A DNA stretch of 64,000 nucleotides from Pseudalkalibacillus salsuginis (GTDB taxonomy: Bacteria > Bacillota > Bacilli > Bacillales > Fictibacillaceae): the NCBI RefSeq assembly GCF_021646685.1, contig NZ_JAKJHW010000002.1, positions 248,001 through 312,000 of the forward strand. Reading direction: 5' to 3'. Shown here piece by piece: positions 1 through 64,000 of the stretch. Made by a program: the position numbers and the translations under genes. How positions within the stretch are numbered: position 1 is the first letter of the stretch; every line of letters starts with the position of its first letter. The notes below the pieces were generated by a model. It saw only the letters and a program-made list of their open reading frames with translations, ran no database searches and was not told the DNA's origin.

Positions 1-1
1 G

Positions 2-610
2 ATCACCAGCAATCAATACCCGGAAGTCTACGAAAGAACGCGTGTATTATGTGACCAAATGGGACTTGATAAAGTACCAGATGTATACGTGATGCAGTCT
101 GATGGAATTCTGAACGCTTTCGCCACCCGTTTTTTCGGAAGGAATTTCGTCGTATTATATTCTGATATTTTCGAACTTCACCTTCGTCATAACAGCAAAG
201 AACTTGATTTTATCATTGCGCATGAGTTGGCACATATCCAAAGAAACCACATAATGAAACAATTGGTCATATTGCCAGCACTTTGGACTCCATTTTTAGG
301 GAATGCCTATTCACGTGCCTGTGAACACTCATGTGATCGGATTGCCGCCGTAACTGTCCGAAATGTCGAAGCGGGTATTCGCAGCCTAAGTCTATTAGCA
401 ATCGGTAAAGTATTGTTTGATGATATGAATGTCCACGATTACCTTGAGCAACACCAGAAGGAAAAAGGATTTTTTGTATGGTTCTCCCATATCATGAGCA
501 CTCATCCTCCATTACCATTACGCATAAACGAATTACAACAATTGTACGCATATCCTCAACTTTATGGATTTGATCCATCACATTTTGAAAAAATCCAAAC
601 TACAGCTTGA
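2..610 (+). CDS. M48-family metallopeptidase, 5' end cut by window edge
   Basis: The reading frame is open from base 2, so the gene starts before the window and the ATG at 59 is probably internal. Counting from that Met, the zinc-protease motif HELAH lies at residues 55-59, and a downstream Glu in CEHSCD (residue 89) fits the third zinc ligand of the M48 (HtpX/Ste24-like) family. These are usually membrane-anchored proteases that act on misfolded or membrane proteins; the N-terminal membrane part would lie outside the window. A terminator follows directly. The family call is firm, the substrate unknown. Confidence 0.85.
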   Translation: MTSNQYPEVYERTRVLCDQMGLDKVPDVYVMQSDGILNAFATRFFGRNFVVLYSDIFELHLRHNSKELDFIIAHELAHIQRNHIMKQLVILPALWTPFLGNAYSRACEHSCDRIAAVTVRNVEAGIRSLSLLAIGKVLFDDMNVHDYLEQHQKEKGFFVWFSHIMSTHPPLPLRINELQQLYAYPQLYGFDPSHFEKIQTTA

Positions 611-616
611 GTGAAT

Positions 617-658
617 AAAGCCGTTCCTGAGGAATCATTCCCTTTGAACGGCTTTTTC
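617..658 (+). terminator. Intrinsic terminator after the M48 protease
   Basis: An AAGCCGTTC / GAACGGCTT stem is followed by a T-run, seven bases after the stop codon at 610. Confidence 0.8.
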
Positions 659-700
659 GATCATACTCCATAATAAGGAGATCCCTATTCCCGCACCTCC

Positions 701-1564
701 TCACTCAACTTGAATAGTTGATACAACCTCCTTCTCCTCACGCTTATTAAGCTTTTTGATCTGGGAAGCCGTAAGCCATATTAAGAAAATCGTACAGAAA
801 AAGGCATATATCCCAAAATAATGGCCGACTTGCTGAATTTCCATGATGGCATCCCCAATGCTTCCCTCAGAAGAACCCCCATCTATCATAAAAGCGAAAA
901 ATGCCAGGAAATTGTTCAGCGCATGACAGATGATCGGTACCCAGATATTCTTCGTCTTCAAGTAAAAGATGCTTAAGAAAACGCCAAGTGTAAAATGCCC
1001 GATCATGCCACTGTTCATATGGATCAAACTGAAAATGGCCGAAGTCACAAGGATACCAGCCGTGTTTCCATATTTGAAACGGAGCTTTTGGAGGAGTGTC
1101 CCTCTAAACACCAATTCTTCAACAATCGGAGCGATTAATACGATCAGGATGAACGAAGGTATAGAGGTTTCAGAAACGAACGATCTGGTAGCGTCTCCAT
1201 CCTCCAACATTTCAACTAGAAAGTCTGGCACTAAAAATGAAAACAAATAAAAAATGAAAGTTACTACGGAAAATGAAAAGGTAAGGTGGAAAATCGTGAA
1301 CAGCATTTTCTTACCCAGTCCATTGGATTTACGGATCGACTTGAACAATCCCTTTACGCTCATATTATTCTTATAATATGCCCTTCTCAGCCACAGGACC
1401 GCTACGGCATAAAGCGCGAACTGAGAAAAAGTGATGAAAGAGGTTAAAGAGCCACCCATGTCCATGAGCGATAAAAAGACTCCACCAAAAGCAAGGATAC
1501 CTATAGCAATGGCATACCATGTTATCAGATAGCGGAATTTTATATGTAGAAATTTATTTTCCAT
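701..1564 (-). CDS. CPBP-family intramembrane protease (ABI type)
   Basis: A polytopic membrane protein of 287 aa with about eight hydrophobic segments. The CPBP signature is complete: Glu149-Glu150 and Arg154 in EELVFR, His182 in SLIHMN and His214 in CHALNN. The family includes eukaryotic Rce1 and many bacterial members linked to peptide maturation or bacteriocin self-immunity, but the substrate of this one cannot be inferred. It is a single gene with no linked bacteriocin gene. A 30-residue membrane peptide is encoded about 110 bp upstream on the same strand. Confidence 0.85.
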   Translation of the reverse strand: MENKFLHIKFRYLITWYAIAIGILAFGGVFLSLMDMGGSLTSFITFSQFALYAVAVLWLRRAYYKNNMSVKGLFKSIRKSNGLGKKMLFTIFHLTFSFSVVTFIFYLFSFLVPDFLVEMLEDGDATRSFVSETSIPSFILIVLIAPIVEELVFRGTLLQKLRFKYGNTAGILVTSAIFSLIHMNSGMIGHFTLGVFLSIFYLKTKNIWVPIICHALNNFLAFFAFMIDGGSSEGSIGDAIMEIQQVGHYFGIYAFFCTIFLIWLTASQIKKLNKREEKEVVSTIQVE

Positions 1565-1674
1565 AGAAGATACTCCATTTCCGTAAATGCGACCTCAGTC
1601 AATGACCGGATTTCCGACTCTTTCTACAGAAATAGTAAGATAAAGCAGTGATAGGATTCCTATTCTGCCCCTGA

Positions 1675-1767
1675 TTATGGATGAAGATAGATGAAAGTGA
1701 AGACTTCACTGATTATCAACACCACTATCAACAACCACATCCAATAGTGCAAAAAGAACTTTTTCAT
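1675..1767 (-). CDS. 30-residue hydrophobic peptide
   Basis: This short ORF starts with ATG eight bases after AGGAG and encodes a Lys-Lys-started peptide with one transmembrane helix (residues about 8-27), ending Tyr-Leu-His-Pro. The ribosome binding site, positive N-terminus and continuous hydrophobic core suggest a real small membrane protein. I do not recognise a family. It precedes the CPBP protease gene on the same strand. It could be a chance ORF. Confidence 0.45.
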   Translation of the reverse strand: MKKFFLHYWMWLLIVVLIISEVFTFIYLHP

Positions 1768-1894
1768 AAATACAACTCCTGGATTTTATGATGTTATACG
1801 TTTTATAACCACCTGAAGTTTCATCGAATTACTCCTACTTTAAATTTCTTTACCTTTATCAGAATGCCTTTTCACTTTTTCACAACCCGGTTCA

Positions 1895-1992
1895 TAAGAA
1901 AAAGACTGTCCCATAAGTGTCTGACTCCCACCGTTCGTGTAGTTTTAATGCAAAATGTTGTGTGGTGGTGTCTGGCATTGGGACAGCCCATC
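1895..1992. repeat. Long hairpin element with GTGTCTG motif (copy 1)
   Basis: The outer arms CTGTCCC and GGGACAG enclose about 75 bases holding two GTGTCTG-type motifs. Read on the minus strand it ends in GGGACAGTC plus a T-run, so it can act as terminator for the gene at 2005-2226. A related element lies at 54706-54779, again behind a minus-strand gene. Confidence 0.6.
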
Positions 1993-2004
1993 ATATCAAT
2001 TCGT

Positions 2005-2226
2005 TTATTTCATCCCTTTTCCTTTGGTGAGATGGCAAGGAACCCCTTTCCCGACCGCTCCGGGCTTTGACATCCTCTCCATGTAATCGATCCCTCTTGC
2101 GCATTGTGTTTTGCAGGCTATGCAGGTCTCACTCGTCACCATTTTCATTGTGTGCTCATATTTATTTACACTCGATTCGTATCTTGAGGCTTTTTTGGTC
2201 GTTTTCTTTGCTGGTTTCTTGGCCAT
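2005..2226 (-). CDS. Small basic four-cysteine protein, unknown function
   Basis: A 73-aa protein with a Lys/Ala/Thr-rich N-terminus (KKPAKKTTKK) and a C-terminal half with four Cys in the order CxxCxxxC (35, 38, 42) and Cys64, which suggests a small metal-binding or redox site. The ATG is preceded by GAGGAGG at good spacing. I believe it is a conserved Bacillaceae hypothetical, but I cannot name the family. The next upstream gene (2292) is on the same strand. Confidence 0.7.
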   Translation of the reverse strand: MAKKPAKKTTKKASRYESSVNKYEHTMKMVTSETCIACKTQCARGIDYMERMSKPGAVGKGVPCHLTKGKGMK

Positions 2227-2291
2227 GCTTGAGTCCTCCTCATAAAACGTTCTTACATATTATGAAGGAGAACTGGCACCTGCCACCAACA

Positions 2292-2567
2292 TCAATCAAA
2301 AAGTAAGCCGATAAACATAATGAATGTCAACACGACAGACAATGAAGCACTGAAGAAAACCGTAAGAATACTCCGGAAGGCTGCTTTCCAATTATCGATT
2401 GAAAACATTCCGATCACACCCAATAAGAACGCCAACAGGGACAAAGCAAGTGTAAGCTGATGACCGATTGAAGGCTGGATGATTTGAACGACAAACGATT
2501 GAGTAAAAAAAAGACCAACAGAGAGGAACATAATCAAAAAAGACCAGATATTCAATGTTTTACTCAT
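2292..2567 (-). CDS. Small three-helix membrane protein, unknown function
   Basis: A 91-aa protein with three strongly hydrophobic stretches (about residues 7-30, 37-56 and 68-90) and few charged residues. The start is supported by AAGGGGAG seven bases upstream. It ends 65 bp before the small cysteine protein and may share its transcript. I see no catalytic motif and do not recognise a family. Confidence 0.65.
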   Translation of the reverse strand: MSKTLNIWSFLIMFLSVGLFFTQSFVVQIIQPSIGHQLTLALSLLAFLLGVIGMFSIDNWKAAFRSILTVFFSASLSVVLTFIMFIGLLFD

Positions 2568-2663
2568 AGTTCTCCCCTTTACAGATTTGTTTAGTAACGT
2601 TTTCTCGAATTTCGCTATGGTTCCTCTAACAATCGATAGTAAAATTGCGACATGGCAATACGT

Positions 2664-2702
2664 AAAAAAGACAAAAAAAGAAAGACCTCAGCAGCAGGTC
2701 TC
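2664..2702 (-). terminator. Terminator of the holin-like toxin transcript
   Basis: On the minus strand the AGACCT / AGGTCT stem with loop GCTGCTG is followed by a long T-rich tract. It lies 17 bases after the toxin stop codon. Confidence 0.7.
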
Positions 2703-2719
2703 ATAATGGTTTAGCATTC

Positions 2720-2818
2720 TCATGTTATCGCCTTCAAAATCAAAATTGTGACAGTAATGATCCCAATCGTATACATCCCGAACTGAAGCATCAACCCAAT
2801 CGCCTTCTCAGGTTCCAT
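2720..2818 (-). CDS. Putative holin-like toxin (Hol-Tox family), 32 aa
   Basis: The peptide begins MEPEKAIGLMLQFGMYTIGI and ends in ILILKAIT. This follows the pattern of Hol-Tox peptides (E-A-L-x-L-M-L-Q-F-G-M, then one membrane helix), the family of TxpA-like type I toxins. The frame stays open upstream to 2935, but AAAGGGG sits eight bases before the ATG at 2818, so the short peptide is the likely product. Such toxins insert in the membrane and are usually silenced by an antisense RNA overlapping the 3' end; I could not identify an antisense promoter with confidence. Confidence 0.7.
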   Translation of the reverse strand: MEPEKAIGLMLQFGMYTIGIITVTILILKAIT

Positions 2819-3012
2819 TCCCATATCCCCTTTCGATTTTGACCTGTTTGGTCTTACGTTGTCACAACTTTGTCTCTCTATTACATAGGATGGCAAAATC
2901 GGGCTTGTCTCAAACGGATTTTTTAAAAAAATCAAATTTTCCTGGAATAATGCCCCATTGTAATATTTCTATTTTATGGAAAATAAACTGTTATAGATAA
3001 GGAGGGGAGCCG

Positions 3013-4512
3013 ATGTTGCAACGTACTGTATTATCTTCTGAACGAGTAGTACCTTCCTATCCGGATGGTATGCTTGAAATTATCCAAAAAGGATTGCCAA
3101 AAACGGCCAACCCTAAGAGGATCATCATCCTGGGAGCCGGGATGGCCGGCCTCGTCGCGGGCTCCCTTTTAAAGGCAGCAGGACATCAAGTCGTCATTTT
3201 AGAGGGAAATGATCGTGTCGGCGGTCGTGTCTACACTTTAAGGAAGCCTTTTTCAAGCGGGAATTATCTTGATGTCGGTGCCATGCGGATACCAAGAACA
3301 CACCTGCTCGTAATGGAATATATCAAACTTTTACAGCTCCCAGTGAACACCTTCATCAACAGTACACCGAACGATGTTATTTTTGTAAATAATGTTAAAA
3401 CAAAACGAAGCATTTATGAACAATTCCCCAATATTTTAAAGTTTCCTGTGTCACCTGAAAATAAGGACAAGACTGCCATGGAAATTTTCTTGGAAGCTGT
3501 ACAGCCATTTTTCGATTTATATAATGAGGCTTCACCTGAAGAACGAGAGCAACTAAAAATAGAATATGACGAGTATTCTTTCGGGACTTTTTTGAGGGAT
3601 AATCCTCTCGGACCATCGTTAGGGGATGCAGAAATAAGGATGATCCAGGTCATGCTTGGGATCGAAGGTTTTCCAGAGCTTTCATTCATAGACATCATAA
3701 CTGACATTGTCACAAACCTATACACTGGGGATTTAGAGTATGTAGAAATACCTGGTGGAAACGATCGTTTACCATGGTCCTTCATGCAACAACTTGGCAG
3801 CGACATTTTTTTCAATCAAACAGTGGAACAAATCCATCAAGCTTCTGATCGTATAACAGTGTCAACCATGAACTTCAAAAACGGACAAAGGCAACAGATC
3901 ACTGGTGATTATGTGATCACCACTATTCCCTACCCGGTGTTCCAATTCGTCAACGTTGAGCCTTACAACTCATTATCTTTTAAAAAGAGGCAATTGATAC
4001 ATGAACTCCATTCTGTTCCCTCAACAAAGATAGGATTGGAATTCAAACGAAAATTTTGGGAAGCTGAAAAGCTATTAGGAGGAAACCTTACAACCGATCT
4101 GCCACTCCAATTCGCTTATTATCCAAGCCATGGAATAGGCCAGCCTGGACCGGGGGTCATGTTAGGAAGTTATACATGGGGAGATAACGCCAGTTTATGG
4201 GATTCCCTTCCAGAAGGAAGACGAATATATGAATCACTCCAGATGTTGTCATATGTCCACGGGCCTGTTGTTTTTGAACAGTTTCTTACTGGGGCTTCCT
4301 TCAGCTGGGGCTTGAATCCATTTTCCGGTGGCTGTTTTACAATGTTCAAACCCAATCAATTCACAGAATTCCGTGATGTAATGACGCGCCCGGAAGGAAG
4401 GATCCATTTTGCAGGAGAACATACTTCTTCCTTTCACGGGTGGATTGAAGGAGCGATTGAATCCGGTATTCGAGCTGCAGCTGAAGTAAATAATTTGACC
4501 CTTTCAGGATGA
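3013..4512 (+). CDS. FAD-dependent amine oxidase (MAO / L-amino-acid oxidase family)
   Basis: A 499-aa flavoenzyme. The dinucleotide-binding motif GAGMAG lies at residues 41-46, followed by the acidic ribose-binding ILEGNDRVGGRVYT segment. The C-terminal FAD-binding motif HFAGEHTS with GWIEGAIESG is also intact. The family oxidatively deaminates amines or amino acids, giving imine and hydrogen peroxide. The layout resembles B. subtilis YobN-type proteins. The start has AAGGAGGGG upstream. Residues 1-35 precede the FAD fold and show no clear signal peptide. It is monocistronic; the natural substrate is unknown. Confidence 0.85.
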   Translation: MLQRTVLSSERVVPSYPDGMLEIIQKGLPKTANPKRIIILGAGMAGLVAGSLLKAAGHQVVILEGNDRVGGRVYTLRKPFSSGNYLDVGAMRIPRTHLLVMEYIKLLQLPVNTFINSTPNDVIFVNNVKTKRSIYEQFPNILKFPVSPENKDKTAMEIFLEAVQPFFDLYNEASPEEREQLKIEYDEYSFGTFLRDNPLGPSLGDAEIRMIQVMLGIEGFPELSFIDIITDIVTNLYTGDLEYVEIPGGNDRLPWSFMQQLGSDIFFNQTVEQIHQASDRITVSTMNFKNGQRQQITGDYVITTIPYPVFQFVNVEPYNSLSFKKRQLIHELHSVPSTKIGLEFKRKFWEAEKLLGGNLTTDLPLQFAYYPSHGIGQPGPGVMLGSYTWGDNASLWDSLPEGRRIYESLQMLSYVHGPVVFEQFLTGASFSWGLNPFSGGCFTMFKPNQFTEFRDVMTRPEGRIHFAGEHTSSFHGWIEGAIESGIRAAAEVNNLTLSG

Positions 4513-4570
4513 AAGCCTTCTTTATACCGTCAAGAACGGTAAGCAATAGCATAATCCCCTTGTTTCTTTG

Positions 4571-4939
4571 TTAGATTTCCTTTGGGAGACTCCAAAGATA
4601 ATAGTATGAAGAATAGAGTTTTGTATCAACAATCAACTCGTTGTTTCCTTTTTCAAAAATTAACCCTGATCCTGCCTGCTCCTCATATGACCATCCTTTA
4701 GCTTCCAACACTTCCTTCACGACTTGGTACCGGTTCTCCCTGTTGTTTTTGGATATGTATTTCTTCTTCATTTCCGTTTCAGTATACTGGATGTACCCTT
4801 CGTCCGTTTTCTCTAGTTTCATGATCGCTGTCAGTAGTGGAGCTGGGTTCCCTTCTTGAAAAAGAATAGGTGCAGCATAAAGCAGCAGGAATACTATTGA
4901 CAAAATACCAATACTTAACGAGAGTAAAAGCTTTCTCAT
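4571..4939 (-). CDS. Membrane-anchored small protein, unknown function
   Basis: A 122-aa protein with an N-terminal signal-anchor helix (residues 5-27) and a soluble extracytoplasmic domain of about 95 residues rich in Lys, Glu and Tyr. No lipobox cysteine is present. It begins three bases after the DinB-family gene ends, so the two are probably co-transcribed. I do not recognise a domain. Confidence 0.6.
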   Translation of the reverse strand: MRKLLLSLSIGILSIVFLLLYAAPILFQEGNPAPLLTAIMKLEKTDEGYIQYTETEMKKKYISKNNRENRYQVVKEVLEAKGWSYEEQAGSGLIFEKGNNELIVDTKLYSSYYYLWSLPKEI

Positions 4940-4942
4940 TTT

Positions 4943-5419
4943 TTATTCCTGGACAAGTGCTTTATCTTTCAAAAAAGCTTCGACTTGGTTTATATGATGG
5001 TGATCGTGTTCATTCATCCTTTCGATATATTTCTCAATCGTTACCGAGTTATTTCCGATTTTCAATGGTACGTGATACCGTTGATCAGGAAGGCTATGAA
5101 TGAATAGGCAAATCTCTTTCCGGGATTGGATGAACATCGAAATGAGCTCCTCTCTACGTACTCCTGATTTGGCAAAATCAGAAGCATTCTTGTTCATATC
5201 CTCAACATTGGCTTTTTTGAAGTCGTCACTTTCTAATTTTAATAGTCTCTCATTAAAAATAAAACGGTCCCAGAAATAAAAGTGGCTGATGATTTCACCG
5301 ATCGACCATTTCCCCTCAGCAATAGGTTTAAGCCATCGTTCATCTGGGGTTGTCCGTAAAGAGCTTACCCATTCACACTTTTCCTCGAAAGTTAATAGCC
5401 ATTGTGGACTTTTATCCAA
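4943..5419 (-). CDS. DinB-family protein (four-helix, putative metal-dependent)
   Basis: A 158-aa protein with the DinB_2 pattern: a conserved His in the N-terminal third (IGEIISHFYFWDRF) and a His-rich motif (NEHDHHHINQVE) near the C-terminus, which together would form the metal site. The superfamily includes bacillithiol and mycothiol transferases and DNA-damage-inducible proteins; the exact activity is open. The start is a TTG eight bases after AGGAGG. It is transcribed ahead of the small anchored protein. Confidence 0.8.
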   Translation of the reverse strand: MDKSPQWLLTFEEKCEWVSSLRTTPDERWLKPIAEGKWSIGEIISHFYFWDRFIFNERLLKLESDDFKKANVEDMNKNASDFAKSGVRREELISMFIQSRKEICLFIHSLPDQRYHVPLKIGNNSVTIEKYIERMNEHDHHHINQVEAFLKDKALVQE

Positions 5420-5517
5420 ATTTACCGCCTCCTTTTAGTAAAACACCTACTTATCATCTTATCAGATACTTACATATATTGTATATTGGTAGATAGATTA
5501 AGATTAGGAGAATACAA

Positions 5518-6135
5518 ATGAACAATTCCTGGAACAAAATCATCTACAAAGCGTGGTCCCCTGTCTATGAATCTATATTTAATACGGGTAGATTTCGTAC
5601 CGCACGTTTGAAGATCTTCAAAGATGCTCTTTTTCCGGACGGTGCGACTGTCCTTTTTACCGGAATAGGTACAGGGGCTGACTTAGCGTATATCGACCAT
5701 GGAAATTTGGAAATCACAGCGGTCGACTATTCAAAAGATATGTTGAAGAAAGCTAAGGCAAAATACAATGATACCTCGATTCGATTTTTAGAAATGGACG
5801 CACAGCATCTGTCTTTTGAAGATGCATCCTTCGATTTTGTTGTTGCAAGTTTGATCTTATCAGTCGTACCGAACCCTGATGCTTGTTTTAAAGAAATGGA
5901 ACGTGTGCTCAAAGAAGACGGTCAGTTGATCATATTTGATAAATTTACGCCTGGTAAAGGAAAATTATCATTTAGGAAAAGATTGATCAGGCCAGTTATA
6001 TCAGTGTTAGGAACAGATATCGGGATCGATTTTGAAGAGTTGTACCGCAAAAACAACCATTCGATGACCAAAATGGAAGATTCACCTGTCATGATGAACG
6101 GGATGTACCGGAAAATCGTGTTGAAGAAAGGTTGA
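5518..6135 (+). CDS. Class I SAM-dependent methyltransferase
   Basis: A 205-aa protein with a Rossmann-type methyltransferase fold: motif I is VLFTGIGTGADL, followed by an acidic ribose-binding residue (AVDYSKDML) and the EMDAQHLSFEDASFD motif II/III region. The pattern resembles Methyltransf_11 enzymes acting on lipids, quinones or small molecules. The substrate is not predictable. AGGAG precedes the ATG. A 20-21 bp periodic repeat array begins 17 bases after the stop. Confidence 0.8.
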   Translation: MNNSWNKIIYKAWSPVYESIFNTGRFRTARLKIFKDALFPDGATVLFTGIGTGADLAYIDHGNLEITAVDYSKDMLKKAKAKYNDTSIRFLEMDAQHLSFEDASFDFVVASLILSVVPNPDACFKEMERVLKEDGQLIIFDKFTPGKGKLSFRKRLIRPVISVLGTDIGIDFEELYRKNNHSMTKMEDSPVMMNGMYRKIVLKKG

Positions 6136-6151
6136 TGAGTAGGACAAAATG

Positions 6152-6282
6152 ATAATTGCACGGTTTTCAAGAATAATTGCGCGAAAATTAAAATAATTGC
6201 ACCGCTTGTGAAATTCATTGCTCGGCAACCACTATAATTGCACTTCTTTGAAGTTTTTAACACTACAGAACTCATAATTGCA
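6152..6282. repeat. Periodic array 1: ATAATTGCAC units, 20-21 bp spacing
   Basis: ATAATTGC-type words start at 6152, 6173, 6193, 6213 (degenerate ATTCATTGC), 6234 and 6274. The intervals are 21, 20, 20, 21 and 40 bp, so one unit is eroded. The bases between the words differ from unit to unit. The array fills the gap between two convergent genes and abuts the shared terminator at 6299-6334. Confidence 0.7.
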
Positions 6283-6298
6283 TCACAATCCATCATCA

Positions 6299-6334
6299 AA
6301 AGAACCACCTCCCCGCTCATCTGGAAGGTGGTCT
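6299..6334. terminator. Bidirectional terminator between methyltransferase and siderophore operon
   Basis: AGAACCACCT pairs with AGGTGGTCT. A T-run follows the stem on the minus strand and a weaker T-rich stretch on the plus strand. It is placed to end the siderophore operon transcript. Confidence 0.7.
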
Positions 6335-6344
6335 AGTGTTCGCT

Positions 6345-8153
6345 TTATTTTTCAATCAACTGGAACAAGGCAAGTCCGTTGTCCACTTTTCCAAATTCGG
6401 AGGCGTGCGGGCGATCATCACCCTCTGCATATCCATAATCGACCATACGGTTCCTGTTCAAGCATAGTTTGGTCAATTCCGGCTTGAAGAAGTCGAATAG
6501 TTTGAACCGCTCCTCCAGCTCAGGAAATTTTGCCTGATAATCCTTGATCGATCGAGCTAGAAGTCCCCAGAAGGTTCGTTCATTCATCAATCCGCTACGG
6601 TCTAGCACATTGGATAAGTAGCGCAAGTGACAGATGAATAATCCTGTAAAAATGAATTGCGTCAAGCCTTCCGGCGGTTCACTCCGTAAGACAGCCTTCA
6701 AATCATCCGTCAGACCAGAAAGCTCCTCAAAAGGCTGGTCACTGATATTTACATCATCGACGAAATCCTTGACCGCCAGCCTGTACGGCTTATGATTTTT
6801 CAGTACAAGGATCGTATTTTGCCCGTGCGGTGAAAATACGGTGCCATATTGGTACAAGTAGTGGAGCAGCGGGTTCATGACGATCCCGAAGAAGTCCTTC
6901 ATCCATTCTTCAGCTGTCAAACCAGATTGCTCGACCAAACTGTGGATAAAAGGTTTTCCATTTTTATCGACATGATTGAGTGCAGCCAATGTAACCGCCT
7001 GCTCTCCTTCTTCCAGATACGTGTAGATGCTTTCACGCCAGATGACACCAAGCATTTCCAGGTATTGATAAGGTGCATGCTTCAACTGCTCGTACTGAGG
7101 ATGGGCATAATTAATACTCGCGATCTCTCCTGGTAAGATCACTCTGCATTCCTCTTTTAAAAATGGATCGTTTTCATAGATCCCCTTGATGAACGCGGTG
7201 ATACGAGGGGCGATCAAGGTTCGTTCCGATGGAAGTCCGCGATAGACGAGCGTGTTGAGGATACTCATCGGTACTTTCACATGATTCTTTGTCTTATCTG
7301 TCTGATTGGCGAAAGTTCGGATCGATTGCTGCGGCAGGTAACGATCATCCCCTTCACCAAGTGCGATAATCCGGTCCATTGCAAGGTCTTCCGGAAACGT
7401 CTGGATGATGACATTCTTCCATTGCCATTCATGGATCGGCATGAAGAAATAATCCGCCCTCTTCAATCCCTTTTCCGCTAAAACAGCTTCAAAGCGAGAA
7501 ACTTCTGTCTCGTCCAATTCGTCTTCGATGACTTTTTCAAAAGTAAGCCCTTCGACAGATTGGAAGCTTGCATTATCTTTATGGACAGCAATCCATAACA
7601 GCTTCACCTCTTGTTGATTTTCAGGGGCGAACGCAAGATAATCATCATAACCAAAGCCGATCCGTCCTTTGTTATATGTAATCCACGGATGCCCGCTCAT
7701 CTCCCCTTCAATTTTGCTGTAATCTTCATGGATCAATTCATCGGCTGGATTGGAATCCTTCATGAGCAAGTGTGCATCCGCAAGCAACGTATGGTTCAGT
7801 TCCTTGATCAGATGGCCTGCCGTTTCAGCAGACATTCCGATCATCGGTTGGATATCAAGTAAAAGTTCAATTGCGCTTTTTGCTTTCACCCAATTTCCCT
7901 CTACCGAAACTTCAACTGTATGGGGTTCAACATCCAAGCTGTCGAACAGACGAGGTTTCGCTGTGAATCGGTACTTCTTACCATCAGAAACCATCAGCTC
8001 GTACACCTTTCCATTCTCGCTTTCCCCTGTGACTTCAGGGTGAATCATCCCTTCATACTTATATTCTGCAAGCATTTTTGCAAGCAGCTTCTGATTGGCC
8101 ACAAGCCAAACCTCTTCGTTCAAGACATGATCTACTTCCTTGCTATATAACAT
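6345..8153 (-). CDS. IucA/IucC-family NIS siderophore synthetase (RhbF-like)
   Basis: About 602 aa. NIS synthetases use ATP to condense citrate or a citryl intermediate with an amine. Family landmarks include HPWITYNKGRIGF, a conserved HEWQW-type motif, a PMSILNT stretch and FSPHGQN, the His-Gly-Gln-Asn part of the active site. It is the last gene of the operon, matching rhbF, and would add the second N-acetyl-N-hydroxydiaminopropane arm. The frame is open to 8210; I prefer the ATG at 8153 with AGGG upstream, but an ATG at 8186 overlapping the MFS stop is possible. Confidence 0.88.
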   Translation of the reverse strand: MLYSKEVDHVLNEEVWLVANQKLLAKMLAEYKYEGMIHPEVTGESENGKVYELMVSDGKKYRFTAKPRLFDSLDVEPHTVEVSVEGNWVKAKSAIELLLDIQPMIGMSAETAGHLIKELNHTLLADAHLLMKDSNPADELIHEDYSKIEGEMSGHPWITYNKGRIGFGYDDYLAFAPENQQEVKLLWIAVHKDNASFQSVEGLTFEKVIEDELDETEVSRFEAVLAEKGLKRADYFFMPIHEWQWKNVIIQTFPEDLAMDRIIALGEGDDRYLPQQSIRTFANQTDKTKNHVKVPMSILNTLVYRGLPSERTLIAPRITAFIKGIYENDPFLKEECRVILPGEIASINYAHPQYEQLKHAPYQYLEMLGVIWRESIYTYLEEGEQAVTLAALNHVDKNGKPFIHSLVEQSGLTAEEWMKDFFGIVMNPLLHYLYQYGTVFSPHGQNTILVLKNHKPYRLAVKDFVDDVNISDQPFEELSGLTDDLKAVLRSEPPEGLTQFIFTGLFICHLRYLSNVLDRSGLMNERTFWGLLARSIKDYQAKFPELEERFKLFDFFKPELTKLCLNRNRMVDYGYAEGDDRPHASEFGKVDNGLALFQLIEK

Positions 8154-8175
8154 GTTATCCCTACTTTCTTTATGG

Positions 8176-9384
8176 TTATCCAACATAACGTCGTTTCTCT
8201 TGTTCAGCAATGATCCTTTTCTCTTCTTGAACTCCGCTCCTACTATAGATGGTCAGGAATACAAGAGCTAGATGAACCGCGATTGCTACACTAGCATAGA
8301 GGAATGGATGCTGTAACGTGTAATTTTCCACTAAAAATGTAGCAGCCAACGGCGCAAGCAATAGCCCCATATTTTGAAAGGCTGACATAATCCCATATTG
8401 ATAATGGACATTGCCGCCGCGCTGGAACAGGACGATTTCCAAGCTGGCTTGGCAGATTGCCAGTGCCAGCCCGAACAGGCACCTGAACACCACGAATAAC
8501 GGCATACTGGTGACGACCCCTTGGAACAGGAGACTGGCTCCTAGGATCATACCTGCTATTTTATACAAGGACGGGATCTTATCGGGTCGGCATTTTACGA
8601 TCATCGGTGCAGCCGCCACCGCCATGATACTCGGCATAAGGAACAGCAAACTGCTTGAAAACACGGATGTATGAAGCTCCCGTTCCGAAAACAGTGTGAA
8701 AAATGGCCGTACTAGCGTGACTGAGAAATGCAGCGTGAAAATGATCAATGCCATTTTCATAAGGAAGCCAAAGCCAACAACCCGTTTTCCGAGCACTTCT
8801 GGCTCTTTAGCAACCTCAGCATAAGCCCTCATCCTCTTAAAAACGAGAAAGCAAACGATCGCTTGGAGGGCATCCAATGCTGCCGCCCACCAGAAGACGA
8901 TGAGCGGATCCTCCAATTGGATCACCCACCCGCTCGCTAAGGTTGCAACAATCACGGATGACTGGAATACAGCATGATAGAGCCCGGTCACACGCTTTTT
9001 CGCTTTTCCAGCCTGTTGGATCAGAATCGTGTACAGTAAGATGTAACTGCTTTTAAAAAACAACAGGCAGATCGAAAAAATGAGGAATTGCTGTTCTGTC
9101 TGTGATACCGCCATAAGAACACAAGCAAAAGCAGTGCCAACCTGCCCGATCAGCAGCAATTTTCTGGCATCAAACCGTTTTGCGAGCAGCCCCCAGATCG
9201 GCGAGATCAGCACCACGGTCAGACGGCATAAAAAAACATACATGCCTGTGAAGCTCAAATCCTCAATCCCGAACACTTTTTCAAAGAATTGCGGATAGAA
9301 TGGCGATAACAACACCTCTGTCCCGACAAACAGGAAGATACAACCGAACAGGATAAAGTTGTTTAAACGTTGGCTGGCATACAT
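8176..9384 (-). CDS. MFS transporter in siderophore operon, probable exporter
   Basis: A 402-aa, 12-helix major facilitator protein with the loop motif GLLAKRFDARKL (motif A-like) between helices 2 and 3. It overlaps both neighbouring siderophore genes (22 bp with the hydroxylase upstream), so expression is coupled. In related NIS operons an MFS protein at this position exports the finished siderophore; a RhtX-like import permease is the alternative. No binding-protein-dependent importer is present in the window. Confidence 0.82.
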   Translation of the reverse strand: MYASQRLNNFILFGCIFLFVGTEVLLSPFYPQFFEKVFGIEDLSFTGMYVFLCRLTVVLISPIWGLLAKRFDARKLLLIGQVGTAFACVLMAVSQTEQQFLIFSICLLFFKSSYILLYTILIQQAGKAKKRVTGLYHAVFQSSVIVATLASGWVIQLEDPLIVFWWAAALDALQAIVCFLVFKRMRAYAEVAKEPEVLGKRVVGFGFLMKMALIIFTLHFSVTLVRPFFTLFSERELHTSVFSSSLLFLMPSIMAVAAAPMIVKCRPDKIPSLYKIAGMILGASLLFQGVVTSMPLFVVFRCLFGLALAICQASLEIVLFQRGGNVHYQYGIMSAFQNMGLLLAPLAATFLVENYTLQHPFLYASVAIAVHLALVFLTIYSRSGVQEEKRIIAEQEKRRYVG

Positions 9385-10706
9385 GACGCTTCCATTCCGA
9401 ATGTCTGGAATACATTTTTCTTCCTTACTGGATATACTTCACGTCCAACCAGGGAATTGATGATGACTGCATTGCGATGGGCTCCTAATCCGAGATCCGG
9501 TGCGCCTACGCCATGTGTATGGAGTTCGCCGTTCTGGATGAAGATTTTGTTGCCCATCGGTTGGTTCATTTTCAATTCGTAATTTTGTCGGATCTGATAT
9601 CGGCCATGCTCGTCCCAGTCAATCAGATGGTCTATCCCTTCTAAAAATCCTGGCACTGTAGGTTGATAACCAGTTCCAAGTATGACGACATCTGATTTTT
9701 TTACAAATGTTTGTTCCGTAAGCCTGTGGATGAATTCCAACTCCCAATTGTCACCGGTCCGCTTAAGGTCCGAGGCTTCCGTCATCGCCTGCAACCCGAT
9801 GTCAGGCTTCCCATCACCTACAGTACGCTCATAGAGCAGATCATAGATTTCCGCAATCGTATCTGTGCTGATTCCTTTATAGAGAAGATCCTGTTCCTGT
9901 ATCAGCTTGTCCTTTTTAAATTGCGGCAGCTGGTAGAAGAAATCAGTATAGTCCGGTGAGAAATATTCAAGCCCAAGCTTGGAATACTCCATCGGGAAGA
10001 ACCCTTTTGAACGGGTATACCAATCTAATGAATATCCTTTTTGTTCTTGTTCTTTTGCAAGATCATAAAATACCTCCGCAGCACTCTGGCCTGAACCGAT
10101 CACCGTAATCGATCCGGCTTCGAGGCATCGTTTCCTATTGTTCAGGAACTGGGACGAATGGAAGACCGTTTCCCCGATATGCTCCTTTATGAAGGATGGA
10201 ACGGACGGTGATGTGCCGATCCCAATCAACAGGTGACGCGCCTGATAAGTTTCAATCGAACGGTCTCTCCTGTTCAAGACGTCCACCTCGTATATCTGCT
10301 CCCCATTTTCTACAAGCGCCTGAACATTTTCAACTGACCTTCCGAACCGGCAAGTACCTAGTTGATCAGACACCCACTTACAATAATGGTTGTACTCTTT
10401 CCTTGGAATATGGAACTTTTCCAGGAAATAAAAGTGGTATATGCGATCATGCTCCTGCAGATAATGGAGAAAGCTGTACTTGCTCCGGACATCCGCCATG
10501 CTTACCAGATCTGCAAAGAATGGGACCTGGAGAGTCGTCCCATCCAGCAGCATCCCTGGGTGCCAATCGAATTCATCTTTCCGTTCAAAAAACAACGCAT
10601 CGATCTCCGGAACCTCTTCTAACAGCGCAGCCATTCCTAAATTGAACGGCCCGATCCCAATTCCAATGACATCATGTATTCGCTTGGATTCTTCTTTTAC
10701 CGTCAT
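9363..10706 (-). CDS. N-hydroxylating monooxygenase (IucD/RhbE/SidA family)
   Basis: About 447 aa. An N-terminal FAD site GIGIGPFNLG (residues 14-23), an NADPH site VIGSGQSAAEVF in the middle, and the family motif ILGTGYQPTVP near the C-terminus identify a flavin- and NADPH-dependent N-hydroxylase. In this operon the expected substrate is 1,3-diaminopropane (RhbE-like) rather than lysine, because the operon also carries diaminobutyrate aminotransferase and decarboxylase. The ATG at 10706 has AAAGGAGA seven bases upstream, which is better than the upstream in-frame starts. Confidence 0.88.
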   Translation of the reverse strand: MTVKEESKRIHDVIGIGIGPFNLGMAALLEEVPEIDALFFERKDEFDWHPGMLLDGTTLQVPFFADLVSMADVRSKYSFLHYLQEHDRIYHFYFLEKFHIPRKEYNHYCKWVSDQLGTCRFGRSVENVQALVENGEQIYEVDVLNRRDRSIETYQARHLLIGIGTSPSVPSFIKEHIGETVFHSSQFLNNRKRCLEAGSITVIGSGQSAAEVFYDLAKEQEQKGYSLDWYTRSKGFFPMEYSKLGLEYFSPDYTDFFYQLPQFKKDKLIQEQDLLYKGISTDTIAEIYDLLYERTVGDGKPDIGLQAMTEASDLKRTGDNWELEFIHRLTEQTFVKKSDVVILGTGYQPTVPGFLEGIDHLIDWDEHGRYQIRQNYELKMNQPMGNKIFIQNGELHTHGVGAPDLGLGAHRNAVIINSLVGREVYPVRKKNVFQTFGMEASCMPANV

Positions 10707-11265
10707 GTTTCCGTCTCCTTTCAAACACGTCCCGATGACAAAACATCAATAATCCTGTTTTATCAGGAAGTTCAATCGGTTTTACCCGTTCGAAACCACA
10801 TTGTTCAAACACATGGATCATTTTTTCATTCCGGATATCAGGCTCTGCGATGATCTTCGTCGTCTCATGTACTTGGAACTGAAAACCGACCATCGATTCA
10901 AGCATTGGCAATGAATAACCTTTCCCAAGATAAGCAGTATCTCCGATAAGTAAGTGGATTCCTCGATCGGATCTGTCGGCTTCATAACACTTTTCGACGA
11001 CATCCCCGTTGACCCAATAGGACTCCCAGTAACTCATCGGAACCCCTTCCAGACTTCCCAACCAGAGCGTCTGATGCGCATCAGCCAATGCTTTCTGTAA
11101 GTGCTTGGAGAACTTTTCAATCGGATAGTCAAGCTGCCAGAACGGTATGACGTGTGGTTCATTCATCCATTTGTGAATGCGTTCAACATCCCGTTCATAA
11201 TCGACCTTTTCAAAAGAAATTTCTTTTTCGATCCTTGAATCGTAAAAGTTGTAGCTACTTCTCAT
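10672..11265 (-). CDS. GNAT N-acetyltransferase for siderophore hydroxamate (IucB/RhbD-like)
   Basis: A 197-aa acetyltransferase of the siderophore GNAT type: an N-terminal WMNEPHVIPFWQLDYP-type motif, then the acetyl-CoA region DTAYLGKGYSLPML and a C-terminal EPDIRNEKMIHVFEQCGFE segment typical of IucB/RhbD proteins. It would acetylate N-hydroxy-diaminopropane to the hydroxamate. The ATG at 11265 follows AGGAGG by 12 bases; a TTG at 11277 is directly at the ribosome binding site and unlikely. Its 3' end overlaps the hydroxylase gene by 35 bp. Confidence 0.87.
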   Translation of the reverse strand: MRSSYNFYDSRIEKEISFEKVDYERDVERIHKWMNEPHVIPFWQLDYPIEKFSKHLQKALADAHQTLWLGSLEGVPMSYWESYWVNGDVVEKCYEADRSDRGIHLLIGDTAYLGKGYSLPMLESMVGFQFQVHETTKIIAEPDIRNEKMIHVFEQCGFERVKPIELPDKTGLLMFCHRDVFERRRKHDGKRRIQANT

Positions 11266-13021
11266 AAGCAAGTTCAACCTCCTGCGTGATCGGATTGCCG
11301 ATCATCGTATAGACGGATTGCGTTTCAAGGGATCCGGCAAGCTCATCCATGTCATGGAAACGCGTCAACAGATTCGCTTTGCAAGGCAAGACTGGTACAT
11401 TGATCAGGCTGTCGATGAAACGAACAGCAATTCCTTTCTCCAGATGTTCTTCAAGGCGTGATCTTAAGACCTGCAAAAGCTTTTCCTCGGCTATCAAGCC
11501 ACTTACACCGAATCCGTTGATGAGCCCGAACAGGTGATTGATGAAGAAGTAGTAGCGTAGCCGTTCTTCTGCTACCTCATCTGAACAGATCGTATTGCTT
11601 TTCCGATTCAGATCAGGAAGCAACGCGACTAACAAATCGGCCTTCGGTTCACTGTAGTAATAACCTTGATTGTCACGATAATAGAAAGTCCCAGGATAAC
11701 CGTCGTCCAATTGGAGTACCGAGTTCTGCTGATGGGCTTCCAGTGCGATTCCATAGGTTTCATAGAGCCAGAGAATCGGATCCAAGGAAATGGATAGATA
11801 ACGATTGAACCAATCCACACTCACTTCTTCGGTACTCCGACCTTCCCGGCTCGCGATCTCCTCGACGATCGCTAGGATCCTCATCTTGCCACCATAGGCA
11901 TGGTCCTGGCATAATCCCGCGATCAAACTCGTATTGCGGCCATTTTCATAGAATGGATTTTCCCTGATGATGACTTCAAATCCAGTGGAATCCCCTTCAA
12001 GATCCAAATTCAAGTATGCTGGGTCTTCAATGATACGGAAACGCTCGAATCGTTCCTGTAAATCCTGCCCTACATTTTTACCGAGCAGTCTCGAAACTTC
12101 CACACCTCGGTCAAGCTCTTTCTTTTGGCTGACACGCAGTGAGTTCGTGATTTTGATTGGGACAGAAAATTTGAACATGTATTTCGATCTTTTGCTGTAA
12201 ACAGTCCGGAAAGAGGATGTAGCCGTAAACTTCTTCCCTAATGGACCGATATATTCGAGCATTCCTCTTTTCATCAAGGATTGCACATCTTTTCGCTCAA
12301 TCAGCTGCTTGGCCTGTAACGGATGAGTCGGGATGAAGATATTTCCTTCCTCTAGCTCAGCCGATTCCTTCAATTCACGGCTTACGATGGATGCGGCACT
12401 TTCCTCCAAACTTGAATCCTGTATGACAATCGACGGATCCGCCTTGAAGTAATGCAATTGGAATTCACCCTTAAGCTCAGGGGAATACAGATGCTCTTCT
12501 TCCTCTGAGATCCCCTGCTTGCTTTTCGATGTAGGATGCAGCAAATGTCCGAATAACAACGACTGCTCTGAATCAATATAGCTGAAGTTCACATCAGACA
12601 ACTGCTCTGAGTCCTCTGCACGTTCTTGAATATATTTTGTGACATTGCGGCAGCTTAGAATGACCCTCAGCATGAATTCATCTTCGGCATCTTCCCGGTT
12701 CTGCTCGATCAACAACTCTTTTGTCAACAATGAAACGAGTGTGATGTAATCGATGCTTCTTAGTCTCTGACTGCCTACATGGCGGTAATAGATCGGAAAC
12801 GCGAATAGGTGGCGGCCTGTAGGCGACCAGTAATTAACCGGCATGATCAATTCCACTCCTTGATGCTGGAGGTAACATTTGATGATACGCTCTGCTTTTT
12901 TATCAATTGTTTGGAGAATCGTCTGATCAGCAACCCTTTCATAATTTCCGGTCTCTCTCAGATAGCAATTCAGAAAACTCTGCATTGTGGCTTGTTCAGC
13001 AATGGTTTTATACTTTTTCAA
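11255..13021 (-). CDS. IucA/IucC-family NIS siderophore synthetase (RhbC-like)
   Basis: About 588 aa, the second NIS synthetase of the operon. It carries the motifs FIPTHPLQAKQLI, a TSSFRTVY ATP-contact stretch, KFSVPIKITNSLR and the EAHQQNSVLQLDDG active-site region. By position it matches rhbC and would attach the first hydroxamate arm to citrate. The TTG start at 13021 overlaps the decarboxylase stop and has GGGGGA eight bases upstream; an ATG at 13036 has no ribosome binding site. Confidence 0.87.
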   Translation of the reverse strand: MKKYKTIAEQATMQSFLNCYLRETGNYERVADQTILQTIDKKAERIIKCYLQHQGVELIMPVNYWSPTGRHLFAFPIYYRHVGSQRLRSIDYITLVSLLTKELLIEQNREDAEDEFMLRVILSCRNVTKYIQERAEDSEQLSDVNFSYIDSEQSLLFGHLLHPTSKSKQGISEEEEHLYSPELKGEFQLHYFKADPSIVIQDSSLEESAASIVSRELKESAELEEGNIFIPTHPLQAKQLIERKDVQSLMKRGMLEYIGPLGKKFTATSSFRTVYSKRSKYMFKFSVPIKITNSLRVSQKKELDRGVEVSRLLGKNVGQDLQERFERFRIIEDPAYLNLDLEGDSTGFEVIIRENPFYENGRNTSLIAGLCQDHAYGGKMRILAIVEEIASREGRSTEEVSVDWFNRYLSISLDPILWLYETYGIALEAHQQNSVLQLDDGYPGTFYYRDNQGYYYSEPKADLLVALLPDLNRKSNTICSDEVAEERLRYYFFINHLFGLINGFGVSGLIAEEKLLQVLRSRLEEHLEKGIAVRFIDSLINVPVLPCKANLLTRFHDMDELAGSLETQSVYTMIGNPITQEVELAYEK

Positions 13022-14559
13022 TGGTTCATCCCCCATTCGGTTGAGTACGTTTGTCCATATTGTTCAATCATCGTAAGAATTTCCTTGATATCGTCCAATG
13101 TAGTCCGAGGATTCAACAAGGTGAATTTCAAATAGGTCTCTCCCTCAACAGAGGTTTTCGCCATGATTGCCCCACCGCTCTCGAGCAGCATCTGTTGAAT
13201 TTTTTTATTGAGCAAATTCAAGTCAAGTCCTTCACCAGCGATTGGATCATATCGGAATACGACGGCGTTCAAGGCTGGATTCCGGTTGATGATCCTGAAA
13301 CCAGGGCGTCGATGGATCTCATCTGCTGTTTCCCTGGCAAGATTGAACGTATAATCGATCATGTCACCGAATGTTTTGGTTCCAATCATCCGTAAGGACA
13401 TCATCAGCTTCAACGCATCGAATCGTCTCGTCGTCTGTGTTGATTTCGTTACAAGATGAAGCATGCCATCCTCCTCGTCATCATTAGGATTCAAATAATC
13501 GGCATAGTGCTGTATATACCTGAATGATCGTTTATCTTTGACAAGGAAAGCCCCGCAGCTGATCGGTTGATAGAAAAGCTTGTGAAAATCGACGGTGATC
13601 GAATCAGCTTGCTCAATCCCAGCCAGCTTTTGATAATGGCTGTGGCTAAGGATGAGTGCACCGCCATAGGCAGCATCCACGTGGAACCAGAGACCATATT
13701 GCTCAGCAACCTGTCCAATTTCTTTCATCGGATCGATACTGCCGAAGTCAGTCGTCCCGCACGTAGCAACGAGTGCAAAAGGCAATAGTCCGTTATCTTC
13801 AAGAGATCCCAATTTTTCTTCAAGGTCGTCCATACACATTTGATGGTAATCATCCGTTTTGATGACTACAACTGCATTTTCCCCTAGACCAAGCTGTGAG
13901 GCTGACTTTTTCACAGTAAAATGAGCGTGCTCCGAGCAAAGGATTCTCAATCGATTAGCCTGTTCCGGGAGTCCTTCCTTTTGGACATGATGACCCCATC
14001 GCTTCCAGCAATAATCGTCCCTGGCGAGCAATAATCCCATATAATTCGATTGTGTACCCCCGCTCGTAAAAGTGCCATCACCTACTTCCCCAAACCCGAA
14101 CTTCGGAAGCAGCCAGCGAATCAGCTCATGTTCCAAATATGTGGCGGCTGTACTTTGATCCCAGGAATCCATGGATTGATTGAACGCACTGATGATCATT
14201 TCAGCTGCCAAGCCTGGCAGCAAAGGCGGACAGTGCAAGTGAGCAATACTTTTAGGATTGCTGATGTTGATATTGCTTTTTAAAAGAGGTTCCTGTATAT
14301 CCTCCAACAGTTCATACAAAGATTCTCCATTTTCCTTTACAAGTTCCAGCCTTTGTATTTCATGCCTGATGTCTTCGGGCGCTTTTCCGACGTAAGGTTT
14401 TGATTGATCGGAAAACGCCTCGATCAACTTCTCGCTCACCAGCTGGACTGCATGGCTGTATGCTGCAGCCCCCTCTGCTCCACCATGCAAAAAGAAGGGA
14501 TCGAAAGTTTTCTTTTCCTCATTTTGAATCGACGATGGTTTCAATACTTTTGTAATCAT
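13018..14559 (-). CDS. PLP-dependent L-2,4-diaminobutyrate decarboxylase (RhbB-like)
   Basis: About 513 aa, group II decarboxylase. The PLP lysine is in TVDFHKLFYQP (about residue 327), preceded by HVDAAYGGA and the phosphate-binding TSGGTQSN. It would convert L-2,4-diaminobutyrate to 1,3-diaminopropane, the amine backbone of schizokinen and rhizobactin 1021. The ATG at 14559 lies four bases after the aminotransferase stop, so translation is coupled. Glutamate or aromatic amino acid decarboxylases are the nearest alternatives, but the operon argues for diaminobutyrate. Confidence 0.88.
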   Translation of the reverse strand: MITKVLKPSSIQNEEKKTFDPFFLHGGAEGAAAYSHAVQLVSEKLIEAFSDQSKPYVGKAPEDIRHEIQRLELVKENGESLYELLEDIQEPLLKSNINISNPKSIAHLHCPPLLPGLAAEMIISAFNQSMDSWDQSTAATYLEHELIRWLLPKFGFGEVGDGTFTSGGTQSNYMGLLLARDDYCWKRWGHHVQKEGLPEQANRLRILCSEHAHFTVKKSASQLGLGENAVVVIKTDDYHQMCMDDLEEKLGSLEDNGLLPFALVATCGTTDFGSIDPMKEIGQVAEQYGLWFHVDAAYGGALILSHSHYQKLAGIEQADSITVDFHKLFYQPISCGAFLVKDKRSFRYIQHYADYLNPNDDEEDGMLHLVTKSTQTTRRFDALKLMMSLRMIGTKTFGDMIDYTFNLARETADEIHRRPGFRIINRNPALNAVVFRYDPIAGEGLDLNLLNKKIQQMLLESGGAIMAKTSVEGETYLKFTLLNPRTTLDDIKEILTMIEQYGQTYSTEWGMNH

Positions 14560-14563
14560 CGGA

Positions 14564-15916
14564 TCACCGTTCCCCAAGAACAGCGGTCACTGCATTTTTG
14601 AAAATCGAGGCTACTTCGTCAACTTGCTGTTCTGTAATGATCAGAGGAGGTAGTACCCGCACGACACAACCATGCCGACCACCGACCTCGAGAATGAGAC
14701 CACGGTTGAAGCATTCACGTTGGACCTGGCTTGCCAGCCCCGGATTGGCAGGGTGGCTTCCATTCGATGCCTGGGCTTTAGAAATATCAACCATTTCTAC
14801 TCCTATCATCAAACCGCGTCCCCTCACATCACCGATTTCCGGGTACTTTTCCTGTAATTCCTTAAGCAAGACCTGGAACTTGTCCCCCATTCGATCCGCA
14901 TGTTCAGTAAGATTCTTATCTTTGATGTGCCGGAGGGTAGCCGTACCGGTGGCCATTGCCATCTGGTTCCCTCTGAATGTTCCGATATGTGCGCCCGGTT
15001 CCCATTGATCAAGATCTTTATCATAAATCACGACCGATAATGGCAAGCTGCCCCCGATCGCTTTTGAGAGGACGATGACATCAGGTAAAATCCCGGCATG
15101 TTCGAAAGCAAAGAACTTACCTGTCCGTCCGATACCGGTTTGGATCTCATCAATGATCAACGGAATACCCCGTTCTTTCGTTATACGTCTCATTTCCTGA
15201 AGCCATCCTAAAGGGGCAGGAACCGATCCGCCTTCCCCTTGGACGACTTCCAGGATCATCGCTGCAGGGGGCAGGATACCGCTCTCAGGATCATCCAGGA
15301 GGTTCTCGATATATCGGCTGCTGATCTTATGGCCTTCTTCCCCTTTTATTCCAAATGGACAACGATACTCGTATGGATAAGGCAGAAAGTGTACATTTGG
15401 TATTAAACCTTGAACTCGTTCTTTCGGTCCAAGGTTACCGCTGATCGCCATCGTACCGTGCGTCGAACCATGATATCCACCCTGGAAGGTAAGGATAGAG
15501 CTTTTTCCAGTCGCAGTTTTCACAAGCTTCAATGCAGCTTCAATCGCATCTCCGCCTGTTGGACCGCAAAATTGGATCTTCGCCCGGTCTCTCAATTGGT
15601 CTGGAAGTGAGGAGAACATTTCACTCACGAACTCTTCTTTTACGGGAGTAGTGAGGTCTAAAGTATGTAAGGGTCGTTTATCCTGAATAATCTGTTCCAT
15701 CGCTTTGATTACGACGGGATGGTTGTGCCCGAGGGCGAGTGTTCCTGCCCCTGCAAGGCAATCATAGTAGCGCTTCCCCTCAACATCAGTAACGAATATT
15801 CCCTCTGCTTCTTCAATGGCGATCGGTATCCTCCGAGGGTAGGATCTTGCGTTCGATTCGCGTCGTTCTTGTTGTGCTAATAAAGATTTATTTGATGTTT
15901 TCTCCATTACGATCAT
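14564..15916 (-). CDS. Diaminobutyrate-2-oxoglutarate aminotransferase (RhbA-like)
   Basis: A 450-aa class III aminotransferase. It shows GGYHGSTHGTMAISG, the PLP-contact IIDEIQTGIGRTG and the Schiff-base lysine in VLSKAIGGS (residue 285). It makes L-2,4-diaminobutyrate from aspartate semialdehyde and glutamate, the first committed step of the pathway, and is the first gene of the operon. The ATG at 15916 follows AGAAAGGAAG by six bases. Two Fur boxes lie 25-76 bp upstream. EctB is a close relative, but no ectoine genes are present. Confidence 0.9.
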   Translation of the reverse strand: MIVMEKTSNKSLLAQQERRESNARSYPRRIPIAIEEAEGIFVTDVEGKRYYDCLAGAGTLALGHNHPVVIKAMEQIIQDKRPLHTLDLTTPVKEEFVSEMFSSLPDQLRDRAKIQFCGPTGGDAIEAALKLVKTATGKSSILTFQGGYHGSTHGTMAISGNLGPKERVQGLIPNVHFLPYPYEYRCPFGIKGEEGHKISSRYIENLLDDPESGILPPAAMILEVVQGEGGSVPAPLGWLQEMRRITKERGIPLIIDEIQTGIGRTGKFFAFEHAGILPDVIVLSKAIGGSLPLSVVIYDKDLDQWEPGAHIGTFRGNQMAMATGTATLRHIKDKNLTEHADRMGDKFQVLLKELQEKYPEIGDVRGRGLMIGVEMVDISKAQASNGSHPANPGLASQVQRECFNRGLILEVGGRHGCVVRVLPPLIITEQQVDEVASIFKNAVTAVLGER

Positions 15917-15940
15917 CTGAATCTTCCTTTCTGGTTTTGT

Positions 15941-15955
15941 TGATAATGATTTTCA
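15941..15955. promoter_or_regulatory. Fur box 1 of the siderophore operon
   Basis: TGATAATGATTTTCA matches the Bacillus 7-1-7 Fur consensus (TGATAATnATTATCA) at 14 of 15 positions. It lies just before the operon's ribosome binding site. Confidence 0.85.
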
Positions 15956-15977
15956 TTCGCGATAACACTACACTAAT

Positions 15978-15992
15978 TGAAAATGATTATCA
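15978..15992. promoter_or_regulatory. Fur box 2 of the siderophore operon
   Basis: TGAAAATGATTATCA matches the 7-1-7 Fur consensus at 14 of 15 positions. On the minus strand a TTGACG -35 candidate (15994-15999) abuts it, so Fur binding would block RNA polymerase. No good -10 hexamer was found at 17 bp. Confidence 0.85.
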
Positions 15993-16094
15993 TCGTCAAT
16001 GATACTTGAGAACTATTCTCACTAAATTCGTTCATCAGGAGCTTGGTTTATTGATTCATAAGTTTTAATTAACAGATCAAAGAATAGATAATAT

Positions 16095-16126
16095 AAAAAA
16101 ACACTGCCCGTCAGGACAGTGTTTTT
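16095..16126 (-). terminator. Terminator of the ktr operon
   Basis: On the minus strand AAAACACTG / CAGTGTTTT with a ten-base loop and a T-run, 62 bases after the ktrB stop. Confidence 0.8.
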
Positions 16127-16187
16127 CACTTATCAATATTTAATTTGTGTATAAAAAACAACCAAGACTAAAGACCCATTCGACATA

Positions 16188-17504
16188 TTAACCTGCCAGA
16201 ACATCTCCTCTAGGGTATCTGATTTTTTCAGAACTTTGTTTTGCTAATGAGAAGGCTAATGTCAATGGCCCTAATTTGCCTATGAACATGATCAGAATGA
16301 TGATGACTTTTCCGATGGCTGTAAGCTCGCCTGTCACTCCCATTGATAATCCTACCGTTCCGAAAGCGGAAAACACTTCAAAAATAAGTGGAAGCATTGA
16401 AGTATGTCTTTCCGTGACGCTTAACACCAGGAGTGCTGTAAAAACAAACGCAAGACCTATCGTAGCAATCGCTAACGCCTTCAATAAAAGGTGTGGATCG
16501 ATCGTTCTCCGCAAGATGACGATTTCATATTTTCCTTTTAAGAAAGTGAAGACAGCGAAACAGATGATCAAGAAGGTCGTCAGCTTTATGCCCCCAGCAG
16601 TAGAAGCACTACCTCCTCCAACAAACATGAGAAGAAGGATTAGGATGATTGAAGAGTCTTCCATACTTCCGATGTCTAATGTATTGAATCCTGCCGTTCG
16701 TGGTGTGACAGCTTGGAAATAAGAAGCGAGAATCTTTTCACCTGATGATAACGGTCCAAGGGTTGCGGGATTATTATACTCGAAAATGAAAATGAACAAG
16801 AAAGCAATGACATTGATGACCAATGAACCGATAAGCATCAATTTCGTATGAAGACTTAAATTCCTGAATTCCTTCTCCGCCCACAAGTCGGACAAAACCG
16901 TGAATCCAATGCCCCCCGTAATAAACAAGAAGGTGATAATGATATTGATCACAGGATCTCCTACGTACCCCATCAGACTATCCGACCAGATCGAAAAACC
17001 AGCGTTGTTGAATGCAGAAATGGCATGAAACACGCTCGCATACAAACCTTGTCCAAAACCCATCTCAGGAGCCCATCTTATCGTCAGGAATATGACGGCA
17101 ATTGATTCGCTGATGATTGAGTAAATAAAAAGCCTTTTAACGAGAAGGATGACACCGCCGATTGTCGTCTGATTCAGTGCTTGCTGTACATACATTCGTT
17201 GTTTCATGCCGATTTTTTTCCCGATCATCATGAAGATCAAGATCGCAAAAGACATGATTCCAAGCCCACCAACTTGGATCAATAACATAATTACACATTC
17301 ACCGAATACAGTATATGCCGAACCAGTATCGACAGTAATCAGCCCTGTGACTGTCATTGCAGATGTCGAAGTAAACAAGGCATCCAACCAACTTATCGGC
17401 TCATTACTAGCAAAGGGTATTTTCAAAAGTAATGTTCCTAAAAAGATGAATACCATAAATACAACGACTAAAAATTGAGGTGGTGAGAGTTTGACGTTAC
17501 TCAT
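16188..17504 (-). CDS. ktrB: KtrB-type potassium channel subunit
   Basis: A 438-aa membrane protein of the Trk/Ktr/HKT superfamily. Four pore loops are visible with their filter glycines: AMTVTGL, AFNNAGFS, TPRTAGFNT and AFGTVGLSMG. With the cytoplasmic KtrA ring it takes up potassium, often coupled to sodium. It starts three bases after the ktrA stop with AAAGGA nine bases upstream, so the two are translated together. KtrD is the paralogous alternative, but the direct linkage to ktrA and the upstream c-di-AMP riboswitch fit ktrAB. Confidence 0.9.
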   Translation of the reverse strand: MSNVKLSPPQFLVVVFMVFIFLGTLLLKIPFASNEPISWLDALFTSTSAMTVTGLITVDTGSAYTVFGECVIMLLIQVGGLGIMSFAILIFMMIGKKIGMKQRMYVQQALNQTTIGGVILLVKRLFIYSIISESIAVIFLTIRWAPEMGFGQGLYASVFHAISAFNNAGFSIWSDSLMGYVGDPVINIIITFLFITGGIGFTVLSDLWAEKEFRNLSLHTKLMLIGSLVINVIAFLFIFIFEYNNPATLGPLSSGEKILASYFQAVTPRTAGFNTLDIGSMEDSSIILILLLMFVGGGSASTAGGIKLTTFLIICFAVFTFLKGKYEIVILRRTIDPHLLLKALAIATIGLAFVFTALLVLSVTERHTSMLPLIFEVFSAFGTVGLSMGVTGELTAIGKVIIILIMFIGKLGPLTLAFSLAKQSSEKIRYPRGDVLAG

Positions 17505-17507
17505 CCC

Positions 17508-18173
17508 TTACAATCCTTTCTCCTCAAATCGGTTCAAGTTCGAATTCGCTCCGATGACGATCAAAGTATCTCCTTCTTCCAATCGGATATCCGCAGCAGG
17601 AGAAACGATAATTTCGACCCCTTTTTTAATTCCGACGATATTGCATCCATACTTAGAACGGATCCCTAACTCTTCCAAAGACTTTCCGTTCACTTTTCTT
17701 GTAGCGATCAGCTCTACAATACTATGGTCAGGTGATAGCTCGATATAATCGATGATCTTTTCTGAAACAACATGGTGAGCAAGCCGTTTAGCGATATCCC
17801 GTTCAGGATGGATGATCCGGTCTGCTCCGATTTTCTCCAATACCATCCGGTGATATTTGGATTGCGCTTTTGCCCATACAGTTTTTACACCGATTTCTTT
17901 TAGAACTAGGGTAGTCAAAATACTTGATTGGATGTCATCACCAAGAGAGACGATGACGAGATCGAAATTGCGGATGCCTAGAGATTTCAGGACTCCTTCG
18001 TCAGTAGAATCAGCAACGACAGTATGTGTCGCCATAGATGAATAGGCGTCCACTTTATCGGCATTCCTGTCAATCGCAAGAATTTCAGCGTTCAGATCCT
18101 CAAATTCCTTACATAAGCTTCCTCCAAAGTTTCCTAGTCCGATTAATCCGATTTGTTTTTGGGTTGCGGCCAT
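17508..18173 (-). CDS. ktrA: KtrA-type RCK regulatory subunit of potassium uptake
   Basis: A 221-aa cytoplasmic protein with an N-terminal RCK_N Rossmann domain (GLGNFGGS at residues 11-18 and an acidic Asp at the end of the second strand, AIDRNADK) and a C-terminal TrkA_C domain (about residues 140-221). RCK_N binds ATP/ADP or NAD, and the C domain binds c-di-AMP in characterised homologues, so the pathway may be inhibited at both RNA and protein level here. It is the first gene of the operon, behind a ydaO riboswitch. Confidence 0.92.
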   Translation of the reverse strand: MAATQKQIGLIGLGNFGGSLCKEFEDLNAEILAIDRNADKVDAYSSMATHTVVADSTDEGVLKSLGIRNFDLVIVSLGDDIQSSILTTLVLKEIGVKTVWAKAQSKYHRMVLEKIGADRIIHPERDIAKRLAHHVVSEKIIDYIELSPDHSIVELIATRKVNGKSLEELGIRSKYGCNIVGIKKGVEIIVSPAADIRLEEGDTLIVIGANSNLNRFEEKGL

Positions 18174-18248
18174 TATAATTTCCCCTTCTCAGCTGTTATT
18201 CTTTATGATGCTACATTTATCAATTTGTTATGATGATAATTAAGCATA

Positions 18249-18281
18249 CAAAAAACCACAGAGGTAGAATACCCGTGGTCA
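18249..18281 (-). terminator. Riboswitch-controlled terminator upstream of ktrA
   Basis: On the minus strand ACCACGGGTA pairs with TACCT-CT-GTGGT (two-base bulge), followed by six T. It lies between the ydaO-type aptamer and ktrA and is the expected expression platform. Confidence 0.8.
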
Positions 18282-18317
18282 TTGGCTTTTGAGCACGTTC
18301 ATCATCCTCTCTTCAAA

Positions 18318-18442
18318 CGCTTACGAGGTTAGCTGTCGGATTCGGGCGTAAAGAGTCGCCCTACCTTTCTAACAAAGGATTCACCCCTAGTGACGTCCGC
18401 CACGTGAAAATCGGGTCCCCCGCTCCATCAATGAATTAAGCG
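18318..18442 (-). ncRNA. ydaO/yuaA-type cyclic di-AMP riboswitch
   Basis: The minus strand carries the conserved aptamer core: GGGGGACCC, GGGGTGAATC, GTAGGGCGACTCT and CCGAATCCGACAGCTAACC in the right order, closed by a CGCTTA / TAAGCG P1 stem. The class binds two c-di-AMP molecules and turns off downstream potassium-transport genes by termination. Its position before ktrAB matches the known Bacillus arrangement. Confidence 0.93.
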
Positions 18443-18480
18443 ATAAGAATAAGAAACACGTTATTTAGATAAATAATTTT

Positions 18481-18514
18481 AAGTGAAATTCACTGCACTC
18501 TTGCGGGAAAAGCG
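18481..18514 (-). repeat. Fragment of CCCGCARGAGTG-type interspersed repeat (copy 1)
   Basis: On the minus strand TTTTCCCGCAAGAGTG followed by AGTGAATTTCACTTAAAA resembles 50378-50410 (TTCCCGCAGGAGTG, GCGATTCGGTACATTTTAAAA). It resembles a short repeat I recall from several Bacillaceae genomes. Confidence 0.4.
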
Positions 18515-18754
18515 AGTCAGTCAGCCCCCTCAGTTTGACAAATCGGGAGTGAATTTCGTAAAAATAAACATTAGCATTTTTAAGATGTCCCTAATATTAC
18601 TCCTGTCTTACATATGATGTAAAGAGCCGTTTGAAGCCAAATTCAATCATATTAACTTATATTTACGCATTTATGTTGAATAACTTTCATTTACTAACTG
18701 CATCGTCTCTTTCCTTTATCAGAACAATAATCTCAGTCACCTAGAATGGTTTTT

Positions 18755-18887
18755 GGGATAATTTTGAGAGTTGTCGGGATAATTTCGGTTTTTTCAAGAT
18801 ATTTTCCGAGTTGTCGAGATAATTTCCGAGTTGTTGAGATAATTTTGGGATTGTAGCGTTTATACCCTCATTTGTCGGGATAATGCA
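18755..18887. repeat. Periodic array 2: GRGATAATTT units, 19-21 bp spacing
   Basis: Units start at 18755, 18776, 18797, 18816, 18836 and 18877 (intervals 21, 21, 19, 20, 41). Each has GRGATAATTT or AGATATTTT, most followed by a GAGTTGTC-like second half. The array begins directly beyond the carbonic anhydrase terminator, in the 753-bp gap that also holds the ydaO riboswitch. The remaining bases 18515-18754 show nothing else I recognise. Confidence 0.7.
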
Positions 18888-18919
18888 TAAAAGGCTGAAC
18901 ACCTCAGTGTTCAGCCCTT
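18888..18919 (-). terminator. Terminator of the carbonic anhydrase gene
   Basis: GGCTGAACA / TGTTCAGCC is a nine-base perfect stem with a CCTCA-type loop; on the minus strand it is followed by TTTTATGC. Confidence 0.8.
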
Positions 18920-18927
18920 AATCTTGA

Positions 18928-19491
18928 TTATCTGTCATAACCATCAACGACGAGATCCAATTTCCCGGTGTCAGGGGCGATTACAAGCCCATGAACTGGA
19001 ACATCATCAGGTAATAGGGGATGATTGCGCACCATATCCACACTATTTCTTACACTTTCTTCGACACTGTTGAAGCCGCTCAACCATTTTTCAAGGTCAA
19101 CGCCAGAATGCTTCAAGGTATTGATCGTATCATTTGAAATTCCACGTTCTTTAAAGTGGCCTATCATTTTTTGCGGCTCGATACTGTTCATGCCGCATTG
19201 ATGGTGACCGATCACGAATACTTCATCGGCGCTCAGCTCATATACGGCTACAAGTATACTCCTCATTACGCTTCCAAAAGGATGAGAAATGATTGCCCCG
19301 GCGTTTTTGATCAATTTGAAATCACCATTCCGCAAATTCATCGATCGCGGCAACAGTTCCACTAATCTCGTGTCCATACAAGAAACAACAACCATGCGTT
19401 TGTCTGGAAGTTTTGATGTTTGATAGGGTTCATAAGCTTTTTCTTCAACAAACGATTCATTATAGTTCAAAATTTCATCTAATAGTGGCAT
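18928..19491 (-). CDS. Beta-class carbonic anhydrase
   Basis: A 187-aa protein from the ATG at 19491. Zinc ligands are Cys38, His96 and Cys99 in VSCMDTR and IGHHQCG, and the catalytic Asp40-Arg42 dyad is present. It interconverts carbon dioxide and bicarbonate in the cytoplasm, supplying carboxylases. It resembles the short YtiB-type enzymes of Bacillus. The open frame extends 11 codons further, but GAGAGGGA lies ten bases before the internal ATG, which I take as the start. Confidence 0.88.
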   Translation of the reverse strand: MPLLDEILNYNESFVEEKAYEPYQTSKLPDKRMVVVSCMDTRLVELLPRSMNLRNGDFKLIKNAGAIISHPFGSVMRSILVAVYELSADEVFVIGHHQCGMNSIEPQKMIGHFKERGISNDTINTLKHSGVDLEKWLSGFNSVEESVRNSVDMVRNHPLLPDDVPVHGLVIAPDTGKLDLVVDGYDR

Positions 19492-19653
19492 AATTAAGTC
19501 CCTCTCTTCAATAAGATTAGTCAAAACCCGCTTATAACTAATATATAAGTTGTTTAGAGGAATTTCAAAGGTCTGCTCCGAATTTTGTTCTTATTAAGCT
19601 AAATTTTTTATAGGCTAAGAATAATCATTTGTAATTAAGGGGGTACGAACGAT

Positions 19654-20226
19654 ATGTACAAATTTTCGTCTATCTGTGTATTTTGCGGGTCCAGTTTCGG
19701 GACGAGCCCGACTTATCGGGAAAACGTTGAAAAGTTAGGTGCCTTATTGGCGGAGAGTGATATTAAGCTCGTGTACGGAGGCGGCAACTCGGGATTGATG
19801 GGTGAACTCGCCCATGCTGTAATGAGCCACGGCGGAAAGGCGACCGGTATCATACCGCGAAAAATATATGAGCAGGTTGGCCATCTGGAATTGTCAGAAC
19901 TGAAAATCGTCGATACGATGCATGAACGGAAAGCTCTCATGTATGAGCTCGCAGATGCATTCATAGCCCTGCCTGGTGGAATCGGAACGATGGAAGAAAT
20001 GTTCGAGGTCATGACGTGGAACCAGCTGGGTTATCATCTGAAGCCGCTCGGGCTTTTCAATATCGATCATTTTTATGACCCGCTTTATCAGATGCTTGAG
20101 CATATGTATAAGGAGGGCTTCGTAAAGAAGCAGCACCTGGAGCAAACTGTGATCGAAGAAGAGGCTGGAATACTTTTAACTCGTTTGAATGAGCAGGAAG
20201 TCACTTCAATTGATAAATGGGACTGA
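19654..20226 (+). CDS. LOG-family nucleotide phosphoribohydrolase
   Basis: A 190-aa protein with the TIGR00730 signatures VFCGSSFGTSPTY at the N-terminus, YGGGNSGLMG (41-50) and PGGIGTMEE (107-115). Plant and bacterial relatives release free cytokinins or bases from nucleoside 5'-monophosphates; in Bacillus the family (YvdD-type) acts on AMP-like nucleotides. The GGGGG ribosome binding site upstream of the ATG is strong. It stands between divergent carbonic anhydrase and ltaS-type genes. Confidence 0.88.
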   Translation: MYKFSSICVFCGSSFGTSPTYRENVEKLGALLAESDIKLVYGGGNSGLMGELAHAVMSHGGKATGIIPRKIYEQVGHLELSELKIVDTMHERKALMYELADAFIALPGGIGTMEEMFEVMTWNQLGYHLKPLGLFNIDHFYDPLYQMLEHMYKEGFVKKQHLEQTVIEEEAGILLTRLNEQEVTSIDKWD

Positions 20227-20420
20227 CGACCTCCATTTGTTTAAGGTTATTAATCCTTCTTTTTTCATTTTTTTCCATACGCTCTCTTTTCCGGCATGAC
20301 ATACGAATAAACTATAAGATGCCGATCAATGTTGAATTACAAAGTGATAGCCTGTTTTCAGCCCATTTTCTTGGGTATTATTTAATTACATTCGAAAAAA
20401 CATCTTAGTAGGTGAGTTGT

Positions 20421-22349
20421 ATGATACAAATGAATAAGAACTGGAAGGATTTTTTCAATAAGCCCTATGCATTCTTCTTCGTCGCAGTCATTTTATTTTG
20501 GCTGAAGACATATGTGGTTTATCAAATTGAATTTGAATTGGAAATCAAAAATGCGCTGCAATCATTCCTATTGCTCATAAACCCGATCAGCTCGGCCCTA
20601 TTCTTTTTCGGTATCGCCTTATTGACGGCTGGGAAAAAGAGAGTCAGTGCGATCTTGCTAATCAATTTCCTATTATCGTTCCTATTATATGCCAATGTAG
20701 CTTATTACCGATTTTTCAATGATTTCATTACACTTCCGACAGTGCTTCACACAAATAGTGCTGGTGAATTAGGTGATAGTGCATTAGCACTTATGAAGTT
20801 TACGGATGTGCTTTATTTTACAGATACATTCCTCTTAATAGGTTTGGTACTGTTCAAGATCATTGGCCACCAACCACCGATTTCAAGGAAAAAAGCCGGT
20901 CTGGTTTTCGTTTCGGCGATACTGATCTTTTCTACAAACCTTGGCCTTGCAGAAACGGATCGGCCGCAATTGCTTACACGCTCATTCGACCGGAACTATC
21001 TTGTAAAATATATCGGACAATACAATTATCAAATATACGATGCAATTGTAACAGCTAAATCATCGACGCAACGTGCGATGGCAAGCAGTGATGATCTGTC
21101 TGAAGCCAAAGAATTCATTGAAGCGAACCAGACGCGGCCGAATGAAGAATATTTCGGTGCAGCAAAAGATATGAACGTCATTTATATTTCTTTGGAGTCT
21201 TTACAGACATTCGTCATCGGTGAAGAAGTCAACGGTCAGGAAGTGACACCCTTTCTCAATCAGCTGACGAACGATCCGAACACGTTCTATTTCGATAACT
21301 TCTTCCATCAGGTAGGTCAGGGGAAAACATCTGATGCGGAATTCATGATAGCCAATTCCCTTTTCCCATTACCGAGTGGAGCCGTATCCATGGAGAAGGC
21401 ACAAAATACGTACCAGGCTCAACCGGCTATTTTGAAGCAGCATGGATACACGACGTCTTCCTTCCATGGAAACACCAAAACCTTCTGGAACCGTGATCAT
21501 ATCTACAAAGCTTACGGAATCGAGAAATTCTTCGATTCTGCGTATTATGACATGAATGAAGAAGATGTCATCAACTATGGATTGAAGGACAAACCTTTTT
21601 TCAAAGAGTCTATCCCTTATCTTGAAAACCTGGAACAACCTTTCCATGCAAAAATGATCACCTTGTCGAACCATTTCCCTTTCAAAATGGATGAAGGAGA
21701 TGTCGACTTCCCAACACCTGAAACCGAAGATGAAGTGGTAAATGGATACTTTCAGACTGCTCATTATACAGACCAGGCTGTTGAGCAGTTCTTCAATGAT
21801 CTGAAGGAATCTGGATTGTATGAGAACACGATTGTCGTCATGTATGGCGACCATTATGGAATATCCACAAACCATAATAAAGCGATGGAACAAGTGTTAG
21901 GAGAACCGATTACACCTTATAAGAATGCACAACTTCAAAGAGTACCGCTTTATATTCACATTCCTGGTGTTAAAGGAAAACAGGTCCATGAATACGGCGG
22001 GCAAGTCGATGTTCGCCCGACAGTATTGCATCTACTGGGAATTGAAGATGAACCATTTTTATCATTCGGATCTGACCTGCTCTCATCAGAGCATCGGGAA
22101 ATCGTCCCATTCCGCAACGGCGACGTGATGACGCCGGAATATTCATCCATCAATGATAAATGTTATGAAAATCCGACAGGTCAGGCTGTTAAGAATAAGT
22201 TTTGTAAGGATGCTGATGAATTCGGAAGAAGAGAACTGGAATTATCCGATAACATCGTCTACAGTGACCTCTTGCGTTTTTACAAACCAAAAGGATTCAA
22301 CCCTGTAGACCCATCCGATTACGATTACAGTAAGGATCAAACACAATAA
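20421..22349 (+). CDS. Lipoteichoic acid synthase family protein (LtaS/YfnI/YqgS type)
   Basis: About 642 aa: five N-terminal membrane helices (to about residue 180), then an extracellular alkaline-phosphatase-fold domain. Catalytic features of LtaS are present: metal-binding Glu259 in YISLESLQ, the nucleophile Thr303 in GKTSDAEF, and Asp477-His478 in MYGDHYG. It polymerises glycerol phosphate from phosphatidylglycerol or primes the chain. The ATG at 20421 follows AGGTGAG; the frame also has a GTG three codons earlier. Which of the Bacillus paralogues it represents cannot be told from motifs. Confidence 0.9.
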   Translation: MIQMNKNWKDFFNKPYAFFFVAVILFWLKTYVVYQIEFELEIKNALQSFLLLINPISSALFFFGIALLTAGKKRVSAILLINFLLSFLLYANVAYYRFFNDFITLPTVLHTNSAGELGDSALALMKFTDVLYFTDTFLLIGLVLFKIIGHQPPISRKKAGLVFVSAILIFSTNLGLAETDRPQLLTRSFDRNYLVKYIGQYNYQIYDAIVTAKSSTQRAMASSDDLSEAKEFIEANQTRPNEEYFGAAKDMNVIYISLESLQTFVIGEEVNGQEVTPFLNQLTNDPNTFYFDNFFHQVGQGKTSDAEFMIANSLFPLPSGAVSMEKAQNTYQAQPAILKQHGYTTSSFHGNTKTFWNRDHIYKAYGIEKFFDSAYYDMNEEDVINYGLKDKPFFKESIPYLENLEQPFHAKMITLSNHFPFKMDEGDVDFPTPETEDEVVNGYFQTAHYTDQAVEQFFNDLKESGLYENTIVVMYGDHYGISTNHNKAMEQVLGEPITPYKNAQLQRVPLYIHIPGVKGKQVHEYGGQVDVRPTVLHLLGIEDEPFLSFGSDLLSSEHREIVPFRNGDVMTPEYSSINDKCYENPTGQAVKNKFCKDADEFGRRELELSDNIVYSDLLRFYKPKGFNPVDPSDYDYSKDQTQ

Positions 22350-22460
22350 TCTTTGGGTCTGGGGTTGTCTAAACCATTCCGTTTGGAGGGGTGATTTCAA
22401 AATTACTAATTAAAATGGTATATATTTTGTCATTGAAATGGCTTTATATAATTAAAAATG

Positions 22461-22486
22461 GCTCGTCGAATTGACGAGTCTTTTTG
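22461..22486 (+). terminator. Terminator downstream of the ltaS-type gene
   Basis: CTCGTC / GACGAG hairpin with AATT loop followed by five T, about 110 bases beyond the stop. Confidence 0.7.
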
Positions 22487-22575
22487 CTTTATAGAACTTT
22501 ATTGGAGGTATTCCGGTTACTCCTTTAAAGCCCCCAAATGATCTTCTATTAGCTGGTATTGTGGAATTTAGTTTG

Positions 22576-22770
22576 TTATGTAGGTGCAAACAATCCTGTT
22601 GACTTTGTTATTATTATCACACCATTATTTGCTTCTTTTTTTGCATTTAAACTGGCCCTTATTAAATCTTCGGAAGTAAGCATGGTGGCCTATAAGAGAG
22701 GGCTTTCAATCGTAAACATAACCACCAATAATGTAAATTGCCTTCCATTAATTTTACTTTTTTCCTGCAT
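22576..22770 (-). pseudogene. Remnant of a GerAB-type germination permease gene
   Basis: The fragment starts with ATG after AAAGGCGGG and reads MQEKSKINGRQFTLLVVMFT, the typical N-terminus of GerAB permeases (compare SVRQFQIFVFVFTIGS in the intact gene at 24136). It stops at a TAG after 26 codons; the frame then continues for 38 residues to a second stop at 22576 without family resemblance. It directly follows the 77-aa protein usually found in ger operons. I infer a deleted gerB. Confidence 0.6.
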
Positions 22771-22790
22771 CTCTTTCCCGCCTTTCCTTT

Positions 22791-23024
22791 TTACTTCAAT
22801 AAACCGTATAGAATATCACTAAATGGCTTATAAACAAATTTGATCCAATCCATAGGATTCGGGATATCTACCTGTAATCCCTGAGCTATACTTAACCCTG
22901 TCCCAAAAAGAAGCAGAATCCCAAATACCCATAGTTCTTTTTTTAATCCTTTTTTCAAAAGGGAAGGAACTTCGATATACACAATCACAATAATTACTAA
23001 AAGGATTCCTAAGATTGCAATCAT
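22791..23024 (-). CDS. Small two-helix membrane protein of germination operons
   Basis: A 77-aa protein with helices at about residues 1-18 and 28-46 and a C-terminus reading PNPMDWIKFVYKPFSDI. I recall this pattern in small proteins encoded within Bacillus gerA-type operons, where they accompany the A, B and C receptor subunits. Its neighbours on the same strand are remnants of gerB and gerC, so this may be the only intact gene of a dying operon. The function is unproven. Confidence 0.6.
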   Translation of the reverse strand: MIAILGILLVIIVIVYIEVPSLLKKGLKKELWVFGILLLFGTGLSIAQGLQVDIPNPMDWIKFVYKPFSDILYGLLK

Positions 23025-23342
23025 ACAGATATACTCCCTTCCTTCTTTTAGAAGGACACCCCACTACCTACTCGTCATATTTTGAAATCTACCTTCATAC
23101 TTACGGAAAATTCCACAAATTTCTGAATCCTGTCGTTCGGTATTATATATAAATGATAGCTTTCATATGGTCCTTTTTCCTTCAGTCCCGACCAACACCA
23201 CTTCTTGATTTTTTCAAGGGGGGATTCCTATAGTACCCGCCCGTCTTATCTTGACATCTTTTTATTCCTACCGCATGCAGTACATTTCTTGTCCCACTCT
23301 TTTTTTATTCTTATCCCATCTGGATTCGAAAGTTGAATCTCT

Positions 23343-23600
23343 TCACCAAAAATCTGCAATTAGTTCATCCAATGTAACAGTTATTGAATGCTCCCATACT
23401 TTTTCCGATATTTCGAGAGATGAAAATAATTTACTTGCTGGAATATTTTCCAATCCCGTCATTACTTTTAACGCATTTTCTACTTTCGAATCCTTCGCGA
23501 CCACATTGTAAAAGAATGTTCTAAGTTCACGGTCCCTTGACAAAAAATCTAATGTATCTTCCCGTGCATTTTTATAGTATGTATATTTTCTTTCAGACAC
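23343..23600 (-). pseudogene. Fragment of a Ger(x)C germination lipoprotein
   Basis: The 85-residue frame contains LDFLSRDRELRTFFYNVVAK, then ALKVMTGLENIPASK. This is the pattern of the N-terminal domain of Ger(x)C proteins (RDREIRR...VAKG...ALE...LENIPA). The signal peptide and lipobox are absent and the frame stops early; a further frame at about 23075-23240 ends FVEFSVSMKVDFKI, like a Ger(x)C C-terminus. The GTG at 23600 has only a weak ribosome binding site. I infer decay with frameshifts. Confidence 0.6.
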
Positions 23601-23604
23601 TTAT

Positions 23605-24099
23605 TTAATTTGCCCTTCTGTTTGTGTAGACAAGGATTCGACTTTTAAACAACTTTTTAAAAAATCTCATTTTTCTACCCTCTATCACGTTTTCATCCAT
23701 TATTTCCTGAATTAAACAATATAAACTTAGATAAAATAAGTCCTCAGCATTTTTTGTTTTAATTGTCCTAATATCATGAAAGAGGTATGAGTAGAATGAA
23801 ATCGTTGATGAAGCCAATAGGTAAGCTCATTCGTATTTTTGTAGATTTAAAATTAAAATGCACTGTATGTATAATCGCTTTGAATAAACTTAAACCGTTT
23901 AAAAATACACTAACCGGAAAACCCGTTTTGGATATTTTTTCCCGAACCTCGCTTTTGTTAAGTTTGTCATTGATGGGCAGGTGGGCAGTAATGTTTAACA
24001 AAAGCTTAGCTAAATAACGCAAGTCCTTGTTACGTTCTTTTTCGCAGAAGCTAGAAATGTTTAATAGTTTATAGGAGAGCTAATACTATTAAGAATAAA
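23605..24099. other. AT-rich stretch with no recognised gene
   Basis: Open frames of 60-80 codons exist on both strands (for example 23787-24017 plus and 23774-24022 minus). None has a recognisable family, and the two overlap each other. A 21-codon frame starting ATG at 23667 minus (MRFFKKLFKSR) has AGAGGG upstream and could be a gerA N-terminal stub. I regard the stretch as the upstream part of the decayed germination operon. Confidence 0.4.
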
Positions 24100-24135
24100 T
24101 TGGAAAGATACAACTTTACCGGAAGAGGTATAAGT

Positions 24136-25230
24136 ATGCTTGAAAATGGTGTGATATCAGTAAGGCAATTTCAGATATTTGTTTTCGTATTTACTATAGG
24201 CAGTTCTGTCCTTTACATTCCTTCATCTCTTGCGGCTGAAGCAAAACAAGATGCTTGGATTGCTGCTGGATTTGGAGTAGTGATTGGGTTGTTGGTTGTT
24301 AAACTCATTACTTCCGTTGCGAATCTTTATCCTCATTTAAATTTTGCTCAATATACGGAAGTCATTTTAGGAAAATGGATAGGAAAATTAGTTAATTTAG
24401 CCTTCTTCTTTAATTTTTATATGATTTCTGCCTTTGTTCTTCGGGATGTAGGTGACTTCGTAATAACGCTCCTTATGCCGGAAACCCCTCTTGAAGCTCT
24501 CTTAATTATTTTTATTGTTGTTGTGATCATGGGGATTCGTTTAGGACTTGAGACGTTGGCTCGGACAGCAGAAATATTTTATCCATGGTTAATTATTATG
24601 ATGTTAACACTGTTGATCGCTCTTACCCCTGAAGTTAAATTTTCAAATATACAACCTCTTTTTGAGAGCGGAGTAAAAACCATAGTTCGAGCGAGTCTCC
24701 CTTTCATCGCCGTTCCTTTTTTCCAATTTTCTGTTTTTCTAATGATTATTCCTTATATACAAAAGAAGAAAGGAGCGGAAAAAAAATTCTTTTCGGGGGC
24801 ATTAAATGGAGGAATTCTATTAATTATATTTACAGTAGTTTCCATATTAGTTCTTGGGGTAGATATAACAGCTAGGCAATTTTATCCGACTTTTACTCTT
24901 TCCCAAAAAATAAATATTGGGAATATTCTGCAACGGTTTGAAGCTGTAATAGCAGGTGTTTGGTTTATTTCTATATTTATTAAATTAGCCATTTGTTTTT
25001 ATGCGTCTGTTTTGTCCCTAGCTCATACTTTAAAGTTAAAGGATTATAAGGTTTTGACATTCCCTTTAGGGATGATATTGGTTGTTCTCTCAATAGTTGT
25101 TTACCCAGATATTGTGTATACCGCTGAGTTTATTAAATGGATGGTTTTTTATTTTGGAACGATGGGTTTGGTAATTCCGATTATATTATTAGGAGTATCG
25201 AAAGTAAGAAGAGGCGTAACCAAGCAGTAA
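24136..25230 (+). CDS. GerAB/GerKB-type spore germination permease
   Basis: About 364 aa with ten or more membrane helices, an APC-superfamily permease of the Spore_permease family. The N-terminus SVRQFQIFVFVFTIGSSVLY and EAKQDAWIAAGFGVV are highly typical. The B subunit forms the germinant-binding site of GerA-type receptors in the spore inner membrane and needs A and C partners. No gerA or gerC follows, so it is an orphan B subunit facing a decayed ger operon on the other strand. The ATG at 24136 has GGAAGAGG upstream; the frame extends 12 codons further. Confidence 0.88.
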   Translation: MLENGVISVRQFQIFVFVFTIGSSVLYIPSSLAAEAKQDAWIAAGFGVVIGLLVVKLITSVANLYPHLNFAQYTEVILGKWIGKLVNLAFFFNFYMISAFVLRDVGDFVITLLMPETPLEALLIIFIVVVIMGIRLGLETLARTAEIFYPWLIIMMLTLLIALTPEVKFSNIQPLFESGVKTIVRASLPFIAVPFFQFSVFLMIIPYIQKKKGAEKKFFSGALNGGILLIIFTVVSILVLGVDITARQFYPTFTLSQKINIGNILQRFEAVIAGVWFISIFIKLAICFYASVLSLAHTLKLKDYKVLTFPLGMILVVLSIVVYPDIVYTAEFIKWMVFYFGTMGLVIPIILLGVSKVRRGVTKQ

Positions 25231-25239
25231 AAAAGGTTG

Positions 25240-25272
25240 AACCTGCCTTCAATGATGAGGGCAGGTTTTTTT
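25240..25272 (+). terminator. Terminator of the germination permease gene
   Basis: AACCTGCC / GGCAGGTT stem followed by eight T. Confidence 0.85.
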
Positions 25273-25359
25273 TGCGCGAATCTTGAGAATCATCCGTTTA
25301 TCTGATACGCATATGGGGTATTTTCTATGTAACATGTTTTCTAGGAGGGAACTGTCGTT

Positions 25360-26061
25360 TTGTTGACCTTCATTTCTTATCTCGCAGTCATTCTAGGAAT
25401 TTTGTCTGCTCTTTATATTCTTATTGATGTAATAAAAAATCCACAATCGATGGGGATCATGAATATCGTATGGCCGATCAACGGACTTTACCTTGGTCCT
25501 CTTGGCATCTATGCCTATTGGAAAATTGGCAGGGCCAAGCAAACCGATCATCATGACAATGTCGCTGAGAATAGCGATGGTGGGGAGATGCATGGGGATA
25601 AACCTCGCTGGCAAGGGGTATTCGTTTCAACGAGTCATTGTTCCAGTGGATGTGCTTTCGGAGACGCTGTCGGTGTACCTATTGTGGCAATGACCGGATT
25701 AACGATTGCTGGTTCGGTCCTATTTTCCCATTACACAGTGGAATTTATTCTCGCCTATCTTTTCGGGATCTTCTTCCAGGTTTTCTCCATCGTCCCAATG
25801 AGCCGGAAAATGGGGCATGAAATCAGTTGGAAAAAGGGTCTGATCAAAGCGATCAAAGCGGATACATTTGCTCTGATCGCGTTTGAAGTCGGTATGTTCG
25901 GGTGGATGGCAATCGTTCATTTTTACTTATTTACAGAACCACCTAAACCAGATACGATGACCTACTGGTTCATGATGCAGATCGCCATGATACTTGGCAC
26001 CGCATCCAGCTTCCCGGCAAACTGGCTTTTAGTACAAAAAGGCATAAAACATAGCATGTAA
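25360..26061 (+). CDS. DUF4396 membrane protein
   Basis: A 233-aa protein with about seven membrane helices. A His/Asp-rich cytoplasmic or exposed loop (residues 63-80) leads to the conserved HCSSGCAFGD motif (His93, Cys94, Cys98), which I recall as characteristic of DUF4396. The Cys/His set suggests metal or thiol chemistry, but no function is established. Start is TTG at 25360, 11 bases after GGAGG; another TTG follows at 25363. Monocistronic between two terminators. Confidence 0.75.
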   Translation: MLTFISYLAVILGILSALYILIDVIKNPQSMGIMNIVWPINGLYLGPLGIYAYWKIGRAKQTDHHDNVAENSDGGEMHGDKPRWQGVFVSTSHCSSGCAFGDAVGVPIVAMTGLTIAGSVLFSHYTVEFILAYLFGIFFQVFSIVPMSRKMGHEISWKKGLIKAIKADTFALIAFEVGMFGWMAIVHFYLFTEPPKPDTMTYWFMMQIAMILGTASSFPANWLLVQKGIKHSM

Positions 26062-26065
26062 CGGA

Positions 26066-26095
26066 AAAGGGCTGACCTCATTGATGGTCAGCTCC
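26066..26095. terminator. Bidirectional terminator between DUF4396 and methyltransferase genes
   Basis: GGGCTGACC pairs with GGTCAGCTC across TCATTGAT; T-rich on the plus side (CCCTATTTTTG) and TTTTCC on the minus side. Confidence 0.7.
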
Positions 26096-26701
26096 CTATT
26101 TTTGTGGTCTTGCCCATATGAAATAAATCAAACCTGCCAGTGCCCTTTCTACCTTCAACACTTCCAGTTGTGATTCGTCCACAAAACCAATAATATCCCT
26201 TTGTTGATGGCAGCCGATCATTTTATAGGCAAGCGGATCAATGCCTCTTTGGATCCCTCTTAACATTCGATTCGTACTTTTCCCATGTTCAAGCATCAAT
26301 ACTTTCCCATCCGGCTTACTCCACCTTTGGAAGCGGTTCAATATTTGCACAGGGTTTTCGTAAGAACAGAAGGATAAGGAAGAAACGATTGTATCGAAGC
26401 TGTTCTTTTCAAAATGGATCGTTTCGACATCTGCCTGTTCCAGATTGATCTCGAACGGATAGGAATGAGTGATTTTACTGGCTGCATTCAGCATTTCAGA
26501 ACTGAAATCGATCCCTGTCAATTCGGTTACATTTCTATAATAAGGAAGGTTCAAACCAGTGCCGATCGCAACCTCCAGGGTCTTCCCATCTGCATCAGGA
26601 ATGATCCTTTTCCGAAATCTGGCTGTAGGATCTTTCTTTTGCAGCTTTTCATATTTTTTAGCTTGCTTATCGAATTTTCGAATGTGAGCGTCTTTATCCA
26701 T
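26096..26701 (-). CDS. Class I SAM-dependent methyltransferase (UbiE-like)
   Basis: A 201-aa enzyme with motif I TLEVAIGTGLNLPYY, the acidic LTGIDFSSEML strand and the post-II motif FDTIVSSLSFCSYENP, as in UbiE/COQ5-like lipid or quinone methylases. A Lys-rich N-terminus (KQAKKYEKLQKKDP) precedes the fold. The C-terminal RGIDPLAYKMIGCHQQRD segment resembles phospholipid N-methyltransferase-like proteins. The substrate is undetermined. It lies downstream of an MFS gene on the same strand (22 bp gap). Confidence 0.8.
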   Translation of the reverse strand: MDKDAHIRKFDKQAKKYEKLQKKDPTARFRKRIIPDADGKTLEVAIGTGLNLPYYRNVTELTGIDFSSEMLNAASKITHSYPFEINLEQADVETIHFEKNSFDTIVSSLSFCSYENPVQILNRFQRWSKPDGKVLMLEHGKSTNRMLRGIQRGIDPLAYKMIGCHQQRDIIGFVDESQLEVLKVERALAGLIYFIWARPQK

Positions 26702-26723
26702 CAGGACGCCCCCTTTCCATTCA

Positions 26724-28037
26724 TCAGCTGTTTTCAGGTTGCGGCAGCAGGAAACTCATGACTGCAGCAGCGACAAGAATAAGAATCGCATATATGATCG
26801 ATTGCTGGTAATTCCCCATCATGTCGTATAACATTCCTGGCAAGTAAGAGCCGAGTGCTGCACCAATCTGGTGACTGAGAAACAACCCACCTACCACAAG
26901 CCCGATGCTGTAGTTTTTGAAATACTCTGTAGCAAGCTTGATCGTCGGGGCAACCGTGGAAAAATCGACGATTCCAAACGAAATGCCAAATAAGATCAAC
27001 ATAGCCGGATTATGATGAAAGAACACCGCTAAGTCTGAAAAACCACCGATGATGAGCAGCAACACCAAGGTTAAACCGCGGAGGCCATATAAGAACCCGA
27101 GCATCTTCCGGCAATCCCACTTATCCGATAAATAACCAGAAGTGATCGTCCCTGCAAAATTGAATGCAGCTAAAAGCCCGATCGTCCAACTGATGACGGC
27201 ATTCGAAACACCATGATGCTTTGAAAACGGAATCAAGTGGGTATCGATCAATCCGCTTGTCGTCACACCGCAAACGAAGAATGGAAGCATCAAAAACCAA
27301 AACTCCTTCTTTTTCAGTACCTTGAAGAAAACGAACATACCTGGTGCACGAACCGGCATTTGAATAGTTTTAGCTGGTCTTTTCACTGTGTACCCATATG
27401 GTTGCAAACCCATTTCACTTGGCCGGTTTTTAATGAAAAACACGAGCAGTGGAAGAAAAATCAACATTAAGAACAACCCATACGATAATACAGCCGTCTG
27501 CCAGGTGGTCCAGTTGATGAAATTGAGCGTCGATGGGACAATCAATAGCTGACCTGCAGCTGTTCCAGCCGACAAAATACCGAGTGCAAGTCCGCGCTTT
27601 TTCTGGAACCAGTTTGAAATGACGACAGTTCCGGTTACTTGCGAGGCTCCACCAAAACCGATTGATGCAATGATACCGTATAAAAGGAATAATTGCCACG
27701 GATGGTTTGCAAATGTCGTCATGAACATCGCCGTACCAACGAATATCACACTACCGATAAAGATTGCTCTGGGACCGACATGATCGACGACCTTACCGAT
27801 CACCGGCTGGGAAATACCGAATATGATATAGCTGACCATCCCTACCATGGAGATCAATCCGCGGTTCGTCTGAAAGAAAGATTCCCAAGGTTCGATAAAA
27901 GCACCGAATGATAAACGGATCCCCTGTATAGTCAAAAGAGTCAGGAACGCCAGGGCAAGGATGATCCATGCATAATGTATTTTTTTGTTATAGGCTGTTT
28001 GCTGTCCTTGCTCACCGATTGCTACTGGTCCTTTCAT
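26724..28037 (-). CDS. MFS transporter (OFA / monocarboxylate-like)
   Basis: A 437-aa, 12-helix MFS protein. GKVVDHVGPRAIF between helices 2 and 3 is the motif A equivalent, and the sequence RSFGAFIEPWE-type start (here RLSFGAFIEPWESFF) plus a long central loop are typical of the oxalate/formate antiporter-like branch. The GGGGGTGA ribosome binding site precedes the ATG at 28037. It is divergent from a LysR regulator with 108 bp between them, so the regulator probably controls it; the substrate may be an organic acid. Confidence 0.8.
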   Translation of the reverse strand: MKGPVAIGEQGQQTAYNKKIHYAWIILALAFLTLLTIQGIRLSFGAFIEPWESFFQTNRGLISMVGMVSYIIFGISQPVIGKVVDHVGPRAIFIGSVIFVGTAMFMTTFANHPWQLFLLYGIIASIGFGGASQVTGTVVISNWFQKKRGLALGILSAGTAAGQLLIVPSTLNFINWTTWQTAVLSYGLFLMLIFLPLLVFFIKNRPSEMGLQPYGYTVKRPAKTIQMPVRAPGMFVFFKVLKKKEFWFLMLPFFVCGVTTSGLIDTHLIPFSKHHGVSNAVISWTIGLLAAFNFAGTITSGYLSDKWDCRKMLGFLYGLRGLTLVLLLIIGGFSDLAVFFHHNPAMLILFGISFGIVDFSTVAPTIKLATEYFKNYSIGLVVGGLFLSHQIGAALGSYLPGMLYDMMGNYQQSIIYAILILVAAAVMSFLLPQPENS

Positions 28038-28099
28038 CAAATCACCCCCATCTACCCTCCATATTAATTCAAAATTCCGACTCCCAGAATAATCATTAT

Positions 28100-28130
28100 G
28101 GTATAATTGCTATAACAATCCGTTATAACC
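28100..28130. promoter_or_regulatory. Dyad operator candidate between MFS and LysR genes
   Basis: GGTATAA and TTATAACC form an interrupted inverted repeat with a 16-base centre. It lies where a LysR-type regulator would bind to control both genes. TATAAT within the left arm could be a -10 box. Confidence 0.45.
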
Positions 28131-28145
28131 AGGAAGGTGGCTCAC

Positions 28146-29009
28146 ATGACTTTACAACAGTTGCGTTTTTTTATTGAAGTTGCGGAAAAAGGCAGCATGT
28201 CAAAGGCCTCAAACAGTCTCTTCATCTCACAGCCTGCACTGAGCAAACAATTGAAACAGCTTGAAAAATCATTGAATCAGACTTTGATGGTCCGGACGAA
28301 TATCGGTATCCGGCTGACTGAGCAAGGAAGGCTCTTTCTTAAGAAAATCAGACCGTTAGTCGAACAACTCAATTCCGTCATTTACGAAACCATCAATCCG
28401 ACTACGTTTCGATTCGGATCATTGCCGACAATGGCATCTTATTATTTTCCGAAAATCGCAAAACAGATGAAATCACATCAACTGTTTACAGTGCTTGAAA
28501 GCAGGAGCACACAATTATTGGAGTCCCTTCATAAAGGTGAAATCGATGGTGCATTCATTCAAGATTTTGAAGAAGGGGATGGCATTCGGGATCTTATGTT
28601 ATTTGAGGAAGAATATTTAGTGGCAATACCGAGTGATCATTTATTTGCTCCAAAACCTCTGATCACCCTTGATGACCTTAATCAGGAAAAAATCATCCTT
28701 CCGCTGATCCCTTGTGAAACACGCCTTAAAGTTGAAAACATGTATAAGGAAAATGGTCTTTCATATCAACTGGCACTCGAAACGCCTTATGAAACGATCC
28801 TCGGTTATACAGCAGAAGGAGTCGGCTTATCATTCATACCTGAAATCCAGGCGGAACACGTCCAGCATCAAGGTGTCGTTTACCGTCGCTTGAAGCCTGC
28901 TGTTCTTAAGCGAACACTCCATTTTGTCACCAAATCCGACCTCGTGTATGAAATGATCCAGCATTATCGATCAAAAGGTAAAATGATTGAAGAAGTCGTC
29001 CCTTCCTGA
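28146..29009 (+). CDS. LysR-family transcriptional regulator
   Basis: About 287 aa. The N-terminal winged helix-turn-helix is LysR type (LQQLRFFIEVAEKGSMSKAS, then SQPALSKQLKQLE), followed by a periplasmic-binding-like effector domain (residues 90-287). LysR proteins activate a divergent gene with a small-molecule co-inducer, here probably the MFS gene. The ATG at 28146 has AGGAAGG upstream; a GTG three codons earlier is less likely. Confidence 0.9.
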   Translation: MTLQQLRFFIEVAEKGSMSKASNSLFISQPALSKQLKQLEKSLNQTLMVRTNIGIRLTEQGRLFLKKIRPLVEQLNSVIYETINPTTFRFGSLPTMASYYFPKIAKQMKSHQLFTVLESRSTQLLESLHKGEIDGAFIQDFEEGDGIRDLMLFEEEYLVAIPSDHLFAPKPLITLDDLNQEKIILPLIPCETRLKVENMYKENGLSYQLALETPYETILGYTAEGVGLSFIPEIQAEHVQHQGVVYRRLKPAVLKRTLHFVTKSDLVYEMIQHYRSKGKMIEEVVPS

Positions 29010-29015
29010 GGAGAT

Positions 29016-29039
29016 TTAGGTGGTGGAATCACCACCTAA
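29016..29039 (+). terminator. Hairpin after the LysR gene
   Basis: TTAGGTGGTG and CACCACCTAA form a perfect ten-base stem with a GAAT loop, seven bases after the stop. It lacks a T-run, so termination may be weak. Confidence 0.55.
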
Positions 29040-29144
29040 GTCAAAGCCCTTTCATTATCCAATCCCCAAAAATTCCCTTATCATGCTATTGGTTCGTGTT
29101 TTTGAACAAACCCTGTAATTTTGAAAGCACTTGGTACAGCTTAA

Positions 29145-29197
29145 TTGTAAACCATTATAATATTTTAGTTGACATATTTTTTGAGTTTCCTTATATT
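29145..29197 (+). promoter_or_regulatory. BirA operator overlapping the bioY promoter
   Basis: TTGTAAAC, 15 bases, GTTGACAT forms the BirA-type dyad (29145-29175). TTGACA at 29169-29174 and TATATT at 29192-29197, 17 bp apart, form a near-consensus sigma-A promoter whose -35 lies inside the right arm. Biotinyl-AMP-bound BirA would therefore repress bioY-bioB directly. Confidence 0.8.
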
Positions 29198-29234
29198 CTA
29201 CTAGAGAGATAACTATGTTTTGGAGGAGACTTTT

Positions 29235-29813
29235 ATGAAACTGAAACCGATTGATATTACACTTGCTGCTGTGTTTGCCGCTCTTATGGCAGTCGGCGCA
29301 AACCTGACCTCCCTCCTTGTAATCGGGAGTGTCCCAATAACCTTACAAACGTTCTTCAGTGTTCTGGCCGGCATGATTCTAGGAAGTCGTCTAGGTGCGA
29401 TATCGATGACGGTTTACGCTGTGATCGGGCTAGCCGGAGCCCCTGTGTTCGCCCAATTCAGCGGTGGATTCGGCATGATTCTGAAGCCGACGTTCGGATT
29501 CATCCTTTCTTTCATTCTAGTAGCTTATATAACTGGAAAAATCGTTGAATCGAATTCCAGTAAAAAAAGTTACCTGATTGCAGCATTGGTCGGTATGGTG
29601 ATCAACTATGCAGCGGGGACAAACTGGATGTTTGCAGCAATGAAGGTATGGGCGGATGCTCCTGAAGGATTCACGTACAAAATGGCCTGGGGATGGATGC
29701 TTGCACCGCTCCCGAAAGACATCCTCTTATCAGTGTGTGCAGGCCTTATTGCACCAAGACTCAACCGTACTCTTTCAAAAACCTCCCGTACAATCAAAAA
29801 ATCTGCAGCTTAA
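29235..29813 (+). CDS. bioY: Biotin transporter substrate-binding protein BioY
   Basis: A 192-aa membrane protein with six helices and the BioY pattern (DITLAAVFAALMAVGAN near the start, VPITLQTFFSVLAGMILG, and a long GGFGMILKPTFGF stretch). It is the S component of an ECF-type biotin importer. The ATG at 29235 follows GGAGGAG. It lies 12 bp upstream of bioB behind a BirA-regulated promoter, so uptake and synthesis are repressed together when biotin is plentiful. Confidence 0.93.
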   Translation: MKLKPIDITLAAVFAALMAVGANLTSLLVIGSVPITLQTFFSVLAGMILGSRLGAISMTVYAVIGLAGAPVFAQFSGGFGMILKPTFGFILSFILVAYITGKIVESNSSKKSYLIAALVGMVINYAAGTNWMFAAMKVWADAPEGFTYKMAWGWMLAPLPKDILLSVCAGLIAPRLNRTLSKTSRTIKKSAA

Positions 29814-29825
29814 AGGAGTGGTGAA

Positions 29826-30818
29826 ATGACAACAAAATGGAATGACCTCGCAGACCATGTAATCTCTGGCGGGGAAATTACCGATGCAGAAGCCTTATCC
29901 ATTTTGGATGCACCTGATGAAGAACTTTTGCTTTTACTCTATGCAGCCTACCAAATCCGGAAAACGTATTATGGGAATAAAGTGAAGCTTAATATGATCA
30001 TGAATGCGAAATCAGGACTATGCCCCGAAAACTGTGGTTATTGTGCTCAATCGATCGTTTCCGATGCACCGATCGACTCCTATCCGATGGTTGAAAAAAA
30101 GACCCTTCTGAATGGAGCAGAACAAGCTCATAAAATGAATGTCGGGACATATTGTATAGTTGCCAGCGGAAGGGGCCCGACGAACCGTGATGTCGATACT
30201 GTCGTATCCGCGGTAGAAGAAATCAAAGAGAATTACGAATTGAAAATCTGTGCCTGCCTCGGTATATTGAAACCTGACCAAGCGGCCAGGCTGAAAGCTG
30301 CCGGTGTCGATCGATATAATCATAACTTGAATACAGCCGAGACGAATCATGACAACATCACGACCTCCCATACATATGATGATCGCGTCTCTACTGTCAA
30401 TATTGCGAAAAATGCTGGCATCTCGCCATGTTCAGGTGTGATCGTCGGAATGAAAGAAACGAAACAGGAAGTCGTCGATGTTGCACACAGTTTGAAAGTC
30501 CTTGATGCAGATTCAATTCCGGTAAACTTCCTACATGCAATTGATGGCACTCCATTAGAAGGGACCTATGAGCTCGATCCAAGGTATTGCCTGAAGGTAC
30601 TGGCTCTATTCCGATTCATCAATCCAACAAAAGAAATCCGCATATCAGGCGGACGTGAAGTGAATTTAAGAAGCCTCCAGCCACTTGGTTTGTATGCAGC
30701 CAACTCCATCTTTGTCGGTGATTATTTGACGACAGCGGGCCAGGACAGTACAAAGGATCACGAAATGCTTGAAGATCTCGGCTTTGAAATTGATTACGTC
30801 AAAGTACCTGTCAGTTGA
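29826..30818 (+). CDS. bioB: Biotin synthase BioB
   Basis: A 330-aa radical SAM enzyme. The 4Fe-4S cluster ligands are Cys66, Cys70 and Cys73 in CPENCGYC, and the conserved YNHNLNT segment is present. It inserts sulfur into dethiobiotin in the last step of biotin synthesis. AAAGGAG precedes the ATG. No other bio genes lie in the window, so earlier steps are elsewhere or absent. A repeat fragment and a terminator follow. Confidence 0.95.
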   Translation: MTTKWNDLADHVISGGEITDAEALSILDAPDEELLLLLYAAYQIRKTYYGNKVKLNMIMNAKSGLCPENCGYCAQSIVSDAPIDSYPMVEKKTLLNGAEQAHKMNVGTYCIVASGRGPTNRDVDTVVSAVEEIKENYELKICACLGILKPDQAARLKAAGVDRYNHNLNTAETNHDNITTSHTYDDRVSTVNIAKNAGISPCSGVIVGMKETKQEVVDVAHSLKVLDADSIPVNFLHAIDGTPLEGTYELDPRYCLKVLALFRFINPTKEIRISGGREVNLRSLQPLGLYAANSIFVGDYLTTAGQDSTKDHEMLEDLGFEIDYVKVPVS

Positions 30819-30829
30819 AACTAACGATT

Positions 30830-30905
30830 ACAAGTGGTTGGGCGTGGGAGCTAGAGATTCCATCTTCGTAAACAAAATTTTTATACTTTCTTACCTTTTA
30901 AGAAA
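30830..30905 (+). repeat. 3' part of an interspersed repeat (copy C)
   Basis: AAGTGGTTGGGCG, GAGCTAGA, ATTCC, TCTTCG, AAACAAAAT and CTTTTAAG occur in the same order and spacing as at 54630-54700, with roughly 80% identity over 75 bases. Only the 3' portion is present. It begins ten bases after bioB. Confidence 0.6.
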
Positions 30906-30936
30906 AACCCACGGGAAATTTCACCGTGGGTTTTCC
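30904..30936. terminator. Bidirectional terminator between bioB and the LysM-GH18 gene
   Basis: AAAACCCACGG / CCGTGGGTTTT stem with flanking A- and T-runs between convergent genes. Confidence 0.8.
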
Positions 30937-30967
30937 ACATTAACCGACACCCTTCCACTCAACCGAA

Positions 30968-32236
30968 TCATTTCACAACTTCGACGTTTTCATCCAAATA
31001 AACCCAATTTTGAGGAAATCGATAACGTAGACGCCAGTATGTGGCTCCGAGCAGGTTATATACTTCGAGAAGGGCGTACTTTGCGACAAAACTTTTTATA
31101 TCCTCGTACCATACCGCATGCTCTATACCATCTCTTCTATAAATATATCCCGGAGCTTGTGCTGAGAGATCAAATGTAATAGGAACCCAATTCGCTATCG
31201 CCAGATTTTGGGCATTATTCGCAGTGATCGACCGAGCTACATTTCCCTGCTTATGAGGTAGCGTCCAATCATACCCATACAGGGCCATTGCCAACATGAC
31301 TTTACGACGGTTGATCTGACCAGTTGCATACATCAACACCTGTTCGACCCACCAGACAGGGGCGATGGGATCAGGAGGCCCGACCGCATAGCCATAGTCT
31401 ATCGTCATGATCGATACTATATCTGCAGTTTCTCCAATCGCCCTGTAATCGAGAAATCCGACTAAACGGTTCGACGGCATATCACTGCTTTTTGCATGGG
31501 CATTGACCTGCATAATCCTCGTTCCAAGGGCCCCTTTCAATTCCCGCAAGAAGGCAGTGAACTCATTTCTTCTTGTCGGAGGCACGAATTCAAAATCGAT
31601 GCTTACCCCAGCAAAACCTTTGTTAGTAACCGTAGTGACAAGATTCCGGATCAGTGTACCCCTGACAGTTGTACTCTGTAAAACAACATCAGCCAAATCC
31701 GGACTGAAATTGCCTTGTTCATAATTGCTGATGACCAACAACGGTTTGATATTCAATTGTTTACTATATTGTATGATAGCTTCATCATTCGGTTGGATAA
31801 GAGCCCCTTGACGGTTGAATGAGTAAGTGAAAATGCCAAGATAAGATATATTTCCGGAAATCTCCCGTAAAATATTCTGATAAGGGGACTGGTCCCAAGC
31901 ATCGATGAACACAAGCGTCTGCAGCGGGTATTTCAATTGAGTCGGGATACGGATGCGTTGACCTACTTGCAGTGCGTCAGGGTCAACACCAGGATTGGCT
32001 GCGATGATTGCCTGGACTGTCGTCCGGAATAGCAGTGACAGCTTCCAATACGTATCCCCTGCTCTGATCTGGTAAAACCTCTCGGGCAGGCTTTCGTCCG
32101 GAATATAGAGATTCAATCCAGGTACGAGTGCATCCGAGGTCAATCCATTCACCAGCTGTATGGTAGGAATGGGTACCCCATAGATACTCGAAATCCTCCA
32201 TAATGTATCCCCGGATACGACCGTATGAATCGCCAT
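30968..32236 (-). CDS. LysM-GH18 spore cortex lytic enzyme (YaaH/SleL type)
   Basis: About 422 aa. Two N-terminal LysM repeats (about residues 2-46 and 52-97, each with a GDTxWxxS/L pattern) bind peptidoglycan; the rest is a GH18 TIM barrel. The catalytic DxxDxDxE motif is represented by GVSIDFEFV with Asp214 and Glu216. YaaH/SleL N-acetylglucosaminidases degrade cortex fragments in germinating spores. The ATG at 32236 has GGGGG five bases upstream; the frame extends 13 codons further. No signal peptide, as expected for a protein assembled by the mother cell. Confidence 0.88.
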   Translation of the reverse strand: MAIHTVVSGDTLWRISSIYGVPIPTIQLVNGLTSDALVPGLNLYIPDESLPERFYQIRAGDTYWKLSLLFRTTVQAIIAANPGVDPDALQVGQRIRIPTQLKYPLQTLVFIDAWDQSPYQNILREISGNISYLGIFTYSFNRQGALIQPNDEAIIQYSKQLNIKPLLVISNYEQGNFSPDLADVVLQSTTVRGTLIRNLVTTVTNKGFAGVSIDFEFVPPTRRNEFTAFLRELKGALGTRIMQVNAHAKSSDMPSNRLVGFLDYRAIGETADIVSIMTIDYGYAVGPPDPIAPVWWVEQVLMYATGQINRRKVMLAMALYGYDWTLPHKQGNVARSITANNAQNLAIANWVPITFDLSAQAPGYIYRRDGIEHAVWYEDIKSFVAKYALLEVYNLLGATYWRLRYRFPQNWVYLDENVEVVK

Positions 32237-32330
32237 ATGCATCCCCCACATCATTCTGTCCTCTTCTATATACATATTAGTAGAGGTATGAGGTCATGCT
32301 GCACTCCCACAACTTTTGAAGGTCCAGGTT

Positions 32331-32353
32331 AAAAAGCCCCCAAATCGGGAGCT
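32331..32353 (-). terminator. Terminator of the 32.4-33.1 kb gene
   Basis: On the minus strand AGCTCCC / GGGGGCT stem followed by five T. Confidence 0.65.
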
Positions 32354-32410
32354 TCTTACTACTGTAAAAACGATTTTACAAAGTTTCAATCTAATGATAA
32401 ATTTGTGTAT

Positions 32411-33082
32411 TCAAAATTCCAGTTCGGGTTTCATAATTTTGATCCCTTTGTGAGAGCGGAAATACACCTCTTTATCCGATTCATAATGGACTTCTACCTT
32501 CAAATCGCCTATCATTAGTAAACTCATCTTTTCACGTAGCCCTATTGCCTCGTTCCAATCCAAGCTGGAATTGAGAAGATGGACAATCCTCTTAATACTT
32601 TCCGGATTATTTATTTTACGGCAATTTCGATCATCCGGATTTTCATAAATACAAACCATTCCAGGTACTTCTTTAACCCATTCCGTAGAAGTATGTCTTG
32701 GTGTCTTATCAAAGATCACTTCAGTTTCATTACCATGTTCATTATAAGACACAGATAAATGAAGCTCACCATCGAATTTATTCTTAATCCATGTTGAACG
32801 AAAACCCCTCCAATCATTATCATCAAGTGCGGCATCATCCAATATCCAACCATTTACAGGAAGTTCTTTCAAATAGTATTTGTAGATATCTTCCCGGTGG
32901 TCCCCTTTTATTGTATAAGTATTTCGATTAGGTACCAACCCTTTATATAATGGTATATCTTCATTCTCTTCAGGTATGATTGCCATCCCTTCATACGTGT
33001 CATCTGCCATTTTTCCATAAACAAAATATCCGCTGAACATTACAATCACGACAGCTATCAGACCTGCAACCCGCTTTTCCAT
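32411..33082 (-). CDS. Membrane-anchored protein of unknown function
   Basis: A 223-aa protein with one N-terminal helix (residues 7-24) and a soluble extracytoplasmic domain of about 195 residues rich in Asp, Glu and Lys. An MEKR start and an AGGAAGGG site support the ATG. A central segment RNTYTIKGDHREDIYKYYLK suggests an alpha/beta domain, but I do not recognise a family. It lies 16 bp behind an MFS gene on the same strand and may be co-expressed with it. Confidence 0.65.
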   Translation of the reverse strand: MEKRVAGLIAVVIVMFSGYFVYGKMADDTYEGMAIIPEENEDIPLYKGLVPNRNTYTIKGDHREDIYKYYLKELPVNGWILDDAALDDNDWRGFRSTWIKNKFDGELHLSVSYNEHGNETEVIFDKTPRHTSTEWVKEVPGMVCIYENPDDRNCRKINNPESIKRIVHLLNSSLDWNEAIGLREKMSLLMIGDLKVEVHYESDKEVYFRSHKGIKIMKPELEF

Positions 33083-33098
33083 AATACCCTTCCTCTTT

Positions 33099-34352
33099 TT
33101 AACCCGCTTGCTTTATTTCCACTTCTTGTTTCCGTGCATCCAGACCTGGACTGATCAAGTAATAGATCAACGTTCCAGTCAAACCGATGACCGTAATGAA
33201 GATTGCCATGATTCCGGACGGCAGGATAGCCCCGATCGTTACCGTGATAGAGACGATCAACATCGCCAGGTTATATTTCAGACCGTTGAATGCCATATAT
33301 GAGCTTCGTGCATCATCAGGGGGTATCGCTGCCATGTACGACTGTTCAACCGGTACCCGGCAAACCTCCCCGACCGTCAAGATTGCCATCATAATCAATA
33401 AAAGCAGTATGTTATTCGAGTAGGCGATCACCCCATATCCGATCGTAAAAATGAAGCAGCTTCCGACCAGGACGGATTTGTCTCGGAACGGCGTAATCAG
33501 CTTCGCGGCGAGCAATGCCATCAATACTACAAGGATGGTATTTTCACTCCTCAAAAAACCCATCATCTGTACGCCGTCAACTTTCCAGAACAAAAACTGT
33601 TGGACTGGCATTTCCGAACTCAACCTGATTCCTATGTAGTTCGTCAACTGGAACTCCATCGATAAAATCAAGACACCAGCGAAGACGTATAGAACAAACA
33701 GACGATCATGCAAGACTTTTTTATAATTCGAGAATAACTGCAAGACATGCTCCTGCGGCCGTAACACAGAGCTGACTGGTGCATAGCTTTCATCGATCAA
33801 GAACGCAACAAGGTAGACAACCACTCCCGTGACTACCGTCAATGCCAGGAACAACTGGAACAAGTAATCCTTGAATAGGAATGCACCCAATATCCCACCT
33901 ATGGCAATAGAAAGGTTGTTCGCCCAGTATGTGATCGAGTACATGAGTTTTCGCTGATCAGGTGTACTGACGTCGATGAGCATCGCAGAGTTCGCAGGGC
34001 CGGCAAGCCCCCAGCAAATGCTGTTGACAGTCATCATCATGAATGTGATCACTGGGGAAAAGAACCATGGTGAGTTGCAGACCATCATGATGAAAAAGGC
34101 GGAAAATCTCAATATTTCTGCAAACAGCATGATCTTTTTACGACCGAATTGATCAGCGAAGTATCCCCCTATAAAATTGATTCCAATCCCGATGAAAACA
34201 TTGATCAACAATAAAAGCCCTGCAATCTTAGCACCGAAATGGACCGCCAGATAAATCGACATGAACGGGAAGATCATACTTCCGACAAAACGACTCATAA
34301 ACGTTTCAATGATACGGATTTTGATGTTCTTATGAAAATCCCTGAATCTCAT
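33099..34352 (-). CDS. MFS drug-efflux-type transporter, paralogue of 52.2 kb gene
   Basis: A 417-aa, 12-helix MFS protein (motif A GGYFADQFGRKKIM). It shares long similar stretches with the product of 52247-53506 (RIRI, SRxxGSMIFPFMxIY, GxxNPAxxAMLIDVST, RxxYMAFNGxxxxxxM), so the two are paralogues. Such proteins are typical proton-coupled efflux pumps of Bacillus; the substrate is unknown. Good GAGAAGG site before the ATG. Gene remnants lie just upstream. Confidence 0.85.
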   Translation of the reverse strand: MRFRDFHKNIKIRIIETFMSRFVGSMIFPFMSIYLAVHFGAKIAGLLLLINVFIGIGINFIGGYFADQFGRKKIMLFAEILRFSAFFIMMVCNSPWFFSPVITFMMMTVNSICWGLAGPANSAMLIDVSTPDQRKLMYSITYWANNLSIAIGGILGAFLFKDYLFQLFLALTVVTGVVVYLVAFLIDESYAPVSSVLRPQEHVLQLFSNYKKVLHDRLFVLYVFAGVLILSMEFQLTNYIGIRLSSEMPVQQFLFWKVDGVQMMGFLRSENTILVVLMALLAAKLITPFRDKSVLVGSCFIFTIGYGVIAYSNNILLLLIMMAILTVGEVCRVPVEQSYMAAIPPDDARSSYMAFNGLKYNLAMLIVSITVTIGAILPSGIMAIFITVIGLTGTLIYYLISPGLDARKQEVEIKQAG

Positions 34353-34384
34353 GATATACCTTCTCTCTCTATTTGTTACCTCAA

Positions 34385-34558
34385 TTATATGATTTGCTCG
34401 TTGTTTACGAATCGTGTGATGGTATCAACTTTTCTACTACTTTGGTTGTACGACTTTTCTTTCTCTCTCCAGTCATGCGTCGAAAGACTGTAGATTGACG
34501 TATCCCGCCACCAGTCTCCTATCCAGAGATGATCATGCAGGGTTCCATCAAGCGTCAT
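34385..34558 (-). pseudogene. C-terminal remnant of a GNAT acetyltransferase
   Basis: The 57-codon frame from 34558 reads MTLDGTLHDHLWIGDWWRDT, then IYSLSTHDW. This matches the C-terminal pattern of RimJ/RimL-like GNAT enzymes (GF-x-EG-x-LR-x-H...DGxWxDT...YSL...DW). The acetyl-CoA-binding core is missing. It follows the truncated nucleotidyltransferase by five bases, as if a deletion joined two genes. Confidence 0.6.
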
Positions 34559-34563
34559 CCCTA

Positions 34564-34776
34564 TTAGATGGAGGAAAGACTGATACTTTTATCTTTAATG
34601 ACTACCCGTAAATCTATATCCGAATATGGATCGGTTTGATCAGTTCCGATTGAACCTCCATAAAACAGGCCTAACACGTTTTTATCTTTGGCCAGATCCT
34701 CTTCAATCCTCCCTATGATCTGGTTTCTCTTTTCAGACAGTCCTGAATTTCTGGCTTCAAATCCCACACATATCAT
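34564..34776 (-). pseudogene. N-terminal remnant of a nucleotidyltransferase
   Basis: About 70 codons remain. LFYGGSIGTDQTDPYSDIDL contains the GS(x)nDxD signature of the Pol-beta/kanamycin nucleotidyltransferase superfamily. Full-length members of this type run to about 250-290 aa; here the frame ends soon after the second Asp, so the domain cannot fold fully. The gene start overlaps the PNPOx stop by one base, so it was probably part of that operon. Confidence 0.65.
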
Positions 34777-35333
34777 CAACTCCTCAGGTTTTTCCCAATA
34801 GTCGTATCAAGTCCATCAATCGTTTTGGCATTTTTTTCACGTCGGTAATTTTCAAGCTTCGACGCTTTTTTCGTATTGGAGATATTCAATGTCTCCCGCT
34901 CACCCACATACTCCATGAACGGAACACTGTATCCACAGGACGTTGAAACTCGGTGGATGTTTGCTGTGATGATCTGTCGTATGCCTGGAAGAGGGTCGAA
35001 ATGCTTGATGTATGTTCCCCATTCTTCTGAATCAGGCAGGATCACTTTCCCGTTACCATACAGCCTCAAGATCTGTGGAGGACCTTCGAATGCACAGAAC
35101 ATGAAGGTGATCCGTTCGTTCTCCTCAATATGGCCGGTCGTTTCATTTCCACTTCCTGTCAGATCCAGATACGCGACTTCAGTTGGAGATAGGATACGCA
35201 AGGTATCATATCCTTTTGGTGAAACGTTCACGTGGCCATCCGCTGATAAAGGTGCCGTACTGACGAAAAAAAGATGCTGTTTCCTGATGAAATCCATGTG
35301 CTCCCTATGAATCTCTGAATATTGCTTTCCCAT
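34776..35333 (-). CDS. Pyridoxamine 5'-phosphate oxidase-family protein
   Basis: A 185-aa split-barrel flavin-binding protein. The N-terminal LFFVSTAPLSADGHVNVSPK is the typical FMN-binding strand of the PNPOx-like superfamily, and GSGNETTGHIEENERITFMF follows. These proteins reduce or bind F420/FMN-dependent substrates or haem; true PdxH activity is unlikely because its C-terminal domain is missing. It lies 19 bp downstream of the serine hydrolase gene. Confidence 0.8.
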   Translation of the reverse strand: MGKQYSEIHREHMDFIRKQHLFFVSTAPLSADGHVNVSPKGYDTLRILSPTEVAYLDLTGSGNETTGHIEENERITFMFCAFEGPPQILRLYGNGKVILPDSEEWGTYIKHFDPLPGIRQIITANIHRVSTSCGYSVPFMEYVGERETLNISNTKKASKLENYRREKNAKTIDGLDTTIGKNLRS

Positions 35334-35352
35334 ATTCCTCTCTCCTTTAAAA

Positions 35353-36486
35353 TTAGGATTTTACATTTTGAAGTACAGGATACTTAAATGGACGATTGAA
35401 CATGATGTTTTCTATTTCGAGCATGATTTCATGATGGGTCTTATTGAGTGGACCATCACTATAATCCAGATTGCTCATATAGATGATGGTGATTTCGTGA
35501 TCTGGATATATGACTATACCGCTGCTGTATCCTGCACCATAACCATCATGAGTAATTATTTTACCGAGTTTTTCATCCTTTTCTATTTTCCATCCATAGC
35601 CATATCCGGCATTCATTTCGGAATGGAAACCATAGGTATAATGAGAGCGACGACCATCTTGTAATTGAGTTGGTTGAAAAATTTGCTTTATTGTCTCGGT
35701 TTTTACAAGTCGATTTGTTTTAAACGATTCCGTCCATTTGTACAGATCATTGACTGTCGAACTGACTTGGCCATCACCTTTTGCTCCATCTAAGAAATAA
35801 ACGTAGGCGTGCTGATCGATTCCATCAGGTAACTCGAATCTATTTTCATCTTTAAAATAAATATAACCTTTTGCATATCCTTCAATCGGTTCTTCCATTC
35901 GTTGTGCAAACGCTCTAGTCCGTGTCATTCCAAGCGGGTCGAAAATATGATCTTTGAAATCACCATATGCTTGACCGCTCAATCTTTCAATGATTTCTGC
36001 AAGCAAGATGTACCCCGTATTACTGTACTCGAATTTTTCATCCGTATCTCCGATAAGTTCAGGCTCATTTTCAATGAAATATTCGATGATGTCCTTGTTG
36101 CACGCAATTCGATTCCGGTCCCAATGTTCTTCAAATATTTCTATATAATCCGGTAAACCAGATGTATGCGTCAAAAGGTTGTGGATTTTAATTCCTTTTA
36201 CCTGATATGGGAACTCTGGAATATACATATGTATCAGATCTTGAGCGTCCAATTTACCTTGTTCTTGTAAAATCATGATCGCCATACCTGTAAATGATTT
36301 TGTCAGGGATGCTATTTCGAACATCGTTTCCTTGTGAATGTTCTCATTTGTATCCACATTGGCTTTTCCCAATGTTTTGATAAAGACAGGTTTTTCTTTT
36401 TCCGCAGTTAATAACGCGCCACTGATCAATTTCTGACTGTTAAGATAGGTAACCAATTTCTCAAGTTGTTCCGTTTTTTCTGGCAT
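35353..36486 (-). CDS. Serine hydrolase of the class C beta-lactamase fold
   Basis: A 377-aa protein. The SxxK motif is in ASLTKSFTG (nucleophile Ser), YSNTGY is the YxN motif, and HDGYGAGYS near the C-terminus stands for the third (H/K-x-G) motif. Members are esterases, D-aminopeptidases or peptide-processing enzymes. No signal peptide is visible, so it appears cytoplasmic. GGAGG precedes the ATG. It overlaps the MFS gene by 26 bp, so pump and hydrolase are coupled, perhaps in detoxification or peptide handling. Confidence 0.83.
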   Translation of the reverse strand: MPEKTEQLEKLVTYLNSQKLISGALLTAEKEKPVFIKTLGKANVDTNENIHKETMFEIASLTKSFTGMAIMILQEQGKLDAQDLIHMYIPEFPYQVKGIKIHNLLTHTSGLPDYIEIFEEHWDRNRIACNKDIIEYFIENEPELIGDTDEKFEYSNTGYILLAEIIERLSGQAYGDFKDHIFDPLGMTRTRAFAQRMEEPIEGYAKGYIYFKDENRFELPDGIDQHAYVYFLDGAKGDGQVSSTVNDLYKWTESFKTNRLVKTETIKQIFQPTQLQDGRRSHYTYGFHSEMNAGYGYGWKIEKDEKLGKIITHDGYGAGYSSGIVIYPDHEITIIYMSNLDYSDGPLNKTHHEIMLEIENIMFNRPFKYPVLQNVKS

Positions 36487-37753
36487 TCTCTTTCCTCCTT
36501 AATTCACTTGTAAGCTTAGAATCCATAAAGTACTTTGTTTTGGTCGGTAGTGTCGTCAACCACACCAACGTGATTGCAATCAACAGCATAAGGAATGACC
36601 CTGCGATTACAGCCGTTTGAATGGTGAATACCTCAACGGCCAATCCGATGACGATGATGAGGACTATTTGGAAAAGCGATTGGAACACATTGATAATACT
36701 TATCACCCGTCCCATGATTCCGACTGGCAGGTTGTTTTGATAGAAAGTGATGAATCCTGTGTTTCCAGCTGCCAATGCGAATGACAGAATGAAAAAACCG
36801 ACTGAACCTCCCACTAAAGATGTTGAGAACGCATAAATGAGATACCCGACAGCACTCATCAACGTCCCTATCCCGATAAGATGGCGCAACGGGATTTTAT
36901 CGGCAAAAATCGTGACAAACACAGAACCTGCAATGAATCCGATTCCAGCAATGCTGACCAATGCCCCATAAGCTCCCTCTGTGAGCCCCAACACCCTTCT
37001 TGTAAATACGACCTCAGTAGAATCCAGCGCAGCCGTGAACACCATCGTGATTTCGAAAAGAGCATAAACGCCCATAACATATGCTGCTTTTTTACTGAAC
37101 GACAAGACTGTTCTCCAATCTTCTTTTATGACCTGTAAGTCAAGCCGTTCACCTGCAGGCAAGCCTTTTGTATCCATGCCTGGTAAAAATACGATAATCA
37201 ATCCGGATATCAGAAACGACAGTGCATTCATATAGATTGCAAGCTCTGGTGAGCCGATGAAAACTAGGGCTCCCGCTATTGCAGGCCCAATGACAAAAGC
37301 ACCAGAGGACATTAGATTATGTAACGAGTTGAAGCGTTTCCTCCTCTTGCCGGGTACCAATTCAGTAATATAAGTTGTGGCCGTCGGATGGAAAAATGAA
37401 CTTCCCATATTGACCAGAAGTACACAAAGATAGATTAACAGGATTGAGGAAAAGAACGGGATGAAGGCGACTAATCCAGCACGGATCACATCGAGCATGA
37501 TCATGATTCGCCGTTTATCGAATCGGTCGATGATACTGCCTGACCAGAAGCTGGTCAATAACGAAGCGAATGGTTTCAGAAGATAGAGGCCAGCGACAGC
37601 TGCAGCTGATCCATAAACATTCAAAATCATCAGGTTCAATGCGATAAGGTAGATCCAATCCCCTAGGTTAGAGATTCCGATTCCCGCTAAAAGTAAAGAC
37701 GGATTCTTCCACTCCTTTTTCCATACACGATAAGTTGTTGTCCCAAAATACAT
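36461..37753 (-). CDS. MFS transporter, first gene of hydrolase operon
   Basis: A 430-aa protein with 12 helices of the MFS_3 (macrolide/enterobactin exporter-like) type: LLLAGIGISNLGDWIYLIAL at the start and SGSIIDRFDKRRIM as motif A. The ATG at 37753 follows GGAAGGTG; the frame runs 15 codons further without a ribosome site. It heads the operon MFS - serine hydrolase - PNPOx - nucleotidyltransferase remnant. Probable export of a hydrophobic compound. Confidence 0.83.
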   Translation of the reverse strand: MYFGTTTYRVWKKEWKNPSLLLAGIGISNLGDWIYLIALNLMILNVYGSAAAVAGLYLLKPFASLLTSFWSGSIIDRFDKRRIMIMLDVIRAGLVAFIPFFSSILLIYLCVLLVNMGSSFFHPTATTYITELVPGKRRKRFNSLHNLMSSGAFVIGPAIAGALVFIGSPELAIYMNALSFLISGLIIVFLPGMDTKGLPAGERLDLQVIKEDWRTVLSFSKKAAYVMGVYALFEITMVFTAALDSTEVVFTRRVLGLTEGAYGALVSIAGIGFIAGSVFVTIFADKIPLRHLIGIGTLMSAVGYLIYAFSTSLVGGSVGFFILSFALAAGNTGFITFYQNNLPVGIMGRVISIINVFQSLFQIVLIIVIGLAVEVFTIQTAVIAGSFLMLLIAITLVWLTTLPTKTKYFMDSKLTSELRRKENARKNGTT

Positions 37754-37837
37754 CACACCTTCCAAAGAGATTTCTATATACATTAACTCAACTTCCACAA
37801 TTTCACAATAGAAAATATTGAAGTTTTTGATAAGAAT

Positions 37838-37871
37838 TAAAAACGAGTGTGAACAACCACACTCGTTTTTT
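37838..37871. terminator. Bidirectional terminator behind the CotG-like gene
   Basis: AAACGAGTGTG / CACACTCGTTT stem, T-runs on both strands; 17 bases after the CotG-like stop. Confidence 0.85.
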
Positions 37872-37887
37872 AAGAGATCAGGAGATT

Positions 37888-38412
37888 TTAGAATAGTTCC
37901 CAGACACGCTTACAGTCACAGCTGCTTCGTTTCTTTTTGAAGTCATCAAATTTATCAAATTTGTCAAACTTACAGTCATGGTCATCCCATTTGCCAGAAC
38001 CATGCACCTTGAAGCAATCACATTTGAAGTGGCTGTGCTTCTTTTTGCAATCATCATGTTTGAAATCAAAACTTGGATTATATTTTGATTTACCAGTCTT
38101 GCTGCTATAGCCATAGCTTCGCTTCTTTTTCCAGTCATCATAGCCAGAGCTTCGCTTCTTTTTGCAGTCATACCCAGAGCTTCGCTTCTTTTTGCAGTCG
38201 TCATATCTACCGCTGCTCTTTCTGCAGTCGAACTTGCCACAGCTGCATTTACCGCTGCTCTTTTTATGGTCGTGCTTACAGCTGCTTTTATGATGCTTCT
38301 TTTTATGCTTATGATGTTTTTTCTTATGGTCCTTCTTCTTGTCATCCTTCTTTTTACAATCGCATTCATCATAATAATACTTTACTCCGATAAGGTTGTC
38401 CTTTTCGTTCAC
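37888..38412 (-). CDS. CotG-like spore coat protein, Lys/His/Cys/Ser-rich
   Basis: A 174-aa protein made largely of Lys, Asp, His, Cys, Ser and Tyr. A tract of KKKRSSGYD-type repeats (about residues 73-100) and KKHHKHKKKHHKSS resemble CotG/ExsB-type coat proteins, whose Ser residues are phosphorylated by CotH. Cys and His richness hints at crosslinking or metal binding. The start is GTG eight bases after AGGAGG; an overlapping frame (37878-38372) is compositional shadow. It lies about 19 kb from cotH, not adjacent as in B. subtilis. Confidence 0.75.
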   Translation of the reverse strand: MNEKDNLIGVKYYYDECDCKKKDDKKKDHKKKHHKHKKKHHKSSCKHDHKKSSGKCSCGKFDCRKSSGRYDDCKKKRSSGYDCKKKRSSGYDDWKKKRSYGYSSKTGKSKYNPSFDFKHDDCKKKHSHFKCDCFKVHGSGKWDDHDCKFDKFDKFDDFKKKRSSCDCKRVWELF

Positions 38413-38804
38413 AAACCATTCCTCCTTTCTCTATCAGATATTACATAATATTAAAGTGGAGATAGATTTGTAACGGCGAAAATACTAATTTTGCGGAATC
38501 AAATTACATATTATTTCAAAAAAATAGTATTGTTCACTTCCAAATCATTTACTATAATATGTAAATTCTATAGAAAGGTGGATATTAATTTCAGGGGGGT
38601 TTGCGGTATCTCAAAAACCTGGGGGATATACGGTTCAGTAATAGATAAACGCATTGGGACAAACTATTGGACTTCTGGAATATTTGATAGGTTTACAAAG
38701 ACCAGCCCAATCTGATTGAAAGATTTTATTGGAAGATATTAAAAAGATGAATATCGCGTCTACGATAAAATCGATTCCAATGGGTGAATCAGATATGCAA
38801 GCGT
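38413..38804. other. Intergenic stretch with no supported gene
   Basis: Frames on the plus strand are short and broken (for example VIDKRIGTNYWTSG at 38640-38700, then LEDIKKMNIASTIKSIPMGE before a terminator). They might be a decayed gene, but I recognise no family. The first 90 bases contain the CotG-like gene's promoter region, where I cannot assign boxes. Confidence 0.3.
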
Positions 38805-38837
38805 AAAACCACTCAGTTAAAAGACTGAGTGGTTTTT
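38805..38837 (+). terminator. Intrinsic terminator without an assigned gene
   Basis: AAAACCACTCAG / CTGAGTGGTTTTT stem-loop with a T-run. It implies a plus-strand transcript from 38.5-38.8 kb. Confidence 0.7.
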
Positions 38838-39062
38838 CCATTCTAGACAACCATTAAGTTGAGTGTATGTTTCATTAGATGCATACACTAAACGTCAGAT
38901 TATTATAAATACACAATGGCGAATAACCATTATTCCACTGACGATTTGGATAAACATTTGTCTCACTTTGACACCTTTGCTCGAAACAGTTTCAATTCAT
39001 TATCAGTTTTTGCATAATAAAAAAGAGATGATTATAGTCGTAACTTATGGAGGGCGGATTAT

Positions 39063-39227
39063 ATGTTAGATGTTAAAGACAAGGAAAAGGTGGAATTGGA
39101 AGACATATCCAGAAAGAAAGAAGAATTGATCAGGGTGGCCCAAACAAAGGGTTTAAATAGTAAGGAGACCCTCCAATGCAGCCGCGAACTAGACCATCTT
39201 CTTAACATCTATCAATCCCTATTATAA
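39063..39227 (+). CDS. Spo0E-like sporulation aspartyl-phosphate phosphatase, 54 aa
   Basis: The short ORF runs from ATG at 39063 (GGAGG nine bases upstream). ISRKKEELIRVAQTKGLNS followed by CSRELDHLLNIYQ is the Spo0E-family pattern, including the SxELD signature (Ser40, Glu42, Leu43, Asp44). These small proteins dephosphorylate Spo0A-P and restrain sporulation, or act on other regulators. The length is typical. Its last 16 bases overlap a convergent short ORF. Confidence 0.85.
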   Translation: MLDVKDKEKVELEDISRKKEELIRVAQTKGLNSKETLQCSRELDHLLNIYQSLL

Positions 39228-39379
39228 TGCTTATTGTTTTCTAATTTACATAAATAATCAGTCAGTTCGATCACTTTATCAAACGTTGATTGGTTCGGAT
39301 CATTCTGAAACTCATGGATTAATTTTCTGATTTCTTTTATTAGCACACTATGATCTTCGGCTTTTAAAGGAGTTTCCAA
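39212..39379 (-). CDS. 55-aa protein convergent with the Spo0E-like gene
   Basis: TTG start at 39379 with GGAGGT seven bases upstream. The product (KEIRKLIHEFQNDPNQ then TFDKVIELTDYLCKLE) is a charged helical hairpin with a regular heptad-like pattern. It resembles a coding sequence rather than noise, but I do not know the family. It overlaps the 3' end of the Spo0E-like gene by 16 bp in opposite orientation. Confidence 0.55.
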   Translation of the reverse strand: METPLKAEDHSVLIKEIRKLIHEFQNDPNQSTFDKVIELTDYLCKLENNKHYNRD

Positions 39380-39763
39380 TTGAATACCTCCTCATTCACT
39401 TTTGCTAGCAGATTAGCTTATCTTGTAATATAAATTCTATGATTAAAAGTGTGATGTCACTCTTTTTGAACTTAGACCTATCCAGATTATAGATGTTACT
39501 CCCTTCTGTAAAAATTCTACGAGATTCCAATATGTCTTTACATCTATCTTTACAGAATACTATAAACCTAATTATAAACATTGATTTAAAAATTGTGAAT
39601 ACATTAGATACAATATATTGACTGTTATTTATTTTAATTAAATCCAACTTGTCCTTAAAACTGTACTTTCATTATATATTTCTTTTCGAAAAGTTTCCCT
39701 CTATGGTGGGGCAGAACTCGTAAAGAAATAACTGGAAGCCCTAGTATTTATAGAGTACAATGA
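39380..39763. other. AT-rich intergenic stretch, nothing recognised
   Basis: An 80-codon minus frame (39405-39647) uses a TTG start without a ribosome binding site and has no family resemblance, so I do not call it. Confidence 0.3.
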
Positions 39764-39799
39764 CAAAAAAGGCTTACTTTAAATTCAGTCAGCCTTCTT
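39764..39799 (-). terminator. Terminator of the small membrane protein gene
   Basis: AAGGCT / AGCCTT six-base stem with T-run on the minus strand. Confidence 0.5.
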
Positions 39800-39804
39800 T
39801 AATA

Positions 39805-40065
39805 TTATCGGAAATATAGGATATAAACAGCTAATGCTGCAATGCCGAGGATGAAGGTCACAAGATAGATCATTGTCAACACCTTTAAATTGACTTTCAG
39901 CGACCGGGATTCATATTCATGGGACCTTTTCAATTGAGCGGCAGTACGATCGGCCTCCATTTCATATTCTCTACTAGTTTTATCCACTTTTCTCCCGACC
40001 ATTATTGTACCAGCCAGCGAAATGACACCTATCAGGATTACAATAATCGTCAAAATAGTATACAT
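39805..40065 (-). CDS. Small two-helix membrane protein, unknown function
   Basis: An 86-aa protein with helices at residues 2-22 and 62-84, joined by a charged cytoplasmic loop rich in Arg and Glu (KVDKTSREYEMEADRTAAQ). Strong GGAGAGGTG site before the ATG. Similar small proteins are common in Bacillus, but I cannot name the family. It is transcribed alone. Confidence 0.65.
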   Translation of the reverse strand: MYTILTIIVILIGVISLAGTIMVGRKVDKTSREYEMEADRTAAQLKRSHEYESRSLKVNLKVLTMIYLVTFILGIAALAVYILYFR

Positions 40066-40302
40066 GAAAACACCTCTCCAAAGGAATCTTCTTCATTGTC
40101 AGTATAAACCAGTACTAGTTTTGAATCTACCATTCCCATCTCCATACCCCCTTCCACTTAATAGATATATATGACAAATTGCCTAAAGACTAATAAGCAA
40201 AAGGACACAAATCCAGCCTCCAGCATTTCTTCCTTCCCCTTTTTTCTTTAAAATGATGAATACTGCCATAACACATCAAAATAGAGAGATAGGTGAACCA
40301 TC

Positions 40303-40929
40303 ATGAAAGGAACATCACATCTGCTTGTTGGCGGGGTTGCAGGATTGATTACTTCCAATGCTCTGCAAACCGATCCCACAACAACAGGTATTCTAATCGC
40401 GTGTGGAGGGATTACCGGTCTTATTCCAGATATCGATGTGGATGGGACGTTAAGCAACAAAATAACGAATACGCACAAATTCATCCAGACACTTGCACAG
40501 ATCATCGGTATTTTATTGATCATTTACAGCTTTGTGGAAGGGGCTGGTATGGAAAAGTGGTATGGCATGGGGACAGGCGCCGGAATCATTGCTGTTTCCT
40601 CGTTCATAACGAGAAGGCATATGCTTACAGTGTCCGGGGCAGGCGTGCTGATCGGCGGGTTCATGCTTCAGGAAAATTGGTTGTTCCTGCTGGGCATCTA
40701 CATAATCGTCGCTTCCTTCGTCCCTCATAGAAGCTACACACATTCGATTTTGGGCATTGTATTCTTCGGTATCATCGCTCATCAATTCGAAACTTCAATA
40801 GGAATCGAGGGAATTTTCATAGCAAGTCTTGCGGGTTATGCGAGCCATTTGATTGGGGATATGAAATTCCTGCCTGTCAATAAGAGAGGCGTGAAACTCT
40901 TTCTTCCATTCTCGAAATTGGAAATATAA
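40303..40929 (+). CDS. YdjM/YvsG-type membrane-bound metal-dependent hydrolase
   Basis: A 208-aa membrane protein of the DUF457/YdjM family. The N-terminal MKGTSHLLVGG, IPDIDVDGTLSNKITNTH and VPHRSYTHSILG motifs hold the conserved His/Asp set thought to bind metal. In E. coli ydjM is an SOS gene; the Bacillus function is not established. The ATG has AGGTGA upstream. It converges with tatC. Confidence 0.8.
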   Translation: MKGTSHLLVGGVAGLITSNALQTDPTTTGILIACGGITGLIPDIDVDGTLSNKITNTHKFIQTLAQIIGILLIIYSFVEGAGMEKWYGMGTGAGIIAVSSFITRRHMLTVSGAGVLIGGFMLQENWLFLLGIYIIVASFVPHRSYTHSILGIVFFGIIAHQFETSIGIEGIFIASLAGYASHLIGDMKFLPVNKRGVKLFLPFSKLEI

Positions 40930-40933
40930 CGAA

Positions 40934-40972
40934 CAGGGACTGTCTCGATGCGGAGCAGTCCCTGACGTTTTT
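40934..40972. terminator. Bidirectional terminator between YdjM-type gene and tatC
   Basis: CAGGGACTG / CAGTCCCTG stem with downstream T-run on the plus strand; it overlaps the region just after the tatC stop. Confidence 0.75.
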
Positions 40973-40973
40973 G

Positions 40974-41696
40974 TTAATAATCCAAATTCAGTTTCTTTTC
41001 GCGTTTCTTGTACACGAAAGTTGAAATCGTAATGCTTATTTCAAATAAGACCACTAAACAGACGAGTACTAGGATATCAGATAGGAAGTCCGGTGGTGTC
41101 AAAACGACAGCCAATACGGTAAAAGCGAAATAACAGATCTTCCTTGATTTTTTCAGACGTGTAGGATTAAGGATTCCTAACGCTGTTAAGAAGAGGACCA
41201 CGACAGGCATTTCAAACAGGATTCCGAAAGGCACCGTCATTTGGAAAAGGAAATTAAAGTACTTTTCCGTCGTGTAAAACATCTGGAAACCTTCGTTGGA
41301 TAGTCCCTGAAGAAAGCTGAGGACTGTTGGAAAAACAATTGAATAGCCGAATCCAAGACCGATGATGAACAATAAAAACAAGGCAGGGATCAGCATCAAT
41401 GTAGCCTTCCGCTGTTTTGCCTCTAACGCTGGAAGGACGAACCGCCATGTATGGTAGGCGGCCAACGGGATTGTCAAACTGATCGCGACAACCCCGGCGA
41501 TTTTAAAATAGATCCATAGAATATCCGTCGGGCCTAAAAGCGCCAGTTCGGTATCCAAATCCTTTACAAGGAATTGATAGATTTGTTCTACGAAAATGAA
41601 CCCTATGATGAAAAATGCGAGAAAACCAGCCCCGACGATGAGAATCCGTTTTCTTAACTCGGAAAGGTGATCGACCAACTCCAATTCTTGGGACAT
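40974..41696 (-). CDS. tatC: Twin-arginine translocase subunit TatC
   Basis: A 240-aa membrane protein with six helices and the TatC signature at the N-terminus (ELVDHLSELRKRI) and FGYSIVFPTVL, with TPPDFLSDILV near helix 6. TatC recognises twin-arginine signal peptides. It lies downstream of tatA and phoX on the same strand; the layout recalls B. subtilis phoD-tatAd-tatCd, where the translocase is dedicated to a phosphate-starvation phosphatase. A strong hairpin separates it from tatA. Confidence 0.94.
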   Translation of the reverse strand: MSQELELVDHLSELRKRILIVGAGFLAFFIIGFIFVEQIYQFLVKDLDTELALLGPTDILWIYFKIAGVVAISLTIPLAAYHTWRFVLPALEAKQRKATLMLIPALFLLFIIGLGFGYSIVFPTVLSFLQGLSNEGFQMFYTTEKYFNFLFQMTVPFGILFEMPVVVLFLTALGILNPTRLKKSRKICYFAFTVLAVVLTPPDFLSDILVLVCLVVLFEISITISTFVYKKREKKLNLDY

Positions 41697-41773
41697 CCCC
41701 TCAGCTCCTTTTACCTTTATTTAATTCAAGCGCAAATATTTTGGAATTCGGCTTATATTCTTTATAAAGAAGA

Positions 41774-41797
41774 AGAAAAGAGGAAATCCTCTTTTCT
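41774..41797 (-). terminator. Hairpin between tatA and tatC
   Basis: AGAAAAGAGGA / TCCTCTTTTCT is an 11-base perfect stem with a two-base centre. On the minus strand it is followed by TCTTCTTT. It could attenuate tatC so that TatA exceeds TatC, or protect the tatA mRNA. Confidence 0.55.
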
Positions 41798-41806
41798 CCC
41801 GGCTGA

Positions 41807-41989
41807 TTAATTTTTCTTTTCTTTTGCGCTTGTATCATCTGAAGAGACAAGGTCCTTGGTTGCGTTTTTGAATTCTTTCAACGTATTTCCGAATGCCCGC
41901 CCGATTTCAGGCAGTTTCGCTGGACCGAAAATAACGAGGGCAATAATCAAAATCAAAATCAATCCTGGAATTCCGATATTGAATGGCAT
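41807..41989 (-). CDS. tatA: Twin-arginine translocase subunit TatA
   Basis: A 60-aa protein with one membrane helix ([17 protein letters not shown]), the conserved Phe-Gly hinge, and an amphipathic helix ([17 protein letters not shown]). TatA oligomers form the export path. In Bacillus minimal Tat systems a TatA alone does both TatA and TatB jobs. It lies 18 bp downstream of phoX. Confidence 0.93.
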
Positions 41990-42007
41990 AATGCATTCTC
42001 CTTCCTA

Positions 42008-43639
42008 TTAAAATCCTGTGATTGCAACGACACCAGGTCGTGGCATAGAATCGCCGGCACGATGAGGCCATTTACTTGTAGGTTTTGAAAGGTCTTCGGT
42101 TTCTTCACCCGGATGCTGGACAGATAGGAACAATGTTTTCTCGTCAGGAGTGAAAGATGGACCAGTTAGCTCAGCTTCGACAGGCGCAGAAGCAAATTGG
42201 AACGCCACTCCTTCATTTTTACCATGGGTTGGGATGACGAACATGCCGTTGTTCCCGAAAGGCTCCCAGATCGTGCTGTTCAACTTGCTGCTGGAAATAT
42301 CAGTTACCGTCCAAAGGTTTCCATCTTCATCAAACGTCAGGTTGTCAGGTGCACTGAAACCACTCTGGATTCCGCCTGCCGCAAAGATTGAGAACTGGAA
42401 TTCAAGCGAACCATGGTCATCATTCTTTTCGAAAAACCTGGTAATATGCCCATGCATGTTTCCGTGATTGTCATTGTTCGTATGTGCGATGAATACTGTT
42501 CCATCAAACGGGCTGATTTCAACGTCTTCAGGTCGATCTGTCGGCGTACCGCCAACAAGGAGTGCTGCGTCATGACAGTTGACGACAACGTCTGCTTGCG
42601 ATTGGAACTTGGCCAACGATTCCTGATCATCACCGGCTGCTTTTTGAACCTCTTCGATTGTGAGCGGCACCCAGGCACCTTTACTGAAATCAGCCACATA
42701 AAGGGTCCCTGTTTCTAGAAGTTTCGCGTTCTTTTTACCAGCTTTCGGATCATATTTCCCTTTGCTGATGAACTTGTACACGCACGCATCCTTCTTGTCA
42801 TCTCCCATGTAGACGACAACACGGCCGTCTCTCGCGAGTCCCATGCATGTATTTTCATGATTGAAACGGCCAAGAGCAGTATGCTTACGGACCTGGAATT
42901 TTTCATCGAACGGGTCTACTTCGACAACCCAGCCGTAATGCGTTTCATCGAGTTTGGCTGCTTTTGAAGTAGATTCATAGTTTTCTTCACATGTCAGCAA
43001 CGTACCCCATAACGTTGCCCCACCAGAGCAGTTCGCGAATGTACCCTGTACTTTCGATGCACCTCCGATTGTATTCGCTCCTTTTGCTGGCCCAGTAAGC
43101 GCGATCGGTGTCAATCCAGTGACACGACGGGCATATTGGGAGGAAGTATCCATCGCCCATCCATCCGGTCCATTTACGACTTCGATGATCGAACCGCCCT
43201 GGTTATAAAGCATTTTTTCGATCTGAGCTTTTGAATAGTTACCTTCGATCTCTTTACCAAACACGAATTTATCGTCAACGTATTCATGGTTTACCCATAG
43301 CAACCCGCGTTCATCTTCCCCTTCTATCGGAAAAAATAACGTATAGTCATTGTTGAATCCGAAAGTGTCACCTTTTGCATTGATTTTGTCCCCATATGCT
43401 GCTACGACCTTATACGAATATCCTTTTGGCAGTACGAGATCGTCCATGCTCGTAGGTTCGATCGGGTTGAATTTTAAAGGGCCCATTTTCGGTATTTTTT
43501 TATTTGGTTTGTGGAAAGTGCCTTGCTGTGCCTTCACTCTATCTGCAATCCCATCTAATCCTGTACTAGCTGCTGCTAATGCCACCGTTCCAGTACCTAG
43601 GTATGTAAGGAATTTTTTTCGATCCATTTTCTTTGACAA
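42008..43639 (-). CDS. PhoX-type phosphatase (DUF839), Tat substrate
   Basis: A 543-aa protein of the PhoX/DUF839 beta-propeller family, with LLWVNHEYVD, GGATLWGTLLTCEENYES and GRFNHENTCMGL. Characterised PhoX enzymes are calcium- and iron-dependent alkaline phosphatases exported by Tat. The N-terminus MDRKKFLTYLGTGTVALAAA has the Tat layout, but the usual Arg-Arg is Arg7-Lys8. It lies upstream of tatA-tatC on the same strand, which suggests a dedicated translocase. A PhoP-like direct repeat lies upstream. Confidence 0.87.
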   Translation of the reverse strand: MSKKMDRKKFLTYLGTGTVALAAASTGLDGIADRVKAQQGTFHKPNKKIPKMGPLKFNPIEPTSMDDLVLPKGYSYKVVAAYGDKINAKGDTFGFNNDYTLFFPIEGEDERGLLWVNHEYVDDKFVFGKEIEGNYSKAQIEKMLYNQGGSIIEVVNGPDGWAMDTSSQYARRVTGLTPIALTGPAKGANTIGGASKVQGTFANCSGGATLWGTLLTCEENYESTSKAAKLDETHYGWVVEVDPFDEKFQVRKHTALGRFNHENTCMGLARDGRVVVYMGDDKKDACVYKFISKGKYDPKAGKKNAKLLETGTLYVADFSKGAWVPLTIEEVQKAAGDDQESLAKFQSQADVVVNCHDAALLVGGTPTDRPEDVEISPFDGTVFIAHTNNDNHGNMHGHITRFFEKNDDHGSLEFQFSIFAAGGIQSGFSAPDNLTFDEDGNLWTVTDISSSKLNSTIWEPFGNNGMFVIPTHGKNEGVAFQFASAPVEAELTGPSFTPDEKTLFLSVQHPGEETEDLSKPTSKWPHRAGDSMPRPGVVAITGF

Positions 43640-43680
43640 CCTTATCCACTCCTTGACTTTGTCTTTATCCTACAAATCAA

Positions 43681-43712
43681 ATGATAGAGTTAGATTGTTA
43701 AGCTAGTGTTGA
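43681..43712 (-). promoter_or_regulatory. PhoP-type box and -10 candidate upstream of phoX
   Basis: On the minus strand TCAACA, five bases, TTAACA (43696-43712) has the 11-bp phased PhoP repeat spacing. TATCAT (43681-43686) starts nine bases after it as a -10. This would give activation during phosphate starvation. Only two of the usual four repeats are clear. Confidence 0.45.
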
Positions 43713-43941
43713 GTAATTTTAAAAAGTTGAAAATTGAAGAATTGTGGTGCTTTTTTGCTGGTTCCATGCTGGATATGCTGTTTTTTGCATTAAATACAAG
43801 AATCAAAAACTATAATTCAGAGGATTTTCGGACAAAAATCCATCAGGTAATGTTTAGAACGTAAAAAAATACTAAAGAAAACTTTACTAGTATTACGAAG
43901 GATGAAAGTGACGACGATGCAACTACCCTCTCAGGTTGATG

Positions 43942-44125
43942 TGTTCATTTCTCCGATTAATCTGTTCACTTCCATGACTAATCTGTTCACTTCTACTATT
44001 AATCTGTTCACTTCCATGATTAATCTGTTCACTTCTACGATTAATCTGTTCACTTCTACGATTAATCTGTTCACTTCCATGATTAATCTGTTCACTTCTA
44101 CGATTAATCTGTTCACTTCTTCTGT
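43942..44125. repeat. Periodic array 3: nine 21-bp ATTAATCTGTTCACTTC units
   Basis: TGTTCACT (first copy TGTTCATT) recurs at 43942, 43963, 43984, 44005, 44026, 44047, 44068, 44089 and 44110, exactly 21 bp apart. Units are ATTAATCTGTTCACTTCYAYK, with two alternating endings (TCTACG and TCCATG). It lies at the 3' end of the DHA2 MFS gene, abutting the hairpin at 44134-44170. Frames crossing it translate to seven-residue repeats, but this is a by-product of the 21-bp unit. Confidence 0.9.
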
Positions 44126-44133
44126 TTCATATG

Positions 44134-44170
44134 AAAGACCACCTTCACACGAATGAAGATGGTCTTTTTT
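44134..44170. terminator. Hairpin overlapping the 3' end of the DHA2 MFS gene
   Basis: AAAGACCACCTTCA pairs with TGAAGATGGTCTTT; the T-run is on the plus side, and the minus side has only TTTCA. It overlaps the MFS stop codon at 44145. Confidence 0.6.
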
Positions 44171-45608
44171 CCTCTTTATTTTCTTCTGTTTTAAAGTCGG
44201 GAGAGATCCCTTTCCGGACGAACAATGCAACTACGAACGTCCCGATGCAAAGAGTAAGCGCGAACCAATAAGCATGGTGGACCCCGGCTGTCATCGCCTT
44301 ATCCAATAGTTCAGGCGTTATTTGGCCGGTCTGTCGTTCCAGATAACTTGTTTGACCTTGACTCATGATACTGACAAAAACAGCTACCCCCAATGCCCCG
44401 CCGATCGGTTGCAGTGTATTCGCAATTGCGGTCCCATGCGGATAAAGATGCTTTGGCAATTCATTCAGCGCATTCGTCTGTGATGGCATCAGAATCGCTG
44501 AAATGGAGAGCATCAACACGATATAGGCAAGGATGAATGACCAGATCGGAATACCAGGACTGATGTTGCTGAAGAAGATCATCACGCCTACTAATACGAT
44601 CGTTCCCGGAATGATCAGCTTCCTTGGACCGAACTTATCGAATAAGGTCCCCATGACCGGAGACATCAACCCATTGAGTAAAGCTCCTGGCAGGAGTAAT
44701 AAGCCTGCAATCTTAGCTGAATATCCGAGTGGTCCTTGCAAATACATCGGCATGACAATTTCAGAGGCGAACATCGCCATGATCACGACAACGAATATCG
44801 TGACACCCAGCGCATAATTTTTATAAGCGAAGACCCGGACATCCAGCAATGGCTCGTCGATTTTCAATTGCCGTAAAACGAAGAAAAGCAGACTGATAAG
44901 GCTGATCGCAATGATCAAAAGGATCTTAACCGAAGCAAAACCTTCCCCGCTTTCTCCTGCGCTGCTGAAGCCATAGACGATCCCACCAATCCCGATCGTC
45001 GAAAGGATGATGGACAGGACATCTGCTTTAGGACGCGTAATTTCCCCGACATTTTCCAGGTATTTGAATGCGAAAAGAATCGAAAACAGTGCGAACGGGA
45101 TGACAGAAATGAACAACCAGCGCCAGCCTAAAAAGTCGACGATTACACCTGAAAGCGTCGGTCCGATTGCCGGCGCAAACATGATGACGAGGCCGAATGT
45201 GCCCATGATCTTGCCCCGTACCTCAGGCGGATAGAGCAACAGCAACGCATTCATGATGACTGGGATCAATAACCCCGTTCCGACTGCCTGGACCATCCGC
45301 CCCGTCAACAGCATCGGAAAATTCAAGGCGCATGCAGCTATGATCGTCCCCGCTAAAAAGATCGACATCACACCAATGAACATCTGCCGCGTCGTAAACC
45401 ATTGGATCAGCAACGCAGAAATCGGCATCAAGACACCCATCACGAGCATGAATCCCGTCGCCATCCATTGGACGGTCGGCGCTTCGATCTCAAATACATG
45501 CATTAGCTCGGTCAATGCAATATTGAGAAGCGTCTCGTTCAAAACAGCAAAAAAAGCACCAATCATGAAGGTGATAAGAATGATTTTCGTATTAATTTTC
45601 GGTTCCAC
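44145..45608 (-). CDS. DHA2-family MFS multidrug transporter (EmrB/QacA/LmrB type)
   Basis: About 487 aa with 14 helices. Motifs of the DHA2 family are present: LNETLLNIAL (motif D1-like), GRMVQAVGTGLLIPV, and motif C APAIGPTLSGVIVD typical of antiporters. It would export drugs in exchange for protons, like B. subtilis LmrB/YhcA. GGGGGA precedes a GTG at 45608; the frame continues to 45626. A repeat array abuts each end of the gene. Confidence 0.87.
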   Translation of the reverse strand: MEPKINTKIILITFMIGAFFAVLNETLLNIALTELMHVFEIEAPTVQWMATGFMLVMGVLMPISALLIQWFTTRQMFIGVMSIFLAGTIIAACALNFPMLLTGRMVQAVGTGLLIPVIMNALLLLYPPEVRGKIMGTFGLVIMFAPAIGPTLSGVIVDFLGWRWLFISVIPFALFSILFAFKYLENVGEITRPKADVLSIILSTIGIGGIVYGFSSAGESGEGFASVKILLIIAISLISLLFFVLRQLKIDEPLLDVRVFAYKNYALGVTIFVVVIMAMFASEIVMPMYLQGPLGYSAKIAGLLLLPGALLNGLMSPVMGTLFDKFGPRKLIIPGTIVLVGVMIFFSNISPGIPIWSFILAYIVLMLSISAILMPSQTNALNELPKHLYPHGTAIANTLQPIGGALGVAVFVSIMSQGQTSYLERQTGQITPELLDKAMTAGVHHAYWFALTLCIGTFVVALFVRKGISPDFKTEENKEEKRPSSFV

Positions 45609-45690
45609 GATATCCCCCAACCTCATTAGCAGAATTTAACACTTTTCCATAATCCACTATTTCTATAACAATTTCAAGCTTTTCTGTTTT

Positions 45691-45812
45691 ATAAATCACC
45701 GATAAAATCCAGATTTGCACCGATATATCTTAAGTTTGCTACGATTTATTCCGGAATTGCACCGAAATAAATCCACATTACACCGTTAAATTTTGAGTTT
45801 GCTGCGAATAAA
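45691..45812. repeat. Periodic array 4: TGCACCGA units, exact 21-bp spacing
   Basis: CACC- or CTRC-type words align at 45697, 45718, 45739, 45760, 45781 and 45802, each 21 bp apart, in the frame TGCACCGATAWATC. Read on the minus strand the units start CGGTGCAATT, a word shared with array 1. The array abuts the T-run of the hom terminator. Confidence 0.75.
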
Positions 45813-45845
45813 AAACAGCCCGACCATCCGAAGATGTGGACTGTT
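45810..45845 (-). terminator. Terminator of hom
   Basis: On the minus strand AACAGTCC-ACATC / GATGG-TCGGGCTGTT stem with TTCG loop and six T. Confidence 0.8.
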
Positions 45846-45851
45846 CCTTGT

Positions 45852-47087
45852 TTAAGCTGATACGAAGGCTTTTTTGGCTGGTTGTGCAGGTGTACCTGTG
45901 AAAGGGTACACGGTGAGTGCATTGTCCTTCGCCTTCAGTTTTTTGATTTCTCGGCCTGTCGTCTTGACAAGCCTTCCGGTAATGAGTTCATTTTGATCCT
46001 TAATTGATTCCTCAAAAAGGATCACTCCATCAAGCTGATCATTGGAATTTCCGATCACGAACCACGTCTGTAGCTGGTCATCTATATCATTCAGGAGCTT
46101 CACGTCTTTTTTAACATGGGCATGATGGACGGAGTTGAAAACATTTACGAGATCCTCGATGATTGCGCTGGCTGTTGGGAGCTTGCCTGCCCCAGGTCCC
46201 TGAAGCTTCAACTGTCCGACAAGATCTCCTGTAATGACAACGGCGTTATCAACACCTTCCACAGAATACAATGGATGTTCTTCTGAGACTACTTTGGGTT
46301 CTACATCAATTTTCAAAGCACCATCTTTATAAAGAAGTGAGGCAACATGCTTCAACCTGAAACCGAACGATTCAGCAAGCCTGATATGATTCAATGAGAT
46401 ATCCCGGACCCCTTTCCGTTCGATCCATTTCCATTCTGGCCGTTGTCCGAACAACAATTCTGTAAGTATGACGATTTTATAAAAGGCATCATAGCCATCT
46501 ACATCATTAGATGGGTCCGCTTCAGCATATCCTTTAGCCTGTGCGGATTGCAAAGCATCAATGAAAGCAGTCCGCTTATTCCGTATTTCACTTAAAATGT
46601 AGTTGGAGGTTCCATTCAAAATCGCTTCGATCTTCACGACGGAATTCACCTGAAGCAATTGGTGCAGCGTCCCGATGACCGGTACCCCGCCAGCAACAGA
46701 TGCTTCATAGGAAATCTCGACGTTCTTTTCTTGCGCTTTCTGCTTCAATTCCCTTCCTTTATGCGCAAACAGTTCTTTATTCGCAGTTATGATATGGCAG
46801 CCTTTATCGATGGCTTTTGTTAAGTATGTGTACCCTGGTTCGATTCCGACGATCGCTTCGATGACGACATCAAGGTCAGGTATCGAAAGGATCTCATCAA
46901 AATGGGACGTGACGAGTATATCCGGAGAAATACCCCTTTCCTTAGTGATGTCATTGACCAGAATCCCTGCAATCTCGACATTTTTTCCAAGAAGTGACTT
47001 TAACCGCTCTTGATAATTTTGGATGATTTCATAGACACCGCTGCCGACCGTTCCGAAACCGAGTAAACCGACTTTTACAGTTGCCAC
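45852..47087 (-). CDS. hom: Homoserine dehydrogenase
   Basis: A 411-aa protein. The N-terminal Rossmann motif GLLGFGTVGSGVYE and the catalytic-domain stretch ADPSNDVDGYDAFYKIVILT are typical. It reduces aspartate semialdehyde to homoserine, feeding methionine and threonine synthesis. The C-terminal part (about residues 345-411) is an ACT-like extension. GTG start after CAGGAGGG. A SAM riboswitch lies in the 370-bp gap upstream, so this copy appears dedicated to methionine. It is the third gene after metX and metY. Confidence 0.93.
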   Translation of the reverse strand: MATVKVGLLGFGTVGSGVYEIIQNYQERLKSLLGKNVEIAGILVNDITKERGISPDILVTSHFDEILSIPDLDVVIEAIVGIEPGYTYLTKAIDKGCHIITANKELFAHKGRELKQKAQEKNVEISYEASVAGGVPVIGTLHQLLQVNSVVKIEAILNGTSNYILSEIRNKRTAFIDALQSAQAKGYAEADPSNDVDGYDAFYKIVILTELLFGQRPEWKWIERKGVRDISLNHIRLAESFGFRLKHVASLLYKDGALKIDVEPKVVSEEHPLYSVEGVDNAVVITGDLVGQLKLQGPGAGKLPTASAIIEDLVNVFNSVHHAHVKKDVKLLNDIDDQLQTWFVIGNSNDQLDGVILFEESIKDQNELITGRLVKTTGREIKKLKAKDNALTVYPFTGTPAQPAKKAFVSA

Positions 47088-47278
47088 GCTTTTCCCTCCT
47101 GTTTAACACCTGATTTCAATTGCTCGTATTGCGTCAATTTACGTCGCAAAAATCTTACTGCTGATCTTCGTTAAGACGAAAATCCGATCATTTTTTTGGA
47201 CACCGTTAACGACTGCATATATTCCCTTTTTCCCATATCCGCTTCTCCCAGCCTCTTGCTTTTTTATATAAAGTCCGA

Positions 47279-47308
47279 CGAAAATAGCCCCCTTCAATAA
47301 GAAGAGGG
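47279..47308 (-). terminator. Terminator controlled by the SAM riboswitch upstream of hom
   Basis: GCCCTCTTC / GAAGGGGGC stem with TTATT loop, followed by TATTTTC. The same left arm can pair instead with upstream GAAGGGC, giving an alternative structure. Confidence 0.7.
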
Positions 47309-47321
47309 CCAGCAACAGCCC

Positions 47322-47435
47322 TTCTTATCTATCAGGAATGTTCTCCTGCTGGAATTGGCACCTTTCCAAGTTCCTTACATACTTGATGGTTGCCGGGTTT
47401 CATCAGGCCAGCCCCTCCACCACTCTGGATAAGAA
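47322..47435 (-). ncRNA. SAM riboswitch (S-box) upstream of hom
   Basis: On the minus strand CTTATCCAGAGTGGTGGAGG opens the aptamer, followed by CTGGCC, GATGAAACCCGGCAACC, AAGGTGCCAATTCC and the closing GATAAGAA. These are the S-box conserved elements. It lies between metY and hom, so hom has its own SAM control. Confidence 0.95.
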
Positions 47436-47459
47436 ATCATCTATTCATATTTTTACGAG

Positions 47460-48776
47460 TTAGTTTACTTGTTCAACCTTCGATATCAAACCTGTAGCCG
47501 TTTCAATCGCTTGTTCCAAGTCTTCGATAAGATCCTCGACGTTCTCGATTCCGACTGACAACCGGATCAAGTCTTCTGTGACGCCTGTGGAAGGCAGCTC
47601 TTCCGGCCTCAACTGCTGATGGGTCGTACTTGCCGGGTGGATGATCAAGCTCTTCGCATCCCCGACGTTCGCGAGGTGTGACCATAATCCAACATTATTG
47701 ATCACTGCAGCACCTGCATCCCTTCCGCCCTTGATTCCGAAAACGACAACCGATCCTGCGCCTTTTGGTAAGTATTTATTCGCAAGTTGTTTTGATGGAT
47801 GGTTTTCTTGCTCAGGATAGAGCACCCAATCCACACCAGGATGTTCCTCAAGATATTCAACAATTTTCCTGGCGTTGGCCACATGCTCCTTCACCCGGAC
47901 GTGCAGCGTTTCCAATCCTAACGCAAGCTGGAAAGCATTATAGGGACTTAACGCAGCGCCTGTATCACGTAATACCTGGACGCGGGCTTTCACGATAAAT
48001 GCCGCTTCCGGCAGTGCCTCAGCGTACACGATTCCGTTGTAGCTGTGGTCCGGTTCTGTAAATCCAGGGAATTTCGGTGAATTCCAATCGAACTTACCTG
48101 CATCGACGATGATTCCTCCCATCGTCGTACCGTTTCCACCGAGCCATTTAGTAGCCGAATGGACAACGATATCAGCCCCATGTTCAATCGGTCTTAACAG
48201 ATAAGGTGTCGCTAGCGTGTTGTCGACGATCAGCGGTATTCCTGCTTCATGGGCGATTGATGCCACCGCTTCAATATCAAGGACATTCAATCCTGGATTT
48301 CCGATTGTCTCAGCAAAAATCGCTTTCGTTTTCGGCGTGATCGCACGGCGGAAATTTTCAGGGTCCTTTGATTCGACGAAATGAGTCTTGATTCCATGCT
48401 TCGGAAGTGTGGTTGAAAATAAATTGTAAGTGCCGCCGTATAAAGTCGAAGCGGAGACAATTTCATCACCTGACTCGGCTACATTGAAGATCGCAGCGGA
48501 TATTGCTGCCATTCCACTTGAGAATGCTAAACCGGCAAGCCCTCCTTCAAGCTCAGTCACCCGTTCCTCTACGACATTGACCGTCGGGTTGCCGATACGC
48601 GTATAGATGTAGCCTTCTTCCTTCAGGCCAAAGAGGTCTGCAGCATGATCCGTGTTATTAAACTTGTATGCATTCGATTGATAGATCGGAAGTGCTCTCG
48701 CTCCCGTTACAGGATCTGGTTCAAGCCCACCATGGATACCTACTGTTTCAAATCGATACTGTTTTTTTTCACTCAT
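47460..48776 (-). CDS. metY: O-acetylhomoserine sulfhydrylase (MetY type)
   Basis: About 438 aa, a PLP enzyme of the Cys/Met metabolism family. The PLP lysine is in [10 protein letters not shown] (about residue 210). Length (430-440 aa, not about 380) and [15 protein letters not shown] indicate the sulfhydrylase MetY, not cystathionine synthase. It joins O-acetylhomoserine to sulfide, giving homocysteine directly. It follows metX by about 45 bp. ATG at 48776 with GAGGAGTGA upstream. Confidence 0.9.
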
Positions 48777-48821
48777 GTCAATCACTCCTCATTTTTAATA
48801 ATTTTTGATTCATTAAATCCT

Positions 48822-49904
48822 TTAAGCTTCCAATCTCGTCTCTTCTGCTTCAAGTTCTGCTAATCGATCTTGAACAAAATGCCCCCATTTCTCGAACTCA
48901 ACCAGGAATCCATCATGTCCGAATTTGGAATCAACTTCATAAAATTGGGCAGTGCCACCGAGCTGTTGGATACTGTTCACGAATTCACGTGATTTTTCAG
49001 GAGGGTAAAGCAGATCCTTTGTAAAACTGATCGCAAATACAGGAACTTGCAGATGCTCGATCGCATGGTCAAGCCCTCCTCGGTCACGTCCAAGATCATG
49101 ACTGTTCATCACCTCAAGCAGCCTAAGATAACTGTTGGCATCAAAGCGCTCAGTCAGCTTTTGGCCTTGGTAGGATAAGTATGATTCAATATCGTAATTC
49201 GGAAGTCCCTCCGATATGATATGGTTCCGCTCAAAGCGTTCTTCAAACAGGACATCTGAACGGTAAGTGATCATCCCGATCATCCGCGCAAGGCTCAGTC
49301 CCTGTTTCGGAAGCTTTCCTTCACGCCAGGCAGGATCTTGTTGGATCGCAAGGCTTGATATATGGTTGAATGCAATCGCATAATCGCTGAACTGAGGCGT
49401 GACAGCTACCGGGAAAATACTGTCAACGAAATCCGGATACATGATTCCCCATTCGAGGACCTGCATCCCACCGAGTGATCCCCCGATTACCGCTCTTAAA
49501 TGATTGATGTTGAGGATATTCAGTGCTACGAACTGAACTTCTACCAGGTCACGGACTGTCAGGCACGGGAAATCCGTTCGATAAGGTTCACCTGTTTCTG
49601 GATTGATTGATGCCGGACCTGTTGAACCGTTACAGCCTCCAAGTACATTGAAGGTGATGACTTGATAACGTTTCGTATCGATATATCCGCCTTCCTTGAT
49701 TAATCCCCGCCACCATCCGGGTTCATCCGGGGTGCCGACTGTATCTTGATTCCCTGTCAACGCATGACAGACAAGAATTGCGGGTGCATTCCGAGGTCCG
49801 CATCTTTCATATGCGAGTTCGACTTCATCAAGTTTTTTCCCTGATTCCAGTATGAAGTTCGGAATTTGAACCGTTCCTTTCTTATAAAAATTGGGACTCC
49901 TCAC
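48822..49904 (-). CDS. metX: Homoserine O-acetyltransferase
   Basis: About 360 aa, alpha/beta-hydrolase fold. Catalytic Ser143 is in GGSLGGMQ, and Asp (SFTKDLLYPP) and His (KFGHDGFLVE) complete the triad. VCHALTGNQD and NVLGGCNGSTGP are MetX hallmarks. It acetylates homoserine with acetyl-CoA. The GTG at 49904 follows AAAGGAGG by seven bases; an in-frame TTG at 49931 lies upstream of that site and is unlikely. First gene behind the second SAM riboswitch. Confidence 0.92.
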   Translation of the reverse strand: MRSPNFYKKGTVQIPNFILESGKKLDEVELAYERCGPRNAPAILVCHALTGNQDTVGTPDEPGWWRGLIKEGGYIDTKRYQVITFNVLGGCNGSTGPASINPETGEPYRTDFPCLTVRDLVEVQFVALNILNINHLRAVIGGSLGGMQVLEWGIMYPDFVDSIFPVAVTPQFSDYAIAFNHISSLAIQQDPAWREGKLPKQGLSLARMIGMITYRSDVLFEERFERNHIISEGLPNYDIESYLSYQGQKLTERFDANSYLRLLEVMNSHDLGRDRGGLDHAIEHLQVPVFAISFTKDLLYPPEKSREFVNSIQQLGGTAQFYEVDSKFGHDGFLVEFEKWGHFVQDRLAELEAEETRLEA

Positions 49905-49954
49905 TGTCTGGCCTCCTTTGTTAGATTTCAATTCCGTTCGTTTTTCATGAAAAT

Positions 49955-49985
49955 CAAAAAGCCTCTCTGCAAAGACAGAGAGGCC
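49955..49985 (-). terminator. Terminator of the SAM riboswitch upstream of metX
   Basis: GCCTCTCTG / CAGAGAGGC stem followed by five T on the minus strand. Confidence 0.88.
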
Positions 49986-50005
49986 AAATTATCACACATT
50001 TGTCT

Positions 50006-50117
50006 CTCTCATCTTCCGAAACGCAGATACGCTTCGCAGGAATTAGCACCTTTCAAACCTAAGTTTGATGGTTGCCGGGCTTCATCGGGCCAGTCCCTCA
50101 GCCTCTCTTGATAAGAG
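50006..50117 (-). ncRNA. SAM riboswitch (S-box) upstream of metX
   Basis: On the minus strand CTCTTATCAAGAGAGGC and the closing GATGAGAG form P1; GAGGGACTGGCCC, GATGAAGCCCGGCAACC and GAAAGGTGCTAATTCC are the S-box core. A T-tailed hairpin follows, so SAM binding terminates metX transcription. Confidence 0.95.
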
Positions 50118-50153
50118 TTGAAATCAATTTAATTTTTAAATTATTTGATTCGA

Positions 50154-50182
50154 ATCTTAGCATGACGAAAAAAACGTGTCAA
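50154..50182 (-). promoter_or_regulatory. Promoter of the metX riboswitch transcript
   Basis: On the minus strand TTGACA, 17 bases, TAAGAT. It sits about 37 bp upstream of the aptamer. Confidence 0.8.
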
Positions 50183-50377
50183 CAGCTATTTTCAATTTTT
50201 CCATCGACTTTTTCCGACCTTTAACACTCGCCACTGTCCCGTTTTCTAGATAATTTTATCGGATTAAAAATAATTTTTGTTTTTTTAAGGTAATTGTGCA
50301 CCCTTAAGCTTTAAATTCATCCCTTTAGATTACCGTGCGCAAGCCTCCTCATTTACCTTAAATGTAGGTCGCCTGGT

Positions 50378-50410
50378 TCCCGCAGGAGTGTCGCGATTCG
50401 GTACATTTTA
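50378..50410 (+). repeat. Fragment of CCCGCARGAGTG-type interspersed repeat (copy 2)
   Basis: TTCCCGCAGGAGTG with GCGATTCGGTACATTTTAAAA, similar to the reverse strand of 18481-18514. It lies at the 3' end of the SgrR-like gene. Confidence 0.4.
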
Positions 50411-50422
50411 AAAGTTGAAAAA

Positions 50423-52147
50423 TCACTGGATCCATAATTTCCGTAGATCCACATTTCCGAATGAAACAAACTGGATATCCTGGATCATCGGATGGAAGGC
50501 CCGTTTTTTCACCGGATGGTTCATATAAAGGAACAGATTGTTTTCTTTGATATGATCTTCGATTTGATCAATCCATGCTTGACGTCCCTCAGCTGTCTCT
50601 TCCTTTTTAAAACAATCGAGCCAGCCATCGATCTTCTCCAAATGCTTTTTCCCTAATAACCGGCGGAACAACAGAGCGTCGTTTTTAAAAGCCCCAAAAA
50701 AGGAAAGGTGGTGATCATGGGATGCAACCTCCCCCATTAGCAGAAGATCGCCATTCTGATCTAGCTCAGGTGAGTAAAAATCACTGATTCGAAAAGGAAC
50801 ATGATGGATGTTCACACCATATCGGGCAGCCTTTTCAATTAACCATTGCGCCTCTTCTGCAGCCCGCAAATAATCTAGAGAATAGAGAGCCAATTCTTCC
50901 CCTTCATATCCAGATTCCTCAAGCAACCGAGGAATTTCAGAAGTCTCTCGTTGCCGGGATTCGGATTTCCAATGAAAATAGCTGGATGCCTCGATCGGCT
51001 CGGGTCTTCCAACATCGATGTACATCTGTTTCACATCCAAGAGATGATACATCGCCTCCCGAAACGAAGGATGATGAACAATAGATGTTCGTTTGAAGTT
51101 GAAAGCCAGGAATCGGAATCCGACTTCAACCTCCTCTTTTTCAAGATATTCTTGACTTTCCTGGACTCCTTCGATATGGAAGCTAATCTGTCGGGCAGCT
51201 GCATACGGTACATTCCAGAATTCCACTTCATCCAAAAGCGGCCGCTCCAAAAAATAGTGATCGAACGCTTCCAGGGCAAATTTCTTTTCTGATCGCTCCT
51301 TCAGCCTGAATGGACCTGTCCCGATCCATTCCGAGTCATCAAATTCCACATCACTCGGTAAGATTGCTAGATTGTGGGTCGATAGGTACCGTGCAAAAAA
51401 CGGATTCGGTCTCGACAATCGGAACGTAACGATGAATGGAGACGGACACTCGATGTTTTCGATTTCTTCGATCATCCAATAATAAGGGGACCCCCGCTCG
51501 ATCCTATTGAATGTATACAAGACATCTTCACTCTTCAGGATCTTCTGATGGTGGAACCGGACTCCTTTTCTTAGATAAAAACTCCATTTTCTATGATTGT
51601 CAGCCACAACCCAATGATGAGCAAGGTGGGGTTTGATCGTGTCACTTTCAAAATCATAGGTTACAAGACTATCACCTAACTGCTGGATCAGATAACTTTC
51701 AAAAGTGATGGATGCTTTGGCTGGATCGAGGCTCGTAAGCTCGTTTCTGAAAATAGAGCGTAAGACATCCTTCGATTGACTTTTAGACTGCAGTCCGAAA
51801 AGCGCCAATATTTCTTCAGAAATATTGGCTACCCACGACTTCGGGATCGGAAGCTGTAAAAGGTGAATCAAATCGTCCATCCGTTCTTGATCAACACATT
51901 TTTTGACAGCTGCTTCGATTTCCTCCTGAAAGGGTAGGAAAAACCGAACCGCAGAAGCATTACCTCTTCCCCTGCCAGGTTCATAAGCCAACAGCTTTTC
52001 AGCTTCGAATTTTTTCATTTTCCTTTTCACATTTTTCTGTGTACAGAACCATATCTGTTCAAGCTCGCTCAGCTTGAATGTTGAACACCGTTCTTTTTCC
52101 CTGGGATAAAGGAACGCTCGCAGTTCATAGTAGGAAAGGTCTTTCAT
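50423..52147 (-). CDS. SgrR-family regulator with solute-binding domain
   Basis: About 574 aa. The N-terminal 110 residues are a DNA-binding SgrR_N domain (TFKLSELEQIWFCTQKNVKR then GRGRGNASAVRF). Residues about 165-500 resemble extracellular solute-binding proteins of family 5 (LTSLDPAK, KWSFYLRKGVRFH, LKSEDVLYTFNRI). The protein probably senses a small molecule and controls the divergent MFS gene. The ATG at 52147 follows AGGAGGT by seven bases. In Bacillus such pairs are common; the ligand is unknown. Confidence 0.87.
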   Translation of the reverse strand: MKDLSYYELRAFLYPREKERCSTFKLSELEQIWFCTQKNVKRKMKKFEAEKLLAYEPGRGRGNASAVRFFLPFQEEIEAAVKKCVDQERMDDLIHLLQLPIPKSWVANISEEILALFGLQSKSQSKDVLRSIFRNELTSLDPAKASITFESYLIQQLGDSLVTYDFESDTIKPHLAHHWVVADNHRKWSFYLRKGVRFHHQKILKSEDVLYTFNRIERGSPYYWMIEEIENIECPSPFIVTFRLSRPNPFFARYLSTHNLAILPSDVEFDDSEWIGTGPFRLKERSEKKFALEAFDHYFLERPLLDEVEFWNVPYAAARQISFHIEGVQESQEYLEKEEVEVGFRFLAFNFKRTSIVHHPSFREAMYHLLDVKQMYIDVGRPEPIEASSYFHWKSESRQRETSEIPRLLEESGYEGEELALYSLDYLRAAEEAQWLIEKAARYGVNIHHVPFRISDFYSPELDQNGDLLLMGEVASHDHHLSFFGAFKNDALLFRRLLGKKHLEKIDGWLDCFKKEETAEGRQAWIDQIEDHIKENNLFLYMNHPVKKRAFHPMIQDIQFVSFGNVDLRKLWIQ

Positions 52148-52158
52148 CTCACTCACCT

Positions 52159-52211
52159 CCTAAAAAGGGGACATAATTAATAGCATTATACCCTTTTTAT
52201 CCCCTTTTAGG
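52159..52211. promoter_or_regulatory. Large dyad in the SgrR/MFS divergent promoter region
   Basis: CCTAAAAAGGGGA at the left and TCCCCTTTTAGG at the right form an almost perfect inverted repeat 53 bp across, with a TATAAT (minus strand) between. It overlaps the SgrR ribosome site and is a good operator candidate. Confidence 0.55.
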
Positions 52212-52246
52212 AATTGCAAAATGAGAGAAGGAAGGGTGAAAAAACT

Positions 52247-53506
52247 ATGTTGATAGAATTACATCCGAATATTCGAATACGTATCTACACTTCTTTTTTA
52301 AGCAGACTGATCGGTTCCATGATCTTTCCTTTCATGGCGATTTATTTTACTAATGCCATCAATGCCTTCTGGGCAGGGACATTGTTATTGATAAACGTCA
52401 TCATCCAGTTCATCGCTGGATTGTATGGTGGGTATTTAGCCGATATTTTAGGTCGTAAAAGGTTGATGGTGACCGGTGAATGGATGAAAGTGATCGGTTT
52501 TGTCGGCATGATCCTCGCCAACTCGCCCTGGTACTCCTCTCCATGGATGACTTTTGGCATGATGGCGATCATCGGAATTGCATCAGGACTTGTAAATCCG
52601 GCTGCTGAAGCGATGTTGATCGATGTCAGCACAAAAGAAACCCGCGCCTTCATGTATGCCATCAATTACTGGGCCGTGAACATGTCTTTGATGCTAGGTT
52701 TAATTGTCGGCGGCTTCCTGTATAAAACACACTTTTTCGAATTGTTGCTTGCCTTATTCCTGATGTCCCTGGTGACGCTTTGGATGACAGCCACCCTCAT
52801 CCAGGAAACCTATACACCAGAAAGCACGACAACGAAACCTTACGGGATCAAGCCGATTTTACAAAGCTATAAGACTGTCATTACAGATCTCCCTTTTGTG
52901 ATGTTCATAATCGGAGGGATCGCGGTGTTGTCAATCGAGTTCCAGCGTGACAATTTCATCGCTGTACGACTGGAAGATGAGATCATTCCGAAAACGTACT
53001 CCTTTTTAAGCGGTCTGGACTTTTCGATTGACGGAGTTAAGCTGCTCAGCCTGTTGACAGTCGAAAATACGATTATCATCGTACTATTTACAGGGCTTGT
53101 GGCAAAATGGATCCGTAATAAGCGTGAACAGCCGATCATGTATGCAGGATTCATCTTATTCGGGCTCGGATATGGAGTCCTGGCATTCTCAAATGACTTT
53201 ACCACCCTTGTGCTCGCTGTCGTCATCCTCTCGATCGGGGAATTGATGTACGTTCCGACACGTCAATCGATCCTTGCAGATATCGTTGACGATTCACGAC
53301 GTGGAGCTTATATGGCTTTCAATGGATTTGTCTTCCAAATCGGAAAGATGGTCGGGGCACTTGGAATCATCATAGGGGAGGCGATCGGTGGAGTCGGAAT
53401 GGGTGTCCTCTATTTCGTTTTTGCTTTGTTAGGCATCGTTTTTACAAAAATGGCGATCCAAATGCGTTCAGTAAATGGAAAAATCACCGCTGAAAAGGCT
53501 ATTTGA
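52247..53506 (+). CDS. MFS transporter divergent from the SgrR-like regulator
   Basis: About 419 aa, 12 helices, with motif A GGYLADILGRKRLM. It is a paralogue of the 33.1-34.4 kb transporter. Divergent location from an SgrR-type sensor suggests that the pump exports the compound sensed, or a sugar or peptide derivative of it. The ATG at 52247 follows GGAAGGGTG; the frame starts 11 codons earlier without better support. Confidence 0.86.
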   Translation: MLIELHPNIRIRIYTSFLSRLIGSMIFPFMAIYFTNAINAFWAGTLLLINVIIQFIAGLYGGYLADILGRKRLMVTGEWMKVIGFVGMILANSPWYSSPWMTFGMMAIIGIASGLVNPAAEAMLIDVSTKETRAFMYAINYWAVNMSLMLGLIVGGFLYKTHFFELLLALFLMSLVTLWMTATLIQETYTPESTTTKPYGIKPILQSYKTVITDLPFVMFIIGGIAVLSIEFQRDNFIAVRLEDEIIPKTYSFLSGLDFSIDGVKLLSLLTVENTIIIVLFTGLVAKWIRNKREQPIMYAGFILFGLGYGVLAFSNDFTTLVLAVVILSIGELMYVPTRQSILADIVDDSRRGAYMAFNGFVFQIGKMVGALGIIIGEAIGGVGMGVLYFVFALLGIVFTKMAIQMRSVNGKITAEKAI

Positions 53507-53512
53507 TTACGG

Positions 53513-53538
53513 AAGGACGGCGACTCGTCGTCCTTTTG
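53513..53538 (+). terminator. Terminator of the MFS gene
   Basis: AAGGACG / CGTCCTT stem, then TTTGCTTTT, seven bases after the stop. Confidence 0.8.
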
Positions 53539-53560
53539 CTTTTAAGATAGACCGGTTGTA

Positions 53561-53593
53561 GGAATCACGCCGATTTCCAGCTAATCACGCCAA
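53561..53593. repeat. Periodic array 5: two AATCACGCC units 20 bp apart
   Basis: AATCACGCC starts at 53563 and 53583. It sits between the MFS terminator and the convergent isomerase gene, as the other arrays do. With only two units this could be chance; context and spacing favour membership. Confidence 0.45.
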
Positions 53594-53607
53594 ATAGCAA
53601 AAAAGAC

Positions 53608-54450
53608 CTACCTCGCTCGGCAAGCCTCATCATCAATGATCCCTTTCACCCACTCATAACCCTCTGCAACGAACGCATCACTTGGGGTCATGTGTGGAGT
53701 ATGCTCGAAAACGAACCTGATACCCCCGATCCCTGCAAGGTAACGAAGAATCGGTTCCAGCTCGTAATGCTTAAGATTGTTCTCATAGGATGGATGGACA
53801 GGTGTCCAAATATATTTATCTCCCATGAACGCAACGTTATGTATATGGGCAACATGAATATGTTTCTCCCATTTTGTGATATAATCCATTGCATGTTTTC
53901 CGGTTGCGATCAAATAATCACCGATATCGATGCAAAGTTTCAATCCATACTGTTTCCACGTCTCTTCAGGAAATTGGTGCAGATAACGGATGCCATCTGG
54001 GGAACGATGTAAACCAAGCTTCGGTTCACACACGATAGGCAATCCGTACTTTTCTTGGATGGTGTTCAGCCTCTTCAATCCTTTTTCAATCAGTGAATTT
54101 GGCTTATATTCAGCCTTTTTACTTTTAAAGTAAGGAAAATGGACAAGGATATATTCTGCGCCGAGTCTGGATAGTTTTTCCGCCTCTTTTTCAAATTGCA
54201 CCCAGGCATCTTCCGGCTTCATTTGGACTTTTTCAATCAGGTCATATTTGCTCCCATTCCTGAAAAGCGGAGAATGGATACCGAAATTCGCATTCCTTTC
54301 TTTACATAATTTCAAGAAACGACCCAACGATGATTGATCATCAAACTCTCCAATCTCAATATTTACTATCCCATCCCAAAACAACCTTTCAAATTGAGCG
54401 GGATCAGACATGATTGTACTCCCGGAAACACTTAGACGATTCTTCAACAA
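53608..54450 (-). CDS. Sugar phosphate isomerase/epimerase-like TIM barrel (AP endonuclease 2 family)
   Basis: A 280-aa protein. Strand-like motifs RLSVSGSTI, NFGIHSPLF, YILVHFPYF, IVCEPKLGLH, CIDIGDY and HVAHIHNV with FVFEHTPH show the xylose-isomerase-like TIM barrel with metal-binding Glu, Asp and His. The reaction is unknown. The start is a TTG at 54450, needed for the first beta strand; GGGGAGAGG lies just upstream. A repeat element follows upstream of the gene. Confidence 0.8.
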   Translation of the reverse strand: MLKNRLSVSGSTIMSDPAQFERLFWDGIVNIEIGEFDDQSSLGRFLKLCKERNANFGIHSPLFRNGSKYDLIEKVQMKPEDAWVQFEKEAEKLSRLGAEYILVHFPYFKSKKAEYKPNSLIEKGLKRLNTIQEKYGLPIVCEPKLGLHRSPDGIRYLHQFPEETWKQYGLKLCIDIGDYLIATGKHAMDYITKWEKHIHVAHIHNVAFMGDKYIWTPVHPSYENNLKHYELEPILRYLAGIGGIRFVFEHTPHMTPSDAFVAEGYEWVKGIIDDEACRAR

Positions 54451-54488
54451 CCTCTCCCCTTACCGATGTTTTACCACTATTTACAACA

Positions 54489-54700
54489 AAAGCGTAAACG
54501 CCCTGATCAGCCACGAAGGTCACTGGAAGTCCGACGAGGAGGCTCGAACCAAACAAAGTTCGGTTCTGCGTGGGGAAATACTTCGTACTAAATCAATGTG
54601 TCGACTGCCGCAGCAGGATGAAGTGATCCAAAGTGGTTGGGCGGTGAAGCTAGACATTCCCTCTTCGAAAACAAAATGTTTATACCTTTTTATCTTTTAA
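54489..54700 (+). repeat. Interspersed repeat, longest copy (copy A)
   Basis: It begins AAAAGCGTAAACGCCCTG, continues CAGCCACGAAGGTCACTGG and GAGGAGGCT, and ends with GAAGCTAGACATTCC and CTTTTAAG. The 5' part recurs at 58619-58676 and the 3' part at 30830-30905. It resembles the AAAAGCG...GGAGCTAGAC repeats I recall in many Bacillaceae. No ORF or transposase. Confidence 0.7.
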
Positions 54701-54705
54701 GAAGA

Positions 54706-54779
54706 AGAGCTGTCCCATATGATTATGACACTTAATGTCATCTTGTGGTGTCTGACATGATCATTTGGACAGCTCCGTA
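54706..54779. repeat. Long hairpin element with GTGTCTG motif (copy 2)
   Basis: GAGCTGTCC and GGACAGCTC form a nine-base outer stem around inner dyads (ATGACA / TGTCAT) and GGTGTCTGACAT. On the minus strand it ends in CTCTTCTTCTT and is the likely terminator of the glycosyltransferase gene. Confidence 0.6.
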
Positions 54780-54787
54780 AAATTCAT

Positions 54788-55918
54788 TTAACCTGGTTGC
54801 ATATTGAGCACAGCCGGAGTATCCATCAACTTGACGATTTCATTCATAGCTGAACTTTCTGTAGACGTTAAAAAGTCATCCATCCTGCTGAAGATCTGCT
54901 TCCTCCGCCACTCGTTTTCAAGTATAAGTGCAATTTCGTTTTCAGATGGTTGATTCTGAAGCTCCATGATCAGCTTCTTCTCCTTCAAACCATTTAAGTT
55001 GAATTGCTCCTGCCCTGGTAACGCGGAGTGCACGAAAATGAGCAATCGCTTTTTCAAAGCTTCACTGATCGTGATACCACCTGGCTTGGTTATGATGGCA
55101 TCAGCCTGTTCATAGAGCCTGTTCATCTCTTCCCTGCACTCGATATATCCTTCCGGCTGAATATGTGAGAGATTCCAGGATTCCAATTCTTTAAACAGCT
55201 TATCGTTTTTTCCGCATAAGACAGTATATCGATAACGTGCATTTTCCCTGATGCTTCTCAAATAAGGAAGGATGTTCCCGATTCCGATGCTGCCTCCCGC
55301 TACAAGAATATGCTTTTTATCCGACGGAAAGCGAGTTGTTAAGGAGACCATTTCATCACTTGTCGGGATTCCGGTGATCGAAATTTGTTCCTCATCTACA
55401 TCATACTTCTCGACCAAGAATCTTTTCATCGTTTCATCATTGACGAGATGAAGATCGATGTGGTCCTTTCCCCAGATGCCATTGACAAAAAAGTCCGTAT
55501 ACACATTCACTGCGGGAACAGCGATTTGATTCTTCCGTTTTAATCTGCTTACAATGGCAGACGGAAAACAATGTGTGCAGACAATCAGATCAGGCTTCTC
55601 TTCTTTCAACAACTCAAGCATTTTCGTTTCGAAACCAAGCATCTGCACATAATCGATCGACATGTTATTCTGCGGATTCTTCGGCTCATACATGAAGCGC
55701 TTGTATACCCAATGGTATGTTTTCGGGAGTGAGCTGATCCATTTCAAATACACATTCCCGATCGTTTTTTCCAAAGGCTCATTCCAATAGCTGAGAAAAT
55801 CAACCTTCTTGCAAGTGATCGTTTGATCTGAACCTTGAATGGAGTCAATTAGCGCATCTGCTGCCCGGTGGTGTCCAGACGGCATCTGGAACAAAGGTAA
55901 AAACAATATTTTCCTCAT
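54788..55918 (-). CDS. UgtP/MGDG-synthase-like glycosyltransferase
   Basis: A 376-aa GT28-type enzyme. The N-terminus RKILFLPLFQMPSGHHRAA matches the MGDG_synth acceptor domain; VAGGSIGIGN and AIITKPGGITISEAL are the nucleotide-sugar binding loops. Relatives transfer glucose or galactose to diacylglycerol, or GlcNAc to lipid II. Which acceptor is used cannot be read from motifs. The ATG at 55918 overlaps the DedA stop as ATGA; the frame runs 27 codons further back but the start is set by AAAGGAGGG. Confidence 0.85.
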   Translation of the reverse strand: MRKILFLPLFQMPSGHHRAADALIDSIQGSDQTITCKKVDFLSYWNEPLEKTIGNVYLKWISSLPKTYHWVYKRFMYEPKNPQNNMSIDYVQMLGFETKMLELLKEEKPDLIVCTHCFPSAIVSRLKRKNQIAVPAVNVYTDFFVNGIWGKDHIDLHLVNDETMKRFLVEKYDVDEEQISITGIPTSDEMVSLTTRFPSDKKHILVAGGSIGIGNILPYLRSIRENARYRYTVLCGKNDKLFKELESWNLSHIQPEGYIECREEMNRLYEQADAIITKPGGITISEALKKRLLIFVHSALPGQEQFNLNGLKEKKLIMELQNQPSENEIALILENEWRRKQIFSRMDDFLTSTESSAMNEIVKLMDTPAVLNMQPG

Positions 55919-56505
55919 GCTCGGCTCCCTCCTTTCAAGCTCTTTTTCTTGATGAAAATCGCTCCTATGAAGAGCACCAGTGCTGCCACCCCAAGCCATG
56001 GAAAGTATTGGATAGGGATTTGATCACCAATATAGAAACCGACAAAAATATAGCTGATCGCCCAAAGCGCACTGCCGATGATCGAATAGGCGACATACAC
56101 TGGAAATGGGTAACGGCTTGTCCCTGCAATATATGGAGCAAGCTGTCTTACACCCGGGATGAACAGTCCGAATAAAATGGTCAAGGTTCCATATCGTCGG
56201 AATTGGGTACTTGCCTTCTCCCAATGTTCAGACGTTATTTTTAAATATCGGCCGTATTTATTAAGGAATGGAATGCCGAGATAACGACCGGCCATGTAGG
56301 CTGTAAGCATTCCAGACAGGCTTCCCATGAAAGCACAGATCACTGTCCAAATTAGAAGCAAGTGATGCTGGGCGGTAAGCATACCAATCAATACCAGAAA
56401 TGTCTCTTCTGGTGCTGGAATACCGACAACACCGCAAAAAAGTGTTATTAAAATAATCCAATAACCATAGTTCTCAATAGCAACTGTCATATTCTCAAGA
56501 TTCAT
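55915..56505 (-). CDS. DedA-family membrane protein (VTT domain)
   Basis: A 196-aa protein with 5-6 helices. GIPAPEETFLVLIGML, the GRYLGIPFLNKYGR segment and FGLFIPGVRQLAPYIAGTSR carry the DedA/SNARE_assoc signature, including the conserved Arg in the GxR motif. DedA proteins flip phospholipids or undecaprenyl phosphate. It overlaps the deacetylase upstream and the glycosyltransferase downstream by four bases each, which suggests a shared lipid-envelope role. Confidence 0.88.
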   Translation of the reverse strand: MNLENMTVAIENYGYWIILITLFCGVVGIPAPEETFLVLIGMLTAQHHLLLIWTVICAFMGSLSGMLTAYMAGRYLGIPFLNKYGRYLKITSEHWEKASTQFRRYGTLTILFGLFIPGVRQLAPYIAGTSRYPFPVYVAYSIIGSALWAISYIFVGFYIGDQIPIQYFPWLGVAALVLFIGAIFIKKKSLKGGSRA

Positions 56506-57239
56506 ACAGACCTCTTTTGTTCTTTTGTCGCGTGAATATTTAAGTGTTCCTCTAATGAAACGCCGCGAAACCCGTTAGATCGAAGGTACGGAAGGAACCC
56601 TCTCAAAGCTTCGATCATTTGTTCAGGTGCATCTGAATCCGCCCCGCTGTTCTCTCCATCATCATGGAGAAGATAGATTTGACCATCTGAAAGTCGTCCT
56701 ACCAGACGCTTATTCAAGTTTATCGAATCCTGCCCCTTTTTCCAATCCTGAAAAATGGCAGACCAAAGCACGATCGAATACTCTCTTGCAAACCACATCG
56801 TGAACACATTGAACCGTCCATAAGGGGGGCGATAAAAAGACGGTCTTACACCGATGAGATTGCTGATGATTTTCGCGCTTTCATGGATCTCACGTTTTGT
56901 TGCCAATGGTGTCAAAAACCAGCTGTTGGTATGGTTATAGTGATGGATCCCTACCGTATGCCCTTCCTGATGCATCCGCTTGATAAGCTCATGATGCTTC
57001 ACAGCTTTTTCCGCAACAACAAAGAATGTCGCTTTCACATCGTATTTCTTCAATAAATCCAATACTCGTGGTGTATAGATCGGATGGGGACCATCGTCGA
57101 ACGTCAAAGCCAGTGTTTGCTTATTTTCACCTTTTTTCACCATTCCTATTGTAAACATTCGTAAAAAGACCGTCGGAAGGATACCATACAGTAGAAAAAG
57201 AATCAATCCTATGGCGACGGTTAACAAGGCCGTTTGCAT
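56502..57239 (-). CDS. Polysaccharide deacetylase-family protein (NodB homology)
   Basis: A 245-aa protein. It has an N-terminal signal-anchor helix, then the NodB domain: LTFDDGPH (catalytic base Asp, metal Asp), HHYNHTNSW (HxxxH-like metal site), RPPYGRFN, and LLHDDGE. It would remove N- or O-acetyl groups from cell wall glycans at the outer face. The ATG at 57239 follows AAAGGTGAAA; the frame has 14 extra codons. First gene of the three-gene overlapping operon. Confidence 0.88.
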   Translation of the reverse strand: MQTALLTVAIGLILFLLYGILPTVFLRMFTIGMVKKGENKQTLALTFDDGPHPIYTPRVLDLLKKYDVKATFFVVAEKAVKHHELIKRMHQEGHTVGIHHYNHTNSWFLTPLATKREIHESAKIISNLIGVRPSFYRPPYGRFNVFTMWFAREYSIVLWSAIFQDWKKGQDSINLNKRLVGRLSDGQIYLLHDDGENSGADSDAPEQMIEALRGFLPYLRSNGFRGVSLEEHLNIHATKEQKRSV

Positions 57240-57532
57240 GTTTCTTTCACCTTTGTTTTCATTATTAAACGTCCAAAACAAATTATTTGTTTCATTGAAA
57301 TCACAACCTTCCTTATTCTACCAGAGACCAGGGATTTCAGAAAGGTTATTTTTTAAAGGGATTCGAAAAGTATTGCAAGTTTATGACAAAACATCATTTT
57401 CCAATTTCCTCCTGTTCAAGATTATTCGGTTCTTGGTTGGCGATACCCCATCTGGTGTCTAATGATAAACAGGTACGTATTCACACCTTTTTCATATAGT
57501 GATAGGAGTAGAAAAGTGTAAAGGAAGATTGG

Positions 57533-58618
57533 ATGAGAAGCGATAAGGACATGCCAAGCTACGAAATTTACATTGATGATGATGTTTATCAGCACTTTAA
57601 AAAAGATTTCCGGTCAGAGGATCCCGTAGAGGCAGAATTGGTGGTCGGCGATACCGTCTATGATATCGATTTTCTTTACCGTGGAGCTCATATCCGCAAG
57701 ATGACCAAGAAGTCCTACCAGATCATTTTCCCAAAAGTGACTTCAGGTATTAAGGAACTGCACCTGAATGCAGAATACATCGATAAATCACTGATGCGGA
57801 ATAAGCTCTCTCTTGATTTCTTTTCTTCAATCGGGGTCCTATCCCCCAGGTCTAACTATGTGCTTTTGACGATCAATGGTGAATTTCAGGGGATCTACCT
57901 CCAGCTTGAATCCGTTGACCGATGCTTTTTAAAGAGCAGGAATTTACCGAAGGGTCCTATTTTTTATGCGGAAAATGATAATGCGAATTTCTCCTTGATG
58001 AGTCCGGTTCTTGAGGATATCAAACAACGCTTCGAGTCAGGGTACAGCCGTAAAGAGGGAGATAATCGGGACACAGCCGAGTTGGCGAAATTCATTTATC
58101 AGATCAATACGATATCCCAGAAAGATTTTGAAACGGAAATCCACCGGTACTTGGATGTGGATAAATACTTAAGATGGCTCGCGGGTGTCGTCTGTACGCA
58201 GAACTTTGACGGGTTCATCCACAATTATGCGCTGTACCGCCGTAGTGATACCGGTTTATTCGAAATCATCCCATGGGATTATGATGCTACGTTCGGTCGG
58301 GATATCCACGGGGAGGAGATGGATTGCGATTACATTCCGATCCAGGGCTATAACACCTTAACGGCGCGGCTCCTCGATGTTTCGTCATTCAGGGGTCAAT
58401 ACTTCATGATTCTTAAAAAAATTCTTAAGAACCAGTTCACACCTGAATATCTTGGAAAAAACATACGCAAAATGTACCGACAGATCGAACCCTATTTAAA
58501 GAAAGATCCTCACTTGAAGGGAACTGTGAATCAATTTTACAGCGAACTAGAATTCATTTTAGGCTATATTAAAGAACGCAACCGCTATTTACGGAACCAC
58601 CTTTCCGATTTGGTTTAA
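57533..58618 (+). CDS. cotH: CotH-family spore coat protein kinase
   Basis: A 361-aa protein with the CotH kinase fold: NFDGFIHNY (catalytic Asp226), then PWDYDATFGRD (metal-binding Asp249 and Asp251), and YLQLESVDRCFL. B. subtilis CotH is an atypical kinase that phosphorylates serines in CotB and CotG and organises the outer coat. Candidates for both substrates are in this window. The ATG follows AAAGGA. It stands in opposite orientation to the CotB-like operon. Confidence 0.9.
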   Translation: MRSDKDMPSYEIYIDDDVYQHFKKDFRSEDPVEAELVVGDTVYDIDFLYRGAHIRKMTKKSYQIIFPKVTSGIKELHLNAEYIDKSLMRNKLSLDFFSSIGVLSPRSNYVLLTINGEFQGIYLQLESVDRCFLKSRNLPKGPIFYAENDNANFSLMSPVLEDIKQRFESGYSRKEGDNRDTAELAKFIYQINTISQKDFETEIHRYLDVDKYLRWLAGVVCTQNFDGFIHNYALYRRSDTGLFEIIPWDYDATFGRDIHGEEMDCDYIPIQGYNTLTARLLDVSSFRGQYFMILKKILKNQFTPEYLGKNIRKMYRQIEPYLKKDPHLKGTVNQFYSELEFILGYIKERNRYLRNHLSDLV

Positions 58619-58676
58619 AAGAAAAGCGCAATTGCCCTGTTCAGCCACGAAGGTCACTGGAGGTCCGAACGAGGAG
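58619..58676 (+). repeat. 5' part of an interspersed repeat (copy B)
   Basis: AAAAGCGCAATTGCCCTG and CAGCCACGAAGGTCACTGG, GTCCGA, CGAGGAGGCT match copy A with about 90% identity over 57 bases. It starts immediately after the cotH stop. Confidence 0.65.
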
Positions 58677-58739
58677 GCTGTTTGTGATCTACTACAAAAC
58701 TTTAAGGGACTTAGGTGACCTTAATTGCTGAAAAAATCA

Positions 58740-58850
58740 GCGGTCTTTTCTCCGTATAGCGGACAAATGTCTTCTATTAAAAACCCCTGTTTGTCACGAA
58801 TAGCAGAATAGGTGTCCTCTATAATTTTTGCACGATTATAAAACAGCCCA
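58740..58850. repeat. Possible degenerate periodic array
   Basis: TGTC occurs at 58768, 58792 and 58813, and ATAGC at 58756 and 58800 (about 2 x 22 bp). It lies just beyond the mgtE terminator, as the other arrays lie beyond terminators, but repetition is weak. Confidence 0.25.
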
Positions 58851-58888
58851 TGGACTGAACCAACAGAACAAACCGATCTTCAGAACAA

Positions 58889-58927
58889 GAAAAACCCAGG
58901 AAGAATCACTATTTCTTCCTGGGTTTT
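58889..58927. terminator. Bidirectional terminator between cotH and mgtE
   Basis: AAAACCCAGGAAGAA / TTCTTCCTGGGTTTT stem between convergent genes. Confidence 0.85.
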
Positions 58928-58963
58928 CTCCTTAAAAAGGCTTTTCGATCACCCTTTTAAAAA

Positions 58964-60322
58964 TCAAGATAGCCTTGTTATGAATGCAGTCGCAATCCCG
59001 AAATAGATCAAAAGCGACAAGATATCATTGATCGTGGTGATCAACGGTCCGGAAGCGACAGCTGGATCGACCTTCAATTTATATAAAATCAAAGGTATGA
59101 TCGTACCTGCCAGTGTCCCGATGATCAATGTCAATAGCAATGAGCTTCCGACCACCAGGCCTAAAGTAAGATTTCCACGCCAAATGTAAGCGATGATCGA
59201 AATCAGTATTCCACACGTGATACCAATGAGCATGCCCACCCATAATTCCCGGAAAATCAGTTTAAAGACCTCACGAATATTCAGATCCTCTGAAACAAGC
59301 CCCCTTACTACTACGGCAAGTGATTGCGTTCCTGTGTTTCCTGTCATTCCGGCAATCATCGGCATGAAAAAAGTCAGGGCAACAACTTGTTCCAATGTGG
59401 CTTCGAAACCGCTGATGATACTTCCGGAAATCAATCCGATGAATAATAGCAAAATCAACCATGGCAAGCGCCGATACGCTGCAACTACAGGCCTGGTGTT
59501 AAAGTCGATCGCTTTACCAGAGGCAGACAACTTTTCAATATCTTCATTCGCTTCTCGGATGACGACATCGATAATATCATCGACGGTCACGACGCCAACC
59601 AATTTATCATCCTCTTCAACCACAGGAATGGTGACAAAGTCATAACGGCTGATGATTTTCGCAACCTCTTCCTGATCCGTATGTACATCCACTTTCACAA
59701 CACGGCTGTACATGATATCTTCAATCTTGTCATAGAGATCCGCCAATAACAGATCTTTATAGGAGACGACACCGACAAGCTTCTTGCCCTTATCGATGAC
59801 ATATAGATAGTTAAGGTATTCAGCCAGTTCTGCAAAATGCTTCAATTTATTGACTGATTCACGGACTGAATAATGTTTGGGGATCCAAACATATCGGTTG
59901 TTCATAATCCTTCCTGCCGTCTCGGGTGGATAGTTCATGAGATTCTGAACAATCTCGGATTCCTCATCCTTCATTTCCGATAACAGCTCTTCAATCTTGT
60001 CAGGATCAAGATCGATCAGCAACATTGCAAGATCATCATTTTCCATCAAATCAAGTACCTGCGTAGATTTTTCAATCCCCAGTTTGTGCAGAACCTCAAG
60101 CTGGTATTCTTTATCAAGATCCTGGATCAGTTCCGTCAACTGTTGGATCGAGAGGAACAACAGGAATTTATTACGATGCTTTGCAGGTAGATGGATGAAT
60201 TGCTGTGCCATATCATATGGTTGCAACTCCTCCATAATCTCCTGAAAAGCATTCTTCTTTCCATCCTTCAATGTTTGGATGATCGCAAGTGTCAATTCAT
60301 TTTCGGTCATGACCATGGACAT
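58964..60322 (-). CDS. mgtE: Magnesium transporter MgtE
   Basis: A 452-aa protein with a cytoplasmic MgtE_N helical domain (residues 1-130), two CBS domains (about 135-255; GVVSYKDLLLADL and GVVTVDDIIDVV), and five C-terminal membrane helices with FFMPMIAGMTGNTGTQSLAV, the conserved pore segment. It admits magnesium, gated by cytoplasmic Mg. I looked for an M-box riboswitch upstream and saw none. It lies behind the YwrJ-like gene with a terminator between. Confidence 0.93.
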   Translation of the reverse strand: MSMVMTENELTLAIIQTLKDGKKNAFQEIMEELQPYDMAQQFIHLPAKHRNKFLLFLSIQQLTELIQDLDKEYQLEVLHKLGIEKSTQVLDLMENDDLAMLLIDLDPDKIEELLSEMKDEESEIVQNLMNYPPETAGRIMNNRYVWIPKHYSVRESVNKLKHFAELAEYLNYLYVIDKGKKLVGVVSYKDLLLADLYDKIEDIMYSRVVKVDVHTDQEEVAKIISRYDFVTIPVVEEDDKLVGVVTVDDIIDVVIREANEDIEKLSASGKAIDFNTRPVVAAYRRLPWLILLLFIGLISGSIISGFEATLEQVVALTFFMPMIAGMTGNTGTQSLAVVVRGLVSEDLNIREVFKLIFRELWVGMLIGITCGILISIIAYIWRGNLTLGLVVGSSLLLTLIIGTLAGTIIPLILYKLKVDPAVASGPLITTINDILSLLIYFGIATAFITRLS

Positions 60323-60343
60323 CTGTCATCACACCCATTCTGA

Positions 60344-60370
60344 AAAGAGTAGTTTGAAACTATACTCTCT
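60344..60370 (-). terminator. Terminator of the YwrJ-like gene
   Basis: AGAGTATAGTTT / AAACTACTCT imperfect stem followed by TTTTC on the minus strand, in the gap before mgtE. Confidence 0.6.
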
Positions 60371-60439
60371 ATTATTGCCTTTTATATGTAACTTTTCTAC
60401 ATCATGGCTTACATCCACCTGTAGAAAAGTTTTTATGGA

Positions 60440-61108
60440 CTACGGAAATTGTACCGTCTTAATGTGTTGAATATTGAGGTAGATCGTTTGATTCCTTGCA
60501 ACGATAATCTCCAGCTGACCATCCTCGATATTGACCAGTTTTCCGATTTTATATGGATGCATACCCAGATCAAAAACGGCGACTTTCCCGACGTGCTTTT
60601 TGCATTGTTCTTCAAAAGTACGTGATGACGGGACATTGGAAGGGGTCAGAGGAAGTTCGGTGCTGCCTAATGAATAAGGCCTGTGCTGATGATTATATGG
60701 GATCAACCATTTTAAGTGCTGCAGAGGAATATAGAGTGTCTTGTGGACCGGTGAGAAAAACGTAAAGTAATCATTCATGACATTAACAACATAGCCATGG
60801 ATCGATTGGTTGCTCGTCACGAAAATTTCTGTGAAAATCCCTTTCGCATTGTTCAAGATTTTACGAAGTGATATCGTATCTTCTTCCTCACTCCACATCG
60901 GAAATTCTGTCGGCTCTGGGATCGGTTCTTCATCCTTGCAATTGAAATGCAGGTTTTGGACATGGACCAATGGGACGTAGAGATAGTCCTTTCCATCATA
61001 TATGACTACGATGTTCGATCCCGTATCGATCAGGATTCCTTTTATACGATTTTTGCCGCTTAAGGTTAATTCGACTCTTTCACCAATGTAGCGTTTATAT
61101 TTATTCAA
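60440..61108 (-). CDS. CotB-related spore protein (YwrJ-like)
   Basis: A 222-aa protein with three repeats of a small beta domain: VELTLSGKNRIKGILIDTGS, SIHGYVVNVMNDYFTFFSP and KIGKLVNIEDGQLEIIV, each followed by a YVPLxHxQ- or YIPLQHLK-type strand. This is the fold pattern seen in CotB N-terminal repeats, though without GGPES. Length and linkage to an ArsB-like transporter match what I recall of B. subtilis YwrJ, next to cotB. TTG start after GGAGGAGG. Confidence 0.6.
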   Translation of the reverse strand: MNKYKRYIGERVELTLSGKNRIKGILIDTGSNIVVIYDGKDYLYVPLVHVQNLHFNCKDEEPIPEPTEFPMWSEEEDTISLRKILNNAKGIFTEIFVTSNQSIHGYVVNVMNDYFTFFSPVHKTLYIPLQHLKWLIPYNHQHRPYSLGSTELPLTPSNVPSSRTFEEQCKKHVGKVAVFDLGMHPYKIGKLVNIEDGQLEIIVARNQTIYLNIQHIKTVQFP

Positions 61109-61194
61109 GATGATCCTCCTCCTTTAAATGAATTTGATACCTCTGCCATTCTTTCAGGCAGAGATACCGACCTTTTAGTCAAGTGTCCCAGAAT

Positions 61195-62553
61195 CTACCC
61201 GAAAATCCAGTTTGTCCACAGATACAAGCTTAATAGACTAATGATCAACCCTAAAGGAATCACTATGAATGCAATCTTCGTATACTGCTTCCAGCTAATA
61301 TGGATTTTATGCTCACGTAAGATGAACATCCAAAGTAATGTCGCTAATGTTCCTACAGGTGTCAGAAGTGCTCCGATATCACTGCCGATGATATTCGCAA
61401 GATACGCCACCTGGAGTGTATGTGCGTCCAAGTCCATCTCGGTCAAAGTCAATGTACCGATCATGACTGCTGGTAAATTGTTGAAGGTATTCGAAAGGAC
61501 AGTCAATAAACCACCCATCGTGAAAATGGCAGAAAGACGATCTTGTTTAACGACATCAGAAAGCTGCTGGATCAATACATCGGTCAGCCCGATGTTATGC
61601 AGGCCATATACGAGAATGTACATGCTGAATGCAAATAAGAGAATATGCCAAGGAGTCTTTTTGACAACGTCTTTCACCCCTACCTTTGATTTGAACCATC
61701 GTACTGCAATCAAAGCTGCTGCACCAATTATTGCAATCCATTCTAGGGAGATTCCGAATGGCGTCAACAAGAAAAACCCAGCGCGTGTCGCCACGATGAT
61801 GATCATACAAATTTTGAATAGTCCCCAATCGACCTGGGGTGAGGTGGTATGAATCGATAAAGGATGCGGAAGAGATCGCTTATTTACTTCGTAGTTTTTC
61901 ATATGCAATTTCAAATTTGGAAGCTTTTTGGGGATGTCTTTTTTGAAATACAAGTATAAAAGAAGTGTGATCACTCCAATTCCGATCATGGACGGGACGA
62001 ACATCAGTGAAACGTAGCTGTTGATGTCAAGACCAACGATTTTCAAAGCAATCAGGTTTGCAATGTTGCTGACAGCAATCGGTGCGCTTGCTGCAGTGGC
62101 GATCAGCGCTCCGGGCAAGAGATAGGCTATTTTTTGATTGTTTTTCAAATTGAGCATGTTGACGGTTTTGATGATGATAGGGGTCGTAATAAGAATGCTG
62201 CCATCATTATTGAAAAAAAGGGTCATCGCAAAACAGAGTGCCGTCGTATATATGAAAAGCTTGAGCCCTGATTGTTTTGCCCGGTTGACAAGATTATACG
62301 CAACCCAATTGAAGAAGCCTAGGCTTTCTAAGATGATTGACATGACAATTGAGGAAAGGATCGTGATGGCTGCACCGCTGACAATATTGAATATGGAAAG
62401 AAGGTCTGACAGCGGTACGATGCCAAACAGAAGAAAAAGGGAGGCCCCGATTGTCGTGGGTATCGTTTCATTGATCCGAAAGGGCTTCCAGATCATCACA
62501 AAAATAGTCAGTGCAAAGATGATAAGCGGTAGTAAGATCATTTGGTCATTCAC
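61195..62553 (-). CDS. ArsB/YwrK-like transporter (ion transporter superfamily)
   Basis: About 452 aa, 11-12 helices. FNNDGSILITTPII and FNNLPAVMIGTLTLTEM are the paired hairpin loops of the ArsB/NhaD family, and GSDIGALLTPVGTLATLLW follows. Family members export arsenite or exchange sodium or carboxylates; there are no arsenic-resistance genes nearby, so its role in the coat cluster is unclear. GTG start at 62553 overlaps the stop of the upstream 68-aa ORF; earlier in-frame ATGs lack a ribosome site. Confidence 0.8.
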   Translation of the reverse strand: MNDQMILLPLIIFALTIFVMIWKPFRINETIPTTIGASLFLLFGIVPLSDLLSIFNIVSGAAITILSSIVMSIILESLGFFNWVAYNLVNRAKQSGLKLFIYTTALCFAMTLFFNNDGSILITTPIIIKTVNMLNLKNNQKIAYLLPGALIATAASAPIAVSNIANLIALKIVGLDINSYVSLMFVPSMIGIGVITLLLYLYFKKDIPKKLPNLKLHMKNYEVNKRSLPHPLSIHTTSPQVDWGLFKICMIIIVATRAGFFLLTPFGISLEWIAIIGAAALIAVRWFKSKVGVKDVVKKTPWHILLFAFSMYILVYGLHNIGLTDVLIQQLSDVVKQDRLSAIFTMGGLLTVLSNTFNNLPAVMIGTLTLTEMDLDAHTLQVAYLANIIGSDIGALLTPVGTLATLLWMFILREHKIHISWKQYTKIAFIVIPLGLIISLLSLYLWTNWIFG

Positions 62554-62752
62554 GTTCCCTCGCCTCGTTTTTATCAGTTTCTGACGAGATATTTTCAATC
62601 TCAATGACCTTTCTTTCATGATGTAAGGAGGCAATTTCGACTTGTGGTGGATCATTTTCTGACATATATGCTGGGAGGTCTGTTTCTTCAATCGGTTTCA
62701 TCAATAGATAGAGGATCCAACCAGTGAAAAGTATGAACAATGTAACGAGCAT
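62546..62752 (-). CDS. 68-aa single-helix membrane protein, coupled to transporter
   Basis: The N-terminal helix (residues 1-18) is followed by a charged tail rich in Glu and Lys (ENDPPQVEIASLHHERK). GGAAGGAGG site precedes the ATG. Its stop overlaps the transporter's GTG by eight bases. I do not recognise the protein; a small accessory subunit of the transporter is plausible. Confidence 0.65.
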   Translation of the reverse strand: MLVTLFILFTGWILYLLMKPIEETDLPAYMSENDPPQVEIASLHHERKVIEIENISSETDKNEARERE

Positions 62753-62817
62753 CCTTATCTCCTCCTTCCATTTTCAGGTTGAATGCATTTATTTTCATTT
62801 ATTGACCAGGGAAACTT

Positions 62818-62843
62818 TGCAAAGCCAAGCTTATTCTTGGCTG
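62818..62843 (-). terminator. Terminator of the CotB-like gene
   Basis: AGCCAAG / CTTGGCT stem with a GAATAAG-type loop on the minus strand, then TTTGC; about 70 bases after the stop. Confidence 0.55.
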
Positions 62844-62910
62844 AGCTATGTTTACCCTGGTACTGGATTTGACTTGTACTCGTTCTTCAGGTGAAGAAGC
62901 CGGTTCAAGA

Positions 62911-63726
62911 TTAAAGCTTGACCCAGCCTTTACGCTCCAAGCTAGTTAAAGATGATTTTCTGGATTTTTTGAATTTCTTGTCATGTGATCTCTTTCCTGA
63001 TGAAGAACTTTTTCCAGATGATCCGTATGGATCGTTCCACATATATTTGTCGTTTCCATGTCTGCGAGCTTTCTTCATGGCATCTGAAACGTCGCATTTA
63101 CCGGAAGAGTGTTTGCCGGAAGAGTGTTTGCCGGAAGAGTTCCAAGATGACTTGTGATCTTTCTTCCCAGAAGACTTTTTCTTACCATCGGATTTTTTAC
63201 CATCAGATTTCTTGCCTGAAGACTTTTTACCATCAGATTTCTTGCCTGAAGACTTTTTACCGTCTGATTTCTTGCCGTCTGATTTCTTCCCTGAAGATTT
63301 TTTTCCAGATGACTTCTTATCAACCTTGCTGACACTCTTGATGTGATGGATTGTGATGAACAAGATTTTATCGCCTACTGTAAGTTCGATGTGATCTTTG
63401 TGAATTTCACTCAACACACCTTCGACGCTTTCTGGTCCACCTCGGTTAATTTTCACCTTGTGATGCTTCAACTTTTTAAGAAGCTCCTCTAATGTGCAAT
63501 CATCGATGAAATGTTTTTTATGTGATCGTTTAGAAAGCTTTGCAGAATTGATCGAAACACTTTTCAAATGGCACAATTGGTAATAAACGACAACATCCTT
63601 ATGCAGAAGAGCCAAATACTCATCTGTAGTACCTAATAGATGTCCATCACGTGATTCTGGTCCTCCAATGTTGACCTTGATGGATAATCCAACTAATGAT
63701 TCAACTTTTTTACGCGAAATTGTCAT
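62911..63726 (-). CDS. cotB: CotB-like spore coat protein
   Basis: A 271-aa protein. Two N-terminal repeats each contain GGPES (residues 21-25 and 96-100), followed by YYQLCHLKSVSI or FITIHHIKSVSK, the CotB signature; B. subtilis CotB has three. From about residue 137 a KKSSGKKSDGKK repeat tract runs to about 190, then KHSSGKHSSGK and a basic C-terminus. The Ser/Lys tract is the type phosphorylated by CotH. GGAGG precedes the ATG. It heads a minus-strand gene series whose members may share coat-stage expression. Confidence 0.82.
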   Translation of the reverse strand: MTISRKKVESLVGLSIKVNIGGPESRDGHLLGTTDEYLALLHKDVVVYYQLCHLKSVSINSAKLSKRSHKKHFIDDCTLEELLKKLKHHKVKINRGGPESVEGVLSEIHKDHIELTVGDKILFITIHHIKSVSKVDKKSSGKKSSGKKSDGKKSDGKKSSGKKSDGKKSSGKKSDGKKSDGKKKSSGKKDHKSSWNSSGKHSSGKHSSGKCDVSDAMKKARRHGNDKYMWNDPYGSSGKSSSSGKRSHDKKFKKSRKSSLTSLERKGWVKL

Positions 63727-63795
63727 ACGTATATTTCCTCCTAAAATTTTGGTTTTGACCTCGCTTGTCCTTGCATTATATGTAATGGGATAATA

Positions 63796-63804
63796 TACGG
63801 TATG
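63796..63804 (-). promoter_or_regulatory. Sigma-K/E-like -10 candidate upstream of cotB
   Basis: On the minus strand CATACCGTA fits the mother-cell consensus CATAnnnTA, 69 bp before the ATG. No clear -35 was found. The rest of 63727-64000 shows no gene. Confidence 0.3.
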
Positions 63805-64000
63805 GTTGTCCGTCTAATTATGAAAAAATGGTTGTTTGCTAGAGAAGAGTTCGCCTTATAAGGGAGGTAATTTGGGGATTCTGCCCTTTTCAGGAGAGGA
63901 AAGTAAGATAGTAGTCTATCAATTAGACGGATTTTGTTAGGCGGATATGTTGGCACAATATCTACCTAAAAACGATCTAAAGCCCTTCAAGTAAAGCAGA

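Follow-up and report, generated by a model that had tools for sequence, protein, structure and literature searches.

Why do short DNA words recur every 20-21 bp, about two turns of B-DNA, between the genes of this window (the whole 64-kb stretch analyzed here), and what maintains them beside gene ends? An earlier note had reported this recurrence at five sites. It stands for four of them, at 6153, 18749, 43940, and 45694, while the fifth, at 53563, has two copies. The arrays and their neighboring hairpins are as follows.

6153..6284, minus strand: family III array, six words CGTGCAATTA (at most two mismatches) at steps of 21/20/21/20/40 bp, with convergent genes on both sides.
6304..6334, minus strand: hairpin adjoining this array at the 3' end of leftward gene 6345-8210, seen by eye and missed by the terminator predictor.
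18749..18882, minus strand: family IV array of TATCYCGACAAC, period 20 (TRF period 20 plus family words), including the variant unit GCTACAA.
18893..18916, strand not assigned: 10-pair hairpin adjoining the family IV array at the 3' end of leftward gene 18928-19524.
43940..44117, minus strand: family II array of AGTGAACAGA, nine words, period 21 (TRF period 21).
44134..44167: hairpin adjoining the family II array and overlapping the end of leftward ORF 44145-45626, by eye, with the longer T-run on the plus-strand side.
45694..45809, minus strand: family I array of TATCGGTGCAA, period 21, six words (up to four mismatches), among them the variant CGTAGCAA and, at 45694-45704 in complement, the end unit TATCGGTGATT.
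45811..45845, minus strand: hairpin adjoining the family I array, with a T-run, at the 3' end of leftward gene 45852-47087 (homoserine dehydrogenase), by eye.
53513..53536, plus strand: 3'-end hairpin of rightward gene 52214-53506, preceding the family V pair, by eye.
53563..53591, minus strand: family V pair, two copies of AATCACGCC at a 20-bp step, weak alone.

The array class is real and more extensive than the five window sites. Chains of exact 6-mers (at least three copies at 20-21 bp) occurred twice in the intergenic regions of the window, at sites 6152 and 43942, compared to a mean of 0.005 and a maximum of 1 in 200 dinucleotide shuffles; this exact test is blind to degenerate arrays such as the one at 45694 and its counterpart in the relative G005. 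The array at 45694 was recognized by family I words alone, and that at 18749 by TRF together with family words. Over 1.664 Mb of the genome holding the window (G000), intergenic chains of at least three identical 6-mers peaked at a spacing of 20-21 bp, with 27 clusters compared to 0.25 (maximum 1) in dinucleotide shuffles. Few other periods were found in the same 1.664 Mb, except for multiples and classes of 48 and 52 bp. Each array holds roughly 3-9 copies of a word 8-12 bp long, separated by near-random letters. With 21 bp tried first, the steps in the 36 family rows of G000 were 86 at 21, 28 at 20, 2 at 19, and 0 at 22, and in family X (the ATCACATAA arrays of genome G010) 49 of 60 steps were exactly 21 although 15-27 were permitted (nearest to 21 preferred), in a listing where some last units overrun the true array end.

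The earlier note had also taken the unit sequences to be specific to each site, a view that does not survive, as six families each recur at 2-10 loci in the 1.664 Mb of G000, with TATCGGTGCAA, AGTGAACAGA, GTGCAAT, and TATCYCGACAAC among the recurring words. Thirty-five arrays were counted from the 36 rows after dropping the family VI row at B44032, which overlaps a family II array. Word columns are mostly 70-100% identical, both within an array and between loci, while spacer columns in families III, IV, and X are mostly about 20-55% identical, within and between loci alike; family I shows a similar pattern but adds a second conserved A/T block. Because the word is kept within the genus and the spacer is mostly free, what is conserved there is the word plus the spacing and not the spacing alone. 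The words are also largely confined to arrays: eight word 10-mers had 0-3 isolated intergenic occurrences each in 1.664 Mb (three for word VI), compared to 0.2-0.9 for shuffled words, and isolated operators of ordinary regulators were rejected on these low counts. Comparison of orthologous arrays, an underpowered test confined to the 9 of 35 with an alignable counterpart, is no more than suggestive of slower substitution in words than in spacers (18/338 versus 43/396, p=0.007, with the expanded array B43940 included and counted twice; 14/272 versus 29/332, p=0.11, without it).

The arrays also have a characteristic genomic placement. Fifteen of the 35 lie between convergent genes, 16 between tandem genes, and 4 between divergent genes, and the convergent share is in excess of the 18% of intergenic bases found there (p=6e-4). 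A predicted terminator lies within 50 bp of 13 of the 35 arrays, compared to 4.6 +/- 1.8 in class-matched placements without terminator overlap, none of 300 of which reached 13. Arrays are thus enriched near terminators, but the claim that every array sits within tens of bases of a 3' hairpin was overstated, even though the predictor overlooks some hairpins visible by eye, such as those beside 6153 and 18749. Within the window, predicted terminators lie 20 bp from the family II array at 43940 and 28 bp from the family I array at 45694; the consensus hairpin scan found none at either site. Likewise, the statement that no array is inside a gene holds for 34 of the 36 family rows, which are intergenic, with the other two falling in ORFs called by a simple longest-ORF rule. 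Overall, the observation of the earlier note is partly confirmed and its interpretation partly supported.

We tentatively favor the explanation that the arrays are rows of cooperative, sequence-specific DNA-binding sites at the ends of transcription units, a reading that we regard as plausible though short of probable. With a spacing of exactly 20 or 21 bp, all copies point to one side of the helix. Each word would be the putative recognition site of a cooperative DNA-binding factor that works only on a row of words, and the row would mark or insulate transcription-unit ends at convergent and post-terminator positions, perhaps by blocking read-through or collision or by anchoring the nucleoid. 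From the pattern we infer both that the recognizer is a protein that acts on DNA and that the arrays have a boundary role. Should the arrays prove to be boundary elements, these bacteria would have an abundant means of ending transcription or of organizing the chromosome, one that is easy to test and comes with a whole set of binding factors; in that case, because many words share one geometry, helical phasing could be tested directly in vivo by changing the spacing. Counting against this reading, no large paralogous DNA-binding family stood out by cluster size among 1347 proteins, whose clusters are unannotated, although some ten words would call for several binders.

A serious rival is that the arrays are host-neutral elements of the STAR kind, selfish or hitch-hiking, with a conserved motif, locus-specific spacers, distinct ends, and no host benefit, whose units are spread and homogenized by some dispersal or conversion process; we regard this reading as possible but on balance doubtful. 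STAR-like intergenic direct repeats are the nearest known kind. The STAR elements of staphylococci (PMC3532100) have a 14-bp GC-rich consensus, T(G/A/T)TGTTG(G/T)GGCCC(C/A), with at least 40 bp between motif copies and a distinct last ('anchor') spacer; a 2012 account reported that what they do, where they come from, and how they spread were all unknown. On that description, the two share a general build (intergenic direct repeats, a conserved motif, locus-specific spacers, and gain or loss of units), whereas in the arrays reported here the words are 8-12 bp long and 20/21 bp apart, with many different ones per genome and a gene-end bias; the STAR consensus had no exact match in the 1.664 Mb of G000. 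Were the arrays selfish instead, they would amount to a relative of the STAR repeats with several families. Recurring end units fit such elements: TATCGGTGATT (at most one mismatch) is present at 5/8 family I loci in G000 and 3/5 in genome G006, the family X end unit ATCACATAATTT was seen by eye at 7/15 loci, and GCTACAA occurs at 5/10 family IV loci. The family IV pair pattern (at most two mismatches) is also numerous, with 38 matches in G000, 23 in G005, and 3 in G006; the array at 18749 has dispersed relatives in the latter two genomes, and two copies of a 242-bp segment with a family IV array lie 15 kb from each other. Recent copying is nevertheless rare: among the 35 arrays, one pair is near-identical and two more, both in family I, reach 86-87%. 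Arrays were also found at matching places in G005 at 6/6 sites examined, which argues against this reading. None of nine proteins flanking the window sites matched a mobility family or a rep or par protein, three of the nine having no informative match; at 6153 and 45694 the flanking proteins are named on both sides.

A phage or plasmid origin was rejected on two array queries and a search of viral contigs. Neither the family IV nor the family X query matched a plasmid, and the weak partial matches of the family IV query to Lactococcus phage genes (13 records, 40% of the query) were taken as chance. Exact pairs of two of the words occurred in 23 viral-contig stretches (18 and 5), none a clear member; by eye, most were coding or single pairs, and two were longer tandem repeats (L212, period 20; L225, period 21).

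Action at the RNA level, in which words carried in read-through or 3' UTR RNA bind an RNA-binding protein or a small RNA, appears unlikely. Relative to tandem genes, the words run in the sense direction in 25/30 cases (p=0.004 when each family's orientation is left free), a test that leaves out families VI and VII (one tandem array each, VI antisense and VII sense) and in which counts are not fully independent, as the G006 stretches were picked partly for words and may include orthologs of G000 arrays. This bias, and the start of some arrays no more than 20 bases from a stop codon, would be expected of RNA elements. However, family IV is mixed (sense in 3/5), several arrays lie past the terminator of the upstream gene (18749 and 45694 in the window), and exact 20- or 21-bp spacing has no obvious RNA reason. 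In addition, the word strand shows no fold signal in families other than X (family mean z between -0.46 and 0.51). In family IV (mean z -1.25, n=10), as in VI (-1.6) and VII (-1.8, n=2 each), the opposite strand folds slightly better than its shuffled versions, with other families between -0.2 and 0.4, and RNA hairpins were rejected as the basis of the arrays. Nor do the arrays have a consistent promoter: candidate array-head promoters (GACA-N17-TACAAT in IV and GGACA-N17 in X) were rejected, the best sigma-A scores being near those of shuffles (mean z on word/opposite strand: I 0.02/-0.52, II -0.41/0.23, III -0.13/0.47, IV 0.72/1.14, VI -0.28/0.37, VII -1.14/1.05, X -0.36/-0.61).

Neutral tandem duplication or slippage, which would make the arrays minisatellites of chance period decaying by mutation, is already disfavored and in our judgment very improbable. 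Arrays in G000 and G005 do differ by gain or loss of whole units: the counterpart of the 6153 array in G005 has one unit more, the family II place at 43940 has nine words in G000, three in G005, and two in G006, and three GCGTGA words stand in G005 at the place matching 53563..53591. Family II is also partly an exception in unit likeness, with the arrays B43940 and A232270 built of near-identical units. In families III, IV, and X, however, units of the same array are hardly closer to each other than to units at other loci (mostly so in family I), with the word kept; one and the same word turns up at many loci and in many species, and other periods are scarce. Older arrays call for more than slippage, given that words are about equally conserved within and between loci and most spacers are close to random, and the earlier suggestion of local slippage from different seeds fails for III, IV, and X, although slippage-like gain and loss of units does occur. 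Least likely of all is that intrinsically curved or phased-A-tract DNA makes the period itself functional, for although the period equals two helical turns, family X words continue into AAAAA, and A-tract phasing is high in family VI (z 3.9 and 3.2; mean 3.58, n=2) and 1.11 on average in family I, phasing is not common to the families (mean z -0.15 in II, -0.51 in III, 0.55 in VII, and 0.78 in IV) and word conservation is much more specific than curvature requires.

Several other known systems were compared with the arrays. Coding repeats were rejected for family IV and others with a 20-bp period because such a period shifts the frame. REP/BIME units are extragenic, palindromic hairpin units that favor 3' ends and convergent genes; the arrays are similarly extragenic, located at 3' ends, and in convergent excess, but lack the fold signal on the word strand. 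Plasmid iterons and ParR centromeres are cooperatively bound direct repeats with a spacing of roughly two helical turns, but they are single sites beside rep or par, whereas the arrays occupy tens of chromosomal loci. LytTR response regulators bind two direct boxes of about 9 bp at 21 bp in promoters, and while the short direct boxes at 21 bp are similar, LytTR sites were rejected as no LytTR match (PF04397) was found in G000, G005, or G006 (one each in G001 and G010). CRISPR repeats and spacers are each roughly 20-50 bp, compared to words of 8-12 bp and spacers of about 8-13 bp here. TAACTGA direct repeats, described from Beggiatoaceae among others (PMC4679880), also repeat a short word across many intergenic sets, but they use a single heptamer that in most cases lies immediately before a start codon, whereas many words 20/21 bp apart are used here; TAACTGA repeats with gaps of 0-3 numbered zero in the 1.664 Mb of G000. 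Besides STAR and TAACTGA, no array of like kind was among the literature matches listed, and the arrays point to an undescribed class of multi-site elements.

The words are genus-specific. In a second genus of the same family, g4, 200 kb contained 13 arrays with different words. Pairs or longer arrays of one of these, ATCACATAA, occur in 16 of 34 family genomes, all 16 in g4, where 2 of the 18 genomes lack them, with none for the reversed-pattern control among the 34. Almost no arrays were found in sampled stretches of other Bacillales, and none of six orthologous gene ends carried arrays across genera. The proposal that the period and not the sequence is conserved thus applies across genera, where the period persists and the words change, but not within a genus, where the word is conserved as well. 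It is conceivable, if doubtful, that the arrays belong to a general class of boundary elements in which the geometry is conserved and any in-phase word may serve with a lineage-specific binder, such pairs coexisting in one genome and being swapped between genera. As an isolated case, G010 carries an array of another word beside a homoserine dehydrogenase-like gene (L030).

Across 945 intergenic regions (304,861 bases) of Pseudalkalibacillus salsuginis, 27 clusters of at least three identical 6-mers were found at a spacing of 20-21 bp, while shuffled sequence gave a mean of 0.25 and a maximum of 1 (20 shuffles). The sequence read was 1.664 Mb of the 4.29 Mb draft genome: the window (C13:248001-312000) and a further 1.6 Mb in stretches. 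Neighbouring spacings held 16 clusters (21-22 bp) and eight (19-20 bp), and each remaining spacing from 10 to 39 bp held at most three; 7-mer chains at 20-21 bp formed 17 intergenic clusters and two coding ones. With a peak above all shuffles on the 1.664 Mb, the recurrence between genes proposed in the earlier note is real. For the five sites that it listed in the window, the exact 6-mer test applied to the window alone recovered two (0.005 expected) but not the remaining three; TRF reported 18768-18845 (period 20) and 43929-44120 (period 21). Peaks at 40-42 and 61-63 bp are multiples of the base period, and those at 47-48 and 51-53 bp are other elements. A second intergenic array class has a period of 52 bp (five helical turns), nearer that of the staphylococcal STAR repeats, and occupies 14 sites in the 1.664 Mb, with several related unit sequences, some carrying an 11-bp inverted repeat per unit. 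A third class, with a period of 48 bp and the word CGGTGCCTGGTAC, has three sites.

Longer-period arrays in P. salsuginis (contigs C7, C13 and C15)
C13:169594-170067, 52 bp (example)
C15:105979-106307, 52 bp (example)
C15:263422-263618, 52 bp (example)
C13:141894, 48 bp
C7:725401-725599, 48 bp
C7:788232, 48 bp

Arrays with at least three words numbered 36 in the 1.664 Mb, and the 35 counted (one overlapped another family) split over six word families. The window sites belong to families III, IV, II and I and to a fifth, V (AATCACGCC). Units differ from site to site in the window, as had been claimed, but the words recur as families over loci of the genome.

Word families of the 35 arrays
Family I, TATCGGTGCAA, 8 arrays
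Family II, AGTGAACAGA, 6 arrays
Family III, CGTGCAATTA, 7 arrays
Family IV, TATCTCGACAAC, 10 arrays
Family VI, AATCCTAGAAA, 2 arrays
Family VII, TTTAACGACGAA, 2 arrays

Constraint falls on the word and leaves the spacer largely free. In aligned units of families III and IV, word columns are mostly 70-100% identical inside arrays and about equally so across arrays (three columns within the family IV word also vary), while spacer columns are mostly about 20-55% identical in both comparisons. Family I shows a similar pattern plus another conserved A/T block, three columns wide, and family X (ATCACATAA, from G010, a genome of another genus) repeats the contrast in 60 units from 15 arrays; there, 49 of 60 steps are exactly 21 bp (15-27 permitted, nearest to 21 preferred). 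Family II units are more similar inside arrays than across them, as expected after recent expansion. Nine of the 35 arrays had an alignable counterpart in the related genome G005 or in YIM B00296; substitutions numbered 14/272 in words and 29/332 in spacers without the expanded family II array (not significant, p=0.11), and 18/338 versus 43/396 with it, counted twice (p=0.007). Orientation of the word is uniform within each array, and eight word-derived 10-mers have only 0-3 isolated intergenic copies each. By eye, the family I end unit is TATCGGTGATT with at most one mismatch at 5/8 P. salsuginis loci and 3/5 loci of the relative G006, the family X end unit is ATCACATAATTT followed by partly conserved bases at 7/15 loci, and family IV loci contain a GCTACAA unit (5/10) or CTACAA (7/10). 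The few family IV words in G006 read CTACAAC or CCACAAC, those of P. salsuginis mostly CGACAAC or CAACAAC. G006 has additional word families of period 21, AATCACGACAAAACCGAAAAT (L081:6291-6386) and CTTGCGTAATTCCACCCCTAT (L083:2566-2634).

Gene contexts, which like the coding fractions are approximate because gene calling used a simple longest-ORF rule, were convergent for 15 arrays, tandem for 16 and divergent for 4, against a background of 182, 573 and 185 intergenic regions. The convergent excess is significant by bases (p=6e-4) and by count (p=0.002), the divergent deficit is not (p=0.16), and the 15 family X arrays were 6 convergent, 9 tandem and 0 divergent. The earlier note had placed every array within tens of bases of a 3'-end hairpin; an excess within 50 bp of predicted terminators holds (13/35 versus 4.6 +/- 1.8 in matched placements), but not every array is near one. 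With a second predictor the figures were 12 arrays versus 7.0 +/- 2.2, and 6/300 placements reached 12; at 25 bp it showed no enrichment. Among arrays flanked by tandem genes, 25/30 from five families have the word on the sense strand (I 7/8, II 6/6, III 2/2, IV 3/5, X 7/9; p=0.004).

Five other genomes (G001, G005, G006, G010, G017) were read in part. The period stayed constant across genera while the words changed, with at least eight words in G010 unseen in P. salsuginis.

Arrays found by word-agnostic scan (6-mers, spacing 19-22)
P. salsuginis, 1,664 kb: 29 intergenic, 5 in called coding
G005, 160 kb: 8 intergenic, 0 in called coding
G001 (same genus, other words), 400 kb: 6 intergenic, two doubtful, 0 coding
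G010 (other genus), 200 kb: 13 intergenic, 0 coding
G017 (order level), 200 kb: 0 intergenic, 1 coding

Family I pairs occur in 6/34 family genomes (P. salsuginis, G003, G005, G006 and two g2 genomes, whose word has a different continuation but again a spacing of 21 bp), family II pairs in 3/34 (P. salsuginis, G005, G006), and reversed-pattern controls gave one family I match and no other. Pairs of ATCACATAA occur in 16/34, all in genus g4 (18 genomes; control 0), nearly all at 21 bp among the matches listed (18-22 permitted). A search of an 84,980-species collection for a longer family I pair, matched exactly, gave nine stretches: eight from the relatives Bacillus sp. Marseille-Q3570 and Alkalihalobacillus sp. 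YIM B00296, and the ninth from a Lactobacillus MAG (spacing 20). Three of 21 pieces of relatives (~4 kb; L023-L041, L064, L065), from G003, G007 and G010, held additional intergenic arrays, all spaced exactly 20 bp. From five other Bacillales records, sampled as nine 50-kb stretches, came a single T-rich match (period 22); a stretch of E. coli yielded no array. As far as sampled, the arrays are a strong feature of this family and scarce elsewhere, where the sample was small and drawn mostly from plasmids. A viral contig (L212:9223-9454) carries a near-perfect 20-bp tandem repeat of ~12 copies containing TTATGTGAT.

G005 has arrays or words at matching places for all six sites compared (the five in the window and C13:317304), with gains and losses in whole units. 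In G006, two words remain at the 43940 site and none at 18749 and 45694; the other three sites did not align within the part read. Across genera, 0/6 arrays lay at orthologous gene ends (205 reciprocal best hits), and arrays are seldom copied from one locus to another. On contig C136 of G005, a ~2 kb insertion with the look of an insertion sequence adjoins the family IV array on its terminator side, close to the place that corresponds to window 18890. Window 54473-54697 and other places carry a dispersed repeat, about 100-250 bp long and containing GCG(C/T)AAACGCCCTGATCAGCC, that varies in presence between P. salsuginis and G005 at several junctions.

Each array may be a row of DNA sites bound cooperatively by a putative binder along a single face of the helix. 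Spacing fixed at two turns, words that are conserved and confined to arrays, largely free spacers and little RNA structure (no folding signal on the word strand, a mild one on the opposite strand in families IV, VI and VII) are what such a row would be expected to show. Promoter searches at the arrays gave no consistent signal, and A-tract phasing was not common to them. Their location at unit ends and next to terminators points to a possible role as boundary, roadblock or anchor. A host-neutral STAR-like element is a serious rival to the row of binding sites. The nearest published kinds found were STAR (PMC3532100) and the TAACTGA repeats (PMC4679880); by the accessible parts of these sources, the arrays fall outside STAR on motif and spacing and outside the TAACTGA repeats on motif. 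LytTR regulators are excluded as the binder.

The window also contains the following features, and an SbnF-like siderophore synthetase at 6345-8210 lies near the diaminobutyrate gene-like DNA.

Other window features
18302-18452, c-di-AMP riboswitch
47322-47435, SAM riboswitch
50006-50117, SAM riboswitch
13100-15900, diaminobutyrate decarboxylase-like and diaminobutyrate aminotransferase-like DNA
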